NCBI GenBank assembly: GCA_946480465.1
Contig: CAMLJY010000013.1
Location: forward strand, 58,917 to 122,916
Origin: an uncultured Burkholderiales bacterium
GTDB lineage: Bacteria > Pseudomonadota > Gammaproteobacteria > Burkholderiales > Burkholderiaceae
Direction of reading: 5' to 3'
DNA length: 64,000 nucleotides
The notes under the pieces were generated by a model. The model did not search any database. It was given only the letters and a program-made list of their open reading frames with translations, and was not told where the DNA came from. Of this stretch, positions 1-64,000 are shown one piece after another. The translations under genes were made by a program, and so were the position numbers. The first letter of the stretch is position 1, and each line of letters opens with the position of its first letter.

Positions 1-896
1 TTGGATTCAGGCGGGAGCCTGCGCCTAACGGTGTCGTGGCGCTGCAGGTCCGAGCCTGCGATACGGTGCGCTCCGGCATCGTCACCGAGTCCAACGTGAA
101 CACCAAAGGTTCATGCCACGTGAACGACATGATCTACGACCTGGAAGGCGGGGCGCACAAGGCGCACCTGACGGTCGACGCGATGGCCATGCTGAGGGTG
201 TCGGTGGGCCTCGTCAGTGCCCTGCCCGTGGTTCCCTCGGCGGCGCTGACCGTGCTGGGCAAGATCGACCAGAACGCCGGGACGCAATTGAATGCCGCCA
301 ACCCGGATCCCTTGACCGGGCTCGCGCTGCGAGCAGGCGGGACCATCGGGGATCCGGCGGCGGACATCAGGGCATCCGGTCCGGCAGGCAGCACAGCGGG
401 CGCCAGCTCACCGTCAGAGCCTGATCTGAACGGCCTGTCAGCCGATGAGTTCTTCCGGACCACGTTTGGCATGCCTCAAGCAACCTACATGCAACAGCCG
501 GCAGCCGTCCGGATTGATTGCAGTTCGGCGTGCAGCGCAAGTACCAAGTTGTTGCCCGCGATCGCGGCAGGCCCGACGCGGGTGATCTTCGTGGACGGAG
601 ACCTGAACCTCGACACGACGACCGCCATCGGATCGGCCGCGACACCGACGATGGTCGTCGTCACGAAGAATGTGACGGTATCGCAACCGATCGCATTCAA
701 CGGCGTGCTTTATGTCGGTGGCGATCTCTCATGGGGCGTGAATGGCGGCCTTGCCTCGGGGGCCGTGATCGTGGCCGGAAAGTACAACGGCAGCGGCAAT
801 GCCGCCTTCGCCTATGACCGAAAGATCGTCCAGCGGATCAACAAGTTCTATGGCTCATTCGTCCGCGTGCCCGGCGGCTGGATCACGGAGAGCTGA
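1..896 (+). CDS. PilX-like type IV pilus assembly protein, C-terminal part
   Basis: The reading frame is open from the left edge of the window (codons in phase with base 3), so the N-terminus lies outside and the GTG at 36 is probably internal. The visible part of about 295 residues is rich in Ala, Gly, Thr and Val and ends with a beta-rich block containing IFVDGDLNLDT, MVVVTKNVTV and FNGVLYVGGDL, then FVRVPGGW close to the end. That ending is familiar from PilX-type minor pilus proteins of Burkholderiales, which help start pilus assembly and sit at the pilus tip. The stop lies one base before the GTG of the PilV-like gene, so the two are translated from one message. The exact subfamily cannot be fixed without the missing N-terminal prepilin segment. 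Confidence 0.7.
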   Translation, partial: GFRREPAPNGVVALQVRACDTVRSGIVTESNVNTKGSCHVNDMIYDLEGGAHKAHLTVDAMAMLRVSVGLVSALPVVPSAALTVLGKIDQNAGTQLNAANPDPLTGLALRAGGTIGDPAADIRASGPAGSTAGASSPSEPDLNGLSADEFFRTTFGMPQATYMQQPAAVRIDCSSACSASTKLLPAIAAGPTRVIFVDGDLNLDTTTAIGSAATPTMVVVTKNVTVSQPIAFNGVLYVGGDLSWGVNGGLASGAVIVAGKYNGSGNAAFAYDRKIVQRINKFYGSFVRVPGGWITES

Positions 897-897
897 C

Positions 898-2397
898 GTG
901 CTTCGAATCAATCGAAAGCCGCAACGCGGCGTGTCACTCGTCGAAGCCCTGGTTTCAATGGCGATCATGGGCTTCGGCATGCTCGCGATCGTTGGGGTCC
1001 AAGGAACGCTGCGCTTCAACGGTGACGTGTCGAAGCAGCGCAGCGAAGCCACGCGGCTGGCCGAGCAGGAATTGGAGCGCTTGCGCAGTTTCTCGCAAGT
1101 GGCGAGTGGCGCCGAGGACGAGACGGAGTTCGAAGCGCTCGAGAGCGCCACCGCGACTCACTCCCCTTCCGGTGCCAACGCCACATTCACGTTGACGCGC
1201 ACCATTCTTCCTGCCCCGGACGGCAGCAGCAGAATGGTCCACGTGGTGGTCGATTGGTTCGATCGCACCGGCCAGAGACGCGAAGTCTCGATGCACGACA
1301 TGCTGGCACGCGTGGACCCCGTGCTGTCCGGGCTGGTGAAGGCCGCCAAGCCGCTGACTCCGATTGGCCGGAGGAACAAGCGTCATCCGACCATACCCGA
1401 AAGGGCTCATGACCTGGGGGATGGCGGCACCAGCATATTCAAGCCGGTTGAATCCGGAACCGAGGCGTGGGTGTTCAATAACTCGACTGGCGAGATCACC
1501 CACGTTTGCACGGTCAGTGCCTCAGCGACATCCGACTCGCTGACTTCAACTGACGGCTGCGGCAAGGCGCTTGAGATCACGGCGTTGCTGCTCTCGGGCG
1601 AGATTCGATTCAACCTGCGAGGCAGCGCCAAGAACCTGGGGACGGAGAGCGCTCTCAAGCCCGTCGCTGCCGGCGACGTAGCGTGGGTTATCGATCACGC
1701 CACGCAAAATCTGGTCCGGATCTGCCCCGTGTCATCGGGTGCGGCGACAGATTCGTTGACGGACGTCCCCTCTTCTTCTGATTGCGAATTTCCGGCTCTA
1801 CCGGTACGCATCGCCCCGTTCGAACCGACCGACGCCACTCATACGCTCGCGGCTGCGGATTCGGAGAATCCCTTGTGGCCATCGATTCCGGTGACCGTGA
1901 AGCTCGACACCACGGTGGCGTATCCCAAGGACCAGATGCCGGACATGACCTGCTATTCGGATGCGCAGACCGGCCGATTCGCGCCCGCAATCACTCATCC
2001 GGTACAACGAGCCGTCCAGTACTTCTGCATCATCAAACGCACTCCACTGACGAAGGATGGCTGGGGGGGGCGCACCATGGTGGAGCCGGTGGGATTCTCG
2101 GACAGCACGGCAGCAGACGGTACGGCAGCAAAATGGTCCATCGGCGACGTCGCAGGGACCTACCGCGTCTGCCGCTACACCACCGCGAGCAGCGACTACA
2201 CGAGCAACGAGGACCATCCCGCGTACTACTCGAAGAACGAGGCGGGTTGCTCCGGTTTCTGCCGGAGAGTGACCGGAAACCTGATCAATCAGAATTTCCT
2301 GATCATCGACGGGACGAAGTCCTGCCCCACGGACACTGCGGTCAATCCCTCCGCGGGCGACCTGATCAACGGCAATACGCGGCAGCACCAACCTTGA
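898..2397 (+). CDS. pilV: PilV-like type IV minor prepilin with large C-terminal region
   Basis: The GTG at 898 starts a protein whose residues 11-30 form a class III signal: RGVSLVEALVSMAIMGFGML. Gly11 is the cleavage position for the prepilin peptidase and Glu16 the conserved fifth residue of the mature pilin, followed by the hydrophobic helix. The start is fixed by this signal and by tight coupling to the preceding stop. At 499 residues it is far longer than ordinary PilV (usually under 200). The extra region contains two related blocks, near residues 182-225 (GTEAWVFNNSTGEITHVC) and 255-300 (GDVAWVIDHATQNLVRIC), each followed by TSDSLT or ATDSLTD, so an internal duplication is likely. A run of eight G lies inside the gene at 2063-2070. 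It probably displays an adhesive domain on a pilus. Confidence 0.75.
   Translation: MLRINRKPQRGVSLVEALVSMAIMGFGMLAIVGVQGTLRFNGDVSKQRSEATRLAEQELERLRSFSQVASGAEDETEFEALESATATHSPSGANATFTLTRTILPAPDGSSRMVHVVVDWFDRTGQRREVSMHDMLARVDPVLSGLVKAAKPLTPIGRRNKRHPTIPERAHDLGDGGTSIFKPVESGTEAWVFNNSTGEITHVCTVSASATSDSLTSTDGCGKALEITALLLSGEIRFNLRGSAKNLGTESALKPVAAGDVAWVIDHATQNLVRICPVSSGAATDSLTDVPSSSDCEFPALPVRIAPFEPTDATHTLAAADSENPLWPSIPVTVKLDTTVAYPKDQMPDMTCYSDAQTGRFAPAITHPVQRAVQYFCIIKRTPLTKDGWGGRTMVEPVGFSDSTAADGTAAKWSIGDVAGTYRVCRYTTASSDYTSNEDHPAYYSKNEAGCSGFCRRVTGNLINQNFLIIDGTKSCPTDTAVNPSAGDLINGNTRQHQP
2063..2070 (+). repeat. G8 homopolymer inside the pilV-like gene
   Basis: Eight consecutive G within the codons for Gly-Trp-Gly-Gly near residue 390 of the PilV-like protein. 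Tracts of this length can slip during replication. One frame shift here would replace the last 110 or so residues with an alternative frame that stays open to about 2621. Phase variation is a possibility only; eight G is at the short end for it. Confidence 0.5.
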
Positions 2398-2417
2398 ACG
2401 CCGCCGCAGCAGCGACC

Positions 2418-2515
2418 GTTCAGTGGCTGCCGTTCAGTGGCTGCCGTTCAGTGGCTCCCGTTCAGTGGCTGCCGTTCAGTGGCTGCCGTTCAGTGGCTGC
2501 CGTTCAGTGGCTGCC
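2418..2515. repeat. 14-bp tandem repeat, seven copies
   Basis: The unit GTTCAGTGGCTGCC is repeated seven times head to tail directly after the pilV stop; only the third copy differs (CTCCC instead of CTGCC). The array is followed by a degenerate half unit (GTTTGGCGGCC). Because 14 is not a multiple of three it is unlikely to be coding. It lies between the pilus genes and the convergent small gene at 2605-2820. Confidence 0.9.
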
Positions 2516-2604
2516 GTTTGGCGGCCGTTTCGTGATCCTCCCGGCGGCCGAGCCTGCGCCGCCGCAGCAGAGCGGGCGTGGTTGGTCCCGCAGACCTGCT
2601 TCAG

Positions 2605-2820
2605 TCAGTGCAGGCGCGTGACCCTCACCGCCGGCGTCCGGAACTCGCGTCCGACGACCGCGCGGGCATAGAGGTAGTTGCAGCGGGCGCGCTCGCTGAG
2701 CGCGTCCATGTCGACGAGGCCCGACTCATCGCAGGGGAAGGACAAGGCGCGCCCCTCGTTGAACAGGGATTCGAAGCGCAGTTCGTAATCGGCAGCTTGT
2801 GCTTGGGTGGCGTTCGACAT
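2605..2820 (-). CDS. Small conserved protein of unknown function, paralogue of 12940-13209
   Basis: A 71-residue soluble protein with no signal peptide. The start ATG at 2820 is preferred over the upstream codon at 2838 because GGGAGAA lies a normal distance before it. The core contains GRALSFPCDESG, then VDMDALSERAR, then YLYARAVVGREF. The gene at 12940-13209 has the same blocks (GRRLLAFPCSPSG, VEIDLLSAQAR, YLFARALRGRDY), so the two are clear paralogues sitting at the two ends of the fucose operon. It is the last minus-strand gene after the UxaA-family dehydratase, separated by 207 bases, and may have its own promoter. I do not recognise the family and assign no function. Confidence 0.75.
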   Translation of the reverse strand: MSNATQAQAADYELRFESLFNEGRALSFPCDESGLVDMDALSERARCNYLYARAVVGREFRTPAVRVTRLH

Positions 2821-3027
2821 GATGTTCTCCCGAGCCAATGGATCACCGTATGGCTGGAAGCTTAGGCGCGCGCCGGTTTCAGCGCGCTGTCACAACGCCG
2901 ATGTATGGGGTCGGTGCCGTTCCGCGCCTGCTGTAGGAATTTGTCCGACGTCCCGGCGCGTGGGCGGCCCCGTGGCGCATCCTGCCTGGCACGTCGTTCG
3001 CACCGATCGCCGCGGCCGGGTCGCGCG

Positions 3028-4572
3028 TCACAGGACGGCGCCGAGCGACCAGGGCACGAATTCGTGGTCGCCCAGCCCGTGCAGCTCGCTCAGCGTGCGT
3101 TCGCCGGAGGCGGTGGCCAGCATCAGCTGGAACAGGCGCTCGCCGGCTTCGTCCACACTGAGGCGGCCATCGACGATCTCGCCCGCGTTGAAGTCCATGT
3201 CCAGGCTCATGCGGCGGAACATCGGCGTGTTGGTCGCCAGCTTGAGCGAGGGCGTTGGCTTGCAGCCGAAGGTCGACCCGCGGCCGGTCGTGAAGCAGAT
3301 CAGGTTGGCGCCGCCGGCCACCTGGCCGGTGGCGGAGACGGGGTCGAAGCCGGGGGTGTCCATGAAGACCAGGCCGCGCGTGCGCACGGCTTCGGCGTAG
3401 CCGATCACGTCCATCAGCCCGCTGCCGCCGCCCTTGGCCACCGCGCCCAGGGACTTCTCCAGGATGGTGGTGATGCCACCCGCCTTGTTGCCTGGCGAGG
3501 GGTTGTTGTCCATCGCCGTGCCGTTGCGCGCGGTGTAGTCCTCCCACCAGCGCAGCCGCTCGAGCAGGCGCTGCGCCACCTCGGTCGTGGCCGCGCGCGC
3601 GGTCAGCAGGTGCTCGGCGCCGTGGATCTCAGGCGTTTCGGACAGGATGGCCGTGCCGCCGTGCCGCACCAGCCGGTCCACCGCCGCGCCCAGCGCCGGG
3701 TTGGCGCTGATGCCGGAGTAACCGTCGGAACCGCCGCACTGCAGGCCCACCACCAGGTGGCTGGCGGGTACCGTGCTGCGCCGGGCGGCGGCCGCGGCCT
3801 CGACCATCTGGCGCACGATGGCAATGCCTTCGGCGATCGCGGAGCGCGTGCCGCCGGTGTCCTGGATGGTCAGCGTGCGGATGCGCGAGGGCTTGGCGCC
3901 CTTCGCCAGGCCCTGCGCCAGTTCGTCCACCTGGTTCACCTCGCAGCCCAGCCCCACCACGAGCACGGCGGCGAAGTTGGGGTGCAGCGCGTAGCCGCGC
4001 AGCGTGCGCCGCAGCAAGTCCATGCCCTCGCCCTGCCCGCTCATGCCGCAGCCGGTGCCGTGGGTGAGCGCGACCACGCCATCCACGCCCGGCCAGCGGT
4101 CCAGCGCCGGCCCGGCGAAGGCCTGGGCAATGGCCCGGCAAACGGTGGCCGAGCAGTTGACGGAGGCGATGACGCCGACGAAGTTGCGCGTGCCGACGCG
4201 GCCGTCCGCTCGCGCATAACCCTCGAAGGTAGCGGCCCTGGGCGACGGCACGGTGGCGTTGTAGGCGCTGCCGGCCGCGCCCGCGGCACCGGCGCCGCCC
4301 ACCTCCACGTTGTGCACGTGCACGTGATCGCCGGCCGCGATGGGCACGCTGGCCACGCCGATGACCTGGCCGTACTTCAGCACCACCTCGCCGCGGTTGA
4401 TGGGCCGTAGCGCGATCTTGTGCCCGGGCGCGATGGCCGCGCGCACCGGCAGGGGCGCCGGCCCTGCCTGCTCGATCACCTCGCCGGCTGCCAGTGCCAC
4501 CCGTGCGACCGCGGTGTTGTCGCGGGCATGCAGCACCAGCAGCGGAGGAACCGGCACCTGTTCAGTCGACAT
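3028..4572 (-). CDS. UxaA-family sugar-acid dehydratase (altronate or L-fuconate dehydratase)
   Basis: 514 residues with the domain order of altronate/galactarate dehydratases: an N-terminal SAF-like domain (about residues 1-95, ending in GDHVHVHNVE) and a long catalytic part with VNCSATV, THGTGCGMSGQGEG, VVGLGCEVNQ and LQCGGSDGYSG. E. coli UxaA has the same layout and similar length. The family removes water from aldonic acids to give 2-keto-3-deoxy acids and depends on a metal. Here it shares an operon with a fucose-dehydrogenase-like reductase and a fuconolactonase-like protein, and UxaA-family members acting on L-fuconate and D-arabinonate are known, so L-fuconate is the favoured substrate (inference). 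The UxaB-like neighbour keeps altronate possible. Its start overlaps the mutarotase stop by 11 bases. Confidence 0.85.
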   Translation of the reverse strand: MSTEQVPVPPLLVLHARDNTAVARVALAAGEVIEQAGPAPLPVRAAIAPGHKIALRPINRGEVVLKYGQVIGVASVPIAAGDHVHVHNVEVGGAGAAGAAGSAYNATVPSPRAATFEGYARADGRVGTRNFVGVIASVNCSATVCRAIAQAFAGPALDRWPGVDGVVALTHGTGCGMSGQGEGMDLLRRTLRGYALHPNFAAVLVVGLGCEVNQVDELAQGLAKGAKPSRIRTLTIQDTGGTRSAIAEGIAIVRQMVEAAAAARRSTVPASHLVVGLQCGGSDGYSGISANPALGAAVDRLVRHGGTAILSETPEIHGAEHLLTARAATTEVAQRLLERLRWWEDYTARNGTAMDNNPSPGNKAGGITTILEKSLGAVAKGGGSGLMDVIGYAEAVRTRGLVFMDTPGFDPVSATGQVAGGANLICFTTGRGSTFGCKPTPSLKLATNTPMFRRMSLDMDFNAGEIVDGRLSVDEAGERLFQLMLATASGERTLSELHGLGDHEFVPWSLGAVL

Positions 4573-4891
4573 GGAAAACGCTCTCCATCATCGCCCAGTG
4601 CTCGCCCGGCCCGCGGCTCGCCAGCGGCTGCTGGCAGGGGCTGCAGAAGGTCCACCAGCGCCGGGTGTCGGGGTCGGCGGCGATGGCCGCCATGTCGGCC
4701 TCGAAATCGCTGCCGTGGTATTCCCAGTAGCCGAACAGCAGGTTCTCCGGCTCACGCAGGAAGATGCTGTAGTTGCGGATGTGGGACGCGGCCAGCCGCG
4801 CCAGCACGGCGGGCCAGACGGCGGCATGCAGCCGCTTGTAGTCGGCGATGCGGTCCGGCGCGATGCCGATGACCATGCCCATGCGTTGCAC
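4562..4891 (-). CDS. RhaM-type L-rhamnose/L-fucose mutarotase
   Basis: 109 residues, close to the 104 of E. coli RhaM. Conserved features include the early GMVIGI strand, YKRLHAAVWPAV with the family histidine, NYSIFL, the LFGYWEY core and a tryptophan pair near TRRWW. The family interconverts alpha and beta anomers of 6-deoxyhexoses in the cytoplasm. The GTG at 4891 is chosen as start because GAGGAGG lies eight bases upstream; the ATG at 4882 would be too far from it. Located between the UxaB-like and UxaA-like genes, it probably supplies the right anomer of L-fucose to the dehydrogenase. Rhamnose remains possible by family, but no rhamnose isomerase or kinase is present. Confidence 0.82.
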   Translation of the reverse strand: MQRMGMVIGIAPDRIADYKRLHAAVWPAVLARLAASHIRNYSIFLREPENLLFGYWEYHGSDFEADMAAIAADPDTRRWWTFCSPCQQPLASRGPGEHWAMMESVFHVD

Positions 4892-4911
4892 CGTGGGTTC
4901 CTCCTCGGGGA

Positions 4912-6042
4912 TCAGTGCGTGGCCAGCACCGCGCGCAGGCGCGGCTGGGCCAGGTCGGGAAGGTGCGCGCGCGCCAGCTCGATGCAGGGTGCGACGCGGC
5001 GCGCCTTCTTCTGCGCGTGGTTCTGCGCGATGTCGGCCAGGCGATGGGCCAGGAAGGGGTTGAGCAGGCGCTCGCGCAGTTCGGCCAGGTAGGCGCGCGC
5101 GCCGGGGCCGTCGCCCAGCGCATCGAACAGGGGCAGCACCTCGCGCTCCCACACGGCTTCCAGCGCTTGGCGCAAGGTCGGCGTCTGCAGGGCCTGCAGC
5201 ACTGTCATGCCGGCCGGGTGCCCCGCCTTCATCCATGCGTCGGCCAGCACCGTGTGGCCCAGGTTCAGCAGGAAGAGCTTGCGCCGCTCGAAGGGGCCCA
5301 GGTCGTCGGTGAGCACGACGGCGGGGTGGCGGCAAGGCAGTTGCAGCCGTGGCTGACGCTCGATGGCCCACAGTGCATAGGGCTCGGCCACCGCGCCCAC
5401 CGGCTCCAGCGCCTCCGAGACGATGCGGTCCACCAGCGAATTCGCCCACACCGGCTGCCGCCGCAGCCAGTCCACGAATACCGGCGCGCAGGCCCAGTCG
5501 CGCGCGAGCGTGGCGACGATCTCGCGCAGCGCGTCACCGTTGCGGGACACCAGTTCGCAAGGCAGCAGGGTCAGCTCGGCCGCGGGCTGCGCGCACCAGC
5601 GGTCGTGCAGCAGCACCAGCAGCTTGGCGGGGAACGCGGCCGGTGCCGGCGCGTCGTCGGCCAACAGGTGCGGACCGTCGGCCGCGTCCGGCCGCCAGCC
5701 CTCGTCCGCGGTGTTGGAGACGATCACCCGCACCGGTCCGCGCACTCGCTCGCGCACGCTGGGCCAGTGCTCGCGTGCATCCAGCGCCTCGCGCACCGCG
5801 CGGCCGGTCTCGTGCCGCTCCACCGGCGCGCCGCCCTCCAGCCCGCGCACGATCACCGGGTAGCCGTGCGGCCGCGCCAGCGCCTGCATGCGCGCGACGC
5901 TGGCCGGGTGGCCGGTGGACTGCACGACGGTGATGCCGCCCAGCGCCTCTTCCCGCTCGGCCGCCTGCGACACGAACAGCGCGACGTGGGCCTGCAGGAA
6001 GCGGCTGGTGCCGAACTGAAGGATGGGGGGGTGCGCGTTCAT
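4912..6042 (-). CDS. UxaB-like / mannitol dehydrogenase family oxidoreductase, short form
   Basis: 376 residues. The N-terminus (ILQFGTSRFLQAHVALF) is the nucleotide-binding start typical of tagaturonate reductase UxaB and mannitol dehydrogenases. The catalytic Lys-Asn-His pattern is recognisable in RRKLFLLNLGHTVLADAW. UxaB of E. coli is about 480 residues, so this is a shorter branch of the family; no truncation is evident, since the ORF starts and ends cleanly. These enzymes oxidise or reduce a ketose or polyol with NAD(H). In this operon it could reduce a uronate product ahead of the UxaA-like dehydratase, or oxidise an intermediate of fucose breakdown; I cannot decide which. A run of seven C lies in codons 4-6. 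Confidence 0.72.
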   Translation of the reverse strand: MNAHPPILQFGTSRFLQAHVALFVSQAAEREEALGGITVVQSTGHPASVARMQALARPHGYPVIVRGLEGGAPVERHETGRAVREALDAREHWPSVRERVRGPVRVIVSNTADEGWRPDAADGPHLLADDAPAPAAFPAKLLVLLHDRWCAQPAAELTLLPCELVSRNGDALREIVATLARDWACAPVFVDWLRRQPVWANSLVDRIVSEALEPVGAVAEPYALWAIERQPRLQLPCRHPAVVLTDDLGPFERRKLFLLNLGHTVLADAWMKAGHPAGMTVLQALQTPTLRQALEAVWEREVLPLFDALGDGPGARAYLAELRERLLNPFLAHRLADIAQNHAQKKARRVAPCIELARAHLPDLAQPRLRAVLATH

Positions 6043-6094
6043 GGCGACATCGGCCGCGGCAAGGGGCGGGCGCCCCGGACCCGTTCAGGGCTTT

Positions 6095-7105
6095 TCAACA
6101 TTCGACGATGGCCTTGATCACGCCGGCAGCCGGGTCCAGCAGCTCCTCGAAGCGCGCGGGCACCTCGGCCAGCGCCAGGCGGTGGGTGGCCAAGGCGCGG
6201 TCGGGCACCTGGCCGGCCCGCATGGCCGCGGCCACGCTCTCGAAGTCTTCCGCGGTGGCGTTGCGGCTGGACAGCAGCGTGGCTTCGCGCTTGTGGAACT
6301 CCGGGTCGGAAAAACGGATGTCGCCCTGCACGATGGACACCAGCACATAACACCCAGTGTGAGCGACAAAGCGGAAGCCGCGCTCCATGGCCTGTGCGTT
6401 GCCGGTGGCGTCGAACACCGCATCGAAGAACTCGCCGTCCGTGAGGCGGGCCAGCTCGGCCTCGTCGCCCTGGCCCAGCGTGACGGCGGCGGCGACGCCG
6501 ACCTCGCCCCGTGCAAAGTCCAGGCGGTCGCGGCGGCCGTCCAGCGCGGTCACCTCGGCCCCGCGCAGCTTGGCGAAGATCATCGCCGCCAGGCCGATGG
6601 GGCCGGCACCCACCACCAGCACGCGCTGCCCGGCGCGCAGCTGCGCGCGCCGCACCGCATGCGCGCCGATGGCCAGGAACTCCAGCATCGCGGCCTGGTC
6701 CAGCGTCAGGCCCTCGGCCTTGCGCACCGCCTGGCGCGGCAGGCTCAGGTACTCGGTGAAGGCGCCGTCGCGGTGCACGCCCAGCACCTGGATGCGCACG
6801 CAGCAGTTGGGCTTGCCCTGGCGGCAGGCGATGCAGTGGCCGCAGGAGAGGTACGGCATCACGTACACGGGGTCGCCCGGCGCGAGGCCGCTGTCCGCAT
6901 CCGCCTCCTCCACCACGCCGGACAGCTCATGGCCCATCACCCGCGGGTAGCTCAGGTAGGGCTGATGGCCGGTGAAGATGTGCAGGTCGGTGCCGCACAC
7001 GCCGACGCGGCGCACGCGCAGCAGCACGTCGCCGGGGGCGCGGGACGGGCGTTCACCTTGCCGGGCCAGCAGTTGGCGGGGGGATTCGCAGACGACGGTG
7101 AGCAT
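6095..7105 (-). CDS. Zinc-dependent medium-chain dehydrogenase
   Basis: 336 residues with the MDR two-domain fold. The catalytic zinc ligands are visible in VGVCGTDLH and VMGHELSG, and the structural zinc cysteines in SCGHCIACRQGKPNCC. The NAD(P)-binding motif is VLVVGAGPIGLAA. Relatives include sorbitol, threonine and L-galactonate dehydrogenases. In the operon it follows the fuconolactonase-like gene by 52 bases and precedes the UxaB-like gene. A reasonable role is oxidation of 2-keto-3-deoxy-L-fuconate at C4, the step after dehydration in the oxidative fucose route, but that is inferred from position only. Confidence 0.82.
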   Translation of the reverse strand: MLTVVCESPRQLLARQGERPSRAPGDVLLRVRRVGVCGTDLHIFTGHQPYLSYPRVMGHELSGVVEEADADSGLAPGDPVYVMPYLSCGHCIACRQGKPNCCVRIQVLGVHRDGAFTEYLSLPRQAVRKAEGLTLDQAAMLEFLAIGAHAVRRAQLRAGQRVLVVGAGPIGLAAMIFAKLRGAEVTALDGRRDRLDFARGEVGVAAAVTLGQGDEAELARLTDGEFFDAVFDATGNAQAMERGFRFVAHTGCYVLVSIVQGDIRFSDPEFHKREATLLSSRNATAEDFESVAAAMRAGQVPDRALATHRLALAEVPARFEELLDPAAGVIKAIVEC

Positions 7106-7158
7106 GGGATGGCCAGGATTGCGGAACGGATGGGATGCGGGACGAGGCGCCGGGCGGA

Positions 7159-8067
7159 TCAGGCCGCGGGGTCGGCCGGCCCGTCGGGCGCCGCCGGCTT
7201 GCCCGGTGCCGCCGGCGCGTCCAGCCGGTACAGGCGCTGGGCATTGCCGCCGAAGAGGGCTGCCCGCTGCGCGTCACCGAGCGACGGGGCGATGGCATCG
7301 AACAGGGCGTGGCTCGTGTCCAGCCAGGCGCCAAAGTCAGCGGCCAGGCGCAGCACGGGCCAGTCGCTGCCCCACAGCAGACGCGCCGGGCCGAACAGCG
7401 TCCACAGCACCCGCACCCAGGGCAGCAGCGCCGGCAGGCTGCGGCGGTCTCCCGCTTCGGTGAGCAGGCCCGAGATCTTGCAGTGCACGTTCGGGCGCGC
7501 GGCCAGGCGTGCCAGGGCCTCGCGCCAGGAATCCATCTGCCCGATGGCGATCGGCGGCTTGGCGCCGTGGTCGATGACGATGGCCAGCCCCGGATGGCGC
7601 GCGGCAAAGGCATCCAGCGCGGCCAGGTGCCGCGTGAAGACCAGCGCATCGAAGACCAGCCGGTGTTCGCACATCGTCCGCGCCGCCGCATCGACGGCGC
7701 GGTCGGCGATCCAGCCGTCGTCGTCCAGGTCCTGCAGCATCGGCCGCAGGCCCTTCAGCCTGGGGTGTGCAGCCAGCGCGGCGATGCGCTGCGGCGCGTC
7801 GGGCGCCTTCAGGTCGGCCCAGCCGACGACACCGAGGATGAAGCCGTGCTGGTCGGCCAGCCGAAGCAGGCCCCGCGTATCTTCCTCATTAGGCATGGAC
7901 TGCACGACCACCGTGCCGTCGATGCCCGCGGCCTGCCGCAAGGGCTCGTAGTCCGATGGGGTGAAGTCGCGGTGGATGGCGGCCAGTTCGGGGGGCGGCC
8001 AATGCCCGGCGCGCTCGGCCAGGCGCCAGAAATGCTGGTGGGCGTCGATGCGGGGAATGGCGGGCAT
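7159..8067 (-). CDS. Amidohydrolase, probable L-fuconolactonase
   Basis: 302 residues of the amidohydrolase-2 superfamily. It begins IPRIDAHQHFWR, the metal-binding first strand of these TIM barrels, and ends with LLWGSDWPV, which carries the conserved catalytic aspartate. VVVQSMPNEEDTR and HPRLKGLRPMLQ are typical of the fuconolactonase/rhamnonolactonase branch. It would hydrolyse L-fucono-lactone from the aldo/keto reductase to L-fuconate in the cytoplasm. The ATG at 8067 follows the reductase stop by 17 bases, and the longer upstream reading lacks family sequence. The C-terminal tail (APAAPGKPAAPDG) is low complexity. Confidence 0.85.
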   Translation of the reverse strand: MPAIPRIDAHQHFWRLAERAGHWPPPELAAIHRDFTPSDYEPLRQAAGIDGTVVVQSMPNEEDTRGLLRLADQHGFILGVVGWADLKAPDAPQRIAALAAHPRLKGLRPMLQDLDDDGWIADRAVDAAARTMCEHRLVFDALVFTRHLAALDAFAARHPGLAIVIDHGAKPPIAIGQMDSWREALARLAARPNVHCKISGLLTEAGDRRSLPALLPWVRVLWTLFGPARLLWGSDWPVLRLAADFGAWLDTSHALFDAIAPSLGDAQRAALFGGNAQRLYRLDAPAAPGKPAAPDGPADPAA

Positions 8068-8084
8068 GTCAGGCGCTGCGGGCT

Positions 8085-9113
8085 TCACGGTGCATGAGTT
8101 GGCTGGCCCGCCCCAGGGCAAGGCGCGGCCTCGGCCACGAGCCCGCGCGCGCGCAGCGCGGCCCACAAGCCGGCGGGAATGGGCTGCTCGAACCAGGCGA
8201 CGTTCTGCGCCACCTGCTCAGGACCGCGCATGCCGGCCACGCAGCAGGCGACGGCCGGGTGCGCCAGCGGAAACTGCAGCGCCGCGGCCTGCAGCGGCAC
8301 GCCGAACTCGGCACAGGTGCTGCGCAAGGCCTCGGCTCGGGCCAGCAGGGGCGCGGGGGCGTCGGTGTAGTCGAACCTGCCATTGCCGGCCAGCAGGCCG
8401 GAGTTGAAGGGGCCGCCGACCACGACCGCCGTGCCGCGGCGGGCGCATTCATCCAGCAGCGGCAGCGCGCCCTGTTCCAGCAGCGTGTAGCGGCCGGCCA
8501 GCAGCACGCAGTCCAGCGGCACCTCCTGCAGGCTGTCCTGCACCACCGCGGCCTCGTTCACGCCCAGGCCGAAGGCGGCGATGCGGCCTTCGCGCCGCAG
8601 CGTTTCCAGCGCTCGGAAGCCGCCGCCGCGGGTCAGCGCCTGCCAGTGCGTGGCATGCGCGTCGCCATGCGTGCAGCGGCCGATGTCGTGCACCAGCAGC
8701 ACGTCGACGCGGGCCAGTCCCAGGCGCTGCAGGCTGTGCTCGAAGGAGCGCATCACGCCGTCGTGGCTGTAATCGAAGCGCGGCCGGAAGGGCAGCGGGT
8801 TCGCCCAGCCGTTTTCCATCGCAGGCACGTCGGCGTCCGCCTGCATCAGGCGGCCAACTTTGGTGCTGATGACGAAGGATTCGCGCGGCTTGTCGCGCAG
8901 GAAGCGGCCGACGCGGTGCTCGCTTTGCGTGTAGCCGTAGTAGGGCGCGGTGTCGAAGTAGCGCAGGCCCGCGTCCCAGGCGGCCTGCAGCACGGCGGCC
9001 GCCTCGGCATCGGACGCGGGCTCGTACAGGCCGGCCAGCGGCGCGCAGCCCAGGCCGAAGCGGGTGAGCCGCAGCCGGCTGCCGGCCACGGAATGCAGGT
9101 CGCTGACGTTCAT
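8085..9113 (-). CDS. Aldo/keto reductase, probable L-fucose (D-threo-aldose) 1-dehydrogenase
   Basis: 342 residues with a complete AKR active site: Asp and Tyr in FDTAPYYG, Lys in FVISTKVGRL and His in LLVHDIGR. The loop YGYTQSEHRVGRFLRDKPR resembles the L-fucose/D-threo-aldose dehydrogenase branch, which oxidises the C1 hydroxyl of L-fucose to the lactone with NAD(P). The neighbour immediately downstream is a fuconolactonase-like protein, which fits the first two steps of oxidative fucose breakdown. It lies 61 bases after the sugar-binding-protein gene in the same operon. Galactose or arabinose cannot be excluded as substrate. Confidence 0.85.
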   Translation of the reverse strand: MNVSDLHSVAGSRLRLTRFGLGCAPLAGLYEPASDAEAAAVLQAAWDAGLRYFDTAPYYGYTQSEHRVGRFLRDKPRESFVISTKVGRLMQADADVPAMENGWANPLPFRPRFDYSHDGVMRSFEHSLQRLGLARVDVLLVHDIGRCTHGDAHATHWQALTRGGGFRALETLRREGRIAAFGLGVNEAAVVQDSLQEVPLDCVLLAGRYTLLEQGALPLLDECARRGTAVVVGGPFNSGLLAGNGRFDYTDAPAPLLARAEALRSTCAEFGVPLQAAALQFPLAHPAVACCVAGMRGPEQVAQNVAWFEQPIPAGLWAALRARGLVAEAAPCPGAGQPTHAP

Positions 9114-9174
9114 GGTGAGCGTGCGGCGGCTGCCGGCCGGCGCACGCCCCGGGGCGCGCCTGCCGGAGCCTGCT

Positions 9175-10134
9175 TCAGTACAGGACGTTCTTCGCCTCGG
9201 GCTTGTCGATGTTGCCCTTGCCGACCATCACCACGCCGGTGTCGACGAACTTGGCGACCTTCTTGCCCGCCATCACCTCGGCCACGGTTTTCACGCCCAG
9301 GTGGCCCATCTGGTAGGAGCCCTGCACCGCAATGGCTTCCAGCGTGCCGTCCTTGACGAACTTCTGCAGGTCCTCGTTGCCGTCGAAGCCCACGGCCACC
9401 ACCTTGCCGGCCTTGCCGGCCTGCACCAGCGCGCGGCCCATGCCGACGGCGGTGGGCTCGTTGGCGCCGAAGATGCCCTTGAGATCCGGGTTGGAGGCCA
9501 GCACGTCGGTGGTCTGGTTCAGCGCCGTGGCCATCTGCGATTGCGAATAGAACGGGCCGACGATCTGCAGCTTGGAGTTCTTCTGGATGTAGTTGCGGAA
9601 GCCGCCGACGCGGCCCACCTCCGAGCCCGCGCCCGCCACGTAGGACATGATGGCGATCTTGCCGGTGGTGCCCGCCTTGGCGATCAGCTGCCTGGCGCAC
9701 AACTCGCCGGCCAGCGCGTTGTCGGTCGCCAGGAACGACTGGTAGTAGGCCTTGCCGGCATCCGAGACCATGGAGTCGATCAGCACCACCGGGATGCGGG
9801 CCTCCCAGGCCTTCTTGATCGCGGGCACCAGCGCATCGGGGTCCGATGGCGCCAGCACGATGCCGGCCACCTTCCGGTTCACCGCGTTCTCCACCATGCT
9901 CACCTGGTCGGCGATGGCCGACTCCGAGGCCGGGCCCGAGAACGTGAGCGTGTGGCCCTTGATCTCCTTGATGGCCGCGTCGGCGCCCTTGTTCACGTTC
10001 TGCCAGAACGTGGAGTTGGTGGTCTTCACGATCACGGCGATCTCGCCGGCCTGCGCGATGGCGGAGGCGAGGCCGAGGACGGCGAGGCCGACGAGGCCGA
10101 CAAGGCCACGAAACGGGGCAAGGGTCTTCTTCAC
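9175..10134 (-). CDS. Periplasmic sugar-binding protein of RbsB type (probable L-fucose)
   Basis: 319 residues. The GTG at 10134 is favoured because AGGAG stands eight bases before it and a signal peptide follows directly (LVGLVGLAVLGLASAIAQA). The mature part begins EIAVIVKTTNSTFWQNV, the first strand of the periplasmic binding protein type I fold. It continues with GIVLAPSDPDALVPA and GIFGANEPTAVGMGRALV, both family landmarks. It delivers a monosaccharide to the permease and ATPase encoded just upstream in the operon. Fucose is inferred from the catabolic genes that follow; ligand residues cannot be read with certainty. Confidence 0.88.
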   Translation of the reverse strand: MKKTLAPFRGLVGLVGLAVLGLASAIAQAGEIAVIVKTTNSTFWQNVNKGADAAIKEIKGHTLTFSGPASESAIADQVSMVENAVNRKVAGIVLAPSDPDALVPAIKKAWEARIPVVLIDSMVSDAGKAYYQSFLATDNALAGELCARQLIAKAGTTGKIAIMSYVAGAGSEVGRVGGFRNYIQKNSKLQIVGPFYSQSQMATALNQTTDVLASNPDLKGIFGANEPTAVGMGRALVQAGKAGKVVAVGFDGNEDLQKFVKDGTLEAIAVQGSYQMGHLGVKTVAEVMAGKKVAKFVDTGVVMVGKGNIDKPEAKNVLY

Positions 10135-10196
10135 TGGTCGTCTCCTGGTGTGTGGGCGTTCAGCCCGCGGGTGGGCAAGCGGACTGGCCGCGTCTT

Positions 10197-11180
10197 TCAT
10201 CGCCTATGACGCCACTGGTCGATCCACACGGTGAGCAGGATGACCAGGCCGATGATGATCTGCTGCGTGAAGGCCGAGACGCCGTTCATGTTCAGCCCGT
10301 TGCGCAGGATGCCGATGACGAAGGAGCCGATCACGGTGCCCGAAATGCTGCCGACGCCGCCGATCAGCGAAGTGCCGCCGATGACCGAGGCGGCGATGGC
10401 GTCCAGCTCGTACATCACGCCCTCGTTGGGCTGGGCCGTGACCAGGCGCGACATCAGCACGCAGCCGGTGAGTCCCGCGAGCGCGCCCGACACGACGTAG
10501 GTGAACTGCACCACGCGGCGCGTGTTCACGCCCGACAGCCGCGCCGCCTCGGCGTTGGAACCCGCGGCGTGGATGTGGCGGCCCAGGCGGGTGCGCGTCA
10601 GCAGCACGGCCGCGGCCACGGCGATGGCCACCATCAGCAGCACCGGGTACGGGATGCCGGGGAAGACGACGTCGGGGAAGCCCTGGGCGTCGATGCGCTC
10701 CACCCGCCACAGCGCGCCGTTGCCCAGTTCGCCGAAGGACTCGCCCAGGCCCGACACCGCGCGTGCGCCGGTGATCTGCAGCGCGATGCCGCGCGCCACC
10801 AGCATCATGCCCAGCGTGGCGATGAAGGGCGGCAACCGGGCCATCGTGACCAGCAGGCCGTTCACCACCCCGCAGGCCGCGCCGGCCAGCACGCCCAGCC
10901 CCATCGCCAGCGGCACCGGCACGCCGGCCTTGGCCGCCAGCGCCGCCAGCACGCCGGCCAGCGCCAGCACCGAGCCCACCGAGAGGTCGATGCCGCCCGC
11001 GATGATGACGAAGGTGGCCCCCACGCCCAGCAGCGCGATGGAGGTGACCTGCAGCGACACCGTCATCGCGTTGCCCACGCTGAAGAAGGCCTCGCTGGTG
11101 ATCGAGAAGGCGATGACCAGCAGCAGCAGCCCGGCGAGCGCGCCGAACTTCTGGATCAGGTCCTGGCGGCGGTCGTTCAT
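10197..11180 (-). CDS. Sugar ABC transporter permease (RbsC type)
   Basis: 327 residues, highly hydrophobic, with the usual RbsC-type run of membrane helices. The conserved motif GGIDLSVGSVLALAGVLAAL lies near residues 70-90, and near the C-terminus comes LDAIAASVIGGTSLIGGVGS, the segment that contacts the ATPase. The start ATG at 11180 overlaps the ATPase stop by four bases (ATGA), so translation is coupled. It forms the membrane channel of the probable fucose importer together with the flanking genes. Confidence 0.9.
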   Translation of the reverse strand: MNDRRQDLIQKFGALAGLLLLVIAFSITSEAFFSVGNAMTVSLQVTSIALLGVGATFVIIAGGIDLSVGSVLALAGVLAALAAKAGVPVPLAMGLGVLAGAACGVVNGLLVTMARLPPFIATLGMMLVARGIALQITGARAVSGLGESFGELGNGALWRVERIDAQGFPDVVFPGIPYPVLLMVAIAVAAAVLLTRTRLGRHIHAAGSNAEAARLSGVNTRRVVQFTYVVSGALAGLTGCVLMSRLVTAQPNEGVMYELDAIAASVIGGTSLIGGVGSISGTVIGSFVIGILRNGLNMNGVSAFTQQIIIGLVILLTVWIDQWRHRR

Positions 11181-12766
11181 CGTGCAAGCGGTTCCAGCGC
11201 CGGCTGGGCCGGCGGATGGGCTGGCGGGCGGCGGGCGCCGTCGAGGCCCGAGGCGTGAAGCATGATTTCTTCCTGCGAGGTGCGGCGCGTGTCCAGCACG
11301 GTGGCGATGCGGCCGGCGTGGAACACGGCCACGCGGTCGGTGAGCCCGAGGATCTCGGGCAGCTCGGAGCTGATCAGGATGACGCCGATGCCCTCGCCGG
11401 CCAGCTGGTCCATCAGCTCGTAGATGGCGACCTTGGCACCCACGTCGATGCCGCGCGTGGGCTCGTCGAAGACGATCACCCGCGCCTGGCGGAACAGCCA
11501 CTTGGCGATCACCACCTTCTGCTGGTTGCCGCCGGACAGCAGCCGCGCGCTCTGCCGCGGGCCCGGCGTGCGGATGCCCAGGGCGTCGATGTAGCGGCGC
11601 GCCGTGGCCTCTTCTTCCGCCAGGCGGATGAAGCCGCCCGGAGCGCACACCGCCGCCAGGTTGGCCAGCGTGACGTTCTCGGCCACGCTCATGTCGAGCG
11701 CCAGGCCATGGGCTTTGCGGTCCTCGGACACGTAGGCGATGCCGTTCCGGATCGCGTCGATCGGCGAGCGGATGGCCAGCGCCTGCCCGTGCAGGCGGAT
11801 GCTGCCGCCGTCACGCGGGTCGGCGCCGAAGAGGGCGCGCGCCACCTCGGTCCGGCCGGCGCCCATCAGCCCGGCGAAGCCGAGGATCTCGCCGCGGCGC
11901 AACTCGAAGCCGACGGGGCCGAAGGCGGACCGGCGCTGCAGGCCGCGAACTTCCAGCAGCACCTCCGGCGTGGGCACGCTGCGGCGCGGCGGAAACTTCT
12001 GCTGCAGCGCGCGGCCCACCATCTGCGCCACGATGGCATCGACCGTCGTGTCGGCGAAGGCCGCGCTGCTGACCTGCCTGCCATCGCGCAACACCGTCAC
12101 GCGGTCGACGATCTGCGCCATCTCGTCCAGCCGGTGCGAGATGTAGACGATGCCCACGCCGGCGCGGCGCAGCTCGCGGATCACCTCGAACAGCTGGCAC
12201 GTCTCCGACTCGGTGAGCGAGGAGGGGGGCTCGTCCATGATCAGCACGGAGGCGTCCATCGACAGCGCCTTGGCGATCTCCACCATCTGCTGCTGCGCCA
12301 CCGGAAGGGCATGGACGAGTGCTTCGGGCGCTATCGACGTGCCCAGCCGGTCCAGGCTGCGGCGGGCATTGGCATTCAGTCGCGCGCGGTCGATGAACCA
12401 GCCGCGCCGCGGCTCACGCGCGAGGTAGATGTTCTCCGCCACCGTCAGGTGGGGAATGAGGTTCAGCTCCTGGTGGATCATCACCACCCCGCGCGCGGCA
12501 GCCGCCCGGGTGGAGGCGAAGCGCACCGGCTCGCCGCGGCAGTGGATGCTGCCGGCGTCGGGCTGGTAGACGCCGCTCATGATCTTCATCAGCGTGGACT
12601 TGCCGGCACCGTTCTCGCCGCACAGCGCGTGCACCTCGCCCGCGCGCACCTCCAGGTCCACGCCTTCCAGGACCGTCACGCCGCCGAAGGCTTTGCGGAT
12701 GCCGGCCAGCCGCAGCAGCGGCGGCGGGCGGCCTGCATCGGCAGGCGGGCGGCGGTGGGCGAACAC
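11177..12766 (-). CDS. Sugar ABC transporter ATPase with two nucleotide-binding domains
   Basis: 529 residues in the layout of RbsA/MglA. Domain 1 has Walker A GENGAGKST and the Walker B region VLIMDEPPSSL; domain 2 has the signature LLSGGNQQKV and Walker B VIVFDEPTRGID. The N-terminal family block is LLRLAGIRKAFGG. The ORF is open far upstream, but a conserved promoter-like motif lies at 12835-12852, so the GTG at 12766 is the most likely start. It gives a leader of about 60 bases, with no strong ribosome-binding site visible. It is the first gene of the fucose operon. The start is less certain than the function. Confidence 0.85.
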   Translation of the reverse strand: MFAHRRPPADAGRPPPLLRLAGIRKAFGGVTVLEGVDLEVRAGEVHALCGENGAGKSTLMKIMSGVYQPDAGSIHCRGEPVRFASTRAAAARGVVMIHQELNLIPHLTVAENIYLAREPRRGWFIDRARLNANARRSLDRLGTSIAPEALVHALPVAQQQMVEIAKALSMDASVLIMDEPPSSLTESETCQLFEVIRELRRAGVGIVYISHRLDEMAQIVDRVTVLRDGRQVSSAAFADTTVDAIVAQMVGRALQQKFPPRRSVPTPEVLLEVRGLQRRSAFGPVGFELRRGEILGFAGLMGAGRTEVARALFGADPRDGGSIRLHGQALAIRSPIDAIRNGIAYVSEDRKAHGLALDMSVAENVTLANLAAVCAPGGFIRLAEEEATARRYIDALGIRTPGPRQSARLLSGGNQQKVVIAKWLFRQARVIVFDEPTRGIDVGAKVAIYELMDQLAGEGIGVILISSELPEILGLTDRVAVFHAGRIATVLDTRRTSQEEIMLHASGLDGARRPPAHPPAQPALEPLAR

Positions 12767-12834
12767 GGAGGACAAGGCGGAAGACGCTGCGCAGGGACGA
12801 CGGAGGACGGGCAAGCCCAGCTCGCCGCCGCCCC

Positions 12835-12880
12835 ATGCTAATTCGGTCGCCGCTCGAACAAAGACGGTGGAAACACCTAC
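12835..12880 (-). promoter_or_regulatory. Probable promoter/operator of the fucose operon
   Basis: Read on the minus strand, GTAGGTGTTTC (12880 to 12870) is followed after 17 bases by CGGCGACCGAATTAGCAT, ending at 12835. The last part resembles a -10 element (TAGCAT). The same two blocks, at nearly the same spacing, stand upstream of the lipoprotein/TonB-receptor operon (38929 to 38883), and the second block recurs before the GH74 gene. This points to a shared regulator-binding site or promoter class. The motif was found by eye. Confidence 0.55.
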
Positions 12881-12939
12881 CGACAAGGCGGCCCGGGGAC
12901 GGCAATCTTCAGGCCTCGTTCCCTCCCCTTGGTTCACCC

Positions 12940-13209
12940 ATGCAACGCAGTCCTCCGCGTGGACCCTCGCCCGGCGCGTGGGCCGGCGTCGGCATCAGGC
13001 CCGGGCCTCCTGCCGGCGTGGCCCCAGCGGCCGAGCTGCATTTCCTGCCGCGCGCCGCCGGCCGCCGCCTGCTGGCTTTTCCATGCAGCCCGAGCGGCCA
13101 GGTCGAGATCGACCTGCTCAGCGCCCAGGCCCGCATCGACTACCTCTTCGCCCGTGCGCTGCGGGGGCGCGACTATGCGTCGCCGATCGTGGTCCAGGTC
13201 GGCGCCTGA
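12940..13209 (+). CDS. Small conserved protein of unknown function, paralogue of 2605-2820
   Basis: 89 residues. The first 30 are Pro/Gly/Ala-rich and probably disordered. The rest matches the protein encoded at 2605-2820 block for block (GRRLLAFPCSPSG, VEIDLLSAQARIDYLFARAL, GRDY, then a short hydrophobic end). No signal peptide or membrane segment is evident. It is divergent from the fucose-importer ATPase gene, so the pair may share the control region at 12767-12939. The ThuA-like gene follows 77 bases later. Function unknown. The two paralogues bracket the fucose operon, which suggests a link to it. Confidence 0.7.
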   Translation: MQRSPPRGPSPGAWAGVGIRPGPPAGVAPAAELHFLPRAAGRRLLAFPCSPSGQVEIDLLSAQARIDYLFARALRGRDYASPIVVQVGA

Positions 13210-13286
13210 CCAAGCCCTGCCTGTCCACGCCGAGCCCCGATGAAACCGTGCGCCGCGGCGCACCGACCCCGCCCGGAGATGCCGTG

Positions 13287-14321
13287 ATGCGATGGACGCG
13301 ATGGAAGCTCTCGGCGGCGCTCTTCGGTGCCGCCTTGCCCCTGGCCCTCGCGGCGGACGTGGCGGGTCGGCCCGCCACGGCAGCGCCAAAGCGGCTGCTG
13401 CTGGTCACCACCACGCTGGGCTACCGGCACAGCTCGATCGAGATGGCCGAGCGGGTGATTGCCCAACTGGGCGCGGCCAACGGATCCTTCACCGTGGAAC
13501 TCGCTGCGGTGACGCCTCCGCCCCAGCCGGGCGCGGACGCCAGCGCCGCGCAGCAGGTCCGTCACGCCGCGGAGCGCGCGGCCTACACCGACCGCGTGCG
13601 CGCCGTCCTCGCCGAGAAGATGAGCGCCGCGGCGCTGCAGCGCTACGACGCGGTGGTCTTTGCCAACACCGTCGGCGAACTGCCGCTGCCCGACCCCGAG
13701 GCCCTCGTGGCCTGGGTGCGCAACGGCGGCGCCTTCGTCGGCGTGCACAGCGCCAGCGACACGCTGCACGGCTTCCGCCCCTACATCGACATGCTGGGCG
13801 GCGAGTTCCACCACCACCGGGAGCAGGTGCGCATCGAGGCCGTCAACCTCGCCCCGGGCCACCGGGCCACGCGCCACCTCGGGCCGCGCTGGAACCTGGG
13901 CGGCTTGCTGGAAGAGATCTACCTGCTGCAGAACCACCGCCGCGAAGCCGTGCAGCCGCTGCTGGCGCTGGACCGGCACCCGCACGGCGGCGAGCCCGGC
14001 TACCACGGCCTGGCCTGGTGCAAGCCCTTCGGCCGTGGCCGCGTCTTTTACACGGCACTGGGCCACAATGAATCGGTCTGGCAGCTGCCTGCCTACCAGC
14101 AGCACCTGGCCGGCGGCATCGCCTGGGCGCTGCGGCTGCAGGACGACGGCGCCGCCGCCCCCGGCGGCGCGTTGATGCGCGGCGCGCGGGGCTCCCCGCG
14201 CATCGCAAACAGTCGACGGTTCAACCCGGTCGGGCATTCACCGTCGACGTCTCCGCCTGGCCGTCAAGCGCCGGCAGGCGCGTACACGGTGCCACCCCCT
14301 CCGGCAGCCGGCCGGCGATGA
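13287..14321 (+). CDS. Exported ThuA-fold protein
   Basis: 344 residues. The start ATG has GGAG ten bases upstream and begins a signal peptide (LFGAALPLALAADVAG). The mature part starts KRLLLVTTTLGYRHSSIE and continues with YDAVVFANTVGELPLPD, VRNGGAFVGVHSASDTL, MLGGEFHHH and GRGRVFYTALGHN. These are the landmarks of the ThuA family, a class I glutamine-amidotransferase-like fold first named from trehalose utilisation and often found with sugar catabolism genes. The chemical role is not established for this branch. The last 45 or so residues are low complexity and overlap the end of the convergent ATPase gene by 101 bases, so the C-terminus may be poorly constrained. Confidence 0.75.
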   Translation: MRWTRWKLSAALFGAALPLALAADVAGRPATAAPKRLLLVTTTLGYRHSSIEMAERVIAQLGAANGSFTVELAAVTPPPQPGADASAAQQVRHAAERAAYTDRVRAVLAEKMSAAALQRYDAVVFANTVGELPLPDPEALVAWVRNGGAFVGVHSASDTLHGFRPYIDMLGGEFHHHREQVRIEAVNLAPGHRATRHLGPRWNLGGLLEEIYLLQNHRREAVQPLLALDRHPHGGEPGYHGLAWCKPFGRGRVFYTALGHNESVWQLPAYQQHLAGGIAWALRLQDDGAAAPGGALMRGARGSPRIANSRRFNPVGHSPSTSPPGRQAPAGAYTVPPPPAAGRR

Positions 14322-15036
14322 TCATGCCGAGCACGGCTTCCTCGTCCACGTCCTTCGTGCGGTAGGTGCCGATGGTGCGGCCGTTCTTCATCACGCACAG
14401 CCGGTCGCTGAGCGCGAAGACGTCGGGCATGTCGTGCGAGATCAGGATGATGCCCACGCCCTGGCCCTGCAGCGTGCGCACCAGGTCGTGCACCATGCGG
14501 GTCTCCTCGGGGCCGAGGGCGGCGCAGGGCTCGTCCATGATCAGCACGCGGGCATTGAAGTACAGCGCCCGCGAGATGGCCACCACCTGGCGCTGCCCAC
14601 CGGACAGCGCGCGCACCGGCACGCGGATGTTCTGGAAGTTCGGGTTCAGCTTCTTGAACACGCCGCGCGCGGCCGACTCCATCGCGTAGTCGTCCAGCGT
14701 GCCCCAGCGGGTGCGGATCTCGCGCCCGAGGAACAGGTTGGCCACCGCGTCCAGGTTGTCGGCCAGCGCCAGGGTCTGGTAGATGGTCTCGATGCCCAGC
14801 GCCTGCGATTGCAGCGGCGTGCGGATCTGCACCGGGCGGCCATCGACGTGGATCTCGCCGCCATCGTGGCCATAGGCGCCGGCCAGGATCTTCATCAGCG
14901 TGGACTTGCCGGCACCGTTGTGGCCCAGCAGCGCCAGCACCTCGCCGGCGTGCACCGCCAGGCTGGCGCCCTGCACCGCCTGCACGCCCCCGAAGGACTT
15001 GCTGATGCCATTCATGCTCACCAGTGCAGTGCTCAT
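14221..15036 (-). CDS. xylG: Xylose ABC transporter ATPase, single-domain form
   Basis: 271 residues with one complete nucleotide-binding domain: Walker A GHNGAGKST, signature LSGGQRQVV, Walker B VLIMDEPCAALG and the switch histidine in ILISHDMPDV. Classical XylG carries two such domains in about 510 residues; the half-size form here would act as a homodimer, like FrcA-type ATPases. The ATG at 15036 overlaps the permease stop by four bases. With the XylH-like permease and XylF-like binding protein it forms a xylose importer, which fits release of xylose from xyloglucan by neighbouring enzymes. Its 3' end overlaps the convergent ThuA-like gene. Confidence 0.87.
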   Translation of the reverse strand: MSTALVSMNGISKSFGGVQAVQGASLAVHAGEVLALLGHNGAGKSTLMKILAGAYGHDGGEIHVDGRPVQIRTPLQSQALGIETIYQTLALADNLDAVANLFLGREIRTRWGTLDDYAMESAARGVFKKLNPNFQNIRVPVRALSGGQRQVVAISRALYFNARVLIMDEPCAALGPEETRMVHDLVRTLQGQGVGIILISHDMPDVFALSDRLCVMKNGRTIGTYRTKDVDEEAVLGMIIAGRLPEGVAPCTRLPALDGQAETSTVNARPG

Positions 15037-16214
15037 GCCATGCGCTCCCCGGTGGCGCGACGGAACAGCACGTCGAAAACCACGGCGGCGATCAGCACCT
15101 GGCCGACGATGACCATGCGCCAGCCGATGTCCACGTCCAGCAGCAGCAACCCGCCTTCGAGGAACTGGATGATCAGCGCGCCCAGCACCGTGCCCAGCAC
15201 CGTGCCGCTGCCGCCGGACAGGGCCACCCCGCCGATGACCGCAGCGGCAATGACGTACAGCTCCTGGTTCGTGCCCAGCGAGTTGGTGCCGGCGTTCAGC
15301 CGCGCCACGGCGACGATGGCCGCCACGGTGACCAGCACCGCCAGCAGCATGAACAGCTGCAGCATCACCCGGCGCACCGGGATGCCCACCAGCAGCGCCG
15401 CTTCAGGGTTGCCGCCGATGGCATAGACGTAGCGCCCGAAACGCGTGCGGTTGACGAGGAACGAGACCGCGCCCACCACCGCGGCCCAGATCAGCACCGG
15501 CACCGGAATGCCCTGCCCTTGCGGCTTGTCGCCGATGCGGTAGGCACCCATGGCCGCTGCGAAGCCGAGCGCCGCGGCGCAGAAGAAGGCCGTGGCGATA
15601 ACGTCGAACCAGAGCGGCCTGATCAGCACGCCATGCGCCTGCTGCCGGCGCCGGCGCTGCACCGTGCGCGCGACGAGCCCCAGGCACAGCAGCGCCGCCA
15701 GCAGCAGGCTGGGCGCGGGCCCGATCGCGCCGTCCAGCCCGCCGCCGAGCATCAGGAACCCCGGGTCGGTGATGGGCTGCGTCTTGCCCGAGGCGACGAG
15801 GAAGGCCGCGCCGCGCAGCGACATCAGCCCGCCCAGCGTGACGACGAACGAGGCCACGCCCAGCCCCGCGACCAGCCAGCCCTGGTACACGCCCACCAGC
15901 AGCGCCACCGCCAGCCCGGCCAGGCTGGCCGGCACCGGATGCCAGCCCTTGGTGTACATCAGGTAGGCGATCAGCACGCCCACCAGGCCCAGCGCCGAAC
16001 CGACCGACAGGTCGATGTGCCGCGCGACGATGACCAGCGCCATCGCCGTGGCCATGATGCCGACCACCGCCGTCTGCTGCGCGATGTTGTAGAGGTTCTC
16101 CGGCGTCAGGAACTGGCCCGTCATCGCATGAAAGGCCAGGCCCAGCGCCCCCAGCACCGCGGCCATGATGGCCAGGCGCAGGTCCAGCGCGCTGATCTGC
16201 AGTCGGGCCAGCAT
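15033..16214 (-). CDS. xylH: Xylose ABC transporter permease
   Basis: 393 residues, about ten hydrophobic helices. XylH-type landmarks are VARHIDLSVGSALGLVGVL near residues 60-80, a longer central loop with RRRRQQAHGV, then RFGRYVYAIGGNPEAALL and ELYVIAAAVIGGVALSGGSG. The length agrees with XylH (393 in E. coli) rather than the shorter RbsC. The ATG at 16214 shares one base with the stop of the binding-protein gene. It forms the channel for the XylF-like protein. Confidence 0.9.
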   Translation of the reverse strand: MLARLQISALDLRLAIMAAVLGALGLAFHAMTGQFLTPENLYNIAQQTAVVGIMATAMALVIVARHIDLSVGSALGLVGVLIAYLMYTKGWHPVPASLAGLAVALLVGVYQGWLVAGLGVASFVVTLGGLMSLRGAAFLVASGKTQPITDPGFLMLGGGLDGAIGPAPSLLLAALLCLGLVARTVQRRRRQQAHGVLIRPLWFDVIATAFFCAAALGFAAAMGAYRIGDKPQGQGIPVPVLIWAAVVGAVSFLVNRTRFGRYVYAIGGNPEAALLVGIPVRRVMLQLFMLLAVLVTVAAIVAVARLNAGTNSLGTNQELYVIAAAVIGGVALSGGSGTVLGTVLGALIIQFLEGGLLLLDVDIGWRMVIVGQVLIAAVVFDVLFRRATGERMA

Positions 16215-17239
16215 CACTTGCAGGCGGGCGGCGCGTCGGCCGCGTTCACGCCCCTGCACAGCTCGGCCTTGCCGATGTGGCCGGCCTTGATGACGACGTC
16301 GAGGTTGGCGCGGGTGATGGGCACGGCCTTCAGGAACATCGCGTCCATGGTCAGCTTCTTCTCGCCGCCGGACCACTTGGTGGCGCCGGCCACCGGCTTG
16401 GCCGCGGCCATCTGCAGCGCGGCCTTCGCGGCCTCGCGGCCGAGGTCGCGCGCGTCCTTCCACACGGAGACCGTCTGCGTGCCCAGCGCCACGCGGTTCA
16501 GCGCCGCATGGTCACCGTCCTGGCCGGAGACCGGCACGCCCTTCAGGCCGCGCGCGGACAGCGCCGCAATCACGCCGCCGGCCGTGCCGTCGTTGCTGGC
16601 GACCACCGCATCCACCTTGCCGCCGTTGCGGGTGAGGATCTGCTCCATGTTGCGCTGCGCCACCTCCGGCTTCCAGCCCTCGGTGTACTCCTCGCCGACG
16701 ATCTTGATGTCGCCCTTCTTGATGGCGGCCTCGAGCACCTCCTGCTGGCCGGCGCGCAGGAAGTCGGCGTTGGGGTCGGTGGGCGAGCCCTTGATCATCA
16801 CGTAGTTGCCCTTCGGTCTCACCGCGAAGACCCCGCGCGCCTGCGTGCGGCCCACCTCCTTGTTGTCGAAGGTGATGTAGAAGACGCCGGGCGCCTCGAT
16901 CAGGCGGTCATACGCGATGACGGGGATGTTGCGTGCCTTGGCCTTGGCGATGGCGGGCTGGATGGCGTCCTTGTCCATCGCCAGCACGATCAGCACCTTC
17001 GCGCCCTTGGCGATCAGGCTGTCGATGTCGCCCAGCTGCTTCTCCGGCGAGCCGCCCGCATCCGCACTGACGTAGCTCGCGCCGGCCCTGGCCAACTCGT
17101 CCTTGATGGCCTTCTCGTCGGTCTTCCAGCGCTCTTCCTGGAAGTTCGACCAGCTCACGCCCACGGTCTGGGCCTGGGCGCCGAAGGCCGACAGGCCGAC
17201 GAGGGTGGCGGCCAGCAACTGCATGGAAGGGGTTTTCAT
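16214..17239 (-). CDS. xylF: Periplasmic D-xylose-binding protein
   Basis: 341 residues. The ATG at 17239 has AGGAGA seven bases before it and opens a signal peptide ([17 protein letters not shown]). The mature sequence [20 protein letters not shown] is close to the start of XylF/ChvE-type proteins, and [24 protein letters not shown] and [20 protein letters not shown] are further XylF landmarks. It captures xylose for the XylH/XylG pair encoded next. It follows the giant cytochrome gene by 89 bases on the same strand and may belong to the same transcript or have its own promoter. Confidence 0.9.
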
Positions 17240-17328
17240 GACAGGTCTCCTGATGGTTGGATGTGGGGAGGGCCGGCGCGCAGCGTGGGCCGGGCACCGA
17301 AATCGGTCAAGGGCACGGGACGAAGACC

Positions 17329-20300
17329 TCATCGCGAGGCTTGCCGTGGAGCTTCGCCAGCGGCAACCGGCGCCGCCGCCGCGGCACTGCTGTCGTCCAA
17401 TGAACGCAGGTATTCCACCAGCGCCGCGCGGTCCGCCGCCGACAAGGCCTGCGTACCGCCGTGCCCGGCCTGGAACACGTCGCGCAGCGTCGCGGCCTGG
17501 CCGTTGTGGAAGAAGGACCGGGCGGTCCACAGCCCGTAGAGCGTGGGCGTGTCGATGCCTGCACCAGCCAGCGCCTGCCCGATGCCCTGGCCGGACGAGG
17601 CCTGGATCGTGCCGACGTCGTGCCGCCGGCCGTCGCGCAGCGTGGCACCGGCATGGCAGGTGGCGCATTGCATCGCGCCGAAGAGCTGCTGGCCGCGCAG
17701 CGCCGCCGCGCTGAGGCTGCCGTCCGCCTGGCGAGCCGGACTGCGGCCGTGGCGCGCCAGAGACCCGAGGTAGGCCGCGAGGTCATCCAGGTCACGGCTG
17801 AGCCCGGCCTTGGGCGCGCCCAGCGGCTCCGACGCCGCCGCGAAATCGGCATTGCTCATGAAGCCGGCGCCGCCGAAGGCGCCGCGGATGTCGTGCTCGA
17901 AGTCCTGCACTTCGTCGAAGTTGGCGCTCCAGTGCACGCGGCCATGGCCCAGGCCCTGGCGGCCCAGCAGGCTGGGGGTGCGGCGCAGCCCCTCGCCGCG
18001 CTGCGTGAAGTCCCACACCATGCCGTCGTCGCCGCCATCGGCATGGCAGCTGGCGCAGGACATGTAGTTGTCGCGGCTCATGCGCCGGTCTGCCGCGTTG
18101 TAGAACAGCCGCTTGCCGCGCAGCACCGCCTCGGGCAGCGGCTCGGTGGCCACCGCGGCCACCGTCGCCAGCGGCCGCGCGGCGAAGGACTGCGCCGACA
18201 GCACCGCGGCGATGTCGTACACCCCCACTGTGCGGCCGAGGAAGTTGTTGACGAAGAGGCGCTGGCGCCGCGCGTCGACGTACAGGCCGTGCGGCGCCCG
18301 GTCGGTCTGGATCTCGCCGCGCACGGAGCGGTTGCCGGCATCGACGATCGCGACGCGGTTGCCCTCCATCTGCGCGACGAACAGGAGGTCGCCGTGCGGC
18401 GACCAGGCTGCCGCGCGTGCCGGCGCCCGGTCGTTGAAGTCGAGCTGCTCCGCGAACAGCTCGGCCGCGGCCGGCTGCAGCGCGATCTGCGACACGATGG
18501 AGCGCACGGTGGTGTCGTGTTCCAGCGGCCGGCCGTCGCGGAACAGGCCGCCGACGATGTTGTCCTTCTTCGACGGCAGCGCGGCCCGCCGGCCGTCCGG
18601 CGAGATGACAACCTGATGCAGGTAGTTCGGCACGCCGCGGGCGCGGTTCTCGGCGTCCACGGTGGTCCGGTCGACGCGCAGCGCGACGGTCTGCCGCAGC
18701 GCCAGCGACCGGCCCTGCGCGCCGATCGACACGCGGTGCACCTCGCCGCGGTCCATGCGCGAGCGGAAGCGGGTCACCAGGGCCTGCGTCGAATCGGCGG
18801 CAACTGCGATGCCGCGCACATCCTCCGTTAGCGGCACGGCGGCGCGGGTCGCCCCGCTGGCCGGGTCGAAGCTCATCAAGCTGGAGTGCCCCTCCAGCGT
18901 CACCAGGCCCGCCTGCCCGTCCGGCGTGAACACGATGCCGTGCGGCGCGCTACCGTAGGGCAGCGGCACGCGGGCCGACACGTGGCCATCGGCCGGGCGC
19001 AGCGCGACCAGTTGGTCTTCACCCTGCACGGTGACCCACACCCGCCCGTCCGGCCCCACCGCGACGGTGCGCGGCTCGGCACCGACCCGCGTCTCCCAGG
19101 CCTTCGCGAGCGTGGCGGCGTCGATGGCGGTGACCGTGCCGCTGTCCGGGTTGACGCTGTAGACCTGCGCCGCGTCCCCCGTGATGTTGCTGCTGTGCGT
19201 GGGCGCCAGCGCGGTGCGTGGGTGGATCACCGTGCGGTGGAACGAATGGGTGGCCTCCGCTCCGTCGGCCATGCGCACCGTCAGCACCACCGTGTAGTGG
19301 CCGGGCGCCTTGAAGCGGTGCGTGGCCCGCGGCGTGCTCGAGAAGCCGGTGCGCGGCGTGCCGTCGCCGAAGTTCCAGCGGTACCGGGCGCCGGGGCGTG
19401 CCAGCTCGGCGAGGTCGAAGCGCGCCAGCGCGTTCACGTGAAGGATCTGCGCACTGGCCGGTTCGGCGATGCGAGGCGCGGCCCGGACGCCGGCCGCTGA
19501 CTTTGCAGGTTGGGGAGCGGCGTGCGGGCCGGTGCCGAACTGCGCGTGGAACGCGCTGGCGATGGCATTGCCCGCGTAGTCGCGCAGGCCACCGGCGGGC
19601 ACGATCACTTCGTAGGTCGTGTCGGGCGCCAGCGGCGCGTCCGGCGCGAAGTTCACGAGGCCCAGCTGCACGCTGTAGGTGCCGGCCAGGGGCGCGCCAC
19701 CGCGTGGACGCACGATGAAGCTGGCCGGGCCGATGCTCTCGGGCAGGATGTTGTCGCTGAGCGCGATGCCGATGCGCGAGCTCGTCGCCTGGTGGCGCGC
19801 GCCATCCCGCGGCGACACCTGCCGCACCTGGGGCGGCGTGGTGTCCGGCCGGCGGTCGTGCACGATGAAGCCGCTGCCGTTGCCGTGGTCGTTGCCGATG
19901 AAGGCGACGTTGCCCATCGGGGTCACCTGGCCGTGGTCCGAATGGCGCGCCTGCTCGGAGCCTTCGGGAAACAGGCCGCCCTGGCCGACCTGCCGGTGCT
20001 GCAGCGGGTCGCTCACGTCCACCTTGTGCAGCTTTTCCTGCGCGCCCTGGAACACGAACTGGTCCTGCGTGGCGCAGTACAGCTGCTCGTCCGCCTGCAG
20101 CCGCTTGTCCTGCGCGACGAAGCGCGCCGGGTCGCCGAGGTCGTAGCTGAACATGCGCGCGCCGCGGCCGCGCACGGAGCCGTAGAGCGTTCGGCCATCG
20201 AAGCAAGTGGCGTAGTAGAACGGCAGCGCGCCCACCGTGTCGAGCAGCCGCGGGTTCAGCGGGTCGGAGATGTCCAGGCTGGCCAGCCCTGAGGCCGCTT

Positions 20301-21063
20301 CCATCGAGCTGAGCACCAGGTGGTTGCCCAGCGTGAAGATGGGGCCGACGCGGAAGCCGCCCAGTTCGCCGGTGGGCACCGGGTTCGGCCGGCCCTCGCC
20401 ACGGTCGGCGAGCATGGGTTTCGCGGGATCGCGCGCGTCGACGATGTACATGCCGTCTTCGGCCGAGGCCACGTACACATAGGGGGCCTGCCACCACAGC
20501 TGCCAGGTCACGTTGGAATAGTCGCCACCGTGCACGGTGGGCAGGGCCAGCTTGCTCACCTGGCGGATGTCGTTGACGTCGGTGAAGTCCCAGAACTCGA
20601 TGCCGCGCGTGCTGGGCACGACGATGAGCTGGCGCCCGCCGATCGTCGCCTGGCCGATGGCGTGCGGCTCGCGGAACTCGGCGGTGCGGCCGGTCGGCTC
20701 GTAGATCTTCTTCACCAGCCGCGGGCTGCGCGGGTTGGAGACGTCGTAGACCAGGAAGCCGCCAGGCGGATGCCCGCTGTCGGGCGCGAACATCACGACG
20801 AAATAGCCGTTCAGCATCAGGCCCACGTTGGTGCCGAAGTCCTTGCGGCCGGGATGGCGGAACGGCATGTCGCCATCGGCCGCGCCGGGCGCGCTCTCGG
20901 TCCGGATCATCGCGATCGGCTGGAACAGCTCGGCCTCGGTGTAGGCCAGGTTGCCCAGCCCGGGGCCAGGGCGAGGCCCTGCCGGACGGTCCGCTGAGCC
21001 GGCCGAGACATGGGCCAGCAGGACCAGCACGCTCGACAAGGCCAGCGCAGCCCGACGGGCCAT
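17329..21063 (-). CDS. Giant exported beta-propeller protein with PKD domain and di-haem cytochrome
   Basis: 1244 residues from the ATG at 21063, which opens a signal peptide ([20 protein letters not shown]); upstream codons are open but lack family sequence. The parts in order are: a propeller built of LVIVD-like repeats (about 40-410; [24 protein letters not shown]), an SbsA-like Ig module (about 430-530; [13 protein letters not shown]), a PKD module (about 570-640; [14 protein letters not shown]), a second YVTN-type propeller (about 650-970) and a C-terminal cytochrome with two CXXCH haem sites (CASCH near 1000, CATCH near 1133) like MauG/cytochrome c peroxidases. It is probably periplasmic or surface-exposed and redox active. 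Its place between glycoside hydrolases and the xylose importer is unexplained; no lytic polysaccharide monooxygenase was seen. Confidence 0.75.
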
Positions 21064-21365
21064 CGATCTCGTTTTCTGCGCCAGCGGCAGGCCGGTGCGG
21101 TGCAGGCAGTTCATCGGGCAATCGGAATGGAGACAGGTGCCGCGCGAAGCGCGCGGCGAGCATGGTTTGGCAATAAATCCGGGCACGTCTACCCGGGTGA
21201 ACGCGGGCATGGCCTTCAGGAAGGTCGGCTCGGTGGCTTCAAGGCTGAGACCGCGCACTGCGCGCGCGCAATGTGGCGGAGCCAGGCGCTGCCACCGCTT
21301 GCACCACAGCGCACACCATTCCGAGTGCGCCCCATCGGGCGAGCACCTGAGCAGCACCTGAGCCA
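21064..21365. other. Intergenic region between GH42 gene and propeller-cytochrome gene
   Basis: 302 bases. An 11-bp unit AGCACCTGAGC is repeated twice in tandem (21343-21364) directly after the GH42 stop. AATAAATCCGGGCACGTCT (from about 21172) is the only AT-rich spot and could be part of a promoter for the minus-strand gene below. The shared motif of the fucose and receptor operons was not found here. No clear terminator hairpin with a T-run was seen. Confidence 0.5.
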
Positions 21366-23426
21366 TCACGGCGCCTGCAGCAGCTCGGCACCCATGGGGG
21401 CCAGCTTCATCGTGCCGGTCCAGGTCTGGCCGCTGAGCAGGCCTTTCATGGTGCCTTTGATCGCCACCTCCGTGGCCTCACCCGTGGTGTTGACGTAATA
21501 GGCACGCCCCTGCACCTCGCGCGCGATCACCCCCTCGGGCGTGGCCGGGCCCGGCTTGATGCCCAGGCTGGGGTACAGGTGGCGCAGCAGCGCGCCCATC
21601 ACCTCGGGCTGGGCGACGGTGCCCACGTAGTACGCACGGCCCTTGCCGAAGCGGTTGACGGTGACGGCGGGCACCTTGTCCTCGGTGTTGGTGAAGCGCG
21701 CCAGCACCTCGGCGGTGGAAGGCTCCAGCACCTCGATGAAGCCGTTGTCGCCCTTGGCCACCACGCCCGCGATGGCGGTCTCCACCTTGCCGGCGTTGTA
21801 GAACTCGGCAGTGCGCAAGCCGAACACGTCGGTCAGGCCGCCGGGCAGCGGCGTGCTGTGCCATTGGTTGTTGTCGTTCACCTTGGCCGACTGGGCGGTC
21901 ATGATGACGGTGCCGCCTTCTTCCACGTACTTGCGCAGCTTGGCCGTGCTGGCCGAGTCCAGCAGGTACATGCCCGGCAGCACCACCAGCTTGTAGCGGT
22001 TCAGGTCCTCGTAACTGAGCTTGATGACGGCCGCATCGACGTTGTCGCGGAACAGCGGTGCATACACCCCATGGGCCTGCTTGTGGTAGCCCGGGTTGAT
22101 GTAGGGCAGCACGCTGTTGGACATCCCCTTCGGCGGGTAATTCGCCATGTTGTTGTCAAAGGAGTAGGCGATGGCCACCTTCGGTTCGTGCATGCGCGGG
22201 AAACCCAGCTTCTCGAGCTGCGCAAACTCCCTGGCGATGGTGGCGAACTCGTCCACCTTCCACGAGGCGCGATCATCGTGGTCGATCAGGCCGAACAGCG
22301 CCTGCTCTTCACCGCCGTGGTGGCTGTGCCAGGTCCACGGCATCACTGCCGCCGCACCCAGGGCCAGGCCCACGTGGGCCCACATGCGCGAGCGTCCCTT
22401 GGTGCCGTAGTAGCCGGTGCCGCCAGCAGTGAATTCCACAAACCAGATCGGCGCCTTCAGGCCGCCGCGCATCATGGTGGCGTGGAAAGAAGCCGTCATG
22501 GCGTCGCCCGGATAGAAGCCCAGCCCACCGTAGCTCACGTAGTCGCGGTAGCTGCCCAGCATGTCGAAGCCCTTGCGCCAAGCCTCGTCCCACAGGTTGG
22601 AGATGGAGGGCTTGTCGGGCGTGTGCTTGCGGCGCAGGCTGTCCAGGTCGCGCAGCACATCGATGTTGGCGTCAGACCAGAAGCGCCGCATGTCCAGGTA
22701 GCGCTCATAAGGCGTGGGGCCATCCATGTAGGGCAGGCGCACTTCGTCCCAGGTGTTGATGCGGCGCGACCACCGCTGGGTGGCCCAGGCCTTGTTCAAC
22801 GCCTCGATGCTGCCGTACTTCTTCTGCAGCCAGCCGATGAAGCGCTTGCGATCGGCCTCTGAGTACGAGACCATGCCGTTGCCGATCTCGTTGTTGTAGC
22901 CGATGGCAAACAGGGCCGGATGCTTGGCATAGCGCGACAGCATCTTGTCGGCCAGGCGGTGCAGCAGGCGGCGGTAGTCCGGGTCGGCCACGTTGTCCAT
23001 GTAGCGCTCGGCCGGGTCCAGCCTGGTCCCGGCCTGGTTGACGATGGACACACCGGGGTACTTGTGGTGCATCCACACCGGGGCCGGCTGGCCAGGTATG
23101 TCCAGCAGCACCTTCAAGCCGGCCGCGTGCATGCGGTCCATGATCCAGTCGGTCAGGCGAAAGTCGAACTTGCCCTCCTGGGGTTCGAACGAATCCCAGG
23201 ACAGGTCGCCGAAGCGCACGACCTTCATGCCGGCGGCATTCATGCGCGCGATGTCGTGCACGATTTGCTCGCGCGTGCGGTCATAGGGTTGGTAATTGGT
23301 GCCGACGAAGAGCTGGCCGGCGCCGGGCCAGTCGGGGCGGTTGTCGGCGATCTCGGCGTGCGCCGTCACAGGACCGAGCGCGGCCAGGGCCAGGCCGCAA
23401 GCGATGAGGGTGGTTCTCAATGTCAT
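21366..23426 (-). CDS. Exported GH42 beta-galactosidase
   Basis: 686 residues. The ATG at 23426 opens a signal peptide (LIACGLALAALGPVTAHA). The mature part has the GH42 barrel beginning LFVGTNYQPYDRTREQ, with SWDSFEPQEGKFDF. The acid/base glutamate is in IGYNNEIGNG and the probable nucleophile in WFVEFTAGGTG. A trimerisation-like domain (NVDAAVIKLSYEDLNRYKLV) and a small C-terminal beta domain follow. GH42 enzymes release terminal beta-linked galactose, here perhaps from the Gal-Xyl side chains of xyloglucan after defucosylation. The export signal is notable, since many GH42 enzymes are cytoplasmic. It follows the fucosidase gene by 163 bases. Confidence 0.85.
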   Translation of the reverse strand: MTLRTTLIACGLALAALGPVTAHAEIADNRPDWPGAGQLFVGTNYQPYDRTREQIVHDIARMNAAGMKVVRFGDLSWDSFEPQEGKFDFRLTDWIMDRMHAAGLKVLLDIPGQPAPVWMHHKYPGVSIVNQAGTRLDPAERYMDNVADPDYRRLLHRLADKMLSRYAKHPALFAIGYNNEIGNGMVSYSEADRKRFIGWLQKKYGSIEALNKAWATQRWSRRINTWDEVRLPYMDGPTPYERYLDMRRFWSDANIDVLRDLDSLRRKHTPDKPSISNLWDEAWRKGFDMLGSYRDYVSYGGLGFYPGDAMTASFHATMMRGGLKAPIWFVEFTAGGTGYYGTKGRSRMWAHVGLALGAAAVMPWTWHSHHGGEEQALFGLIDHDDRASWKVDEFATIAREFAQLEKLGFPRMHEPKVAIAYSFDNNMANYPPKGMSNSVLPYINPGYHKQAHGVYAPLFRDNVDAAVIKLSYEDLNRYKLVVLPGMYLLDSASTAKLRKYVEEGGTVIMTAQSAKVNDNNQWHSTPLPGGLTDVFGLRTAEFYNAGKVETAIAGVVAKGDNGFIEVLEPSTAEVLARFTNTEDKVPAVTVNRFGKGRAYYVGTVAQPEVMGALLRHLYPSLGIKPGPATPEGVIAREVQGRAYYVNTTGEATEVAIKGTMKGLLSGQTWTGTMKLAPMGAELLQAP

Positions 23427-23589
23427 GGTCTTCGGGGATCGTTCGGCGGCCCGGGGGTCCGCACAGTCGTCAGTGGCGGGCCACCAGCCCAATCGCAGGG
23501 CGCGCGGTGAAATGCAGCGAGCACCTGCAGCCCATGGCATGCCGAGCAGGATGCGGTGCAGATGGGCCATGTCGCAGGCTCCGCTGCGA

Positions 23590-25905
23590 TCAATCGGCTG
23601 GTGCGGGAATGACCGACAGCTCCGCCGCGCTCGCCCAGCCGCTGTTCCAGACCGATTGCAGGGCAGTGAAGCGGAAGTAGCGCGCCTTCGTTGGCGTGAA
23701 GCGCACCTGCTGCAGGTCTGGGTTGTTGTGGACGTTGTGGAACCGGCCACGCTCGACCGCCGTGACCCAGTTCGCGCCGTCCTCGCTGGCCTCGAAACTG
23801 AAGTGCTCCACGGTGCCGTTGACCACGCCGTCCTGCCGCGGCAGGTAGACCATGCCCGCGATGCGGTGCACCTGGCCCATGTCCACCGTGATGCTGTGCG
23901 GCATCTTCAGGTCAGCGCCCCAGCGGCTGTGCCAGTAGGTGCTGGAATCACCGTCGATGGCCAGGGCCGCGCCGTTGCGCCCTTGCACCGTTTCCTCGCT
24001 GTCCACGGCCAACACCTTCCAGCCGTGCGGCGACAGGCCGGCGAAGTTGCGGGTGCCGATCACGCCCAGCCGGCCGTCGGGCATCACGCGGGCGGCCTTG
24101 ACGAGGCCACTTCCTTGAAGCGTTATCGGCCCGGCATAGGCCGGCGAATGGGGGGTGGGTGCCGTGCCGTCGGTGGTGTAGACGATGGTGCCGCCGGCCG
24201 GGTGGCTGATGCGCACGCTGCCGCTCGGCTCGCGGTCGGCAATGGCCGGCGGCAGCAGATCGACCGACTGTTTGTACAGCGCCACTTCCGCGATGGTGGG
24301 CTGCAGGCGCGCACCGGTGATGCGAAGGCGCACGCTGTCCGTGCTGACCGGCGCGGCCAGGCGGATGAGCCGGCGGTAGCCCACCGTCGTCCTGGCCTCG
24401 TTGGCGAGGGTCTGCGCCGCCACCCAGGCCTGGCCGTTCCAGGTGTCGATGGCGAAGGACTCGATGCGCTGGCCGCGGTGGTCCACCGCCTCCTGCAGCG
24501 AGACGACGTCGAAGGTCGTGCGCCGGAGCAGCGAGAGCACCAGGGTGCCGTCGGTGCGGCCGGGCGCGGCCTCCCACCAGCTGTCCAGGCTGCCATCGAG
24601 CGCCGCGGCAGCCCGGCGCTTAGGCGCCGCATGGTCGGCGCTCACCCGGGCGCCTGCCGCGAGATTGCGCTTGAAGGTCTCGCTCACGATCTCGGCCATC
24701 TGGCCCAGCGCCTGCATCTGGTCGTCGGGCACCAGTCCGCGGTTGTCGGGCGACAGGTTGAGGATGAGGTTGCCGTTGCGGCCGGTGGAGGCGTAGAAGA
24801 TGTCGACCAGCTGCGTCACCGGGCGCGGCCGCTTGTCCCGGGCCCAGAACCAGGCGCCGTTGGCGAGCAGGGTGACGTTGGTCTCGGCCGGGTACCACCA
24901 CAGGTGCGAGCCGGGCTTGAGCTGCGCCCGGCCGCCCAGGTCGCCGCCCTGCCAGTCTGGCCAGTCGAACTTCTCGGGCGCCTTGGGCAGCGGGATCACG
25001 CTCCATTCGGTGGTGCGGCCATAGCCGCTTTCCGAGCCCACCCACCGCACGTCCGGGCCCTTGCCCATGATCACCGCGTTCGGCTGCAGGCTGCGGATCA
25101 GGTGGTACCAGGCGGCGTAGTCGTAGGTCTCGGACACGCTGGGATCGGGGTTCGCGCCGTCGAACCACACCTCGTGCACCGGGCCGTACTCGGTGAGCAG
25201 TTCGTAGAGCTGGTTCAGGAAATAGCGGTTGTAGTCGTTGACCTCGTAGCTCAAGGACTTGAAGCCCGGTGTCGGCGCGCGGCCCTTCGACGGGTCGCTC
25301 TTGAAGTGAGCGGGGTCGGTGGGGATGGTGGACCTCCGCTTCGGGCTGCCATTGCCGTAGTAGCCCGCAGGGTTCTTCGGGTTGGTCTTGAGCTGATAGA
25401 GGTCCGCGGGCGAGAGGTAGATGCCCAGCTTGACGCCGCCGGCACGTGCGGCATCGGCCACCTCGCGCACGAGGTCGCCCTGGCCGCCGCGCCAGGGGCT
25501 GGCGGCCGCGGAGTGGCCGGAGTACCGCGTCGGCCACATCGAGAAGCCGTCGTGGTGCTTGGCCACCAGCACGAGCAACTTGCCATCGAGCTGCTTTACC
25601 GCACGCAACCATTGCCTGGCGTCCAGTGCGGTGGGGTTGAAGATGGCGGGATCCTCCTTGCCGCTGCCCCACTCCACCTCGTTGAAGGTGTTGACGCCGA
25701 AATGCAGGAAAAAGGTGCGCTCGAGCCGCATCCATGCGCTCTGGTTGGGCCGCGGCAGCACCTTGGCGGCCTTCTCGACGATGACGGCCTCGGAGTCGCC
25801 CGACTCGATGATGTGCTCGTGGGCGTACGGAATCGGCGTGGCGGCACGCGCGGAAGCGGCAATCACCAGGCCCACGGCCAGTGCGATGGATGCGGTTCTT
25901 CTCAC
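23590..25905 (-). CDS. Exported GH29 alpha-L-fucosidase with C-terminal beta-sandwich domain
   Basis: 771 residues from the GTG at 25905, seven bases after the GH9 stop, opening a signal peptide (IALAVGLVIAASARA). The GH29 barrel runs from about 55 to 390. It shows FLHFGVNTFNEVEWGSG, LLVLVAKHHDGFSMWPT and the nucleophile Asp249 in EVWFDGANPD. The segment with TVDMGQVHRIAGMVYLPRQD and RYFRFTAL near the C-terminus is an F5/8-type (CBM32-like) domain; a second sandwich lies between. The enzyme removes terminal L-fucose, as found on the galactose of plant xyloglucan. The released sugar fits the fucose importer and oxidation operon in the same window. The position of the acid/base residue was not determined. 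Confidence 0.9.
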   Translation of the reverse strand: MRRTASIALAVGLVIAASARAATPIPYAHEHIIESGDSEAVIVEKAAKVLPRPNQSAWMRLERTFFLHFGVNTFNEVEWGSGKEDPAIFNPTALDARQWLRAVKQLDGKLLVLVAKHHDGFSMWPTRYSGHSAAASPWRGGQGDLVREVADAARAGGVKLGIYLSPADLYQLKTNPKNPAGYYGNGSPKRRSTIPTDPAHFKSDPSKGRAPTPGFKSLSYEVNDYNRYFLNQLYELLTEYGPVHEVWFDGANPDPSVSETYDYAAWYHLIRSLQPNAVIMGKGPDVRWVGSESGYGRTTEWSVIPLPKAPEKFDWPDWQGGDLGGRAQLKPGSHLWWYPAETNVTLLANGAWFWARDKRPRPVTQLVDIFYASTGRNGNLILNLSPDNRGLVPDDQMQALGQMAEIVSETFKRNLAAGARVSADHAAPKRRAAAALDGSLDSWWEAAPGRTDGTLVLSLLRRTTFDVVSLQEAVDHRGQRIESFAIDTWNGQAWVAAQTLANEARTTVGYRRLIRLAAPVSTDSVRLRITGARLQPTIAEVALYKQSVDLLPPAIADREPSGSVRISHPAGGTIVYTTDGTAPTPHSPAYAGPITLQGSGLVKAARVMPDGRLGVIGTRNFAGLSPHGWKVLAVDSEETVQGRNGAALAIDGDSSTYWHSRWGADLKMPHSITVDMGQVHRIAGMVYLPRQDGVVNGTVEHFSFEASEDGANWVTAVERGRFHNVHNNPDLQQVRFTPTKARYFRFTALQSVWNSGWASAAELSVIPAPAD

Positions 25906-25912
25906 GATTGAC

Positions 25913-28102
25913 TCACTTCACGAACCGCGCCAGCAGCCGGATGTAGGCCGACTGGTAGCCGTTGGAGTTTTCGCTGATCGGCCAGGAGTTCAGCGGCCAG
26001 CCGTCGTTGAAGTCGAGGTACGACTTCTGCGCCGGCTGCCCGTAAGGCGGCGTCGGACGGGCCGTGCCGCAGGCCGCCGAGACACCGGGGCAGCGCGAGT
26101 CCCAGTCCCACTGGTTGTGGTTCGGGCCGCCGGTGAGGATGCCCGGCGCCGGACCATAGGCCGAGGTCTTGGCGCTGTCCCACTGGGCGCTGCCGTCGCT
26201 GAACCAGGCGTGGAAGATCTGGTTGACCGAGTTCTCGGCGCCGAAGCTCACCATGTTGGTCAGGTACACCTTGCCCATCGGGTTCACGCCGTGCAGGTAG
26301 TGCAGATAACCCGCCGCTGCAGCGGCCACCTCATCGGCCGGGCGGCGGTTGATGCCGTAGACGGTTTCCGCCGTGAACAGCGAGCCGCCCAGCGCCTTCA
26401 CCGCGTTGCTGCCCCAGGTGTAGTCGGTGATGTAGGCGCGGTAGGGATCGCGCTGCGAATCGACCGCACCCCAACCGCCGTAGTCGCTGCGTCCCCAGGT
26501 GTCGAGGAACCGCGTGCGGATGTTGTTCGCCACGCTGGCGGTGGCGCCGGGCAGCGCCGCGTAGTACAGCAGGTTGTGCGCATGGCCGGCATTGAAGGCC
26601 GACAGGAACCACTGCGCGAACATCGGCGTGATCGTGTAGTTGGCATCAACATGGTCGCGGTAGGTGGCCTCGCCGGTGGCCGCGAACAGCTTGATGGCCG
26701 CGTACAGGCGCAGCTCGGCACGCCCGCTGGCGTCGGTTTCCTGCTGGCCGGCGCCGAGGCCAGACGTCCCGCTGGCCTCGTCGTTGTTGCGGAAGGTGAC
26801 GTTGGGATTGGCCGACGCCCAGGTCCACGCGCGCCGCGCCCGTGCCAGCAGGTCGGCGGCGTAGGCGTTCATCGCCGTGTTGTTCAAGCTGCCGAAGACC
26901 TTGGCGCCGTGCGCGTAGGCCGCGGCCGCCGCCAGCGTGGCCGAGGTGCTGGCGTCGCCGTAATAACTCGGACCGGTGGCGGCCGACGGCGGGCTGGCAT
27001 GCGACACGCCGTTGATGGACAGCACCGAGCCGTCGCTGTTCTGCATGCGCACCAGCCAGTCCAGGCCCCACTTCACCTCGTCGAGCAGGTCGGGAATGCC
27101 GTTGTACGACTCGGGCAGGTTGAAGTCGTCGGTCCAGACGCCGGGGTTCTGGCTGTAGGCCTCCAGCAGGTCCTGCACGTAGCCGGCGGTCCAGCTCGTG
27201 TACTTGTTGAAGTCGCCGGCGTCGAACCAGCCGCCGCGCAGGTCGCGTGCGGTGGCGGCGTTGTTCTTGTCGAGAAAGCGCCGCGCCTGCGTGTCCTGCC
27301 CGGCCTTCAGGTGGCTGGCCGCATCGGCCCAGCCTGCGCCGGCCTGGGCCGCGTTCTTGGCCTGGCCGGCGCGCTGGTAGAAGAAGCTCCGGACGGCCTG
27401 CACCAGCACGCTGCGGTAGACGTTGTCGCCGATCTCGAAGCGGGCCGAGCGCTGGTTGCGATCGACGTCGACGATCTCGTAGGTGCCGGGCGTGGTGACC
27501 TGGCTGAAATCGAAGGTCCAGATCTGGTCGCCCGACGACTCGTCGATCTGCCGGTCCTTCCACTCCTGGGGCCACCAGTCGTAGGCGACCGCGCCGGTGG
27601 CCGAGTTCACCACCTGCAGGCGGCCGGGCCAGTAGAACTCGTTGCCGTCATGGCCGACGCGCGGCCAGCGCAGCACCGCCACCTTCTTCATGTTCGGCAG
27701 GTAGCCGAACTGGTCGACCGTGATGTACTTGCCGGCGCTGGCGGCCGGCGCCGGCCACACGGTGAAGTTGTACGCCTGGGTCGTCTTGGCGCCGCAGCTG
27801 TTGGTGTAGGTGGCGGTGGCGGTGCAGCTGGCGGTGAGCTCGAGGGTCTGCTCCCGCGACGAGCCGGTGGCCCCGCAGCCGCTCCACGACCAGCTGCCGC
27901 TGACCGGCTGCGGCCCGAGCACGACGGTGGAGCCCGCATTGAGCGAGGCCGAGGACTTCACCACCCAGGCGTTGGTGCCATTGAGGTTGAGGTAGGGGGT
28001 GACCGCACTGGGCTGGCAGGTCTGCGCCCATGCGGGGGCGCCCAGCGCCGCCAGCGAAAGCAGCACGCAGTTCTTGATGTCCACGCTTGTCTCCGTTGTC
28101 AT
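25913..28102 (-). CDS. Exported GH9 endoglucanase with Ig-like N-terminal domain
   Basis: 729 residues from the ATG at 28102, with a signal peptide ending near PAWAQ. A short Ser/Thr-rich beta domain (about 30-120) is followed by a CelD_N Ig-like domain (YITVDQFGYLPNMKKVAVL) and the GH9 catalytic alpha-barrel. The catalytic base region is GGWFDAGDFNKYTSW and the acid region near the end is PISENSNGYQSAY. GH9 enzymes cut beta-1,4-glucan and several attack xyloglucan. The gene lies between the GH3 and GH29 genes in the receptor operon. A second, lipoprotein GH9 is encoded at 49694-51487 and is only distantly alike. Confidence 0.87.
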   Translation of the reverse strand: MTTETSVDIKNCVLLSLAALGAPAWAQTCQPSAVTPYLNLNGTNAWVVKSSASLNAGSTVVLGPQPVSGSWSWSGCGATGSSREQTLELTASCTATATYTNSCGAKTTQAYNFTVWPAPAASAGKYITVDQFGYLPNMKKVAVLRWPRVGHDGNEFYWPGRLQVVNSATGAVAYDWWPQEWKDRQIDESSGDQIWTFDFSQVTTPGTYEIVDVDRNQRSARFEIGDNVYRSVLVQAVRSFFYQRAGQAKNAAQAGAGWADAASHLKAGQDTQARRFLDKNNAATARDLRGGWFDAGDFNKYTSWTAGYVQDLLEAYSQNPGVWTDDFNLPESYNGIPDLLDEVKWGLDWLVRMQNSDGSVLSINGVSHASPPSAATGPSYYGDASTSATLAAAAAYAHGAKVFGSLNNTAMNAYAADLLARARRAWTWASANPNVTFRNNDEASGTSGLGAGQQETDASGRAELRLYAAIKLFAATGEATYRDHVDANYTITPMFAQWFLSAFNAGHAHNLLYYAALPGATASVANNIRTRFLDTWGRSDYGGWGAVDSQRDPYRAYITDYTWGSNAVKALGGSLFTAETVYGINRRPADEVAAAAAGYLHYLHGVNPMGKVYLTNMVSFGAENSVNQIFHAWFSDGSAQWDSAKTSAYGPAPGILTGGPNHNQWDWDSRCPGVSAACGTARPTPPYGQPAQKSYLDFNDGWPLNSWPISENSNGYQSAYIRLLARFVK

Positions 28103-28216
28103 GTCGGCGCCGCTCGGCCGGACTGGCCTCGCACGCACCTTCTTGGCGTTGGATGGCGGCCTTGACGGGCCCGAGAACCACCATCGATTGCGCTCGGATC
28201 GCGGCTGGCGGCCCTG

Positions 28217-28271
28217 CTTCACGAAGCGGGCCGGCAAACGGATGTGGTGCACCTGCTGGCCCTGCGAGTGG
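28217..28271 (-). pseudogene. Possible relic of a GH9 C-terminus
   Basis: On the minus strand, the frame upstream of the GH9 start reads HSQGQQVHHIRLPARFVK, matching the end of the downstream GH9 protein (ENSNGYQSAYIRLLARFVK) at about 11 of 16 positions, with matching DNA at the CATCCG and TTCGTGAAG ends. It lies in the 226-base gap after the GH3 gene. It may be the leftover of a duplicated and deleted GH9 gene. Short length limits confidence. Confidence 0.35.
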
Positions 28272-28328
28272 CCCGCCGCAGGGCCGGAAACAGGTGCTTC
28301 ATCGCGGGTCTCCTCGGGCAGCGGCCGG

Positions 28329-30980
28329 TCACTCCGGCAAGGCGCTGTCGTCGTCGATCGTGTAGCTCGCCGCCACGGCGGCCACGCCGCTGCCGGGCTG
28401 GCCCGAGCCGACCGAGAGCTGGTAGCGGCCCGGAATCAGGCGCCGCTGGCCGTCGGCGGTCACGAAGCTCAGGTCGCGCGGCGAGAGATCGAAGTTCAGC
28501 TCGCGCGACTGGCCCGGCGCCAGCGTCACCCGCTGCGCGCCCCGCAGCGCGTGGCGCGGCGCGCCGGGAAAGCCGGGCGGGGTGATGTAGAGCTGCACCA
28601 CCTCGTCGCCGGCGCGCACGCCGGTGTTGCGCACCGTGGCGGTCACGCGCAGGCCGTGTTCCGCCCTGCCTTGCTCGGCAGCCACCTGCAGGCCGGCGTA
28701 GCCGAAGCTGGCGTAGCTGAGACCATGGCCGAAGGGATACACCGGCGTGCCGCCGAAGTAGCGGTAGGTGCGGCCTCGCATGCCGTAGTCGTCGAAAGGC
28801 GGCAACTCGTCCACGCTGCCATGGAAAGTGAGCGGCAGCCGGCCGCCGGGATCGGCGCGGCCGGCCAGCACCTGGCCGATGGCCTGCCCGCCCGCCTGGC
28901 CCGGGTACCAGGCCTGCACGATGGCCGATGCGTGCGCCTTGGCCCAGCGCAGGTCGATGACGCTGCCGCTCATCACCACCACCACCAGCGGCTTGCCCAG
29001 CGCATGGGCGGCCGCCAGCAGCCGGCGCTGGTCGGCCGGCAGCGCCAAGGAGCTGCGGTCGCCGCCGCTGAAGCCCTCGATCGCGATCGGCATCTCCTCG
29101 CCTTCGATGTCGGAAGTGAGGCCGACGGCCGCGACCACGACGTCGGCGCGGGCCACGGCGGCCTTCAACTCGGCCTCGTGATCCCTGGCGACGCGCTTCC
29201 ACAGCAGCCCGGGCGTCGGCCCGGCGCCGGGCTCGGTCTCCAGCCGCAGGGCATAGCGCCGCCCCTTCTGAAGCACCACGTCGGCCAGCTTCGGCGGCTC
29301 GTTCCAGCCGGAGTACGCGGCCACGCGGATGCCGGCGCCGCCGGTCGCCACCTCGCCCTTGATCCCGGTCATCCCGATGCGGTAGGTGCCGCTTTCCGGC
29401 GGCACGAGGAAACCGGTCCACACTACCTTGTGGCGGCCACGCACCTCGGGCAGGCGGTCGGCGTTCGACACCACGTGCGTCTCGATCCGCGTGGCCACGG
29501 GCGCCGGTTCATAACGTCCATCCGGCGCGGCATGGTGGTACTCGGCCTTCAGGCCGGGCGCACCCTCGGGGGTGCGGAAGGCCGAGGCCGGCACGGGGTC
29601 GCCGTCGGTGACCGAGGGCGTGAAGGGCACGTGCGTGATCACCGCCTTCGGCATCGCCTGGCGCAGCCCCTCCAGCACGGACACCGCGGCCAGCGTGCGC
29701 TCCGACGAGTAGTTGCCGCGCAGCACGCGGGTGCTGTCGCCGTGCGGGCCGATCAGCGCGATGCGCGTGCCGGAAGTGCCGGAAGGCAGCGGCAGCGTGC
29801 CGTCGTTCTTCAGCAGCACCAGGCTCTTGACCGCGCTTTCCAGCGCCAGCGCTGCATGCGCCGGGGTGCCGATGGCGGCCACGGGCACCGCCGCCTTCTG
29901 CACCACGCCGGGCAGGTCGCCGGTGCGCAGGCGCGCGGAGAGCAGGCGCAGCAGCGCGCGGTCGATGTCGGCCGGGCTGATCAGGCCGCGCTCCAGGGCC
30001 TGCCGGTAGCGGTCGCGCAGCTGCGGCGCCTTCGACCACACGCCGGTGTGGCATTCGTTGTCCATGCCGGCACGCAGCGCCGCAGCGGCAGCGGCGACGG
30101 GATCGGGCGCGAACTTGTGGTGCATGTCGATGTCCTGCACCGCATCGCAGTCGGAAACGACGTAGCCCTGGAAGCCCCAGGCGCCGCGCAGCTTGTCCTT
30201 CAGCAGCGGCCCGTGGGCGCAGGCCGGCAGTCCGTCGACGCGGTTGTAGGCGCACATCACCGAGCCCGCCTTGGCATCGACGATGGCGGCACGGAAGGCC
30301 GGCAGGTAGGTGTCTTCCAGGTCGTGCGGCGTCGGGAAGACGTTGGCCTGATGGCGGGTCGATTCGGGGCCGCTGTGCACCGCGTAGTGCTTGGGCGTCG
30401 CGATCACGTCCGGCTGGTCCGGGTCCGGGCCCTGCATGCCGCCGACGTAGGCCACGCCCAGCATCGCCGTCAGGTGCGGGTCTTCGCCGTAGGTTTCCTG
30501 GCCGCGGCCCCAGCGCGGGTCGCGGAAGATGTTGATGTTGGGCGCCCAGGTGTTCAGCGCGGGGCCGGGGCGGCCGGTCTCGCGGCCCAGCGTGTGCAGC
30601 GCCCGCACCTCGCGGCTGATGGCCTCGGCCACCCGCTTCACCAGAGGCGCGTCGAAGGTGGCGCCCAGCCCGATCGGTTCGGGAAAGTTGGTGGTGGGCA
30701 CGACGCCGATGGCGCCGTGCAGCGACTCGGTCCACCAGTTGTAGGACGGGATGTCCAGCCGCGGCAATGCGGGCCCGAGGTTCAGCAGCTGCTCGATCTT
30801 CTCGTCCGTGGTCATGCGGGCCACCAGCGCAGCGGCCCGCGTCTCGGACGCCTGGCGCACGGCCGAAGCGGGCGGCTGCGCGCCTGCCGCCTGTGAGGCG
30901 GCGAGCAAGCCACTGCCCAGGGCCGCCGCAAGCCCCACCCACAGTGCCGAAAACGCGCGTCGCATCAAGATCGTCCTCAT
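28329..30980 (-). CDS. Exported GH3 beta-xylosidase/beta-glucosidase with PA14 insert
   Basis: 883 residues from the ATG at 30980, which overlaps the GH5 stop by four bases, with a signal peptide ending near ASQAAGAQ. The N-terminal barrel has SYNWWTESLHGAIG, KHYAVHSGPE and the nucleophile Asp in GYVVSDCDAVQDI, the pattern of the xylosidase-like GH3 branch. The second domain carries a PA14-like insert (about 440-570; VVWTGFLVPPESGTYRIGM), and the C-terminus is a fibronectin-III-like domain (VRNTGVRAGDEVVQLYITPP). It probably removes xylose or glucose from the non-reducing ends of xyloglucan fragments in the periplasm. Which of the two sugars cannot be told from the sequence alone. Confidence 0.88.
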   Translation of the reverse strand: MRTILMRRAFSALWVGLAAALGSGLLAASQAAGAQPPASAVRQASETRAAALVARMTTDEKIEQLLNLGPALPRLDIPSYNWWTESLHGAIGVVPTTNFPEPIGLGATFDAPLVKRVAEAISREVRALHTLGRETGRPGPALNTWAPNINIFRDPRWGRGQETYGEDPHLTAMLGVAYVGGMQGPDPDQPDVIATPKHYAVHSGPESTRHQANVFPTPHDLEDTYLPAFRAAIVDAKAGSVMCAYNRVDGLPACAHGPLLKDKLRGAWGFQGYVVSDCDAVQDIDMHHKFAPDPVAAAAAALRAGMDNECHTGVWSKAPQLRDRYRQALERGLISPADIDRALLRLLSARLRTGDLPGVVQKAAVPVAAIGTPAHAALALESAVKSLVLLKNDGTLPLPSGTSGTRIALIGPHGDSTRVLRGNYSSERTLAAVSVLEGLRQAMPKAVITHVPFTPSVTDGDPVPASAFRTPEGAPGLKAEYHHAAPDGRYEPAPVATRIETHVVSNADRLPEVRGRHKVVWTGFLVPPESGTYRIGMTGIKGEVATGGAGIRVAAYSGWNEPPKLADVVLQKGRRYALRLETEPGAGPTPGLLWKRVARDHEAELKAAVARADVVVAAVGLTSDIEGEEMPIAIEGFSGGDRSSLALPADQRRLLAAAHALGKPLVVVVMSGSVIDLRWAKAHASAIVQAWYPGQAGGQAIGQVLAGRADPGGRLPLTFHGSVDELPPFDDYGMRGRTYRYFGGTPVYPFGHGLSYASFGYAGLQVAAEQGRAEHGLRVTATVRNTGVRAGDEVVQLYITPPGFPGAPRHALRGAQRVTLAPGQSRELNFDLSPRDLSFVTADGQRRLIPGRYQLSVGSGQPGSGVAAVAASYTIDDDSALPE

Positions 30981-32206
30981 CGCTTGGCGGCGTCGACGAT
31001 GGCGGCCAGGACGTCCGGCACCTTGGGCTGGGCCGTGTGGCGATCGATCAGCTCGCCCGTGTCCCACCACACCGGCACCAGGTCGTGCCGGGCGATGGAG
31101 CGGGTGATGTACTGCGCCCACGCCTTGCGGTACGCCGCCATGCCGGGGTACTGGGGCTTCACATAGGCTCCGTATTCGCCGACCAGCACGGCCACGCCGC
31201 GATCGACGAAATGCGCCTTCAGGCGGCGGAACTGGTCGTCCGCCGCGGCCTCGCTGGCCCAGGCCTCGGCGGCCGCGGGGTCGGTGGCCCCGGCGCCCCA
31301 CTGCCAGATCCTGCTCTCGCCGTTGAGCGTGAAGTTGAACGGGTCGTAGAAGTGCACCTCCATGAACAGCCGGTTCGCGACGCTGTCCCTGGGCATGGTG
31401 TTGTGGGCCAGCGTGTAGCCGATGTTGGTCCAGTAGCCCTGCACGATCAGGTGGCGGCGGGCATTGCGGCCGCCGGTGGCGCGCACCGTGTCGACGAAGG
31501 TCTGGTTGAAGCTGTTCTGGACCGCCGCGTACTCCGGCGTCGGGCCCTGCCAGGTTCCCTCCTGCCCGACTTCGTTGGTACCGGCGAACAGCAGCCGCTC
31601 GTCATGGTCCTTGAAGGCGTTGGCGATCTGGACCCAGTACTTCGCGATGCGGGCGTTGATCGACGCCTGCTTGTCGTAGCTGGGGTGGTTCATCCACCCG
31701 CCGTCCCAGTGGATGTTGATGATGGGGTAGAGGCCCGCGTCGAGCGCGTGGTCCACGACCTGCTTCACGTGGCCCATCCAGCCGGGGCTGATGGTGCCCC
31801 CGGCGTCGGTGTACTGCGTCCAGGCCACGGGGATGCGCACGCTGCGGAAGCCGGCTGCCTTGTAGGTCTGCATCAGCGCCCGCGTGGGCGGCGGGTTGCC
31901 CCAGGACGTGGCGGCAGGAATGGCCTCCAGCGTGTTGCCCAGGTTGATGCCGGGCGTCATGCGACGCGACAGCTGCACGCTGGTGAGGTCGCGCGGGCTG
32001 GTGGCGCTCTCGGTGGCGCTCTCGGTGGCGCTCTCGGTGGCGCGCTCGGCCGCACCCTCGGCGGCACCCTCGGCGGCGCTAGCACCGGTGCTCGCCGGGC
32101 CCGTCGTGCCCGAGCCTTTGCCGGTGCCGCCGCAGCCGGCGATCCCGGCCGCGCACGCCAGGGGCAGGGCACCGGCCAGGGCATTGAAGAGCCTTCTGTT
32201 CATCAT
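30977..32206 (-). CDS. GH5 endoglucanase lipoprotein
   Basis: 409 residues. The start gives a lipoprotein signal (LACAAGIAGCGG, Cys25 predicted to be lipidated), then a repetitive linker of about 45 residues (ESAT units) and the GH5 barrel from TPGINLGNTLEA. The acid/base glutamate is in LFAGTNEVGQ and the nucleophile in VLVGEYGAY; RSVRIPVAW and INIHWDGGW are further GH5 landmarks. It is expected to be tethered to the membrane, possibly facing outward, and to cut beta-1,4-glucan or xyloglucan. The subfamily was not assigned. The NEV after the catalytic Glu replaces the common NEP. Confidence 0.85.
   Translation of the reverse strand: MMNRRLFNALAGALPLACAAGIAGCGGTGKGSGTTGPASTGASAAEGAAEGAAERATESATESATESATSPRDLTSVQLSRRMTPGINLGNTLEAIPAATSWGNPPPTRALMQTYKAAGFRSVRIPVAWTQYTDAGGTISPGWMGHVKQVVDHALDAGLYPIINIHWDGGWMNHPSYDKQASINARIAKYWVQIANAFKDHDERLLFAGTNEVGQEGTWQGPTPEYAAVQNSFNQTFVDTVRATGGRNARRHLIVQGYWTNIGYTLAHNTMPRDSVANRLFMEVHFYDPFNFTLNGESRIWQWGAGATDPAAAEAWASEAAADDQFRRLKAHFVDRGVAVLVGEYGAYVKPQYPGMAAYRKAWAQYITRSIARHDLVPVWWDTGELIDRHTAQPKVPDVLAAIVDAAKR
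32001..32072. repeat. 12-bp coding repeat in GH5 linker
   Basis: Six 12-base units (GTGGCGCTCTCG three times, then three diverged copies) encode the Glu-Ser-Ala-Thr / Glu-Gly-Ala-Ala repeat between the lipidated Cys and the catalytic domain of the GH5 protein. The repeat is in frame, so copy-number change would only alter spacer length. Confidence 0.85.
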
Positions 32207-32308
32207 CGTCAGGCAGGATGGGCGGTGACTGGCCGCGCAAACGTGGCCGCGTCTTTTGTCAGATATCGCATCGTCGGCTGGGCAGGGACGCCGGCCGGCG
32301 TGCGCCGG

Positions 32309-33790
32309 TCAGGCCAGCACCTGCTGCAGCAGGCGGTGGTGCGCCGGCATGCGCTCCACCGTGGCGGCAATGCCGTCGCGCCGCGCCTGCAGCGCCTGCA
32401 GCGCCCGCCCGTGCGGGATCTCGGCGAAGACAGGGTCGTCGCGCCCGGGCCAGTCGTCCATGCCGGCCAGCACGGCAAGCCAGCTGGTGCCGTCGAAGCC
32501 CTCCTCGTCGTACTGGTGCAGCACGCCGAACTGGCGCCACGCCTGCAGCTTGAAGGCCAGCGTGTCGGGCAGCGCCATGCTGGCCACGTGGCGCCACAGC
32601 GCGCTGTCGCGCCGGCGGGTCAGGCAGTAGTGCAGGATGATGAAGTCGCGGATGCGCGCGAAACGCCGCACCGCGCCTTCGTTGAAGTTCTCGCGGTCCG
32701 AATCGACGAGCGGCCGGCCGCCGGTCAGCAGCGTCATCAGCCGGCCGATGCCGTCCTGGATCAGGTAGATGCTGGTCGATTCCAGCGGCTCGAGGAAGCC
32801 CGAGGACAGCCCGATCGCCACCACGTTGTGCACCCAGAAGCGGCGCCGGTGGCCGGTGGTGAAGCGCAGCAGCCGCGGCTCGGCCACCGGCTTGCCGTCG
32901 AGCTGGGCCATCAGCTGCTCGCGGGCACGCTCCGCATCGATGAAGCGGCTGCTGAAGACATGGCCGTGCCCGGTGCGGCTTTGCAGCGGGATGCGCCAGG
33001 CCCAGCCGCCTTCCAGCGCGGTGGCGCGGGTGTAGGGCGCCAGGTCCTCGCCGCTGCGCTCGCAGGGGCAGGCCCAGGCACTGTCCACCGGGAGCCAGTG
33101 GCTGAAGTCGACGAAGGGCTCCTCCAGCGCGCGGCCCAGCAGCAGCGCGCCGAAGCCCGAGCAGTCGATGAACAGGTCGCCCTCGATGCGGCGGCCGTCG
33201 GCCAGCACCAGCGCGGCCACGCTGCCATCCGGGTGGCGCGCCACCTCGACGATGCGGCCGGTGGTGTGGCGCGCGCCGCGCTGGATCGCCAGGCCGCGCA
33301 GGAAGGCGGCGTACTGCACCGCATCGAAGTGGTAGGCGTACTTGAACTGCGGGTCGTTCTCTTCGGGCAGCACGAAGCGGCCCTTCATCGCCATCACCGT
33401 GGGCACGCACTGCAGGCCCAGCGGGTCGGCGAGTCCCACGCGCCGGTGCTGCGCCCACAGCGTCTGCGAGCCGAACAGGTTGCCGAAGTGGCCGAAGGTG
33501 TGGAAGTAGTCGTGGCCGCGCTCGAGCCAGTCGCAGAAGCGGATGCCGAGCTTGTAGGTGCCGTTGGTGGCGCGCAGGAACGCGCGCTCGTCGATGCCGA
33601 CGAGGCGGTTGTAGTCGCGGATCGACGGGAAGGTGGCCTCGCCCACGCCGATGATGCCGATCTCCTCGGACTCCACCACCTCCACCGTGCTGCGCCCGCG
33701 CAGCCCGGTGGCGATGGCGGTGGCGGTCATCCAGCCGGCGCTGCCGCCTCCGACGACGACGATGCGGTCGAACTTGGGGGCCATGTTCAT
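32309..33790 (-). CDS. Flavin-dependent tryptophan-halogenase-family protein
   Basis: 493 residues. The FAD-binding motif GGGSAG is at 14-19. The catalytic lysine of this family is present as Lys80 in GTYKLGIRF, the fingerprint WAWRIP at 263-268, and the active-site glutamate as Glu337 in LEPLESTSIY. All these match PrnA/RebH-type halogenases, so the halogenation site appears intact. Genes of this family often sit beside TonB-dependent receptors in carbohydrate loci of Xanthomonas and Caulobacter relatives; their substrates there are mostly unknown. Here it lies 126 bases after the receptor and 102 before the GH5 gene. No signal peptide is evident, so it should be cytoplasmic. No flavin reductase was seen in the window. 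Confidence 0.87.
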   Translation of the reverse strand: MNMAPKFDRIVVVGGGSAGWMTATAIATGLRGRSTVEVVESEEIGIIGVGEATFPSIRDYNRLVGIDERAFLRATNGTYKLGIRFCDWLERGHDYFHTFGHFGNLFGSQTLWAQHRRVGLADPLGLQCVPTVMAMKGRFVLPEENDPQFKYAYHFDAVQYAAFLRGLAIQRGARHTTGRIVEVARHPDGSVAALVLADGRRIEGDLFIDCSGFGALLLGRALEEPFVDFSHWLPVDSAWACPCERSGEDLAPYTRATALEGGWAWRIPLQSRTGHGHVFSSRFIDAERAREQLMAQLDGKPVAEPRLLRFTTGHRRRFWVHNVVAIGLSSGFLEPLESTSIYLIQDGIGRLMTLLTGGRPLVDSDRENFNEGAVRRFARIRDFIILHYCLTRRRDSALWRHVASMALPDTLAFKLQAWRQFGVLHQYDEEGFDGTSWLAVLAGMDDWPGRDDPVFAEIPHGRALQALQARRDGIAATVERMPAHHRLLQQVLA

Positions 33791-33916
33791 CCTTGGGTCA
33801 AGCTGTCCACGCGGCCGTCCCGCCGCTCACCGGGCACGGCGGCACAGCCATGAAGGAAGCAAGCCATCCTTCGGTGCCGGCCGCCATGCGCCCACGCGGT
33901 GGGGCTCCGGCTTCGA

Positions 33917-36900
33917 TCAGAACTCGTAGCGGCCGCTGAGGAAGTAGCTGCGGCCCGGGTACTTCCAGACCTTGCCCATGTCGCCCGGGGCCTGCTGCCG
34001 CGTCTCGCGCACCTGCACGTTGTTCAGGTTGGAGACGTTGAGCGACAGCGAGAACTTGTCGGTGAAGGCGTAGGACATGCCACCGTCCCATTGGCCGTAG
34101 GCCTCCTGCCACAGCGGCAGGCCCCACCAGGTGTCCTTCGCGCCGGCACGCGCGGGGTCGGCACTGGTGCCCTGCCAGCCGTTGTTGCCGAAGGTGGCGA
34201 CGTTCTTGAGCGAACGGCTGTTCCAGTTGTAGGCCAGGCGCGCCGAGAAGCCGTTGCGGTCGTACCGGAACGCGAAATTGGCGGCGTGCTTGGCCAGGCC
34301 TTCCAGCGGCATGTCGCCGAACGGCAGGCCGTTGGTGTCGCAGCCGGACAGCTTGACGGGGTCGGTGCCGATCGCGTTGTTGGCGGGGCAGTAGTTCAGC
34401 CCGGTGGTCTTGTACAGCTCCTTCTTGCTGTCGATGTAGGTGTAGTTGGCCGAGAAGCCGAAGCCCTTGGCCCAGTCGGGCAGCTTGTCCTTCAGCGCGT
34501 CGAAATGATCGAGGTAGGTCTCGGCGGCCAGCTCGATGCCCGCGACCTTGCCGCGGGCCGCGTTCTGCGGCCCCGTGATCACGAAGGTCTGCTCGTTGCC
34601 GGCCAGGCTGGTGTAGGTGCGGGTGTACGAGCTGTCGTAGATGATGTCCTTGACGTCCTTGTAGAACGCCACGGCCGTCAGGGCCTGCCCGTTGCGGGGG
34701 TACCACTCGAGCGAGAGGTCGAAGTTGTCGGACTTCAGCGGCTTGAGCTTCGCGTTGCCGGTGTTCTCGCCGGTGTAGGTGACCTGGTTGGTCGAGCTGT
34801 TGTGCTCCTGCTTGAGCTTGATCGATTCCTGCAGCTGGTTGAAGCCCGGGCGGTACATGCTGCGTGCCATGGCGATGCGGCTGATCAGCTTGTTGTCGCC
34901 GCTCAGGTTGAACTTCAGGTTCATCGAGGGCAGCACGTCGACGTGGCTGTCCGACGAATCGACCTTCTCGTTGATCGGGCCGAAGCGCGGCAGGTCAGGT
35001 GGCGTCGTGTCCGAATAGTTGGGCGTGAAGACCGTGTAGCCATGGGCCACCACCTTGCTGTACACCACCCGCGCACCGACGTTGCCCTCCACCGGCACCT
35101 TCCACTCGTCGAAGCCGAAGCGCAGGTTGCCGTAGACCGCCTGCGTGGTCTCGGTGTGCCGGCTGGTCATGTTGGGGTTGAGGCCGTACTTCAGCGTGGG
35201 GTCGAAGAAGAAGGCGTTCGGATCGCAGCTGCCCGAGCCCTTGTCGCGCACCCCGTCCAGGCACTGCTGGTACTTCACGTCACCGAGCAGCTTGGCGTAG
35301 GCGCCCGGGTAGTCGGCGGCCATGGCGGCGGTCGGGAACACCACGTTCGGCAGGTGCCCGAACTGGGCCGGATGGAAGTTGTTGAAGCTGTAGACCTCGG
35401 TCGGGAACTGGTAGCGCGGGTCGTTCAGGTAGGCGAGGCTGCCGCCGCGCTGCCAGCCGTAGTCGGCTTGGTTGGGCAGCTGGCCTGCCACCTTGGTCGG
35501 CGTGACGGCCCAGGGCTCGGCAATCGACCGCCAGCCCGTGCTGCCCGTGTCGCCGGCGAAGACCCCGGCTTCTCGCTCCGAGGTCTTGCGGCTCACGCGG
35601 TAGCCGAAGCGCAGGTCGCGCAGCACCGGGTCCACGAAATTGAACCGGGCGTCGACCTTCCAGGCGTACATGTCCGCATCGCCCTGGTACAGCTTCGGCT
35701 GGACGACGTTCCAGTAGTAGTTGCCCGGATCGGCCAGGAAGTCGCGCGACTTCTGGTCGAAGTCGATGCGCAGCGGGCCGTTGCCCGGGACGGCAAGGTC
35801 CATGCTGGGCACGAAGGTGCCGAGCTGGATCTCGCGCCCGATGGTGTCGAACTTCGAATGCACCCACTGCAGGTCGTTCTGCAGCGACCAGCGGTCGTTG
35901 ATGGCCCACTTGAAGTTCCACGCCAGCTCGCCGGTGGCCGTCTTGTGCTCGTTGTACGAGCGCGTGGTGCCCAGGCCGAGACCACCTTCTGCCCAGCGGT
36001 TGGCGCCGAGGCCACCGATGGGGTAGCGGTAGCGTCCAGCCACCAGCACGCCGCGGTCGTCGACCACCGGGTTGTCGATCACCGAGTCATATGGCGTCTC
36101 GTACTGCGACAGGCTGCGGTACATGCCGGCGCCGGTGTCCCGGTCGCGCGACGTGGACAGGAAGTAGGTCAGCGCCGACTGCTTGTCGTTCTTCTTCCAC
36201 TGCAGCGCGCCATAGAAGCCGACGCGGTCGGACTTGCCGACGTTGTTCGACCAGCTCGCGCCATCGGGCACCCAGACGGTCTTGCCCTGGACGACGTTGT
36301 CGCGCGGGAAATAGGCCCCCAGCTCGACCGACTCCGACGCATAGGTGGAGTTGTTCATGCTGAGGTCGACCAGCACGCCCCAGCGGCCTGATTCGGCATC
36401 CCACTGCGTCGAGTACAGGCCCGAGAGCGAAGGCGAAGACTTCTTCGTCGTCTCTTCGTAGGTGCTGCCGAAGGACACGTAGCTCTTGGTGCCCCTGTAG
36501 TCGAAGGGCAGCGCCGTGCGCAGGTTCACCAGGCCGCTGACGGCGCCTTCGATCTGCTCGGCCGAGGGATTCTTGTAGATGTCCACGCCGGCCATCAGCT
36601 CGGTGGGAATGGCACCCCAGCTCAGGTCACGGCCCGGCCAGCCGGCCGAGAAGATCTCGCGGCCGTTGAGGTTCGACGAGCCCCAGGACAGGCCGCGCAC
36701 CTTGATGCCCGAGCCCTCTTCCGAGTAGTGCTTGGCGTCGATGTCGATCGTGCGCTGGCGCTGCACCGTGACGCCGACGACGCGCTGCAGCACCTCCGTG
36801 ATCGAGCGGTCGGGCAGCTTGCCCGCCTCCTCGGCCACCACGGAGTCGAGGATCTCCTCGGCATCCTGCTTGATCTTCTGCGCCGTCTGCAGCGCCCGTC

Positions 36901-37042
36901 GTTGCCCGGTGACCACCACGGTCGTCGGGCTGCTCGCGGCCGGCTTCGGCGGTTCCGGCGCCTGCGCATACGCGGCGCCGGTACCGAACAGGGCCATGTG
37001 TGCCACGGCCAGTGAGATCGCAGTCCGCTTGGGTTGTCTCAT
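33917..37042 (-). CDS. TonB-dependent outer-membrane receptor, Xanthomonas/Caulobacter sugar type
   Basis: 1041 residues from the ATG at 37042 (AGAAGAGAG upstream), with a signal peptide ending near GAAYAQ. The plug starts with TTVVVTGQRRALQTAQKIK and AEEILDSVVAEEAGKLPDRS, typical of the TonB-Xanth-Caul group. The barrel ends with the aromatic signature LSGRYEF. Such receptors import oligosaccharides too large for porins, driven by TonB/ExbBD (not encoded here). It follows an Ig-like lipoprotein by 94 bases and precedes a halogenase and a row of glycoside hydrolases, so xyloglucan oligosaccharides are the likely cargo (inference). No SusD-like partner is present. Confidence 0.92.
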   Translation of the reverse strand: MRQPKRTAISLAVAHMALFGTGAAYAQAPEPPKPAASSPTTVVVTGQRRALQTAQKIKQDAEEILDSVVAEEAGKLPDRSITEVLQRVVGVTVQRQRTIDIDAKHYSEEGSGIKVRGLSWGSSNLNGREIFSAGWPGRDLSWGAIPTELMAGVDIYKNPSAEQIEGAVSGLVNLRTALPFDYRGTKSYVSFGSTYEETTKKSSPSLSGLYSTQWDAESGRWGVLVDLSMNNSTYASESVELGAYFPRDNVVQGKTVWVPDGASWSNNVGKSDRVGFYGALQWKKNDKQSALTYFLSTSRDRDTGAGMYRSLSQYETPYDSVIDNPVVDDRGVLVAGRYRYPIGGLGANRWAEGGLGLGTTRSYNEHKTATGELAWNFKWAINDRWSLQNDLQWVHSKFDTIGREIQLGTFVPSMDLAVPGNGPLRIDFDQKSRDFLADPGNYYWNVVQPKLYQGDADMYAWKVDARFNFVDPVLRDLRFGYRVSRKTSEREAGVFAGDTGSTGWRSIAEPWAVTPTKVAGQLPNQADYGWQRGGSLAYLNDPRYQFPTEVYSFNNFHPAQFGHLPNVVFPTAAMAADYPGAYAKLLGDVKYQQCLDGVRDKGSGSCDPNAFFFDPTLKYGLNPNMTSRHTETTQAVYGNLRFGFDEWKVPVEGNVGARVVYSKVVAHGYTVFTPNYSDTTPPDLPRFGPINEKVDSSDSHVDVLPSMNLKFNLSGDNKLISRIAMARSMYRPGFNQLQESIKLKQEHNSSTNQVTYTGENTGNAKLKPLKSDNFDLSLEWYPRNGQALTAVAFYKDVKDIIYDSSYTRTYTSLAGNEQTFVITGPQNAARGKVAGIELAAETYLDHFDALKDKLPDWAKGFGFSANYTYIDSKKELYKTTGLNYCPANNAIGTDPVKLSGCDTNGLPFGDMPLEGLAKHAANFAFRYDRNGFSARLAYNWNSRSLKNVATFGNNGWQGTSADPARAGAKDTWWGLPLWQEAYGQWDGGMSYAFTDKFSLSLNVSNLNNVQVRETRQQAPGDMGKVWKYPGRSYFLSGRYEF

Positions 37043-37136
37043 GTGTCGTCTCTCTTCTTTCTCGGCGCGCGCCGGCACGGCGTGGTGGCCGGCGCACGGC
37101 CCGTCCGCAAAGGGAAGGTTCCGCGCCTTTGGCGAG

Positions 37137-38552
37137 TTACTGGATGGTGATGGCGCCGACGATCGACAGGTCCGAGGCGTAGTTGTCGCCATCGCTCGCG
37201 GCCGAGGTGTCGGAGTTGACGTCGATCAGCCGCAGGCGCACGCGCACGACGTTGGACGACGTGATCAGCTCCAGCGCCGATTGGCGCGCCGGCATCAGCT
37301 TGTCCAGCGCCGCCTGGTAGGCCGCGATGGCCGCGACGTCACCGGGGCCGCTGCCCCAGGGATTGGGCAGCATGCGGACCTCGTCGTTCAGCGAGGCGGT
37401 GTTCACGCCCGGGAGCCCGCAGGCCTCGGTGACCGCGAAGCTGCTCAGCGGGATGCCGAAGCTGGTGAGCTGCGCCCCCGGCCAGAGCAAGGTGCTCACC
37501 GTCACGTTGCAGTTGTTGTTCCGCTTGCCCAGGTCCAGTTCCAGCACCACCGGCTTCCTGGCCTTCAGCAGGCCCTCGTTCACGCCGAGCGTGAGCGCGA
37601 AGGTCGTCTCGGTCGTGACCTGCAGGCCGGTGGTGGTGTCGCCCGCCTGGTCGAAGGCGCTGAGGCCGGGCGCGAAGATCTCGATGTTGTTCCAGCTCGC
37701 GTGCCAGCCGCCGGGCGTCCATTTCGACTTCGGGATGTGCAGCGCGGACGTGAACACCCGCTCGTCCTCGGACACGGCGCGGAAGCAGGTGTCGTCGGTG
37801 TTGCCGCACCATTCCCAGCCGCCGCCGATCGTGCTGGACCAGGGGTTGGCGGTGACCGCGCCGCCCTGCTTGGTGCGGGCTTCGCGGGTGGAACCCTGGC
37901 CGGCACCGAGGATGCCGTCGGCCACGATGAGCGGATCGACCGCGAGGAAGCGGTTGACCTGGACCGCGGTGTGGTTCGCATCGCCCGCCTGGCTGGCCGT
38001 GATGGCGCAGGAGCCCTTGCCCAGCAGCTTCAGCTTGCCGCCGTCGAGCGAGCACACGCCGGGGGTGCCACCCGACAGCGTGACCGGCAGGCCGGAGTTG
38101 GCGGTGGCCTTCAGCGTGAGCTCGCTGGCCTGGCTGCTGAGCACGTAGTCGGGCGCCTCGATCGCGATGGTCTGGCTGCGCTTGAGCACGGTGAACAGCT
38201 GGCTGACGTCGTCTGCCTTGGCCCACTTCACGCCATCGGTGGTAGTGCCGCCTTCCTGCGTGGCGACGATGCGGCATTCGCCGGTGCTCACCAGCGTCAT
38301 CTGGTCACCGGACACGGTGCAGATGGTGGGCGTGGTGGACTGGAAGCTGACCGGCAGGCCGGAGGTGGACGTTGCCTTCAGCTTCTGCGGCGGGGCCAGC
38401 ACGGCGCCACCGCCCGGGTAGTCGAAGGTGATGATCTGAAGCCGGCCTTCGCTGGCGCCACCGCCACCCCCACCGCCGCCGCAGGCCGCCAGCAGCACGC
38501 CGCAGGCCATGGATACCAGGCTCAAACGCCCCGGTCCGAGGATTTGTCTCAC
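37137..38552 (-). CDS. Ig-like surface lipoprotein, possible glycan-binding partner of the receptor
   Basis: 471 residues from the GTG at 38552, which is supported by GGAGAA upstream. The lipoprotein signal ends VLLAACGG, and the Cys is followed by eight Gly. Two bacterial Ig-like modules (about 40-125 and 125-215) share the patterns SGLPVSFQSTTPTICTV and SGLPVTLSGGTPGVCSL. The C-terminal 250 residues form an unrecognised beta-rich domain with WEWCGNTDDTCF and several further Cys. It is the first gene of the receptor operon. By position it takes the place a SusD or surface glycan-binding protein has in Bacteroidetes loci, but it is unrelated to SusD. Binding function is inferred. Confidence 0.65.
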   Translation of the reverse strand: MRQILGPGRLSLVSMACGVLLAACGGGGGGGGASEGRLQIITFDYPGGGAVLAPPQKLKATSTSGLPVSFQSTTPTICTVSGDQMTLVSTGECRIVATQEGGTTTDGVKWAKADDVSQLFTVLKRSQTIAIEAPDYVLSSQASELTLKATANSGLPVTLSGGTPGVCSLDGGKLKLLGKGSCAITASQAGDANHTAVQVNRFLAVDPLIVADGILGAGQGSTREARTKQGGAVTANPWSSTIGGGWEWCGNTDDTCFRAVSEDERVFTSALHIPKSKWTPGGWHASWNNIEIFAPGLSAFDQAGDTTTGLQVTTETTFALTLGVNEGLLKARKPVVLELDLGKRNNNCNVTVSTLLWPGAQLTSFGIPLSSFAVTEACGLPGVNTASLNDEVRMLPNPWGSGPGDVAAIAAYQAALDKLMPARQSALELITSSNVVRVRLRLIDVNSDTSAASDGDNYASDLSIVGAITIQ

Positions 38553-38882
38553 TCTCGTTCTCCTTTGTCGCGGCGTGGCGGGTCTTTCTCACCCGGCGCC
38601 GTCGCCATCTATGTCAAGACCTTGCACCTCGTTCGGTGCCCGCGCCCTTGGCCTGGCGGGCGAGCCGGACGGGAATCGGCTGATATGTCGTTAAATCATC
38701 CACGAAAAAAAAGGGCCGCTGGTGCGCCACCGCCGCGACCTCGGGCAAGCCCGGATGGTGGAGTGGCACGGCCCCTCGAAGCGCTCCCGGCCAGGAGACG
38801 CAGGCAACGGTGCCGCAGTGGATCGGAAAGATCGGCCAGCAAGACACCACCTCCTTCGTCACGACAGCTTGCGATGCGGGAA

Positions 38883-38929
38883 ATCATAGTTCGATCGCCG
38901 AAATAATGAATACGGGGAGAAACACCTAC
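38883..38929 (-). promoter_or_regulatory. Probable promoter/operator of the lipoprotein/receptor operon
   Basis: On the minus strand, GTAGGTGTTTC (38929 to 38919) is followed after 18 bases by CGGCGATCGAACTATGAT, ending at 38883; TATGAT is a good -10 element. The arrangement copies that upstream of the fucose operon (12880 to 12835). The leader to the GTG at 38552 is long, about 325 bases. Confidence 0.6.
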
Positions 38930-38942
38930 GCCCCGCACGTAC

Positions 38943-38956
38943 CGCTGTAAGCAGCG
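38943..38956. promoter_or_regulatory. Inverted repeat, possible operator
   Basis: CGCTG-TAAG-CAGCG is a perfect 5+5 inverted repeat with a four-base centre, lying between the two divergent promoters. It could be a dimeric repressor or activator site. No T-run follows, so it is not a terminator. Confidence 0.35.
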
Positions 38957-39041
38957 CGCAAGCCGCGGGGCGGCCGGTGGTGGCGGCGCCTGCCGGGGCG
39001 GCCCGCAGGCTCAGGGTTTGTGCCGTGCTACTTTGTTGTGC

Positions 39042-39055
39042 GCTCGAACTAATAT
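39042..39055 (+). promoter_or_regulatory. Probable promoter/operator of the GH74 operon
   Basis: GCGCTCGAACTAATAT (39040-39055) matches the GCGATCGAACTATGAT block of the opposite promoter at 13 of 16 positions, with TAATAT as -10. The upstream half GTAGGTGTTTC seen at the other two sites is absent here. The leader to the TTG at 39149 is about 87 bases. Confidence 0.5.
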
Positions 39056-39148
39056 GCCGGACTTCGCCTGGACCCGCCTGGTCCGCGGTCCGTTCCGACC
39101 ACCCGCCTTGCCTTCCCCGCAGGGCCCAGCCCTTCGAGGAGCCCTGAC

Positions 39149-41500
39149 TTGACCCGGCCGGATTCCCCCGCCCCCGCCACACTGCCGCCGCGGCGCCGGC
39201 TGCTGCTGGGCGCCGCCGGCGCGGCCCTGGCCCCGGCCGGCATCGCAGGACTCGAGGCCGCGCTGGCCCCGATCCCTGCATCGGCCAGTGCATCGGCCGG
39301 TCCATCGATCAGTGCATCGGCCGCCGAAGCGGCCGCCCCCGCAAGCGCGGCAGCAGGCACGGCGGCCGATGCGGTGGCGGCGCCCGGCGCGCCCTACCGA
39401 TGGCAGAGCGTGCCCTACGGCGCCGGCGGCTTCATCACCGGCCTTCTGTTCCACCCACGCGAGCGCGGCCTGCTGTACGTGCGCACCGACATCGGCGGCG
39501 CCTATCGCTTCAATGACGCGGCCCAGTGCTGGGTGCCGCTGCTGGACCACCTGCCGAAGGCGGACGCCGACCTGATGGGCGTGCTGAGCCTGGCCGTGGA
39601 CGTCCACGACCCCGACCGGCTCTATGCCGCCTGCGGCCTCTACCTGGACGAGCGCGCGCGGCGCGGCGCGCTGCTGAGTTCATCCGACCGTGGCGCCAGC
39701 TGGCAGGTGCACGAACTGGGCATCCACCTGGGCGGCAACTCGCCCGGGCGCGGTTCCGGCGAGCGCCTGCAGGTGGACCCGCACGACGGCCGCGTGCTGT
39801 GGCTGGGCAGCTCGCAGGACGGGCTGCTGAAGAGCACCGACCGCGGCCGCAGCTTCCGGCCCGCCGGCCTGGCGGCGCGGCACGTCTCCTTCGTGCTACT
39901 GGACGAGGCCAGCGGCGCCGCCGGCAGCGCCTGCAGCGTGCTGTACGCGGGCAGCCACGACCAGCCCGGGCTGTACGTCTCGCGCGATGGCGGCGACAGC
40001 TTCACGCCGGTGGACGCCACGCCCCGGCAGGCGCCGCAACAGGCCGCGTTCGGGCCCGACGGCGCCCTGTACGTCAGCTTCGCGCTGGGCGATGCGCCCG
40101 TGGCCTGCAACCCCAGCCACGCCCGCATCGGCAGCGTGTGGAAGCGCCACCCCGATGGTCGCTGGCAGGAGATCACCCCCGAGCGCCCGGGCCCGGCACG
40201 GCGCGGCTTCGGTTATGCCGGTCTGGACATCGGACCGCACGGCCGGCTGGTGGTTTCCACCATCGAACGCCATGCGGAAGGCGACGAGATCTTCATGTCC
40301 GACGACGGCGGCGCGCGCTGGACGGCGCTGGGGCCACGCTCGCGCCACGACGCGGGCGGCCACCCCTGGCTGCAGGACTACATGCGCACTGAGCGCAACC
40401 TGGGCCACTGGACCTCCGCGGTGCGCATCGACCCGTTCGACCGCGAACGCGCCTTCTACGGCACCGGCTACGGCGTGTGGCAGACGCGCAGCCTGGGCGC
40501 GGCGGCGCAGGACGGTACGGTGCCGTGGGACTTCACCGTGGCGAACCTCGAGGAGACCGCCACACTGGAGATCCGCAGCCCGTCCGCCGGCGCGCGCTTG
40601 ATCGCCGCGGTGGGCGACGTGGCCGGCGGCGCCTGGCGCGACCCGGCACGCCCGCTGGGCACCGGCTACTTCACGCCGACGAAGGAGACCAACCGCTCGA
40701 TCGACTTCGCCGAACTGGCACCCGCCATCATCGCCCGCACCGGCGACCGCGCAGCGCGGGGGCATTGGTCCGACGATGGCGGCCTGGGCTGGCAGCCGTT
40801 CGCGACGCCGCCGATCGCGGGCCGCGGACACACCGGCCGCATCGCGGTGTCCGCGCGGGGCACGGTCTTCGTCTTCGCGCAGCGCAGGGCAGCCGTGTGC
40901 ACGCACGACCGCGGCGCCAGCTGGACGCCGTGCCACGGCTGGCCCGAAGGCGGCAGCGACGTGCTGCCGCCGGTGGCCGACCGCGCCGCCGACGGCGTCT
41001 TCTACGTGCACGACCGCGAGGGCGGCCGCGTGCTCGCCAGCACCGACGGGGGCCGGCGCTTCGCGCCGCTGCTGGCCGACCTGCCGCGGCTGCGGCGCGA
41101 CGAGGCATCGCACCTCGTCAGCGCCCCCGGCACCGAAGGCGCGCTGTGGCTGGCGCTGCCCGACCGCCTGCTGCACTGCCCGGGGCGCGGGCAGGCACCA
41201 CGCAGGATCGCCGGCGTGGACGAGGCCTGGATGCTCGCCCTGGGGCGCGGCGCGCCGGGCTCGGCGCACGCCCACAGCCTCTACGTGTGGGGCCGCGTGC
41301 AGGTGGGCGCACGGTCCACTGAAGGCCTGTTCCGCTCGGACGACGCCGGCGCGCGCTTCGTCCGCATCAACGACGACCGCCACCGCTACGGGCAGCTGCT
41401 GTCGATGGCCGGCGATGCCCGCGAGCACGGCGTGCTCTACGTCGCCGCGCACGGGCGCGGCGTGCTCACCGGGCGGCCCGCGCTCGGCGTTTTCCCTTAA
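39149..41500 (+). CDS. Exported GH74 xyloglucanase
   Basis: 783 residues. The TTG at 39149 is supported by GAGGAG upstream and by the twin-arginine-like signal that follows (PRRRLLLGAAGAALAPAG). After an Ala/Ser repeat linker (to about 85) come the twin seven-bladed propellers of GH74. The first shows GGFITGLLFHPRERGLLY and VRTDIGGAYRF with one of the two catalytic Asp, and repeated SSDRGASW, KSTDRGRSF and SRDGGDSF blade motifs; the second has WSDDGGLGW and THDRGASW. GH74 enzymes are largely specific for the xyloglucan backbone, which makes this the most telling gene for the substrate of the locus. It opens the plus-strand operon. The Tat route is inferred only from the RRR before the hydrophobic stretch. 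Confidence 0.9.
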   Translation: MTRPDSPAPATLPPRRRLLLGAAGAALAPAGIAGLEAALAPIPASASASAGPSISASAAEAAAPASAAAGTAADAVAAPGAPYRWQSVPYGAGGFITGLLFHPRERGLLYVRTDIGGAYRFNDAAQCWVPLLDHLPKADADLMGVLSLAVDVHDPDRLYAACGLYLDERARRGALLSSSDRGASWQVHELGIHLGGNSPGRGSGERLQVDPHDGRVLWLGSSQDGLLKSTDRGRSFRPAGLAARHVSFVLLDEASGAAGSACSVLYAGSHDQPGLYVSRDGGDSFTPVDATPRQAPQQAAFGPDGALYVSFALGDAPVACNPSHARIGSVWKRHPDGRWQEITPERPGPARRGFGYAGLDIGPHGRLVVSTIERHAEGDEIFMSDDGGARWTALGPRSRHDAGGHPWLQDYMRTERNLGHWTSAVRIDPFDRERAFYGTGYGVWQTRSLGAAAQDGTVPWDFTVANLEETATLEIRSPSAGARLIAAVGDVAGGAWRDPARPLGTGYFTPTKETNRSIDFAELAPAIIARTGDRAARGHWSDDGGLGWQPFATPPIAGRGHTGRIAVSARGTVFVFAQRRAAVCTHDRGASWTPCHGWPEGGSDVLPPVADRAADGVFYVHDREGGRVLASTDGGRRFAPLLADLPRLRRDEASHLVSAPGTEGALWLALPDRLLHCPGRGQAPRRIAGVDEAWMLALGRGAPGSAHAHSLYVWGRVQVGARSTEGLFRSDDAGARFVRINDDRHRYGQLLSMAGDAREHGVLYVAAHGRGVLTGRPALGVFP
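39278..39325. repeat. 12-bp coding repeat in GH74 linker
   Basis: Four 12-base units based on GCATCGGCCAGT encode an Ala-Ser-rich spacer after the signal sequence. The period and CATCGG/CATCGA core resemble the repeat at 61178-61273. Confidence 0.75.
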
Positions 41501-41516
41501 GGCCGTGCCGCCCGGC

Positions 41517-41569
41517 CCCGCCGAAGGCGGGCCTGCGGTACGATTCCAACACGCAGATTTATGGATAAA
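41517..41569 (+). promoter_or_regulatory. Hairpin and AT-rich palindrome before the GH31 gene
   Basis: After the GH74 stop, CCCGCC-GAA-GGCGGG (41517-41531) can form a compact hairpin without a T-run, so it is more likely an RNA processing or stability element than a terminator. It is followed by TTTAT-GG-ATAAA (41558-41569), very AT-rich for this genome and only five bases before the GH31 start. This could be a promoter -10 or a regulator site. Confidence 0.4.
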
Positions 41570-41574
41570 TTTAA

Positions 41575-43851
41575 GTGAAATTCACCGACGGACAGTGGCT
41601 TCTGCAGCCCGGCCTCGCAGCCCATTACGCAGTCGAGGCCTACGACATCCAGGCCCATGACGACCGGCTCGTGGTGCTGGCCACCACCCGCCCCATCAAG
41701 CACCGCGGCGACACGCTCGCCGGCCCCGTGCTCACCGTCACGCTCACCTCGCCGGCCGAAGGCGTCGTGCGCGTCAGCGTCTCGCACTACAGCGCTTCCG
41801 AGCCGCCGCGCCTGCACGTGCCCATGCCGGGCGCCGGCCGGCCCGCGGTGCGCATCGAGCAGGACGCCGACAGCGCCACGCTCACCAGCGGCGTTATCAG
41901 CGTGCAGGTGAACAAGGGCGAAGGCTGGCGCCTGACCTTCCGCGAAGGTGACCGCGTGCTGACCCGCAGCGACTGGCGCAGCCTGGGCTACCTGCAGTGG
42001 GGCGCCAAGGGCAACTTCATGCACGAGCAGCTCACGCTGCAGGTGGGCGAGAACGTCTACGGCCTGGGCGAACGCTTCACCCCCTGGGTGAAGAACGGCC
42101 AGGTGGTGGAAAACACCAACAAGGACGGCGGCACCGCCTGCGAGCAGGCCTACAAGAGCGTGCCCTTCTACCTCAGCAACCGCGGCTATGGCGTGCTGGT
42201 GAACGAGGCCGGCCCGGTCTCGTTCGAGGTGGCCTCCGAGAAGACCACCCGCGTGCAGTTCAGCCGCGAGGGCGAGAGCCTGGACTACTGCGTCCTCGCC
42301 GGCCCCACGCCGAAGGACGTGCTGCAGCGCCTGACCGCCCTCACCGGCCGCGCCCCGCTGCCGCCGGCCTGGACCTTCGGCCTGTGGCTCACCACCTCGT
42401 TCACCACGCAGTACGACGAGGCCACCGCCACCCATTTCATCGACGAGATGGCGCGCCGCGAGCTGCCCCTGTCGGTGTTCCACTTCGACTGCTTCTGGAT
42501 GCGCGAATTCCAGTGGTGCGACTTCCAGTGGGACCCGCGCGGCTTCCCCGACCCCGAAGGCATGCTGGCGCGCCTGCATGCCAAGGGCCTGAAGGTCAGC
42601 CTCTGGATCAACCCCTACATCGCGCAGAAGTCGCCGCTCTTCGCCGAGGGCGTGCGCGAGGGCTACTTCCTGAAGCGGCCCGACGGCCTGACCTGGCAGA
42701 CCGACCTGTGGCAGCCGGGCATGGCGATCGTCGACTTCACCAACCCCGCGGCCGTGGCCTGGTACCAGGGCCACCTGCGCCGCCTGCTGGCGATGGGCGT
42801 GGACTGCTTCAAGACCGACTTCGGCGAGCGCATCCCGAGCGAGGGCGTGGTCTACCACGACGGCTCCGACCCGGTGGAGATGCACAACCTCTATGCGCTG
42901 AAGTACAACGAGGCGGTGTTCGAGCTGCTGCGTGAAGTACGCGGCCCCGAGGAAGCGGTGGTCTTCGCCCGCTCCACCTATGCCAGCGGCCAGCGCTACC
43001 CGGTGCACTGGGGCGGCGACTGCTGGAGCAACTTCGAGTCCATGGCCGAGAGCCTGCGCGGCGGACTGTCGCTCACCAGCTGCGGTTTCGCCTTCTGGAG
43101 CCACGACATCGGCGGCTTCGAGGGCAAGCCGCCGCCCGCGGTGTACAAGCGCTGGATCCAGTTCGGCCTGCTGTCCTCGCACAGCCGGCTGCACGGCAGC
43201 AGCTTCTACCGCGTGCCCTGGCTGGTGGACGAGGAAAGCTGCGACGTGCTGCGCCTGTACACGCGGCTCAAGCACCAGCTGATGCCCTACCTCTACGCCA
43301 AGGCGATCGAGGCCACCGAGACCGGCGTGCCGGTGATGCGGGCGATGGTGCTGGAGCATCCGCAGGACCCGGCCTGCGCGCCGCTGGACCGGCAGTACCA
43401 GCTGGGCGAGGCGCTGCTCGTGGCCCCGGTGTTCACCGACGACGGCGCGGTGGACTTCTACCTGCCGGGCGCTGGCACCTGGACCCACCTGCTCACTGGC
43501 GAGAAGCGCGCCGCCGGCCGCTGGTACCGCGAGACGCACGGCTTCCTGAGCCTGCCGCTCTACGTGGCGCCGGGCACCGTGCTGCCCTGGGGCGCCGATG
43601 ACCAGCGGCCCGACTACGACTACGCCCGCGGCCTGGTGCTGCGCGTGTTCGAGCTGGCCGACGGCGCCAGCGCGGCCTTCACCGTGCCCGCCGTGGACGG
43701 CGGCATCGCCGCGCGGGGCGAGGTGCGCCGCGAAGGCATGCAGTACACGGCCGTGCTCCGAGAAGGCCGCTTGCACGACTGGTGCATCGAGGTCGACGGC
43801 CGCCGCGGCCCTGTGCAGGCCACGGGCACGACCGCCACGCTGGCGCTGTGA
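41575..43851 (+). CDS. GH31 alpha-xylosidase, cytoplasmic (YicI type)
   Basis: 758 residues from a GTG at 41575; no good ribosome-binding site precedes it. The protein has no signal peptide, unlike almost all neighbouring hydrolases. The catalytic nucleophile is Asp415 in CFKTDFGERIP and the acid/base Asp482 in HWGGDCWSN, almost exactly at the positions known from E. coli YicI (416 and 482). NVYGLGERFTPWVKNGQ and FHFDCFWM are further YicI-group landmarks. This group removes alpha-1,6-linked xylose from the non-reducing end of xyloglucan oligosaccharides such as isoprimeverose. The cytoplasmic location implies that oligosaccharides are imported, perhaps by the MFS protein at 51484-52812. Confidence 0.92.
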   Translation: MKFTDGQWLLQPGLAAHYAVEAYDIQAHDDRLVVLATTRPIKHRGDTLAGPVLTVTLTSPAEGVVRVSVSHYSASEPPRLHVPMPGAGRPAVRIEQDADSATLTSGVISVQVNKGEGWRLTFREGDRVLTRSDWRSLGYLQWGAKGNFMHEQLTLQVGENVYGLGERFTPWVKNGQVVENTNKDGGTACEQAYKSVPFYLSNRGYGVLVNEAGPVSFEVASEKTTRVQFSREGESLDYCVLAGPTPKDVLQRLTALTGRAPLPPAWTFGLWLTTSFTTQYDEATATHFIDEMARRELPLSVFHFDCFWMREFQWCDFQWDPRGFPDPEGMLARLHAKGLKVSLWINPYIAQKSPLFAEGVREGYFLKRPDGLTWQTDLWQPGMAIVDFTNPAAVAWYQGHLRRLLAMGVDCFKTDFGERIPSEGVVYHDGSDPVEMHNLYALKYNEAVFELLREVRGPEEAVVFARSTYASGQRYPVHWGGDCWSNFESMAESLRGGLSLTSCGFAFWSHDIGGFEGKPPPAVYKRWIQFGLLSSHSRLHGSSFYRVPWLVDEESCDVLRLYTRLKHQLMPYLYAKAIEATETGVPVMRAMVLEHPQDPACAPLDRQYQLGEALLVAPVFTDDGAVDFYLPGAGTWTHLLTGEKRAAGRWYRETHGFLSLPLYVAPGTVLPWGADDQRPDYDYARGLVLRVFELADGASAAFTVPAVDGGIAARGEVRREGMQYTAVLREGRLHDWCIEVDGRRGPVQATGTTATLAL

Positions 43852-43853
43852 CG

Positions 43854-46850
43854 ATGCGATCGCCGGCCGCCCCCGCCCGCGGTGCCGCCCTGCCCTGGCG
43901 CGCGCTGCCCAGGCCGTCCGCGCCGGCGGCCCTGCTGGGCATGGCGGCGCTGCTGCTGCTGTTGCTGGCCACGGCGGCGCCGGCCATGGCGGCGGGGCGT
44001 GAACGCCTGTCGCTCGACGCCGGCTGGCTGTTCCACCGTGGCGAGGTGCCGGCGCCGCCCGTCAAAGGCCACGGCGCCAGCTACCACCAGGCCAAGGCCG
44101 GCGGGGCCGTGGGCGCCGCGGCGCCCGACTTCGACGACTCGGCCTGGCGCCGGCTGGACCTGCCGCACGACTGGGCCATCGAGAACCCGCTCGACCGCAA
44201 CGAGAACGCCTCGCAGGGCTACCGCGCGCGCGGCTTCGGCTGGTACCGCCGCTACTTCCAGCTGCCGGAGTCCGACCGCGGCCGCCACATCGAGCTGCAG
44301 TTCGACGGCATCGCCACGCACAGCACGGTGTGGGTCAACGGCATCGTCGTCAACCGCAACTTCTCGGGCTACAACGGCCGCAGCATCGACGTCACGCCTT
44401 TCGTGCGCTATGGGGAGGACGTCAACAGCATCGCCGTGCGCGTCGATGCCGAGGCGCAGGAAGGCTGGTGGTACGAAGGCGCCGGCATCTACCGCCACAC
44501 CTGGCTGGTCAAGCGCGGCGCCCTGCACATCGCCACCGACGGCGTGCACGCCAACCCGGTGCAGAAAAACGGCCGCTGGACCGTGCCGGTGGCCGTGGAC
44601 GTGCGCAGCGCCGACCGCGCCCCGCGCGAGGCGGTGCTGGACGTGCGCCTGGTCGACCCCGCCGGCGCCACCGTGGCCCGCGGCAGCCAGCGCGTGCGCG
44701 TGGCCGCGCTGGCCACGCAAACAGCGAGGCTGGAACTGGCCGTGCCGCGGCCGCAGTTGTGGTCGGTGAGCGATCCGCGCCTGTACAAGGTGGAGGTGGT
44801 GCTGCGCGGCGCCACGGCCGGCCCCACCCGCGAGCCCGCCCGGCCGCCCGAAGGGCGAACACCGGAGGGCGTGGCCAGGAGGGCGTCGAATGAGCTGGAC
44901 CGCACCGAGCTGCACACCGGCTTCCGCACGATCCGCTTCGACGCCGAGCGCGGCTTCTTCCTCAACGGACAGCCGTTGAAGCTGCACGGCGTGTGCATCC
45001 ACCAGGACCATGCCGGCGTCGGCGTGGCGGTGCCCACGGCAATCTGGGAGTTCCGGCTGCGGCGGCTGAAGGACATGGGCGTCAACGCGATCCGCTTCGC
45101 GCACAACACCGTGGCGCCGGAGGTGATGGACCTGACCGACCGCCTGGGCCTGCTGGTGATGAACGAGAACCGCAACTTCAGCGCCAGCGCGGAGGTCACC
45201 GCCCAGCTGGAGTGGCTGGTGCGGCGCGACCGCAACCGCCCGAGCGTCATCCTGTGGTCCCTCTTCAACGAAGAGCCGCTGCAGGGCACCGAGCAGGGCC
45301 TGGAAATGGCGCGGCGCATGGCCGCGACGATCAAGGCGCTGGACCCGACCCGGCCGGTCACCGCCGGCATGCACGACGGCCTGTTCGCCGAACGCAATGC
45401 CGCGCAGGCGCTAGACGTGGTGGGCATCAACTACCAGGTGTGGGCCTACGACCGCTACCACCGCGAGCACCCGGGCCGCGCGCTCTTCAGCAGCGAGGAC
45501 ACCTCGGCCTTCATGACGCGCGGCGCCTGGGCCAGCGACCCCAAGGCGCAGGTGCTGGCAGGCTACGACGAGGAGCCCTCGTCGTGGGGCACGACGCACC
45601 GCGAGGGCTGGAAGCAGATCGCCCGGCGGCCCTTCCTGGCCGGCGCCTTCGTCTGGAGCGGGATCGACTACCACGGCGAGCCCACGCCCTTCGAGTGGCC
45701 CAGCGCCAGCACCTTCTTCGGCGCCATCGACCTCACCGGCGCGCCCAAGGCGGCGTTCCACATCCGCCGGGCGCACTGGGTGAAGAACGGGACGGTCGTG
45801 AAGGTGCTGCCGCACTGGAACTGGGCCGGCCGCGAAGGCCAGCCGGTGAAGGTGATGGTGGCCGCCAACGCGCCTCGGGTGCGGCTGCTGCTGAACGGGC
45901 AACTCGTCGCCGAGCAGGACGTGGACCCGATCGACATGGTCAGCTTCCAGGTGCCCTACGCGCCCGGCCGGCTCGAGGCGGTGGCGCTGGGCACCGGCGC
46001 CCAGGCGGGCCGCGAACTCGGCCGCGACGCGGTGGAGACCACCGGCGAGCCGGTCCGCCTGGTGTTGACGGCCGACCGCGCCCGGCCCGGCACGGACAGC
46101 CGCGCCGCGCTGGCCGGCGACGGCCGCGACGCCATCGCCGTGATGGTCAGCGCCGTCGATGCGCAGGGCCGCGCGGTGCCCACCGCCAACCTGCCGGTGC
46201 GCTTCGAGGTGGCGGGCGCGGGCCAGCTGATCGGCGTCGGCAATGGCGACCCCAACTCGCACGAGTCGTCGAAGGCGCCCGAGCGCTCGCTGTTCAACGG
46301 CCTGGCGCAGGTCATCCTGCAAAGCCGGCGCGATGCGCAGGGCACGCTCACTTTGCGGGCCAGCGCGGCGGGCCTGCAGGCCGCGGAACTGGTGCTGCCG
46401 GTGCAGGCGGTGGCGCCCGTGCCCGCCGTGCCGGTGGCCGAGGCCGTCAGCAAGGTCAGCGGCTGGCGCATCTCGCCGCCGCAGGCCGAGCGGCCCGATC
46501 CGAACCAGGTGCTGGCCGGCAACGACATGAACAGCTGGGGCTGGGGCGACCCGCCGATCAAGCAGGCGCCGGAAGGCCAGTCCTGGCGCGCCTACCGCGC
46601 GAACCTCAAGCTGCGCGCCGACCGCAACGACGGCCGCGGCAAGCTGGTGTTCCGCGAGATCGTGGGCCAGGCCGAGGTGTGGGCCGACGGCGTGAAGCTG
46701 GGCGAGAAGGCGAGTGCCGAGCCCGGCCCGCTGGCTGTGCCCATCGTCCCGGGCTCCGGCTGGCGCACGCTGACCGTGCTCGTGCGCTCGCAGCCCGGCC
46801 AGGCCTCGGGCCTGACGGGACGCGTCTTTTCCGAGGCAGGACCCCGATGA
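43854..46850 (+). CDS. Exported GH2 beta-galactosidase with extra C-terminal domains
   Basis: 998 residues; the ATG lies two bases after the GH31 stop and opens a signal peptide (AALLLLLLATAAPAMAAG). GH2 parts in order: sugar-binding domain (DLPHDWAIENPLDRNE), Ig-like domain, and a TIM barrel with acid/base Glu in LWSLFNEEPL and probable nucleophile in LFSSEDTSAF. A DUF4982-like segment, a Big_1-like Ig module (VRFEVAGAGQLIGVGNGDPN) and a last sandwich domain follow. This set of domains is typical of large exported GH2 beta-galactosidases. It probably strips galactose from xyloglucan side chains. It is followed by a second GH2 gene with a four-base overlap. Confidence 0.87.
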   Translation: MRSPAAPARGAALPWRALPRPSAPAALLGMAALLLLLLATAAPAMAAGRERLSLDAGWLFHRGEVPAPPVKGHGASYHQAKAGGAVGAAAPDFDDSAWRRLDLPHDWAIENPLDRNENASQGYRARGFGWYRRYFQLPESDRGRHIELQFDGIATHSTVWVNGIVVNRNFSGYNGRSIDVTPFVRYGEDVNSIAVRVDAEAQEGWWYEGAGIYRHTWLVKRGALHIATDGVHANPVQKNGRWTVPVAVDVRSADRAPREAVLDVRLVDPAGATVARGSQRVRVAALATQTARLELAVPRPQLWSVSDPRLYKVEVVLRGATAGPTREPARPPEGRTPEGVARRASNELDRTELHTGFRTIRFDAERGFFLNGQPLKLHGVCIHQDHAGVGVAVPTAIWEFRLRRLKDMGVNAIRFAHNTVAPEVMDLTDRLGLLVMNENRNFSASAEVTAQLEWLVRRDRNRPSVILWSLFNEEPLQGTEQGLEMARRMAATIKALDPTRPVTAGMHDGLFAERNAAQALDVVGINYQVWAYDRYHREHPGRALFSSEDTSAFMTRGAWASDPKAQVLAGYDEEPSSWGTTHREGWKQIARRPFLAGAFVWSGIDYHGEPTPFEWPSASTFFGAIDLTGAPKAAFHIRRAHWVKNGTVVKVLPHWNWAGREGQPVKVMVAANAPRVRLLLNGQLVAEQDVDPIDMVSFQVPYAPGRLEAVALGTGAQAGRELGRDAVETTGEPVRLVLTADRARPGTDSRAALAGDGRDAIAVMVSAVDAQGRAVPTANLPVRFEVAGAGQLIGVGNGDPNSHESSKAPERSLFNGLAQVILQSRRDAQGTLTLRASAAGLQAAELVLPVQAVAPVPAVPVAEAVSKVSGWRISPPQAERPDPNQVLAGNDMNSWGWGDPPIKQAPEGQSWRAYRANLKLRADRNDGRGKLVFREIVGQAEVWADGVKLGEKASAEPGPLAVPIVPGSGWRTLTVLVRSQPGQASGLTGRVFSEAGPR

Positions 46851-48898
46851 GAATGCAATCCGTGCTGCGCGCCGCCCTGCTCGGCGCCGGCCTGCTGGCG
46901 GCCGCCGCGGCCTCGGCCATGCGCACCGCCGCCGTGCTGGACGGCCCCTGGCGCTTCCACCGCGCCGAGGTGGCCGGCGCCGCCGAACCGGCCTTCGACG
47001 ACGCCGCCTGGCAGCGCGTGACGCTGCCGCACACCTGGAACGCCCCCGACGGCGAGGTGGGCGGCGCCTACTACCGCGGCGCCGGCTGGTACCGGCGCAC
47101 CATCGACCGGCCCGCCGCCACGCCACCGGGCCGGCGCCAGTACCTCGAGTTCGATGGCGCGACGCTGGCCGCCGACGTGTGGGTCAACGGCCGCCACGCG
47201 GGCCGGCACGAGGGGGGCTACGCCCGCTTCCGCTTCGACGTCACGCCGCTGCTGAAGCCCGGCCGCAACCTGGTGGCCGTGCGCGTGGACAACGGCAGCC
47301 TGCCGCAGGTGGCGCCGCTGGGCGGCGACTTCACGGTGTTCGGCGGCCTGGTGCGCCCGGTGCGCCTGATCGAGACCGACGACGCCCACATCGAGCTGCT
47401 GGACCACGGCGGCCCCGGCGTGAAGGTGGACACCGAAGCCCTGGTGGCCGCCGCCGCGCGGCTGAAGGTGCAGGTGAGCCTGCGCAACCACGGCGCCGCG
47501 GCGGACCGCGAACTGCTGCTCACCTTGCGTGATGGGGAGGGCCAGGTCGTGCTGCGCGAACGGCAGCCGCTGCGGCTGCCCGCCGCGGCGGTGCACGACG
47601 CCCGTGTGCTGCTGCACGTGCCCAAGCCGCGCCTGTGGCAAGGCGTGCAGGACCCGCACCTGTACCGCCTGCAGGTGCAGCTGCTGGACGGCCGGCGCGT
47701 GGCCGACAGCGTGCAGTTGCCGATCGGCCTGCGCCGCTTCGACGTCGACCCGCGGCGCGGCTTCCTGCTCAACGGCCGGCCCTACCCGCTCCATGGCGTC
47801 AACTACTTCCACGCCGGCCGGCCCGGCCGCGGCGTGGCGGTGGGCGATGCCGAGGTCGACGAGGACCTGCGCATCCTGACGGACATGGGCCTCACCGCCC
47901 TGCGCCTGGTGCACTACCAGCACCCGCCGCGCGCCTACGAGCGCGCCGACGAGCTGGGCCTGGTGCTGTGGACCGAGATCCCGCTGAATGCGCTCATGCA
48001 GGAGACACCCGCCTTCCGCGACAACCTGCGCCAGCAGCTGCGCGAGCTGGTGCGGCAGAACCGCCACCATGCCTCGGTGGCCGTCTGGGGCGTCGGCAAC
48101 GAGGTGTACCGCTCGGACGAGCCCATCACCCGGCTGCTGGGCGAGATGCATGCACTGGCCAAGCAGGAAGACCCGTCGCGACTGACCACCTACGCCCACT
48201 GCTGCGCGCCCGACGACCACCCGATGGCGCTGCAGACCGACCTGGCTTCCTACAACCGCTACTGGGGCTGGTACGACGGCGAGTTCCGCGACGTCGCCGC
48301 CTGGGCCGACCGCCTGCATGCCAAGCTGCCGGACAAACCCATCGGCCTGGGCGAGTACGGCGCCGGCGCCAGCGTGCTGCACCAGCAGGACCCGCCGCAG
48401 CGCCCCGAGCCCGGCGGCCGCTGGCACCCGGAGCAGTACCAGGCCCTGTTCCACGAGACCTACGCGGCCGAGATCTCGCGCCGGCCGTTCTTCTGGGGCA
48501 GCTTCATCTGGCTGGGCTTCGACCATGCCTCGGCGGGCCGCCAGGAAGGAGACGCGCCGGGCATCAACGACAAGGGCGTCATCACCTACGACCGCCGCTA
48601 CCGCAAGGACGCGTACTTCCTGTACCAGGCGCATTGGTCCAGGAAGCCGATGGTGCACATCGCCAGCCGGCGCTTCAGCCCGCGCCCGGCCGGGGCGGTG
48701 ACCGTCAAGGCCTACAGCAACGCCCGCCGCCTGACGCTGGAAGTGAACGGCCGCGCCGTGGGCACGGCCGAGGTGGTGGACCGCATCGCGCGCTGGCCGG
48801 ACGTGGTGCTGGCGCCGGGCCGGCAGCAGATCGCCGTGCGCGGCGACCATGGCGCCAGCGACAGCGTGGCCTGGGACGTGCACGAGGTGGCGCGATGA
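46847..48898 (+). CDS. Second exported GH2 glycosidase (beta-galactosidase or beta-glucuronidase-like)
   Basis: 683 residues with signal peptide (LLGAGLLAAAAASAM). The GH2 sugar-binding domain (GPWRFHRAEV, WYRRTIDRP, DVWVNGRHAGRHEGGYARF) is followed by an Ig-like domain and a barrel with acid/base Glu in WGVGNEVYRSD and probable nucleophile in GLGEYGAG. It is shorter than its GH2 neighbour and lacks the C-terminal modules. The start overlaps the previous stop (ATGA), so the two GH2 proteins are coexpressed and may differ in linkage or sugar. Galactosidase is favoured by the locus; the sequence does not exclude glucuronidase or mannosidase. Confidence 0.83.
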   Translation: MRMQSVLRAALLGAGLLAAAAASAMRTAAVLDGPWRFHRAEVAGAAEPAFDDAAWQRVTLPHTWNAPDGEVGGAYYRGAGWYRRTIDRPAATPPGRRQYLEFDGATLAADVWVNGRHAGRHEGGYARFRFDVTPLLKPGRNLVAVRVDNGSLPQVAPLGGDFTVFGGLVRPVRLIETDDAHIELLDHGGPGVKVDTEALVAAAARLKVQVSLRNHGAAADRELLLTLRDGEGQVVLRERQPLRLPAAAVHDARVLLHVPKPRLWQGVQDPHLYRLQVQLLDGRRVADSVQLPIGLRRFDVDPRRGFLLNGRPYPLHGVNYFHAGRPGRGVAVGDAEVDEDLRILTDMGLTALRLVHYQHPPRAYERADELGLVLWTEIPLNALMQETPAFRDNLRQQLRELVRQNRHHASVAVWGVGNEVYRSDEPITRLLGEMHALAKQEDPSRLTTYAHCCAPDDHPMALQTDLASYNRYWGWYDGEFRDVAAWADRLHAKLPDKPIGLGEYGAGASVLHQQDPPQRPEPGGRWHPEQYQALFHETYAAEISRRPFFWGSFIWLGFDHASAGRQEGDAPGINDKGVITYDRRYRKDAYFLYQAHWSRKPMVHIASRRFSPRPAGAVTVKAYSNARRLTLEVNGRAVGTAEVVDRIARWPDVVLAPGRQQIAVRGDHGASDSVAWDVHEVAR

Positions 48899-49674
48899 GC
48901 GCGCCGGGAAGTCCCCTGACCGGGCCACGCCTGGCGACCCTGCTCATCCCGCTGCTGGCACTGGCCCTGGCCGGCTGCGCCAGCCGCCCGCCAGCGCCCG
49001 AGGCGGGCTGCGAGGCCGGCGCGCTCGGCACCCACCGCACCCTGGTGCTGCCGCGCGAGGGCGCCGCCTACGGCCGCGTCCAGCACGGCCCGCTGCCGCT
49101 GGCCCCGCGCGAGGTGGTGCTCACGTTCGACGACGGCCCCCGTCCGGAGACCACGCCGCAGGTGCTGCAGGCGCTGAAGGCCGAATGCGTGCGCGCCACC
49201 TTCTTCATGGTCGGCGAGCCGCTGCTGCGCCACCCCGCGGTGGCGCGCCAGGTGCAGGCCGATGGGCACACGGTGGCGATGCACGGCTTCCGCCACCTGC
49301 ACTTCGCCCCGCTGTCTCCGGCCGACCAGCGCGCCGACCTGCAGGCCATGCGCGCCGCCCACCGCAGCGTGCTGGGCGGCGAGGCGCCGGCCTGGCGCTT
49401 TCCCTTCCTCAGCGAAGGCGCGGCCCTGCGCGAGACGCTGCGGGAAGAGCGCATCACGCTGATGTCGGTGGACCTGGGCATCGACGACTGGCTGCCGGGC
49501 CAGACACCGGCGCTGCTGGCCGACCGCCTGATGACCCGGCTGCGCGAACGCGGCGGCGGCATCGTGCTGCTGCACGACGCGCAGGACCAGACCGCCGCCG
49601 CCCTGCCGCTGCTGCTGCGCCGCCTGAAGGACGACGGCTGGCGCGTGGTGCACCTGCAATGGGCCGAGCGCTGA
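48895..49674 (+). CDS. CE4 polysaccharide deacetylase lipoprotein
   Basis: 259 residues. Lipoprotein signal LALALAGCAS (Cys predicted to be lipidated). The NodB-homology domain shows motif 1 LTFDDGPRPETT (catalytic base and metal Asp), motif 2 MHGFRHLHF (metal His), motif 3 APAWRFPF, SVDLGIDDWLPG, and motif 5 GGGIVLLHD. The proline-rich RxPF motif 3 fits CE4 enzymes that remove acetyl groups from sugars. It overlaps the GH2 stop by four bases and precedes the GH9 lipoprotein by 19. Possible substrates are acetylated xyloglucan or xylan; chitin and peptidoglycan cannot be ruled out by motifs alone. Confidence 0.85.
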   Translation: MSAPGSPLTGPRLATLLIPLLALALAGCASRPPAPEAGCEAGALGTHRTLVLPREGAAYGRVQHGPLPLAPREVVLTFDDGPRPETTPQVLQALKAECVRATFFMVGEPLLRHPAVARQVQADGHTVAMHGFRHLHFAPLSPADQRADLQAMRAAHRSVLGGEAPAWRFPFLSEGAALRETLREERITLMSVDLGIDDWLPGQTPALLADRLMTRLRERGGGIVLLHDAQDQTAAALPLLLRRLKDDGWRVVHLQWAER

Positions 49675-49693
49675 CGACACGAAGCTCTTTTCC

Positions 49694-51487
49694 ATGACCA
49701 ACCGACCCCTCCACACCACCCTGCGCCGCGCGACGGCGCTGGCCCTGGGCCTGACGCTGCAGGCCTGCGGCCAGGCGCCGGTCTCGCCGCCGACAGCGGC
49801 CACGCCGGCCCCCGTGGCCGCGCCGCTCGCCGCCCCGGCCATCCAGGTCAACCAGGTCGGCTTCCTGCCCGGATCGGCCAAATGGGCGGTGGTGCCGGAC
49901 GGCCCGGCCACCGAATTCGCCGTGCTCGACGCGGCGTCCGGCCGCGAGGTGTTCCGCGGCCCGCTGGGCCGGGCCGCGCGCTGGCTGCCGGCGCAGGAAT
50001 CGCTGCGCCTGGCCGACTTTTCCGCGTTCCGCCAGCCGGGCGAGTACCGGCTGCAGGTGGACGGCCTGCCCGAGTCGTCGCGCTTCGTCATCGACGCGCG
50101 CGCCTACGAGGCGCTGAATGCCGCCGCGCTGAAGGCCTTCTACTTCAACCGCGCCAGCATCGAGCTGAAGCCCGAGCACGCCGGACCCTGGGCACGCGCC
50201 GCCGGCCACCCCGACACACGCGTGCGGGTGCATGCCTCGGCCGCCGGCCCGGGCCGGCCCGAGGGCACGGTGATCAGCGCGCCGAAGGGCTGGTACGACG
50301 CCGGCGACTACAACAAGTACGTCGTCAACTCCGGCATCACGACCTACACGCTGCTGGCCGCGTGGGAGCACTTCCCCGCTCACTTCGAGCGTCAGCGACT
50401 CCACATCCCCGAAAGCGGCAACGCCCTGCCCGACCTGCTGGACGAGGTGCTGTGGAACCTGGAGTGGATGCTGGCCATGCAGGACCCGGCCGACGGCGGC
50501 GTGTACCACAAGCTCACCGACAAGGGCTTCGACGCCGTGGTGATGCCGCACGTTCCGAAGAACGAGCGCTACGTGGTGATGAAGACCACCGCCGCCACGC
50601 TGGACTTCGCCGCAGTGATGGCGCAGGCCAGCCGCGTCTTCGCCGCCTTCGACGCGCAGCGGCCGGGCCTGTCGGCGCGGCTGCTGGCCGCCGCACGGGC
50701 CGCCTGGGGCTGGGCGCAGGCCCACCCGGCCGTGGCCTACAGGCAGCCGCCGGACATCCACACCGGCGGCTACGACAACGCCCGGCTGGACGACGAATTC
50801 GCCTGGGCCGCCGCCGAGCTGTACGTCACCACCCGCGACGACCGCTTCCTGGCCGCGATGAAGGCCAGGGCGCAGCCGGCCGACGTGCCCGGCTGGGGCG
50901 ACGTCGGCAGCCTGGCCTGGGTCACCCTGGCCCACCACCGCGACCGCCTGACGCCCGCGGCCGACCGGGGCGGGATCGAACGCCAGATCGCCGCGCAGGC
51001 CGCCAAGCTGGCGGCGCTATGGCAGGCCTCGCCCTACCGGGTGGCGATGCAGAACGACGACTTCTACTGGGGCAGCAACGCGGTGGCGCTGAACCAGGCG
51101 CTGATGCTGATCCAGGGCCACCGCCTGGGCGGCGACCGCGGCCAGCTGGACGCCGCGCAGGCCGCGCTCGACTTCGTGCTGGGCCGCCACCCCACCGGCC
51201 ACTCGATGGTCACCGGCTTCGGCGAACGCTCGCCGCGCGAGCCGCACCACCGCCCCTCGGGCGCGGACGGCGTGACGGACCCCGTGCCCGGCTTCATCGT
51301 CGGCGGGCCGCGCAAGGAGACCTCGGACGACTGCAAGCCCCTGGCCTATCCGTCGAAAGCCGCGGCCAAGGCCTGGCTCGACCGCTTCTGCAGCTACACC
51401 ACGAATGAAGTGGCCATCAACTGGAATGCCCCGCTGGTCTACGTCTCGGCGGCCCTGCAATCCCTGACACCCGCGCCCAAGCCATGA
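49694..51487 (+). CDS. GH9 endoglucanase lipoprotein with CelD_N domain
   Basis: 597 residues. Lipoprotein signal LALGLTLQACGQ. An N-terminal Ig-like CelD_N domain (IQVNQVGFLPGSAKWAVV) precedes the GH9 barrel. The base region GWYDAGDYNKYVVNSG and the acid region TTNEVAINWNAPLVY are complete, as is HPTGHSMVTGFGERSP with the conserved substrate-binding His and Arg. It is expected to be membrane-anchored and to cut beta-1,4-glucan backbones; with GH74 in the same operon, xyloglucan is likely. Its stop overlaps the MFS start (ATGA). Confidence 0.9.
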   Translation: MTNRPLHTTLRRATALALGLTLQACGQAPVSPPTAATPAPVAAPLAAPAIQVNQVGFLPGSAKWAVVPDGPATEFAVLDAASGREVFRGPLGRAARWLPAQESLRLADFSAFRQPGEYRLQVDGLPESSRFVIDARAYEALNAAALKAFYFNRASIELKPEHAGPWARAAGHPDTRVRVHASAAGPGRPEGTVISAPKGWYDAGDYNKYVVNSGITTYTLLAAWEHFPAHFERQRLHIPESGNALPDLLDEVLWNLEWMLAMQDPADGGVYHKLTDKGFDAVVMPHVPKNERYVVMKTTAATLDFAAVMAQASRVFAAFDAQRPGLSARLLAAARAAWGWAQAHPAVAYRQPPDIHTGGYDNARLDDEFAWAAAELYVTTRDDRFLAAMKARAQPADVPGWGDVGSLAWVTLAHHRDRLTPAADRGGIERQIAAQAAKLAALWQASPYRVAMQNDDFYWGSNAVALNQALMLIQGHRLGGDRGQLDAAQAALDFVLGRHPTGHSMVTGFGERSPREPHHRPSGADGVTDPVPGFIVGGPRKETSDDCKPLAYPSKAAAKAWLDRFCSYTTNEVAINWNAPLVYVSAALQSLTPAPKP

Positions 51488-52812
51488 GCAGCCTCGCCGC
51501 CACCGAATCCGCAGTCCCCGGCGCCGCCCGGGCGCGCCATCCGCTGGCCTGGGTGCCCACGCTGTACCTGGCCATGGGCCTGCCCAACGTGATGGTGGGC
51601 GTGGTGGCCGCCATCATCTACAAGAACCTCGGCGTGCCCAACGAGGACATCGCGCTCTACACCTCGCAGATGTACCTGCCCTGGGTGCTGAAGCCGCTGT
51701 GGGCGCCGCTGCTGGAGGCGCACCGCAGCAAGCGCTGGTGGGTCATCAGCATGCAGTTCCTGATGGCGGCCTCGCTGGGGCTGGTGGCCTTCTGCCTGCC
51801 GCTGGAAGGCTTCTTCCGGCTCTCGCTCGCGTTCTTCTGGATCACCGGCTTCGCCAGCGCCACGCAGGACACCTGCGCCGACGGCGTGTTCATGAGCACG
51901 GTCTCGCTGACGGACCAGGCACGCTACGCCGGCCTGCAGGGCATGTGCTGGAACCTGGGCGCGGTCATCGGCAGCGGGCTGCTGGTGTCGCTCACCGGCT
52001 GGCTGCACGAGCACCACGGCCTGCCCTGGGTGCAGTGCTGGATGGTCGTGGTGGGCCTGGCCGCGGCGGCAATGGCGCTGTTCGGCCTGTGGCACCTGCG
52101 GGTGCTGCCCAGCGGCGGGCCGCCGGCCGTGGCCGGGCGGGGCCATGCCGCCGGCTTCGCCGCGATGCGCCAGGCCTGGGCCAGTTTCTTCGCCAAGCCG
52201 CAGATCTGGATGATGCTGGCCGTCATCTTCTTCTACCGCTTCGGCGAAGGCTTCATCGAGAAGTTCGGCCCGCTGTTCCTGCTCGATCCGCGCTCGTCGG
52301 GCGGGCTGGGGCTGGACAACGCGGCGCTGGGCCACATCAACGGCACGGTGGGCACCATCGCCTTCATCGCCGGCGCCTTCCTCGGCGGCTTCCTGGTCGC
52401 GCGGCGCACGCTGCCGCGCTCCTTCTTCGTGCTGGCGCTGGTGCTGAACGTGCCGCACCTGACCTACTTCTACCTGAGCACCGCGCTGCCGCAGGATCCG
52501 CTGTGGATCGGCGCCATCGTCGCGGCGGAGAAGTTCGGCTTCGGCATGGGCTCGGTGGGCCACATGCTCTACATGATGCAGCAGGTGGCCCCCGGCCCCT
52601 TCCGGATGGCGCACTACGCGATGGCCACCGGCGTGATGGCCCTGACCAAGTGGGCCACCGGCACCGTGAGCGGCTGGGTGTGGGGTGCCGTCGGGCACGA
52701 CTACACCACGTTCTTCGGCCTGGTGCTGCTGTTCTCGGTGCCGCCGGTGATCCTGGCCTGGCTGGCGCCCTTCCCCCACCCCGCCAACCCGGCGACGGAG
52801 ACCCGCTCGTGA
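51484..52812 (+). CDS. MFS permease, AmpG-like, probable oligosaccharide importer
   Basis: 442 residues with about 12 hydrophobic helices. YLAMGLPNVMVGVVAAIIYK and LYTSQMYLPWVLKPLWAPLL at the N-terminus recall the AmpG-like family, whose E. coli member carries muropeptides; GFASATQDTCADG holds a charged motif of the family. In CAZyme loci such permeases carry di- and oligosaccharides through the inner membrane. It is translationally coupled to GH9 (upstream) and GH39 (downstream). Xyloglucan oligosaccharide transport would bring substrate to the cytoplasmic GH31. That link is inferred. Confidence 0.85.
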   Translation: MSSLAATESAVPGAARARHPLAWVPTLYLAMGLPNVMVGVVAAIIYKNLGVPNEDIALYTSQMYLPWVLKPLWAPLLEAHRSKRWWVISMQFLMAASLGLVAFCLPLEGFFRLSLAFFWITGFASATQDTCADGVFMSTVSLTDQARYAGLQGMCWNLGAVIGSGLLVSLTGWLHEHHGLPWVQCWMVVVGLAAAAMALFGLWHLRVLPSGGPPAVAGRGHAAGFAAMRQAWASFFAKPQIWMMLAVIFFYRFGEGFIEKFGPLFLLDPRSSGGLGLDNAALGHINGTVGTIAFIAGAFLGGFLVARRTLPRSFFVLALVLNVPHLTYFYLSTALPQDPLWIGAIVAAEKFGFGMGSVGHMLYMMQQVAPGPFRMAHYAMATGVMALTKWATGTVSGWVWGAVGHDYTTFFGLVLLFSVPPVILAWLAPFPHPANPATETRS

Positions 52813-54404
52813 CGACCCTGTCCTTCCCGATCAACAACCCCCTGCTGCGCCCGCTGGCCGCGGCGGTGCTCGCGCTCGGCCTCGGTGCCGCGGCAGTGGC
52901 CGGACCGCCCGTCCGCGAAGTGACCCTCGACGTGGCCGCGGCCACGCGGCCGATGGACCGCTTCTTCGACCTGTCCATCGGTGCCGACTACATCGGCACC
53001 ACCGGCCGCGCCGAGAACCTGGCGCAGCTGAAGACCGCGGTCGACGAGCTCGGCTTCCGCTACGTGCGCTTCCACGACGTCTTCCACGACGTCCATGGCA
53101 CGGTGAAGAAGGACGGCGACAAGCTGGTCTTCGACTTCAGCGGCATCGACAAGCTCTACGACGGGCTGCTGGCACGCGGCATCAAGCCCTTCGTCGAACT
53201 GGGCTTCACGCCCGGCGCGATGAAGACCTCGAACCTGACGATCTTCCACTGGAAGGGCAACACCTCGCACCCGCAGCCGGGGCCCTGGATGGAACTGGTC
53301 GACGCCTTCGTGCGCCACCTGATCCAGCGCTACGGCATCGAGGAGGTGCGCCAGTGGCCCTTCGAGGTGTGGAACGAGCCCAACCTGGAAGGCTTCTGGG
53401 AGCGGGCTGACCAGGTGGCCTACTTCGAGCTGTACGCCAACACCGCCCGCACGATCAAGAAGATCGACCCCACGCTCAAGGTCGGCGGCCCGTCCACCGC
53501 CGGCGCGGCCTGGGTGCCGGAGCTGCTGGCCTACGCCAAGGCGCACGGCGTGCCGGTGGACTTCGTCACCACCCACACCTATGGCGTGACCGAGGGCTAC
53601 CTGGACGAGTACGGCAAGTCCGACCGCATCCTCGCGACCGACCCGAATTCCATCATCGGCGACGTCCGCCGCAACCGCCAGGAGATCGAGGCCTCCGCCT
53701 TCCCCGGCATCCCGCTGTACATCACCGAGTGGAGCACCAGCTACAACCCGCGCGACAAGGTGCACGACAGCTACATCAGCGCGCCGTGGATCCTGACCAA
53801 GCTGCGCGGCACGCGCGGCTACGCGCAGGCGATGAGCTACTGGACCTACAGCGACCTGTTCGAGGAGCCGGGCCCGCCCGACCGCGCCTTCCACGGTGGC
53901 TTCGGCCTGATGACGCGCGACGGCGTGCGCAAGCCCTCGTGGTTCGCCTACAAGTACCTCAACGCGCTGCGCGGCAACGAGGTGCCGAGCACCGATGACA
54001 AGGTGCTGGCCGCGGTGGACGGCCGCAAGGCCGCGGTGCTGGTGTGGGACTGGCAGCACCCGGACCAGAAAAGCGCCAGCAACGGCGTGTTCTTCGGCAA
54101 GCCGGTGCCCAACGGGCCGGCCGCGGCGGTGACGCTGAAGCTGCGCAACGTGGCCGCCGGCAGCTACCGCGTGCAGGTGCGCCGCACCGGCCACAAGACC
54201 AACGACGCCTACACCGCCTACCTCGAGATGGGCGCGCCCAAGGACCTGAGCACCGAGCAGCTCGCCCGGCTGCAGGCGCTGACCGCGGACAAGCCCGAGG
54301 TCAACCGCGTCGTCAAGATCGGCCCCGACGGCCAGCTGCAGTGGAAGCTGCCGATGCGCAGCAACGACATCGCGCTGGTGACGCTGGAGCCGGTCCAGCG
54401 CTGA
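52809..54404 (+). CDS. Exported GH39 beta-xylosidase-like enzyme
   Basis: 531 residues from the GTG at 52809, overlapping the MFS stop by four bases, with a signal peptide (AVLALGLGAAAVAG). GH39 landmarks: RYVRFHDVFHD, acid/base Glu in FEVWNEPNLEGFW and nucleophile in LYITEWSTSYNPRD, followed by the small beta-domain with AVLVWDWQHP. The length agrees with GH39 beta-xylosidases (about 500). It could release xylose from oligosaccharides in the periplasm. Some GH39 members have other specificities (for example alpha-iduronidase), but the bacterial xylosidase branch fits best here. Confidence 0.87.
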   Translation: MTTLSFPINNPLLRPLAAAVLALGLGAAAVAGPPVREVTLDVAAATRPMDRFFDLSIGADYIGTTGRAENLAQLKTAVDELGFRYVRFHDVFHDVHGTVKKDGDKLVFDFSGIDKLYDGLLARGIKPFVELGFTPGAMKTSNLTIFHWKGNTSHPQPGPWMELVDAFVRHLIQRYGIEEVRQWPFEVWNEPNLEGFWERADQVAYFELYANTARTIKKIDPTLKVGGPSTAGAAWVPELLAYAKAHGVPVDFVTTHTYGVTEGYLDEYGKSDRILATDPNSIIGDVRRNRQEIEASAFPGIPLYITEWSTSYNPRDKVHDSYISAPWILTKLRGTRGYAQAMSYWTYSDLFEEPGPPDRAFHGGFGLMTRDGVRKPSWFAYKYLNALRGNEVPSTDDKVLAAVDGRKAAVLVWDWQHPDQKSASNGVFFGKPVPNGPAAAVTLKLRNVAAGSYRVQVRRTGHKTNDAYTAYLEMGAPKDLSTEQLARLQALTADKPEVNRVVKIGPDGQLQWKLPMRSNDIALVTLEPVQR

Positions 54405-54422
54405 CGCTTGCACGGGAACGGC

Positions 54423-55232
54423 ATGACGAGCACCGCGCCGCCTGCGCCGCCGGCCGAGGCGCTGCCGCCAACGCACGAAGCGAGCGTGTGGCAGTACACG
54501 CGCCTGGCGCACGAAGGCGTGCTGCGCAACGTCGGTGCGGCGGCGCTGCTGCCGGTGCAGCCGCCGCCGGGCCGCGCCAGCGGCCGCGCGGTGCTGGTGG
54601 TGCCGGGCGGCGGCTTCCTCTTCGTCGCGGTCGAGAACGAAGGCCTGCCCGTCGCCCGGCGCCTGGCCGACGCCGGCCATGCGGCCTTCGTGCTGGTGTA
54701 CCGCACGCGGCCCACCATCGCCGACGACGACGCCTTCGAACGCGGCTTGCCGCGGGCCTGGGAACGGCTGGCCGCGCAGGTCCGCATGGACGCTGACATC
54801 GAGGCCTATGCGCCGGCCGCCGACGACACGCGCACGGCGATGCGCTGGCTGCGCGCGCACGCGGCGGACGAAGGCTTCGACCCGCGGCGCATCGGCCTGC
54901 TGGGCTTCTCCGCCGGCGCGCGCTGCGCCCGCGCGCTGGTCGAACAGGCCGAGCCGGCGGAGATGCCCGACAGCCTGGCGCTGGTCTACGGCGGCTTCGC
55001 CCGCACCGCGCCGCGCCACCCGGTGCCGCCCTTGTTCCTGGCCCAGGCCGCCGACGATCCGCTGTTCGACAGCCGGCGCCTGGACATCCTGGACGACTGG
55101 CGCCGCGCCGGCCAGCGCGCCGAGCTGCACCTGTACGAACGCGGCGGCCACGGCTTCGGCCTGCGGCCGCAGGGCAGCACCAGCGACCAGTGGTTCGACG
55201 CCTACCGCGCCTGGCTGGACCGGCAGGCCTGA
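54423..55232 (+). CDS. Alpha/beta-hydrolase, probable acetyl esterase
   Basis: 269 residues from the ATG at 54423. The oxyanion motif PGGGFLFV, nucleophile Ser in GLLGFSAGARCA, acid Asp in QAADDPLFDS and His in ERGGHGFGL form a complete triad of the Axe/BD-FAE esterase type. No signal peptide is evident, so it would act in the cytoplasm on imported acetylated oligosaccharides. It follows GH39 by 18 bases. Natural xyloglucans carry O-acetyl groups on galactose, which gives a use for it. Substrate is inferred from context. Confidence 0.8.
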   Translation: MTSTAPPAPPAEALPPTHEASVWQYTRLAHEGVLRNVGAAALLPVQPPPGRASGRAVLVVPGGGFLFVAVENEGLPVARRLADAGHAAFVLVYRTRPTIADDDAFERGLPRAWERLAAQVRMDADIEAYAPAADDTRTAMRWLRAHAADEGFDPRRIGLLGFSAGARCARALVEQAEPAEMPDSLALVYGGFARTAPRHPVPPLFLAQAADDPLFDSRRLDILDDWRRAGQRAELHLYERGGHGFGLRPQGSTSDQWFDAYRAWLDRQA

Positions 55233-55374
55233 TGCCCGCGCGTGCCGCGTGCGCTGCTCGTCGGCTCGCGCCCTGTCCCGTCGCCGCCGGGCCTGGCTCG
55301 TCGCATGGGGCTGGCGACCCGTCCCTGCGGTTTGCAGACTGCTCGCCATCCCAACCCCCCGAAGGATGAACCGC

Positions 55375-56034
55375 ATGGACTACCGCGTACTCCTGGCCGC
55401 CCCGCTCGCGGCACTGGCCGTGTCGGCCAGCGGCGCCGATGCGCTGCGCCAGCCCGAGGGCTGGCTCGCCGGCGCCACCTTCGCCTGGCCCGGCGGCAGC
55501 ACCCACGAAGCCGGCGTGGCACCCGAGACCGAGACCAGCAGCCAGCGCGCGCTGACGGTGCGGGCCAAGGGCACGCGCAGCGGCACCGACATCGGCAGCA
55601 TCAGCCAGTACGCCTTCGGCTACGCGGGCCAGCGGGTGCGCTTCACGGCGCAAGTCAAGGCCCGTGGCGTCGATGGCTGGGCGGGCCTGGTCGTCGGCGC
55701 GGGCTTCGCCCCCTTGTGGACACTGGCGGACGCGCCGCAGCACGGCGACATGCCGCCGCGCGGTGCCGCCGCCTGCCCCGACTGGTGCGAGGCCAGCGTG
55801 GTGGCCGACCTGCCGGCCGACGGCCAGGGCGTGGCCCAAGTCGGGCTCGCGCTGGTCGGCAGCGGCCAGGCGTGGGCGCGCGGCTTCAGGCTGGAGGTCG
55901 TGGGGCCCGAGGTGCCCGTCACCACGCAGCGTTTTGCCGAAGAGGCCGCCGCGGCCAGGAAGGACGCGATGCAGAAGTTGCTTCAGCAACGCGCGGCCCA
56001 GCCCACGGCCCCGCACAACCTGGCGCTGCAGTGA
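55375..56034 (+). CDS. Small exported protein of unknown function, first of two paralogues
   Basis: 219 residues from the ATG at 55375 (AAGGA upstream; the ATG at 55366 is an alternative). It starts MDYRVLLAAPLAALAVSASG, a signal peptide nearly identical to that of the next protein. The body is beta-rich and has GQRVRFTAQVKARGVDGWAG and LALVGSGQAWARGFRLEVV. This resembles a jelly-roll module that some bacterial regulators carry at their C-terminus, here alone and exported. Together with the next gene it is a tandem duplication directly upstream of a sensor kinase gene. Function unknown; a role in ligand presentation to the kinase is conceivable. Confidence 0.65.
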   Translation: MDYRVLLAAPLAALAVSASGADALRQPEGWLAGATFAWPGGSTHEAGVAPETETSSQRALTVRAKGTRSGTDIGSISQYAFGYAGQRVRFTAQVKARGVDGWAGLVVGAGFAPLWTLADAPQHGDMPPRGAAACPDWCEASVVADLPADGQGVAQVGLALVGSGQAWARGFRLEVVGPEVPVTTQRFAEEAAAARKDAMQKLLQQRAAQPTAPHNLALQ

Positions 56035-56080
56035 GCGGCCGACCACCACGCGTCCCACACCCGCCGGAGGACTGAACGCC

Positions 56081-56767
56081 ATGGACTACCGCATTCTGTT
56101 GATCGCCCCCCTGGCCGCGCTGGTGCTCGGTGCCGCCGCCGGCACCGCCCCGCCCCGCATGCCGCTGGGCTGGATGCCGGCGGATCACGTGAGCCCTGCC
56201 ACGCCATCACCCAAAGTACCCGTGGGCTACGAGATCGGCCTGGATCCGCAGGCCTCCGGGCCGCCCAGCCTGACGGTGCGCGCCATCCTGCCCCAGGGAA
56301 CGCAGCGCCAGGGCCTGGGCGCTGCCTACCAGGTCGTGCACGGGCAGGGCGGCCGGCGTGTGCGCTTCAGCGGCCAGGTGCGCGCCGAAGGCCTGGCCAC
56401 CTGGGCGGGGCTCTACGTCGGCAGCGGCGACTTCACGCTGCTGAGTGACCTGACTGCCGGTCGGCCCGGCATCGAACACCGGCTGCCGCGCGGCGTGGCC
56501 GTGCGGCCGGGCAGCGGCTGGCAGGAGGTGAGCGTGGTCTTCGACGTGCCAGCCGGCACCGAGCCCATCAACCTGGGGCTGGCCCTGGTGGGCGAAGGCC
56601 AGGCCTGGATGCGCGAACTGCGCTTCGACGTCGTCGGGCCGCAGGTGCCCACCACCACCAGCACGCTGGCCTACGACTGGGTGAGTGTCCGCACGGCCAA
56701 CGAAAGGGGCCGCGCGACGATGGCGGCCCTGCCGCCGCAGCCCCTGCGCAACCCGGCGCTGGACTGA
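56081..56767 (+). CDS. Small exported protein of unknown function, second of two paralogues
   Basis: 228 residues; GGAGG lies nine bases before the ATG. It begins MDYRILLIAPLAALVLGAA and shares the core blocks GRRVRFSGQVRAEGLATWAG and LALVGEGQAWMRELRFDVVG with the protein encoded just before. The two are clearly paralogous but differ in length of the loops and in the C-terminus. It ends nine bases before the histidine-kinase gene, so the three are cotranscribed. No catalytic motif is visible. Confidence 0.68.
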   Translation: MDYRILLIAPLAALVLGAAAGTAPPRMPLGWMPADHVSPATPSPKVPVGYEIGLDPQASGPPSLTVRAILPQGTQRQGLGAAYQVVHGQGGRRVRFSGQVRAEGLATWAGLYVGSGDFTLLSDLTAGRPGIEHRLPRGVAVRPGSGWQEVSVVFDVPAGTEPINLGLALVGEGQAWMRELRFDVVGPQVPTTTSTLAYDWVSVRTANERGRATMAALPPQPLRNPALD

Positions 56768-56776
56768 AGAAGCCCC

Positions 56777-57826
56777 ATGCCCGCCCAGCGCCCGCCCACC
56801 CCCGCCCCGCCCGCAGGCGCGGCCTGGCACCAGGCCCTTCTGCCGGCAGCGCTGTTCTGGGCCGCCTGGGCCGTGCTGCACTGGCAGTGGCCCCAGGCTC
56901 GGTGGCTGGGCCTGGCGGCGCAGCTGTGGCTGGCCTACAGCGCCGCCTGGTGCACGCTGCGCTGGCGCCATTGGCCCGTGGCGCTGCCGCTGGCTGCCGC
57001 CCTCGGATCCGCGGTGGGCCTGCTGGCCCTGCCGGAATTCAGCCTGGCCCGGTGGTTCACCCCCTCGGTGCCGTGGCGCCCATGGCTGCCGGGCTTCGCT
57101 TTCGCGCTGCTGATGCACCTGCCGCTGCGCTGGTGGCGCTGGCGCGAGGAACGTGCGCTGGCGCTGCGCCTGGGCCGCGCCGAGAAGACCGCCGAGGTGG
57201 CCGAGCTGCAGCGCCAGGTCAGCCTGGCCGAGCTGAAGGCTTTGCAGGCGCAGGTCGAGCCGCATTTCCTGTTCAACGCGCTGGCCAGCCTGCAGCAGCT
57301 GATCCGCAGCCAGCCGGAGACGGCCGAGCGCTTCCTCGGTGAACTGCATGATTACCTGCGCCTGGCCCTGCCCTCGCTGCGGCAACCCATGTCCAGCGCC
57401 GGCCAGGAACTGGCGCTGGCGCGCGCCTACCTGACGGTGATGGCGACGCGGCTGGGCGATCGGCTGCGCTTCGCGGTGCAGGCCGGCGCCGGTTGCGAGG
57501 CCCATGCACTGCCGCCGCTGATGCTGCTGACGCTCGTGGAAAACGCGGTGCGCCACGGCATCGAGCCACTGCCGGGCGGCGGACGCATCGACGTCGAGGC
57601 GCGGCGCGACGGCGAGCGCTTCGTGCTCGAGGTCCGCGACGACGGCGCCGGGCTGCACGCCGGCGCCGCGGCCAGCGCCCAGCAACCCGGCCAGGGCCTG
57701 GGCCTGGCCAACCTGCGCGACCGCCTGGCGGGCCTCTACGGCGGTGCCGCTCACTTGCGCGTGCAGCAGCGCGCCGAAGGCGGCGTGCGCGCCCGCATCG
57801 AGCTGCCCTGGACCCCTCCCGCCTGA
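56777..57826 (+). CDS. LytS/AlgZ-type membrane sensor histidine kinase
   Basis: 349 residues. About three to four hydrophobic segments occupy residues 20-125. A coiled region (RAEKTAEVAELQRQVSLAEL) leads into the His_kinase domain, with phospho-acceptor His163 in VEPHFLFNALASLQQLI. The ATPase domain shows LLTLVENAVRHGIEP (N box), VRDDGAGL and GQGLGLANLRDRL (G boxes). It pairs with the LytTR regulator encoded eight bases later. Since no periplasmic sensor domain is obvious, the signal may be sensed by the membrane helices or through partner proteins such as the two exported paralogues upstream. Confidence 0.88.
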   Translation: MPAQRPPTPAPPAGAAWHQALLPAALFWAAWAVLHWQWPQARWLGLAAQLWLAYSAAWCTLRWRHWPVALPLAAALGSAVGLLALPEFSLARWFTPSVPWRPWLPGFAFALLMHLPLRWWRWREERALALRLGRAEKTAEVAELQRQVSLAELKALQAQVEPHFLFNALASLQQLIRSQPETAERFLGELHDYLRLALPSLRQPMSSAGQELALARAYLTVMATRLGDRLRFAVQAGAGCEAHALPPLMLLTLVENAVRHGIEPLPGGGRIDVEARRDGERFVLEVRDDGAGLHAGAAASAQQPGQGLGLANLRDRLAGLYGGAAHLRVQQRAEGGVRARIELPWTPPA

Positions 57827-57834
57827 GCCCCGCG

Positions 57835-58596
57835 ATGAACGCTTCGCCCCGCGCCCTCCTGATCGAAGACGAAACCCTGCCACGCCAGCGCCTGCGCGAG
57901 GGCCTGGCCGCGCTGTGGCCGCAGCTGCAGCTGCTGGCCGAGGCCGAGGACGGCGCGCGCGGCCTCGCGCTGGTGCTGCAGCACCGCCCGGACATCGTCT
58001 TCGTCGACATCCGGCTGCCCGGGCTCGACGGCCTGCAGCTGGCGCAGCGCATCAAGGGCCTGGCGCACGTGGTGTTCGTCACCGCCTACGACGCCCACGC
58101 GCTGGCCGCCTTCGAGCAAGGCGCCGTGGACTACCTGCTCAAACCCTTGTCCACCGAGCGCCTGCGCGAGACGGTCCAGCGCCTGCAGCAGCGCCTGCAG
58201 TGGCCGCCCGCCGAGCTGGCGCGCTGGCTGCAGCAGTGGCAGCCACCGCGCCTGGCGCCGGCGGTGGCGCCGGCACCGCTGCGCTGGCTGCAGGCCTCGC
58301 AGGGCGAGCGCCTGCACCTGGTGATGGTGGCCGACGTGAGCCACTTCCGCAGCGACAGCAAGTACACCTGCGCCGTCACGGCCGAGGGCGAATTCCTGCT
58401 GCGCCTGTCGCTGCGCGAGCTGCTGGCGCAGCTCGACCCCGAACAGTTCTGGCAAGTCCACCGCGCGATCGTCGTCAACCTGGCGCAGGTGGCGCGCGTG
58501 GAGCGGCGCCTGGGCGCCATGGAGGTGCTGCTGAAGGACGGCGCGACCCGCCTGCCCGTGAGCCAGACCTTCCAGCCGCGCTTCAAGCCGATGTGA
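57835..58596 (+). CDS. LytTR-family response regulator
   Basis: 253 residues. Receiver domain (1-120) with acidic pair Glu11-Asp12, phosphorylation Asp58 in IVFVDIRLPG, switch Thr in VVFVTAYDAHA and Lys in DYLLKPLST. The C-terminal LytTR DNA-binding domain (about 155-250) shows VSHFRSDSKYTCAV, LRLSLRELLAQL, FWQVHRAIVVNL and LPVSQTFQPRF. The ATG at 57835 follows the kinase stop by eight bases. It is the only DNA-binding protein recognised in the window and therefore a candidate regulator of the xyloglucan operons. The shared promoter motif does not obviously match the LytTR direct-repeat consensus, so that link is open. Confidence 0.9.
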   Translation: MNASPRALLIEDETLPRQRLREGLAALWPQLQLLAEAEDGARGLALVLQHRPDIVFVDIRLPGLDGLQLAQRIKGLAHVVFVTAYDAHALAAFEQGAVDYLLKPLSTERLRETVQRLQQRLQWPPAELARWLQQWQPPRLAPAVAPAPLRWLQASQGERLHLVMVADVSHFRSDSKYTCAVTAEGEFLLRLSLRELLAQLDPEQFWQVHRAIVVNLAQVARVERRLGAMEVLLKDGATRLPVSQTFQPRFKPM

Positions 58597-58605
58597 GGGT
58601 GCCCC

Positions 58606-59232
58606 TCAAGCGGTCCAGGCCGCGATGAAGGCGGCTGCACGGCGCTGGATCTCGTCCAGCGTGAACTCGGGCTTGAACAGCGCGCCGCCGATGCCGAAGC
58701 CGCCGGCGCCGTGCGCGCGCCAACGCGCGATGTCCTCGGGTTCGATGCCGCCCACCGGCCACAGCGGCGTGCCCGGCGGCAGCACGGTGGCCAGTGCGCG
58801 CAGGCCGGCCGGGGTCATGGCCTCGGCGGGAAAGATCTTCAAGGCCTGCGCGCCGGCCCTCCATGCGCCGAAGGCCTCGGTCGCGGTGAACACGCCGGGC
58901 ACCGGGACCAGGCCGAGCGCGCGGCTGCGGCCCACGACCTCGCCGTCGAAGTGCGGCGAGACAATCAGCCGGCCGCCGGCGGCCGCCACCGCCTCCGCGT
59001 CCTGCACGCTCAGCACCGTGCCCGCGCCGACCAGGGCACCGGCAGGCGCGTTCGCCGCCAGCGTCTCGATGCAGCGCAGCGCGCCGGGGCGGTTCAAGGG
59101 CACCTCGATCACGCGCCATCCGGCGTCGAAGAGCACCTGGCCCACCGCCGCCGCGCGCTCGGGCTGCAGGCCGCGAAGAATGGCCACCAGGGCCGGTGCG
59201 GGCGGCCAGGCGGCCGGGGAAGGCAGTGTCAT
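58606..59232 (-). CDS. dgoA: 2-keto-3-deoxy-6-phosphogalactonate aldolase
   Basis: 208 residues of the KDPG/KDPGal aldolase family, a small class I aldolase. VAILRG, the catalytic Glu in WRVIEVPLNRP, GAGTVLSVQDAE and the Schiff-base Lys in ALKIFPAE are visible. It cleaves 2-keto-3-deoxy-6-phosphogalactonate to pyruvate and glyceraldehyde 3-phosphate, the last step of the De Ley-Doudoroff galactose route. It overlaps the kinase gene by four bases, which supports galactonate rather than gluconate as substrate. It faces the response-regulator gene; the ends are nine bases apart. Confidence 0.9.
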   Translation of the reverse strand: MTLPSPAAWPPAPALVAILRGLQPERAAAVGQVLFDAGWRVIEVPLNRPGALRCIETLAANAPAGALVGAGTVLSVQDAEAVAAAGGRLIVSPHFDGEVVGRSRALGLVPVPGVFTATEAFGAWRAGAQALKIFPAEAMTPAGLRALATVLPPGTPLWPVGGIEPEDIARWRAHGAGGFGIGGALFKPEFTLDEIQRRAAAFIAAWTA

Positions 59233-60146
59233 GCGGTCTCCAGGGCGCGCGCCATGGCCTGCCACGCGGCCAGCTGCACCTTGTCGGGATCCAGGGGCTC
59301 GGTGCGCCGGCCGAAGTGGCGCGCGCACAGCGCATGCCGTTCGGACAGCGCGGGGTCGCCGATGAGGCGCACCGTCCCCTCGGTGGGGTCGCGGCGCAGC
59401 GCGTCGCGCCATTCGGCGGCGATGAGCAGGCCGCTCACGTGGTGCGCCGTGCCGGCGGCGGTGGCGCCGCCGCCCATCACCCGGGCGCGGGCGCCGAAGA
59501 GTGCGTGGCTCAGCTCCTCGTCCTGCAGTGCCTGCACGCCACCCAGGAAGGCGGCCTCGGCGTCGACGGGGCCATCGTCCGACATGAGCGGCGCCAGCGT
59601 GCCGCGTTCGCCCAGCAGCGCGAACAGCTCGCCGGTGACGTAGGTGCGCAGCGTGGCCACCCGGCCCGCCTGCAGCTTCACCCACTTGCTGTGGGTGCCG
59701 GGCAGCACGAGCCAGCCGTCGGCCGGCAGGCCCGGCAGGTGGCGCGCGCCGAAGAGCTGGGTTTCCTCGCCGCGCATCACGTCGACCCGGCCGCCAGGGC
59801 CCTGCCAGCGCAGCCCCGGCGTGATGAACCAGCGCGCGCCCGCCGGCGCGGCGGACACCGGCACCAGGTGCCGCGGCAGCCGGTCCAGCGGCACCGCGGC
59901 ATCGAGGTAGGGCACCTCCTGCCAGCCCAGCGCCGAGCCGACCATGCCGGACATCACCACCGGCACGCCGCTGGCCGCGGGCCAGGTGTCCAGCAGGGAT
60001 TGCAGCGCCGGGCCGAAGCGCCCGCGGCAGGCCAGGCTGCCCTGGTCGTCGCGCCGGGTGTCCAGCAGCTCGCCCGCGGCGCCGAGCAGCATCGCGCGGC
60101 GGTTGGTGGTGCCCCAGTCGATGCCGATGAAGGCCGGATTCGTCAT
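59229..60146 (-). CDS. dgoK: 2-keto-3-deoxygalactonate kinase
   Basis: 305 residues. The N-terminal FIGIDWGTTNRRAMLL is the phosphate-binding start of the DgoK family, followed by VVMSGMVGSALGW, PGTHSKWVKL (family signature) and FRTYVTGEL-like TYVTGELFALL. It phosphorylates 2-keto-3-deoxygalactonate at O6 with ATP. It is coupled by ATGA overlaps to the permease upstream and the aldolase downstream. The earlier enzymes (galactose dehydrogenase, galactonate dehydratase) are not in the window. Galactose would come from the GH2/GH42 enzymes. Confidence 0.9.
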   Translation of the reverse strand: MTNPAFIGIDWGTTNRRAMLLGAAGELLDTRRDDQGSLACRGRFGPALQSLLDTWPAASGVPVVMSGMVGSALGWQEVPYLDAAVPLDRLPRHLVPVSAAPAGARWFITPGLRWQGPGGRVDVMRGEETQLFGARHLPGLPADGWLVLPGTHSKWVKLQAGRVATLRTYVTGELFALLGERGTLAPLMSDDGPVDAEAAFLGGVQALQDEELSHALFGARARVMGGGATAAGTAHHVSGLLIAAEWRDALRRDPTEGTVRLIGDPALSERHALCARHFGRRTEPLDPDKVQLAAWQAMARALETA

Positions 60147-61297
60147 GCCCTGGATCGTCCTTTCGCCTCAAACAGGCGCTGCAGCACGCAGAAGACCAGC
60201 AGCAGCGCGCCGATGGCGATGCGCGTCCACCACGAGCTGAGCGTGCCGTCGAAGCTGATCAGCGTCTGGATGACGCCGAGGATGAGCACGCCGAAGAGCG
60301 TGCCCGCGAGGTAGCCCACGCCGCCGGACAGCAGCGTGCCGCCGATCACCACCGCGGCGATGGCGTCCAGCTCCAGGCCCACCGCATGCAGGCCGTAGCC
60401 CGACAGCATGTAGAAGGTGAACACCACGCCCGCCAGCGCCGAACAGAAGCCCGACAGCGTGTACACCAGCACCGTCGTGCGGGCCACCGGCAGGCCCATC
60501 AGCATCGCGGAGGCCTCGTGGCCGCCTATCGCATAAACGGCGCGGCCAAAACCCGTGGCATGAGCCAGGTACAGGCCGGCGGCCAGCACCCCCAGCGCGA
60601 TCAGCGCGCCGGCCGAGATCGAGGCTTCCTCGCCCAGCGGCAGGCGCCATTGCGAAATGGCCGAGTAGGTCTCGTCGTCGATGTGGATGGAGTCGATGCT
60701 GATCAGGTAGCACAGCCCGCGCGCCAGGAACATGCCCGCCAGCGTGACGATGAAGGGCTGCAGCCTGAAGCGCTGGATCAGCCAGCCCTGCAGCGCACCG
60801 AAGGCGGTGCCCAGCGCCAGCACCAGCGGGATCGTGGCCCACGGGCTCCAGTGGTGGTGCTGCACCAGCGCCGCCGACACCATGGTGGCCAGCGCGATCA
60901 CCGAGCCCACCGAGAGATCGATGCCGCCGGACAGGATGACGAAGCTCATGCCCACCGCGACGATGAGCAGGAAGGCGTTGTCGATCAGCAGGTTCAGCAG
61001 CACCTGCGCCGAGAAGAAGTCGGTGTAGGCGACCGAGCCGTAGCCGAACATGGCGACGAAGAGCGCGATGGTGACCGCCAGCGGCAGCAGCTGCGCATCC
61101 AGGCGCGGGCTTCGCGCCCGGGGCCGCGCCGCGGGGCCGGCCGGCAGTGGCGGGTTCCTGGCCCCGTTCGCGGGCGCACTCATCGGTGCACTCATCGGTG
61201 CACCCATCGATGCACCCATCGATGCACTCATCGGTGCATCCATCGGCGCGTTCATCGACCCGTCCATCGGCGAAGGGCCGCGGCCGACCGCGCTCAT
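60143..61297 (-). CDS. yjfF: Sugar ABC transporter permease, YjfF-like
   Basis: 384 residues. The N-terminal 45 residues form a Met-Ala-Pro-rich cytoplasmic tail encoded by a 12-bp repeat with several ATG codons, so the true start could lie further downstream. The rest is an RbsC-type permease with SGGIDLSVGSVIALATMVSA, FGRAVYAIGGHEASAMLMG and ELDAIAAVVIGGTLLSGGVG. It resembles YjfF of the E. coli galactofuranose importer and follows the YtfT-like permease with a four-base overlap, completing the YtfR-YtfT-YjfF order. Galactose or galactofuranose transport is supported by the dgoK/dgoA genes that follow. Confidence 0.85.
   Translation of the reverse strand: MSAVGRGPSPMDGSMNAPMDAPMSASMGASMGAPMSAPMSAPANGARNPPLPAGPAARPRARSPRLDAQLLPLAVTIALFVAMFGYGSVAYTDFFSAQVLLNLLIDNAFLLIVAVGMSFVILSGGIDLSVGSVIALATMVSAALVQHHHWSPWATIPLVLALGTAFGALQGWLIQRFRLQPFIVTLAGMFLARGLCYLISIDSIHIDDETYSAISQWRLPLGEEASISAGALIALGVLAAGLYLAHATGFGRAVYAIGGHEASAMLMGLPVARTTVLVYTLSGFCSALAGVVFTFYMLSGYGLHAVGLELDAIAAVVIGGTLLSGGVGYLAGTLFGVLILGVIQTLISFDGTLSSWWTRIAIGALLLVFCVLQRLFEAKGRSRA
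61178..61273. repeat. 12-bp coding repeat, eight units, at the yjfF-like start
   Basis: Eight consecutive 12-base units based on ACTCATCGGTGC and ACCCATCGATGC; the last three are more diverged. They encode Met-x-Ala-Pro/Ser repeats in the N-terminal tail of the permease. Each unit has an in-frame ATG, so the array provides a row of possible starts. Confidence 0.88.
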
Positions 61298-62363
61298 CGC
61301 AGCCCCCCGGGCATCGGACGGACCACCCAGCCGCGCAGCATTTGCCGGAACTCGGCCGACTGCAGCAGCATCACCGCGAACACCACGCCGGCCTTGACCA
61401 CCAGGTTCACCTCGGGCGGCACGCCGATCGAGTAGATGGTCGAGGTCAGCGTCTGGATGATGAGCGCCCCCAGCACGCTGCCGGCCAGGCTGAAGCGCCC
61501 GCCGTTGAGCAGCGTGCCGCCGAGCGTGACGGCCAGGATCGCGTCCAGCTCCATCAGCTGGCCGGCATTGTTGCCGTCCGCGCTCTTGACGTTGGAGCTG
61601 ATCAAGAGCCCCGCCACCCCCGCGCACAGGCCGCAGAAGGCGTACACGCCCACGGTGATGCGCCTTTGCGGCACGCCCGCCATGCGCGCCGCCGCGGGGT
61701 TGATGCCGATGGCCTGCACGAAGAGGCCGAGCGCCGTGCGCGTCAGCGCCAGGTGCAGCGCCAGCGCCATCGCGCCGGCCACGAACACCGAGAACGGCAG
61801 CCCCAGCAGGTAGCCGCTGCCGAGGAAGAAATACGGCGGGTAGTAGACGGTGATGATCTGCCCGCCGGTGATCAGCTGCGCCATGCCACGGCCCGCCACC
61901 ATCAGGATCAGCGTGGCGATGATGGGCTGCAGCCCCAGGCCCGCCACCAGCAGGCCGTTCCACAGCCCGCACAGCAGGGCCAGGCCCAGCGCCGCGGCCA
62001 GTGCCAGCGGCATCGGGAAGCGGCTGGCCATGGTCTGCACGCCGTCGTGGATGACGAGCTGGCCGCCCACCATCAGCGCCGCGATGGCCGCGCTGATGGC
62101 GACCACCGCGCCCACCGAGATGTCGATGCCGCGGGTGGCGATCACCATCGTCATGCCCAGCGACACCAGCACCAGCGGCGCCGCCCGGTTGAGGATGTCG
62201 ATCAGGCTGCCGTACAGGTGCCCGTCGCGCCAGCGCAGCTGCAGGAAGCCGGGGTTGAAGACCGCGTTCAGCGCCAGCAGCAGCAGCAGCGTGAGCGCGG
62301 GCCAGAAGAGGCGGTGGCCGACGAGGCGGCGGCCCCAGGGCGCCTGGCCGGACGGGGGCCGCA

Positions 62364-62367
<4 letters not shown>
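61294..62367 (-). CDS. ytfT: Sugar ABC transporter permease, YtfT-like
   Basis: 357 residues of the RbsC-type permease family with ATRGIDISVGAVVAISAAIA, GRGMAQLITGGQIITVYY, FVQAIGINPAAARMAGV and ELDAILAVTLGGTLLNGGRF, the pattern of E. coli YtfT. The start ATG at 62367 overlaps the ATPase stop and the stop overlaps the YjfF-like start, both as ATGA. It is paired with the YjfF-like permease to form a heterodimeric channel. Confidence 0.87.
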
Positions 62368-63861
<1,494 letters not shown>

Positions 63862-63884
<23 letters not shown>

Positions 63885-64000
63885 CGAAGCACACCGCAGC
63901 CAGCAGCACCAGGCCCTTGATCACCTGCTGGTAGTCGATGCCGATGCCGAGGATGGACATGCCGTTGTTCATCACGCCCATCACGAAGGCGCCGATCACC
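63862..64000 (-). CDS. C-terminal end of a multiple-sugar ABC permease (GguB/MmsB type)
   Basis: Only the last 46 codons are inside the window. They read IGAFVMGVMNNGMSILGIG and end VCFDVYNKNK, typical of the C-terminus of GguB/MmsB permeases that work with ChvE-type binding proteins for galactose, arabinose or xylose. The gene continues beyond the right edge. Its stop lies within the start of the YtfR-like ATPase gene. Confidence 0.8.

Follow-up and report, generated by a model that had tools for sequence, protein, structure and literature searches.

A probable xyloglucan utilisation island with a CBM-like lipoprotein beside its TonB-dependent receptor in a betaproteobacterium

The window, i.e. 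the whole stretch of 64,000 nucleotides analysed here, carries a xyloglucan-type gene island of around 60 kb, which extends from about position 3028 to at least position 63884. Most likely it equips a Pseudaquabacterium-like betaproteobacterium to use xyloglucan, and it consists of two divergent gene sets and monosaccharide modules; the placement of the host in the betaproteobacteria follows its nearest relatives. This reading is based on gene families, signal-like starts recognised by reading, synteny and predicted folds; we infer where the proteins are located, in which order the steps follow, what each transporter carries, what the lipoprotein binds and that LytS/LytTR exert control. Window proteins were assigned to families by Pfam, NCBIfam and PDB sequence searches, and gene starts were chosen from reading frames and upstream sequence. 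These searches confirmed all families that an earlier note had named between 14221 and 58596, and both the enzyme families and the synteny with Pseudaquabacterium terrae support its proposal of a betaproteobacterial xyloglucan locus. The unit is, however, wider than that interval, as it is bordered by fucose-type genes on one side (3028-12937) and by galactose-type genes on the other (58606-63884). Judged by sequence, the window holds what is generally expected of a xyloglucan locus: an endo-xyloglucanase family, a GH31 alpha-xylosidase, a beta-galactosidase that would serve the side chain (GalA-type GH2, also GH42) and a TonB-dependent receptor. The key enzymes closest to xyloglucan-active ones are GH74, the YicI-type GH31, a GH5 resembling GH5_4 enzymes and one GH9, which is nearest to BoGH9A. 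The enzymes and the permease on the plus strand are:

39149..41500, plus strand: GH74 of the xyloglucanase type, signal-like start (best PDB hit 6p2m, 431.7 bits; 17 hits in all)
41575..43851, plus strand: GH31 alpha-xylosidase, YicI type (NCBIfam PRK10658, 1163.8 bits, cut-off 606; TDFGE motif)
43854..46850, plus strand: GH2 beta-galactosidase, GalA type (NCBIfam GalA, 1028.8 bits, cut-off 900), signal-peptide-like start
46847..48898, plus strand: second GH2, signal-peptide-like start
48895..49674, plus strand: CE4 polysaccharide deacetylase lipoprotein (Pfam Polysacc_deac_1; lipobox; TFDD)
49694..51487, plus strand: GH9 with BoGH9A as its closest match (6dht, 462 bits; second hit 281), probable lipoprotein (lipobox-like LQAC)
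51484..52812, plus strand: AmpG-like MFS permease (NCBIfam AmpG family, 132 bits, below the cut-off of 350)
52809..54404, plus strand: GH39, signal-peptide-like start
54423..55232, plus strand: alpha/beta-hydrolase esterase (Pfam Abhydrolase_3, BD-FAE; GFSAG motif)

Since Pfam gave only BNR-type matches for the GH74 protein, its identity is drawn from the 17 PDB hits. Some of these are xyloglucanases or oligoxyloglucan cellobiohydrolases, others are entries with a loose cellulase/BNR name, and we take all of them to belong to GH74. The GH31 protein matches YicI structures with 933-937 bits and is read as cytoplasmic, as no signal peptide was seen; none was seen in the esterase either. The MFS permease is a candidate oligosaccharide importer. 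The second gene set, with the intergenic region that separates the two, comprises:

17329..21063, minus strand: secreted propeller, Big_5, PKD, MauG/cytochrome c (di-haem) protein, two CxxCH motifs
21366..23426, minus strand: GH42 beta-galactosidase family, signal-peptide-like start
23590..25905, minus strand: GH29 (fucosidase family) carrying an F5/8-type C domain, most similar to alpha-1,3/4 enzymes
25913..28102, minus strand: diverged GH9 (BoGH9A only fourth hit in the PDB search)
28329..30980, minus strand: GH3, nearest to beta-xylosidases, signal-peptide-like start
30977..32203, minus strand: GH5 lipoprotein (lipobox IAGC), nearest to GH5_4 enzymes
32309..33790, minus strand: tryptophan-halogenase-like flavoprotein (Pfam Trp_halogenase, 532 bits; W.W.IP motif; 88-89% in both relatives)
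33917..37042, minus strand: TonB-dependent receptor, TonB-Xanth-Caul class (NCBIfam TIGR01782, 516.5 bits, cut-off 310; 88-89% in the relatives)
37137..38552, minus strand: presumed surface-exposed lipoprotein (lipobox LAAC) with two Ig-like domains and a CBM11-like C-terminal domain
38553..39148, no strand: intergenic region between the divergent gene sets, aligned with both relatives (P. terrae and genome G005)

Conservation of the intergenic region in this alignment is limited to short blocks. The best PDB matches of the GH5 lipoprotein are 3zmr (294 bits) and cel5D 5oyc (243 bits), its subfamily being read from the nearest enzymes. It had been claimed that the enzymes cover every bond type of fucogalacto-xyloglucan; this is doubtful for the alpha-1,2-fucosyl bond, because the only fucosidase seen in the window is the GH29 protein, which is closest to alpha-1,3/4 fucosidases. 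According to excerpts of PMC10154630, GH29B enzymes usually cleave alpha-1,3/4 rather than alpha-1,2 bonds, and the GH29 A/B division is not always predictive of linkage. Both gene sets are accompanied by sugar modules:

3028..4572, minus strand: GD_AH family dehydratase, galactarate/altronate type (Pfam GD_AH_C/second/SAF)
4912..6042, minus strand: tagaturonate-reductase-like dehydrogenase (Pfam Mannitol_dh; NCBIfam PRK03643 below cut-off; G005 80%)
6095..7105, minus strand: zinc alcohol dehydrogenase (Pfam ADH_N/ADH_zinc_N; G005 88%)
7159..8067, minus strand: L-fuconolactonase-like amidohydrolase (Pfam Amidohydro_2; P. terrae 80%)
8085..9113, minus strand: aldo/keto reductase (Pfam Aldo_ket_red; P. 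terrae 84%)
9175..12937, minus strand: sugar ABC importer with binding protein, permease and ATPase (Pfam Peripla_BP_4, BPD_transp_2, ABC_tran; P. terrae 87-93%)
14221..17239, minus strand: D-xylose ABC importer xylG-xylH-xylF (NCBIfam; P. terrae 91-96%)
58606..60146, minus strand: 2-dehydro-3-deoxy-6-phosphogalactonate aldolase and 2-keto-3-deoxygalactonokinase of the galactose route (NCBIfam NF006600, 241.4 bits, cut-off 207; Pfam DGOK; 72% and 70% in G005)
60143..63884, minus strand: YtfR-like sugar ABC importer, two permeases and ATPase (YtfR 651 bits, below the cut-off of 850; G005 75-86%)

XylF scores above its NCBIfam cut-off (404.9 versus 389.55). The dehydratase (NCBIfam galactarate dehydratase, 387 bits, under the cut-off of 731) is probably the sugar-acid dehydratase of the fucose route and has no counterpart in the compared stretches of P. 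terrae or G005. The amidohydrolase reaches 221 bits with the NCBIfam model for L-fucono-1,5-lactonase (cut-off 400), and the aldo/keto reductase is the probable L-fucose dehydrogenase. By its position, the neighbouring importer, whose ATPase frame runs to 12937 with the start inside the frame, probably serves L-fucose, and the YtfR-like importer presumably serves galactose.

The grouping of these genes is more than chance, because 29 of 38 queried window proteins recur within a 100-kb stretch of G005 (70-95% identity) and 21 of 38 within one of P. terrae (77-96%), in much the same order in both. The diverged GH9 is 84% and 91% identical in the two relatives, and GH39 is found with 76-77% in both, but at another place. 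GH3, GH29 and GH42 have no similarity counterpart in the compared stretches; GH5 has none in that of G005, and its P. terrae counterpart, at 58%, lies away from the locus. These four enzymes thus look like additions.

These apparent additions, the presence of GH39 and GH42, the likeness of GH3 to beta-xylosidases and that of GH29 to alpha-1,3/4 fucosidases would suit a broad hemicellulose or cell wall island, in which xyloglucan would be just one substrate among several, with GH3, GH39, GH42 and GH29 directed at xylan, galactan or attached fucosylated pectin or glycoproteins. We consider this unlikely, as the endo-enzymes present are xyloglucan types and no endo-xylanase, pectinase or endo-galactanase families were seen among the window proteins scanned. 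A locus for mixed-linkage or other beta-glucan, to which the two GH9 proteins would fit and whose beta-1,3-1,4-glucan would be bound by the CBM11-like domain as by CBM11, is highly improbable: neither GH74 nor an alpha-xylosidase of the YicI type would have anything to do on a beta-glucan without branches. Among CBMs, the lipoprotein is indeed best matched by a CBM11 bound to a mixed-linkage tetrasaccharide; however, fold similarity at 7-8% identity is not indicative of the ligand.

Next to the window-type cluster, P. terrae and G005 each have another one, which contains GH95, a GDSL/Exop_C esterase, GH43, MFS_2 and a receptor, resembles the Xanthomonas type and, in P. terrae, lacks its own GH74 (the genome has a single GH74 match). 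GH95 was found in all three genomes searched (P. terrae, G005 and Ideonella alba), whereas the scanned window proteins gave no GH43 and, at curated level, no match to GH35, GH95 or GDSL esterase. The window may conceivably, though we lean against it, be one half of such a double island, which kept the Pseudaquabacterium-type part and in which the added GH5, GH3, GH29 and GH42 compensate for the missing second cluster; only a small part of the genome is visible, however, as the longest listed contig with proteins identical to the lipoprotein and twin 2 measures 79148 bases.

The xyloglucan island favoured here combines features of several known systems. The Bacteroides ovatus XyGUL contains GH5, GH9 (BoGH9A), GH2, GH3 (BoGH3B) and GH31 together with SusC/SusD and SGBP. 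The window resembles it in GH5 and GH9 proteins nearest to its enzymes, in GH2, GH3 and GH31 and, in principle, in a surface glycan-binding lipoprotein; in contrast, no SusD and no SusC/SusD pair as in Bacteroidetes PULs was found in the window, the receptor is of the TonB-Xanth-Caul class, the GH31 is of the YicI type and the lipoprotein has no PDB sequence match. The Xanthomonas XyGUL, as excerpts of PMC8245568 describe it, consists of two TBDTs, GH74, GH31, GH35, GH95 and the CE20-founding esterase with adjoining xylose genes and MFS. The window shares GH74, GH31, a TonB-dependent receptor, an esterase, an MFS permease and a xylose module, but has GH2/GH42 instead of GH35, GH29 instead of GH95 and no GDSL-type esterase that was found, so that the Xanthomonas-type set of GH35, GH95 and CE20 with GH74 and GH31 is not seen among the proteins scanned. 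It exceeds that locus by GH5, two GH9, the CBM11-like lipoprotein, the halogenase-like gene and the fucose- and galactose-type modules. The Cellvibrio japonicus cluster comprises Xyl31A, Bgl35A, Afc95A and a TBDT, with endo-enzymes elsewhere (excerpts of PMC5816542 and PMC11892949); TBDT uptake, GH31 and a GH5 lipoprotein of the CjGH5D kind are common to both, whereas in the window the endo-enzymes lie inside the locus and GH35 and GH95 were not found. The island had been presented as new for betaproteobacteria. This is weakened because a published paper (PMC11892949) mentions XyGUL-like clusters in individual strains of Massilia and Pelomonas and I. alba has a Xanthomonas-like xyloglucan locus, nearer to that layout than the window is. 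As far as the brief mention goes, which gives no gene lists, the Massilia and Pelomonas clusters are likewise betaproteobacterial and organised and have an endo-xyloglucanase (GH5_4 or GH74).

What looks new is the capture module, i.e. the Ig-like and CBM11-like lipoprotein beside the receptor and the halogenase-like gene, and the CBM11-like predicted fold supports the earlier suggestion of a different capture system. Up to E 1, Pfam returned nothing for the lipoprotein, and none of its PDB sequence matches was better than E 0.58; its AlphaFold2 model (mean pLDDT 87.7) predicts a beta-sandwich CBM fold for the C-terminal domain. By sequence, the halogenase-like protein belongs to the Pfam family and has the W.W.IP motif of flavin-dependent tryptophan halogenases, and NCBIfam halogenase models match only far below cut-off. 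To our knowledge, the role of receptor-linked 'tryptophan halogenase' genes is unexplained, and a literature search on it found no paper. Downstream of the plus-strand enzymes lie:

55366..56034, plus strand: twin 1, secreted or membrane-tethered, paralogue of twin 2 by sequence
56081..56767, plus strand: twin 2, secreted or membrane-tethered, CBM-like predicted fold
56777..57826, plus strand: LytS-type histidine kinase (Pfam His_kinase, HATPase_c; G075 76%)
57835..58596, plus strand: LytTR response regulator (Pfam Response_reg, LytTR; G075 86%)

The model of twin 2 has a mean pLDDT of 90.0, and its family comprises 49 proteins at E <=0.001, the window's own included. The tandem pair is also present in another genome, G075, where the same capture module, twins and LytS/LytTR accompany a GH59/GH43 locus. 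It is tempting to speculate, although we hold this as a tentative proposal, that lipoprotein, receptor and halogenase-like gene make up a proteobacterial cassette for glycan capture, equivalent to SusC/SusD/SGBP but independent of it, which is controlled by a cassette of twin CBM-like sensors and LytS/LytTR and has been recruited for more than one plant glycan (xyloglucan here, the GH59/GH43 substrate in G075). Such re-use would make the halogenase role testable by deletion. According to a 2025 study (PMC11892949), the surface glycan-binding component of Bacteroidota xyloglucan loci is missing from Cellvibrio and Xanthomonas; a locus of a betaproteobacterium in which a CBM-like lipoprotein adjoins the receptor would, if true, break this divide.

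Outside the cell, xyloglucan would be cut by GH5 and GH9, both anchored as lipoproteins, and by the exported GH74, while the lipoprotein may keep the chains close to the TonB-dependent receptor, which would take in oligosaccharides. CE4, GH2, GH42, GH3, GH39 and GH29 might then trim these outside the inner membrane, the AmpG-like permease could move partly trimmed oligosaccharides into the cytoplasm, and the YicI-type GH31 would release xylose there. Xylose, galactose and fucose would be taken up and burned by dedicated importers and pathways.

The halogenase-like, di-haem cytochrome, twin CBM-like and LytS/LytTR genes lie within 14221-58596 and were not listed by the earlier note. The cytochrome protein was not found in the compared P. 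terrae stretch; it is 86% identical and syntenic in G005 and belongs to a large family.

Genes were called from reading frame and codon-position G+C, with starts picked by eye, in DNA whose G+C content ranges from about 0.66 to 0.75 (4-kb steps); Pfam was used for all products scanned, NCBIfam and PDB sequences for a part of them. All enzymes named in the earlier note were recovered, and its reading of the locus as one for xyloglucan is well supported. Assignment is strongest for the YicI-type GH31 (1163.8 bits, curated NCBIfam cut-off 606), the GalA-type GH2 (1028.8, cut-off 900), XylF (404.9, cut-off 389.55), the TonB-dependent receptor (TIGR01782; 516.5, cut-off 310) and the phosphogalactonate aldolase (241.4, cut-off 207). 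The GH74 has 17 PDB matches, led by 6p2m over a single continuous stretch (431.7 bits), and scores lower against the oligoxyloglucan reducing-end enzyme 1sqj (287.9 bits, two stretches). The top PDB matches of the GH5 are 3zmr (294 bits), the GH5 enzyme from the xyloglucan locus of B. ovatus, and cel5D of Cellvibrio (243 bits). One of the two GH9 proteins is clearly nearest BoGH9A (462 bits, runner-up 281; PDB sequences); the other has diverged, and BoGH9A ranks only fourth among its matches. Further features are as follows.

Further features of the window
799-2397, plus strand: prepilin-type N-methylation protein (Pfam scan)
3028-12937: upstream module with GD_AH dehydratase, two dehydrogenases, fuconolactonase-like enzyme, aldo/keto reductase and sugar ABC importer
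17329-21063, minus strand: secreted protein of 1244 residues, whose domains are of propeller, Big_5 and PKD type and whose MauG/cytochrome c end has two CxxCH motifs
32309-33790, minus strand: tryptophan-halogenase-like gene, directly adjoining the TonB-dependent receptor; 88-89% in P. terrae and G005
55366-56767, plus strand: tandem paralogous twins, the second CBM-like by model, upstream of the LytS/LytTR pair
58606-63884: downstream module with phosphogalactonate aldolase, 2-keto-3-deoxygalactonokinase and YtfR-like importer

The upstream module fits the oxidative L-fucose route; the assignment is only probable because the fuconolactonase-like enzyme scores under the curated cut-off. The downstream module fits a galactose route. 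Together with XylFHG (14221-17239), there is thus a candidate module for every side-chain sugar of fucogalacto-xyloglucan. The earlier note took the bond set for this polymer to be complete, which is not well supported for the fucosyl bond: the GH29 is nearest, among others, to α-1,3/4-fucosidase entries, its top PDB matches being 8ayr (363 bits), 4zrx (341) and the α-1,3/4-fucosidase 3mo4/3ues (307). According to a review, GH29B enzymes usually cleave α-1,3/4 and not α-1,2 bonds, but membership of the A or the B group is not always a guide to the linkage cleaved (PMC10154630).

Gene order was compared with related Burkholderiales, as the earlier note had proposed. A search with the GH74 led to two named relatives: Pseudaquabacterium (Aquabacterium) terrae S2, where identity is 79%, and Ideonella alba, where it is 55%. 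GH74 is present in three of 60 relatives, P. terrae included. A 100-kb stretch of P. terrae holds 21 of the 38 queried window proteins (77-96%); 16 are absent from this stretch or matched by paralogues only, and the GH5 has a counterpart (58%) outside the locus. A 100-kb stretch of the relative G005 is nearly colinear and shares 29 of the 38 (70-95%); the four glycosidases GH5, GH3, GH29 and GH42, the twins, the LytS/LytTR pair and the GD_AH dehydratase make up the nine missing ones. In both genomes, GH39 stands between two importers, that for xylose and the other one of ABC type. Judged by the genes shared with and missing from these two relatives, the core has two sides, one with the lipoprotein, the receptor, the halogenase-like gene, a GH9 and XylFHG, the other with GH74, GH31, two GH2, CE4, a GH9, the MFS permease and the esterase; to this core the window appears to have added genes of its own.

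Export signals were judged by reading N-termini. By this reading, GH5, CE4 and the lipoprotein (37137-38552) carry a lipobox and the BoGH9A-like GH9 a lipobox-like motif; signal-like starts are found in GH74, both GH2, GH3, GH29, GH42, GH39, the other GH9 and the cytochrome, and none in GH31 or the esterase. With its lipobox start, the GH5 resembles GH5D, a lipoprotein described from Cellvibrio (PMC5816542). Because GH31 has no signal start, it would meet its substrate in the cytoplasm, and an oligosaccharide importer would therefore be required. The MFS permease, which scores 132 bits against the AmpG family, under the cut-off, may be this importer.

The unusual elements are the CBM-like capture lipoprotein together with the halogenase-like gene and their re-use elsewhere, and also the fact that relatives pair two kinds of xyloglucan-type cluster. 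The lipoprotein is present in two of 60 relatives, P. terrae included, and in eight of 250 family genomes (at most six candidates scored per genome): matches are nearly full-length in G001, G005 and G075, span residues 15-389 in G137 and cover the Ig-like part only in the remaining four. In G075 (L025, 541-19667), the same capture and two-component cassette lies alongside GH59 and three GH43, a gene content which suggests a galactan or arabinogalactan locus. By eye, the LytS kinase of the window has no obvious periplasmic sensor domain. P. terrae, G005, Ideonella alba and G075 have further halogenase-like copies (47-50%) in the vicinity of other receptors, the copy of Ideonella alba being broken off by the locus end.

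In the earlier note, a betaproteobacterial locus of this completeness, with a different capture system, was considered likely to be new, and no paper describing the window layout was found in the open-licence literature, by title and abstract start among the matches listed. Absolute novelty in betaproteobacteria is not well supported. A 22-kb locus of Ideonella alba, whose content comes near the Xanthomonas set (PMC8245568), encodes ROK, an FGGY kinase, a xylose-isomerase-like protein, receptor, GH74, GH95, a GDSL/Exop_C esterase, GH1, LacI, MFS_2, GH43 and one protein matching GH42, GH35 and DUF5597 models; no relative of the window GH31 was found in the stretch searched. In P. terrae, a neighbour cluster directly adjoins the window-type locus and carries ROK, xylose-isomerase-like protein, receptor, GDSL/Exop_C esterase, GH1, LacI, MFS_2, GH95, GH43, followed by GH5 and GH2, and also GH29; it matches the Xanthomonas type only in part, because there is no second GH74, the whole genome giving a single match. 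Within about 15 kb of its window-type locus, G005 has a second cluster with receptor, GDSL/Exop_C esterase, MFS_2, GH43, GH95, GH97, GH2, a second GH74 (42%) and a GH31 with PA14 and DUF5110. On the gene content of these three clusters, the xyloglucan-type clusters of betaproteobacteria are of two kinds at least. GH95 is present in all three genomes and GH29 in one of two searched; in these relatives, the GH95 fucosidase is part of the other kind of cluster, not of that of the window.

The secreted protein at 17329-21063 has extra lectin-type domains in many Burkholderiales relatives. At the left end of the window (36-2397, plus strand), G+C is lower, and the prepilin-type gene and an adjoining frame apparently have no connection with the island. 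The permease at 60143-61297 has short in-frame MSAPM/MGASM-type repeats at its start (61180-61300), with many in-frame ATG codons.
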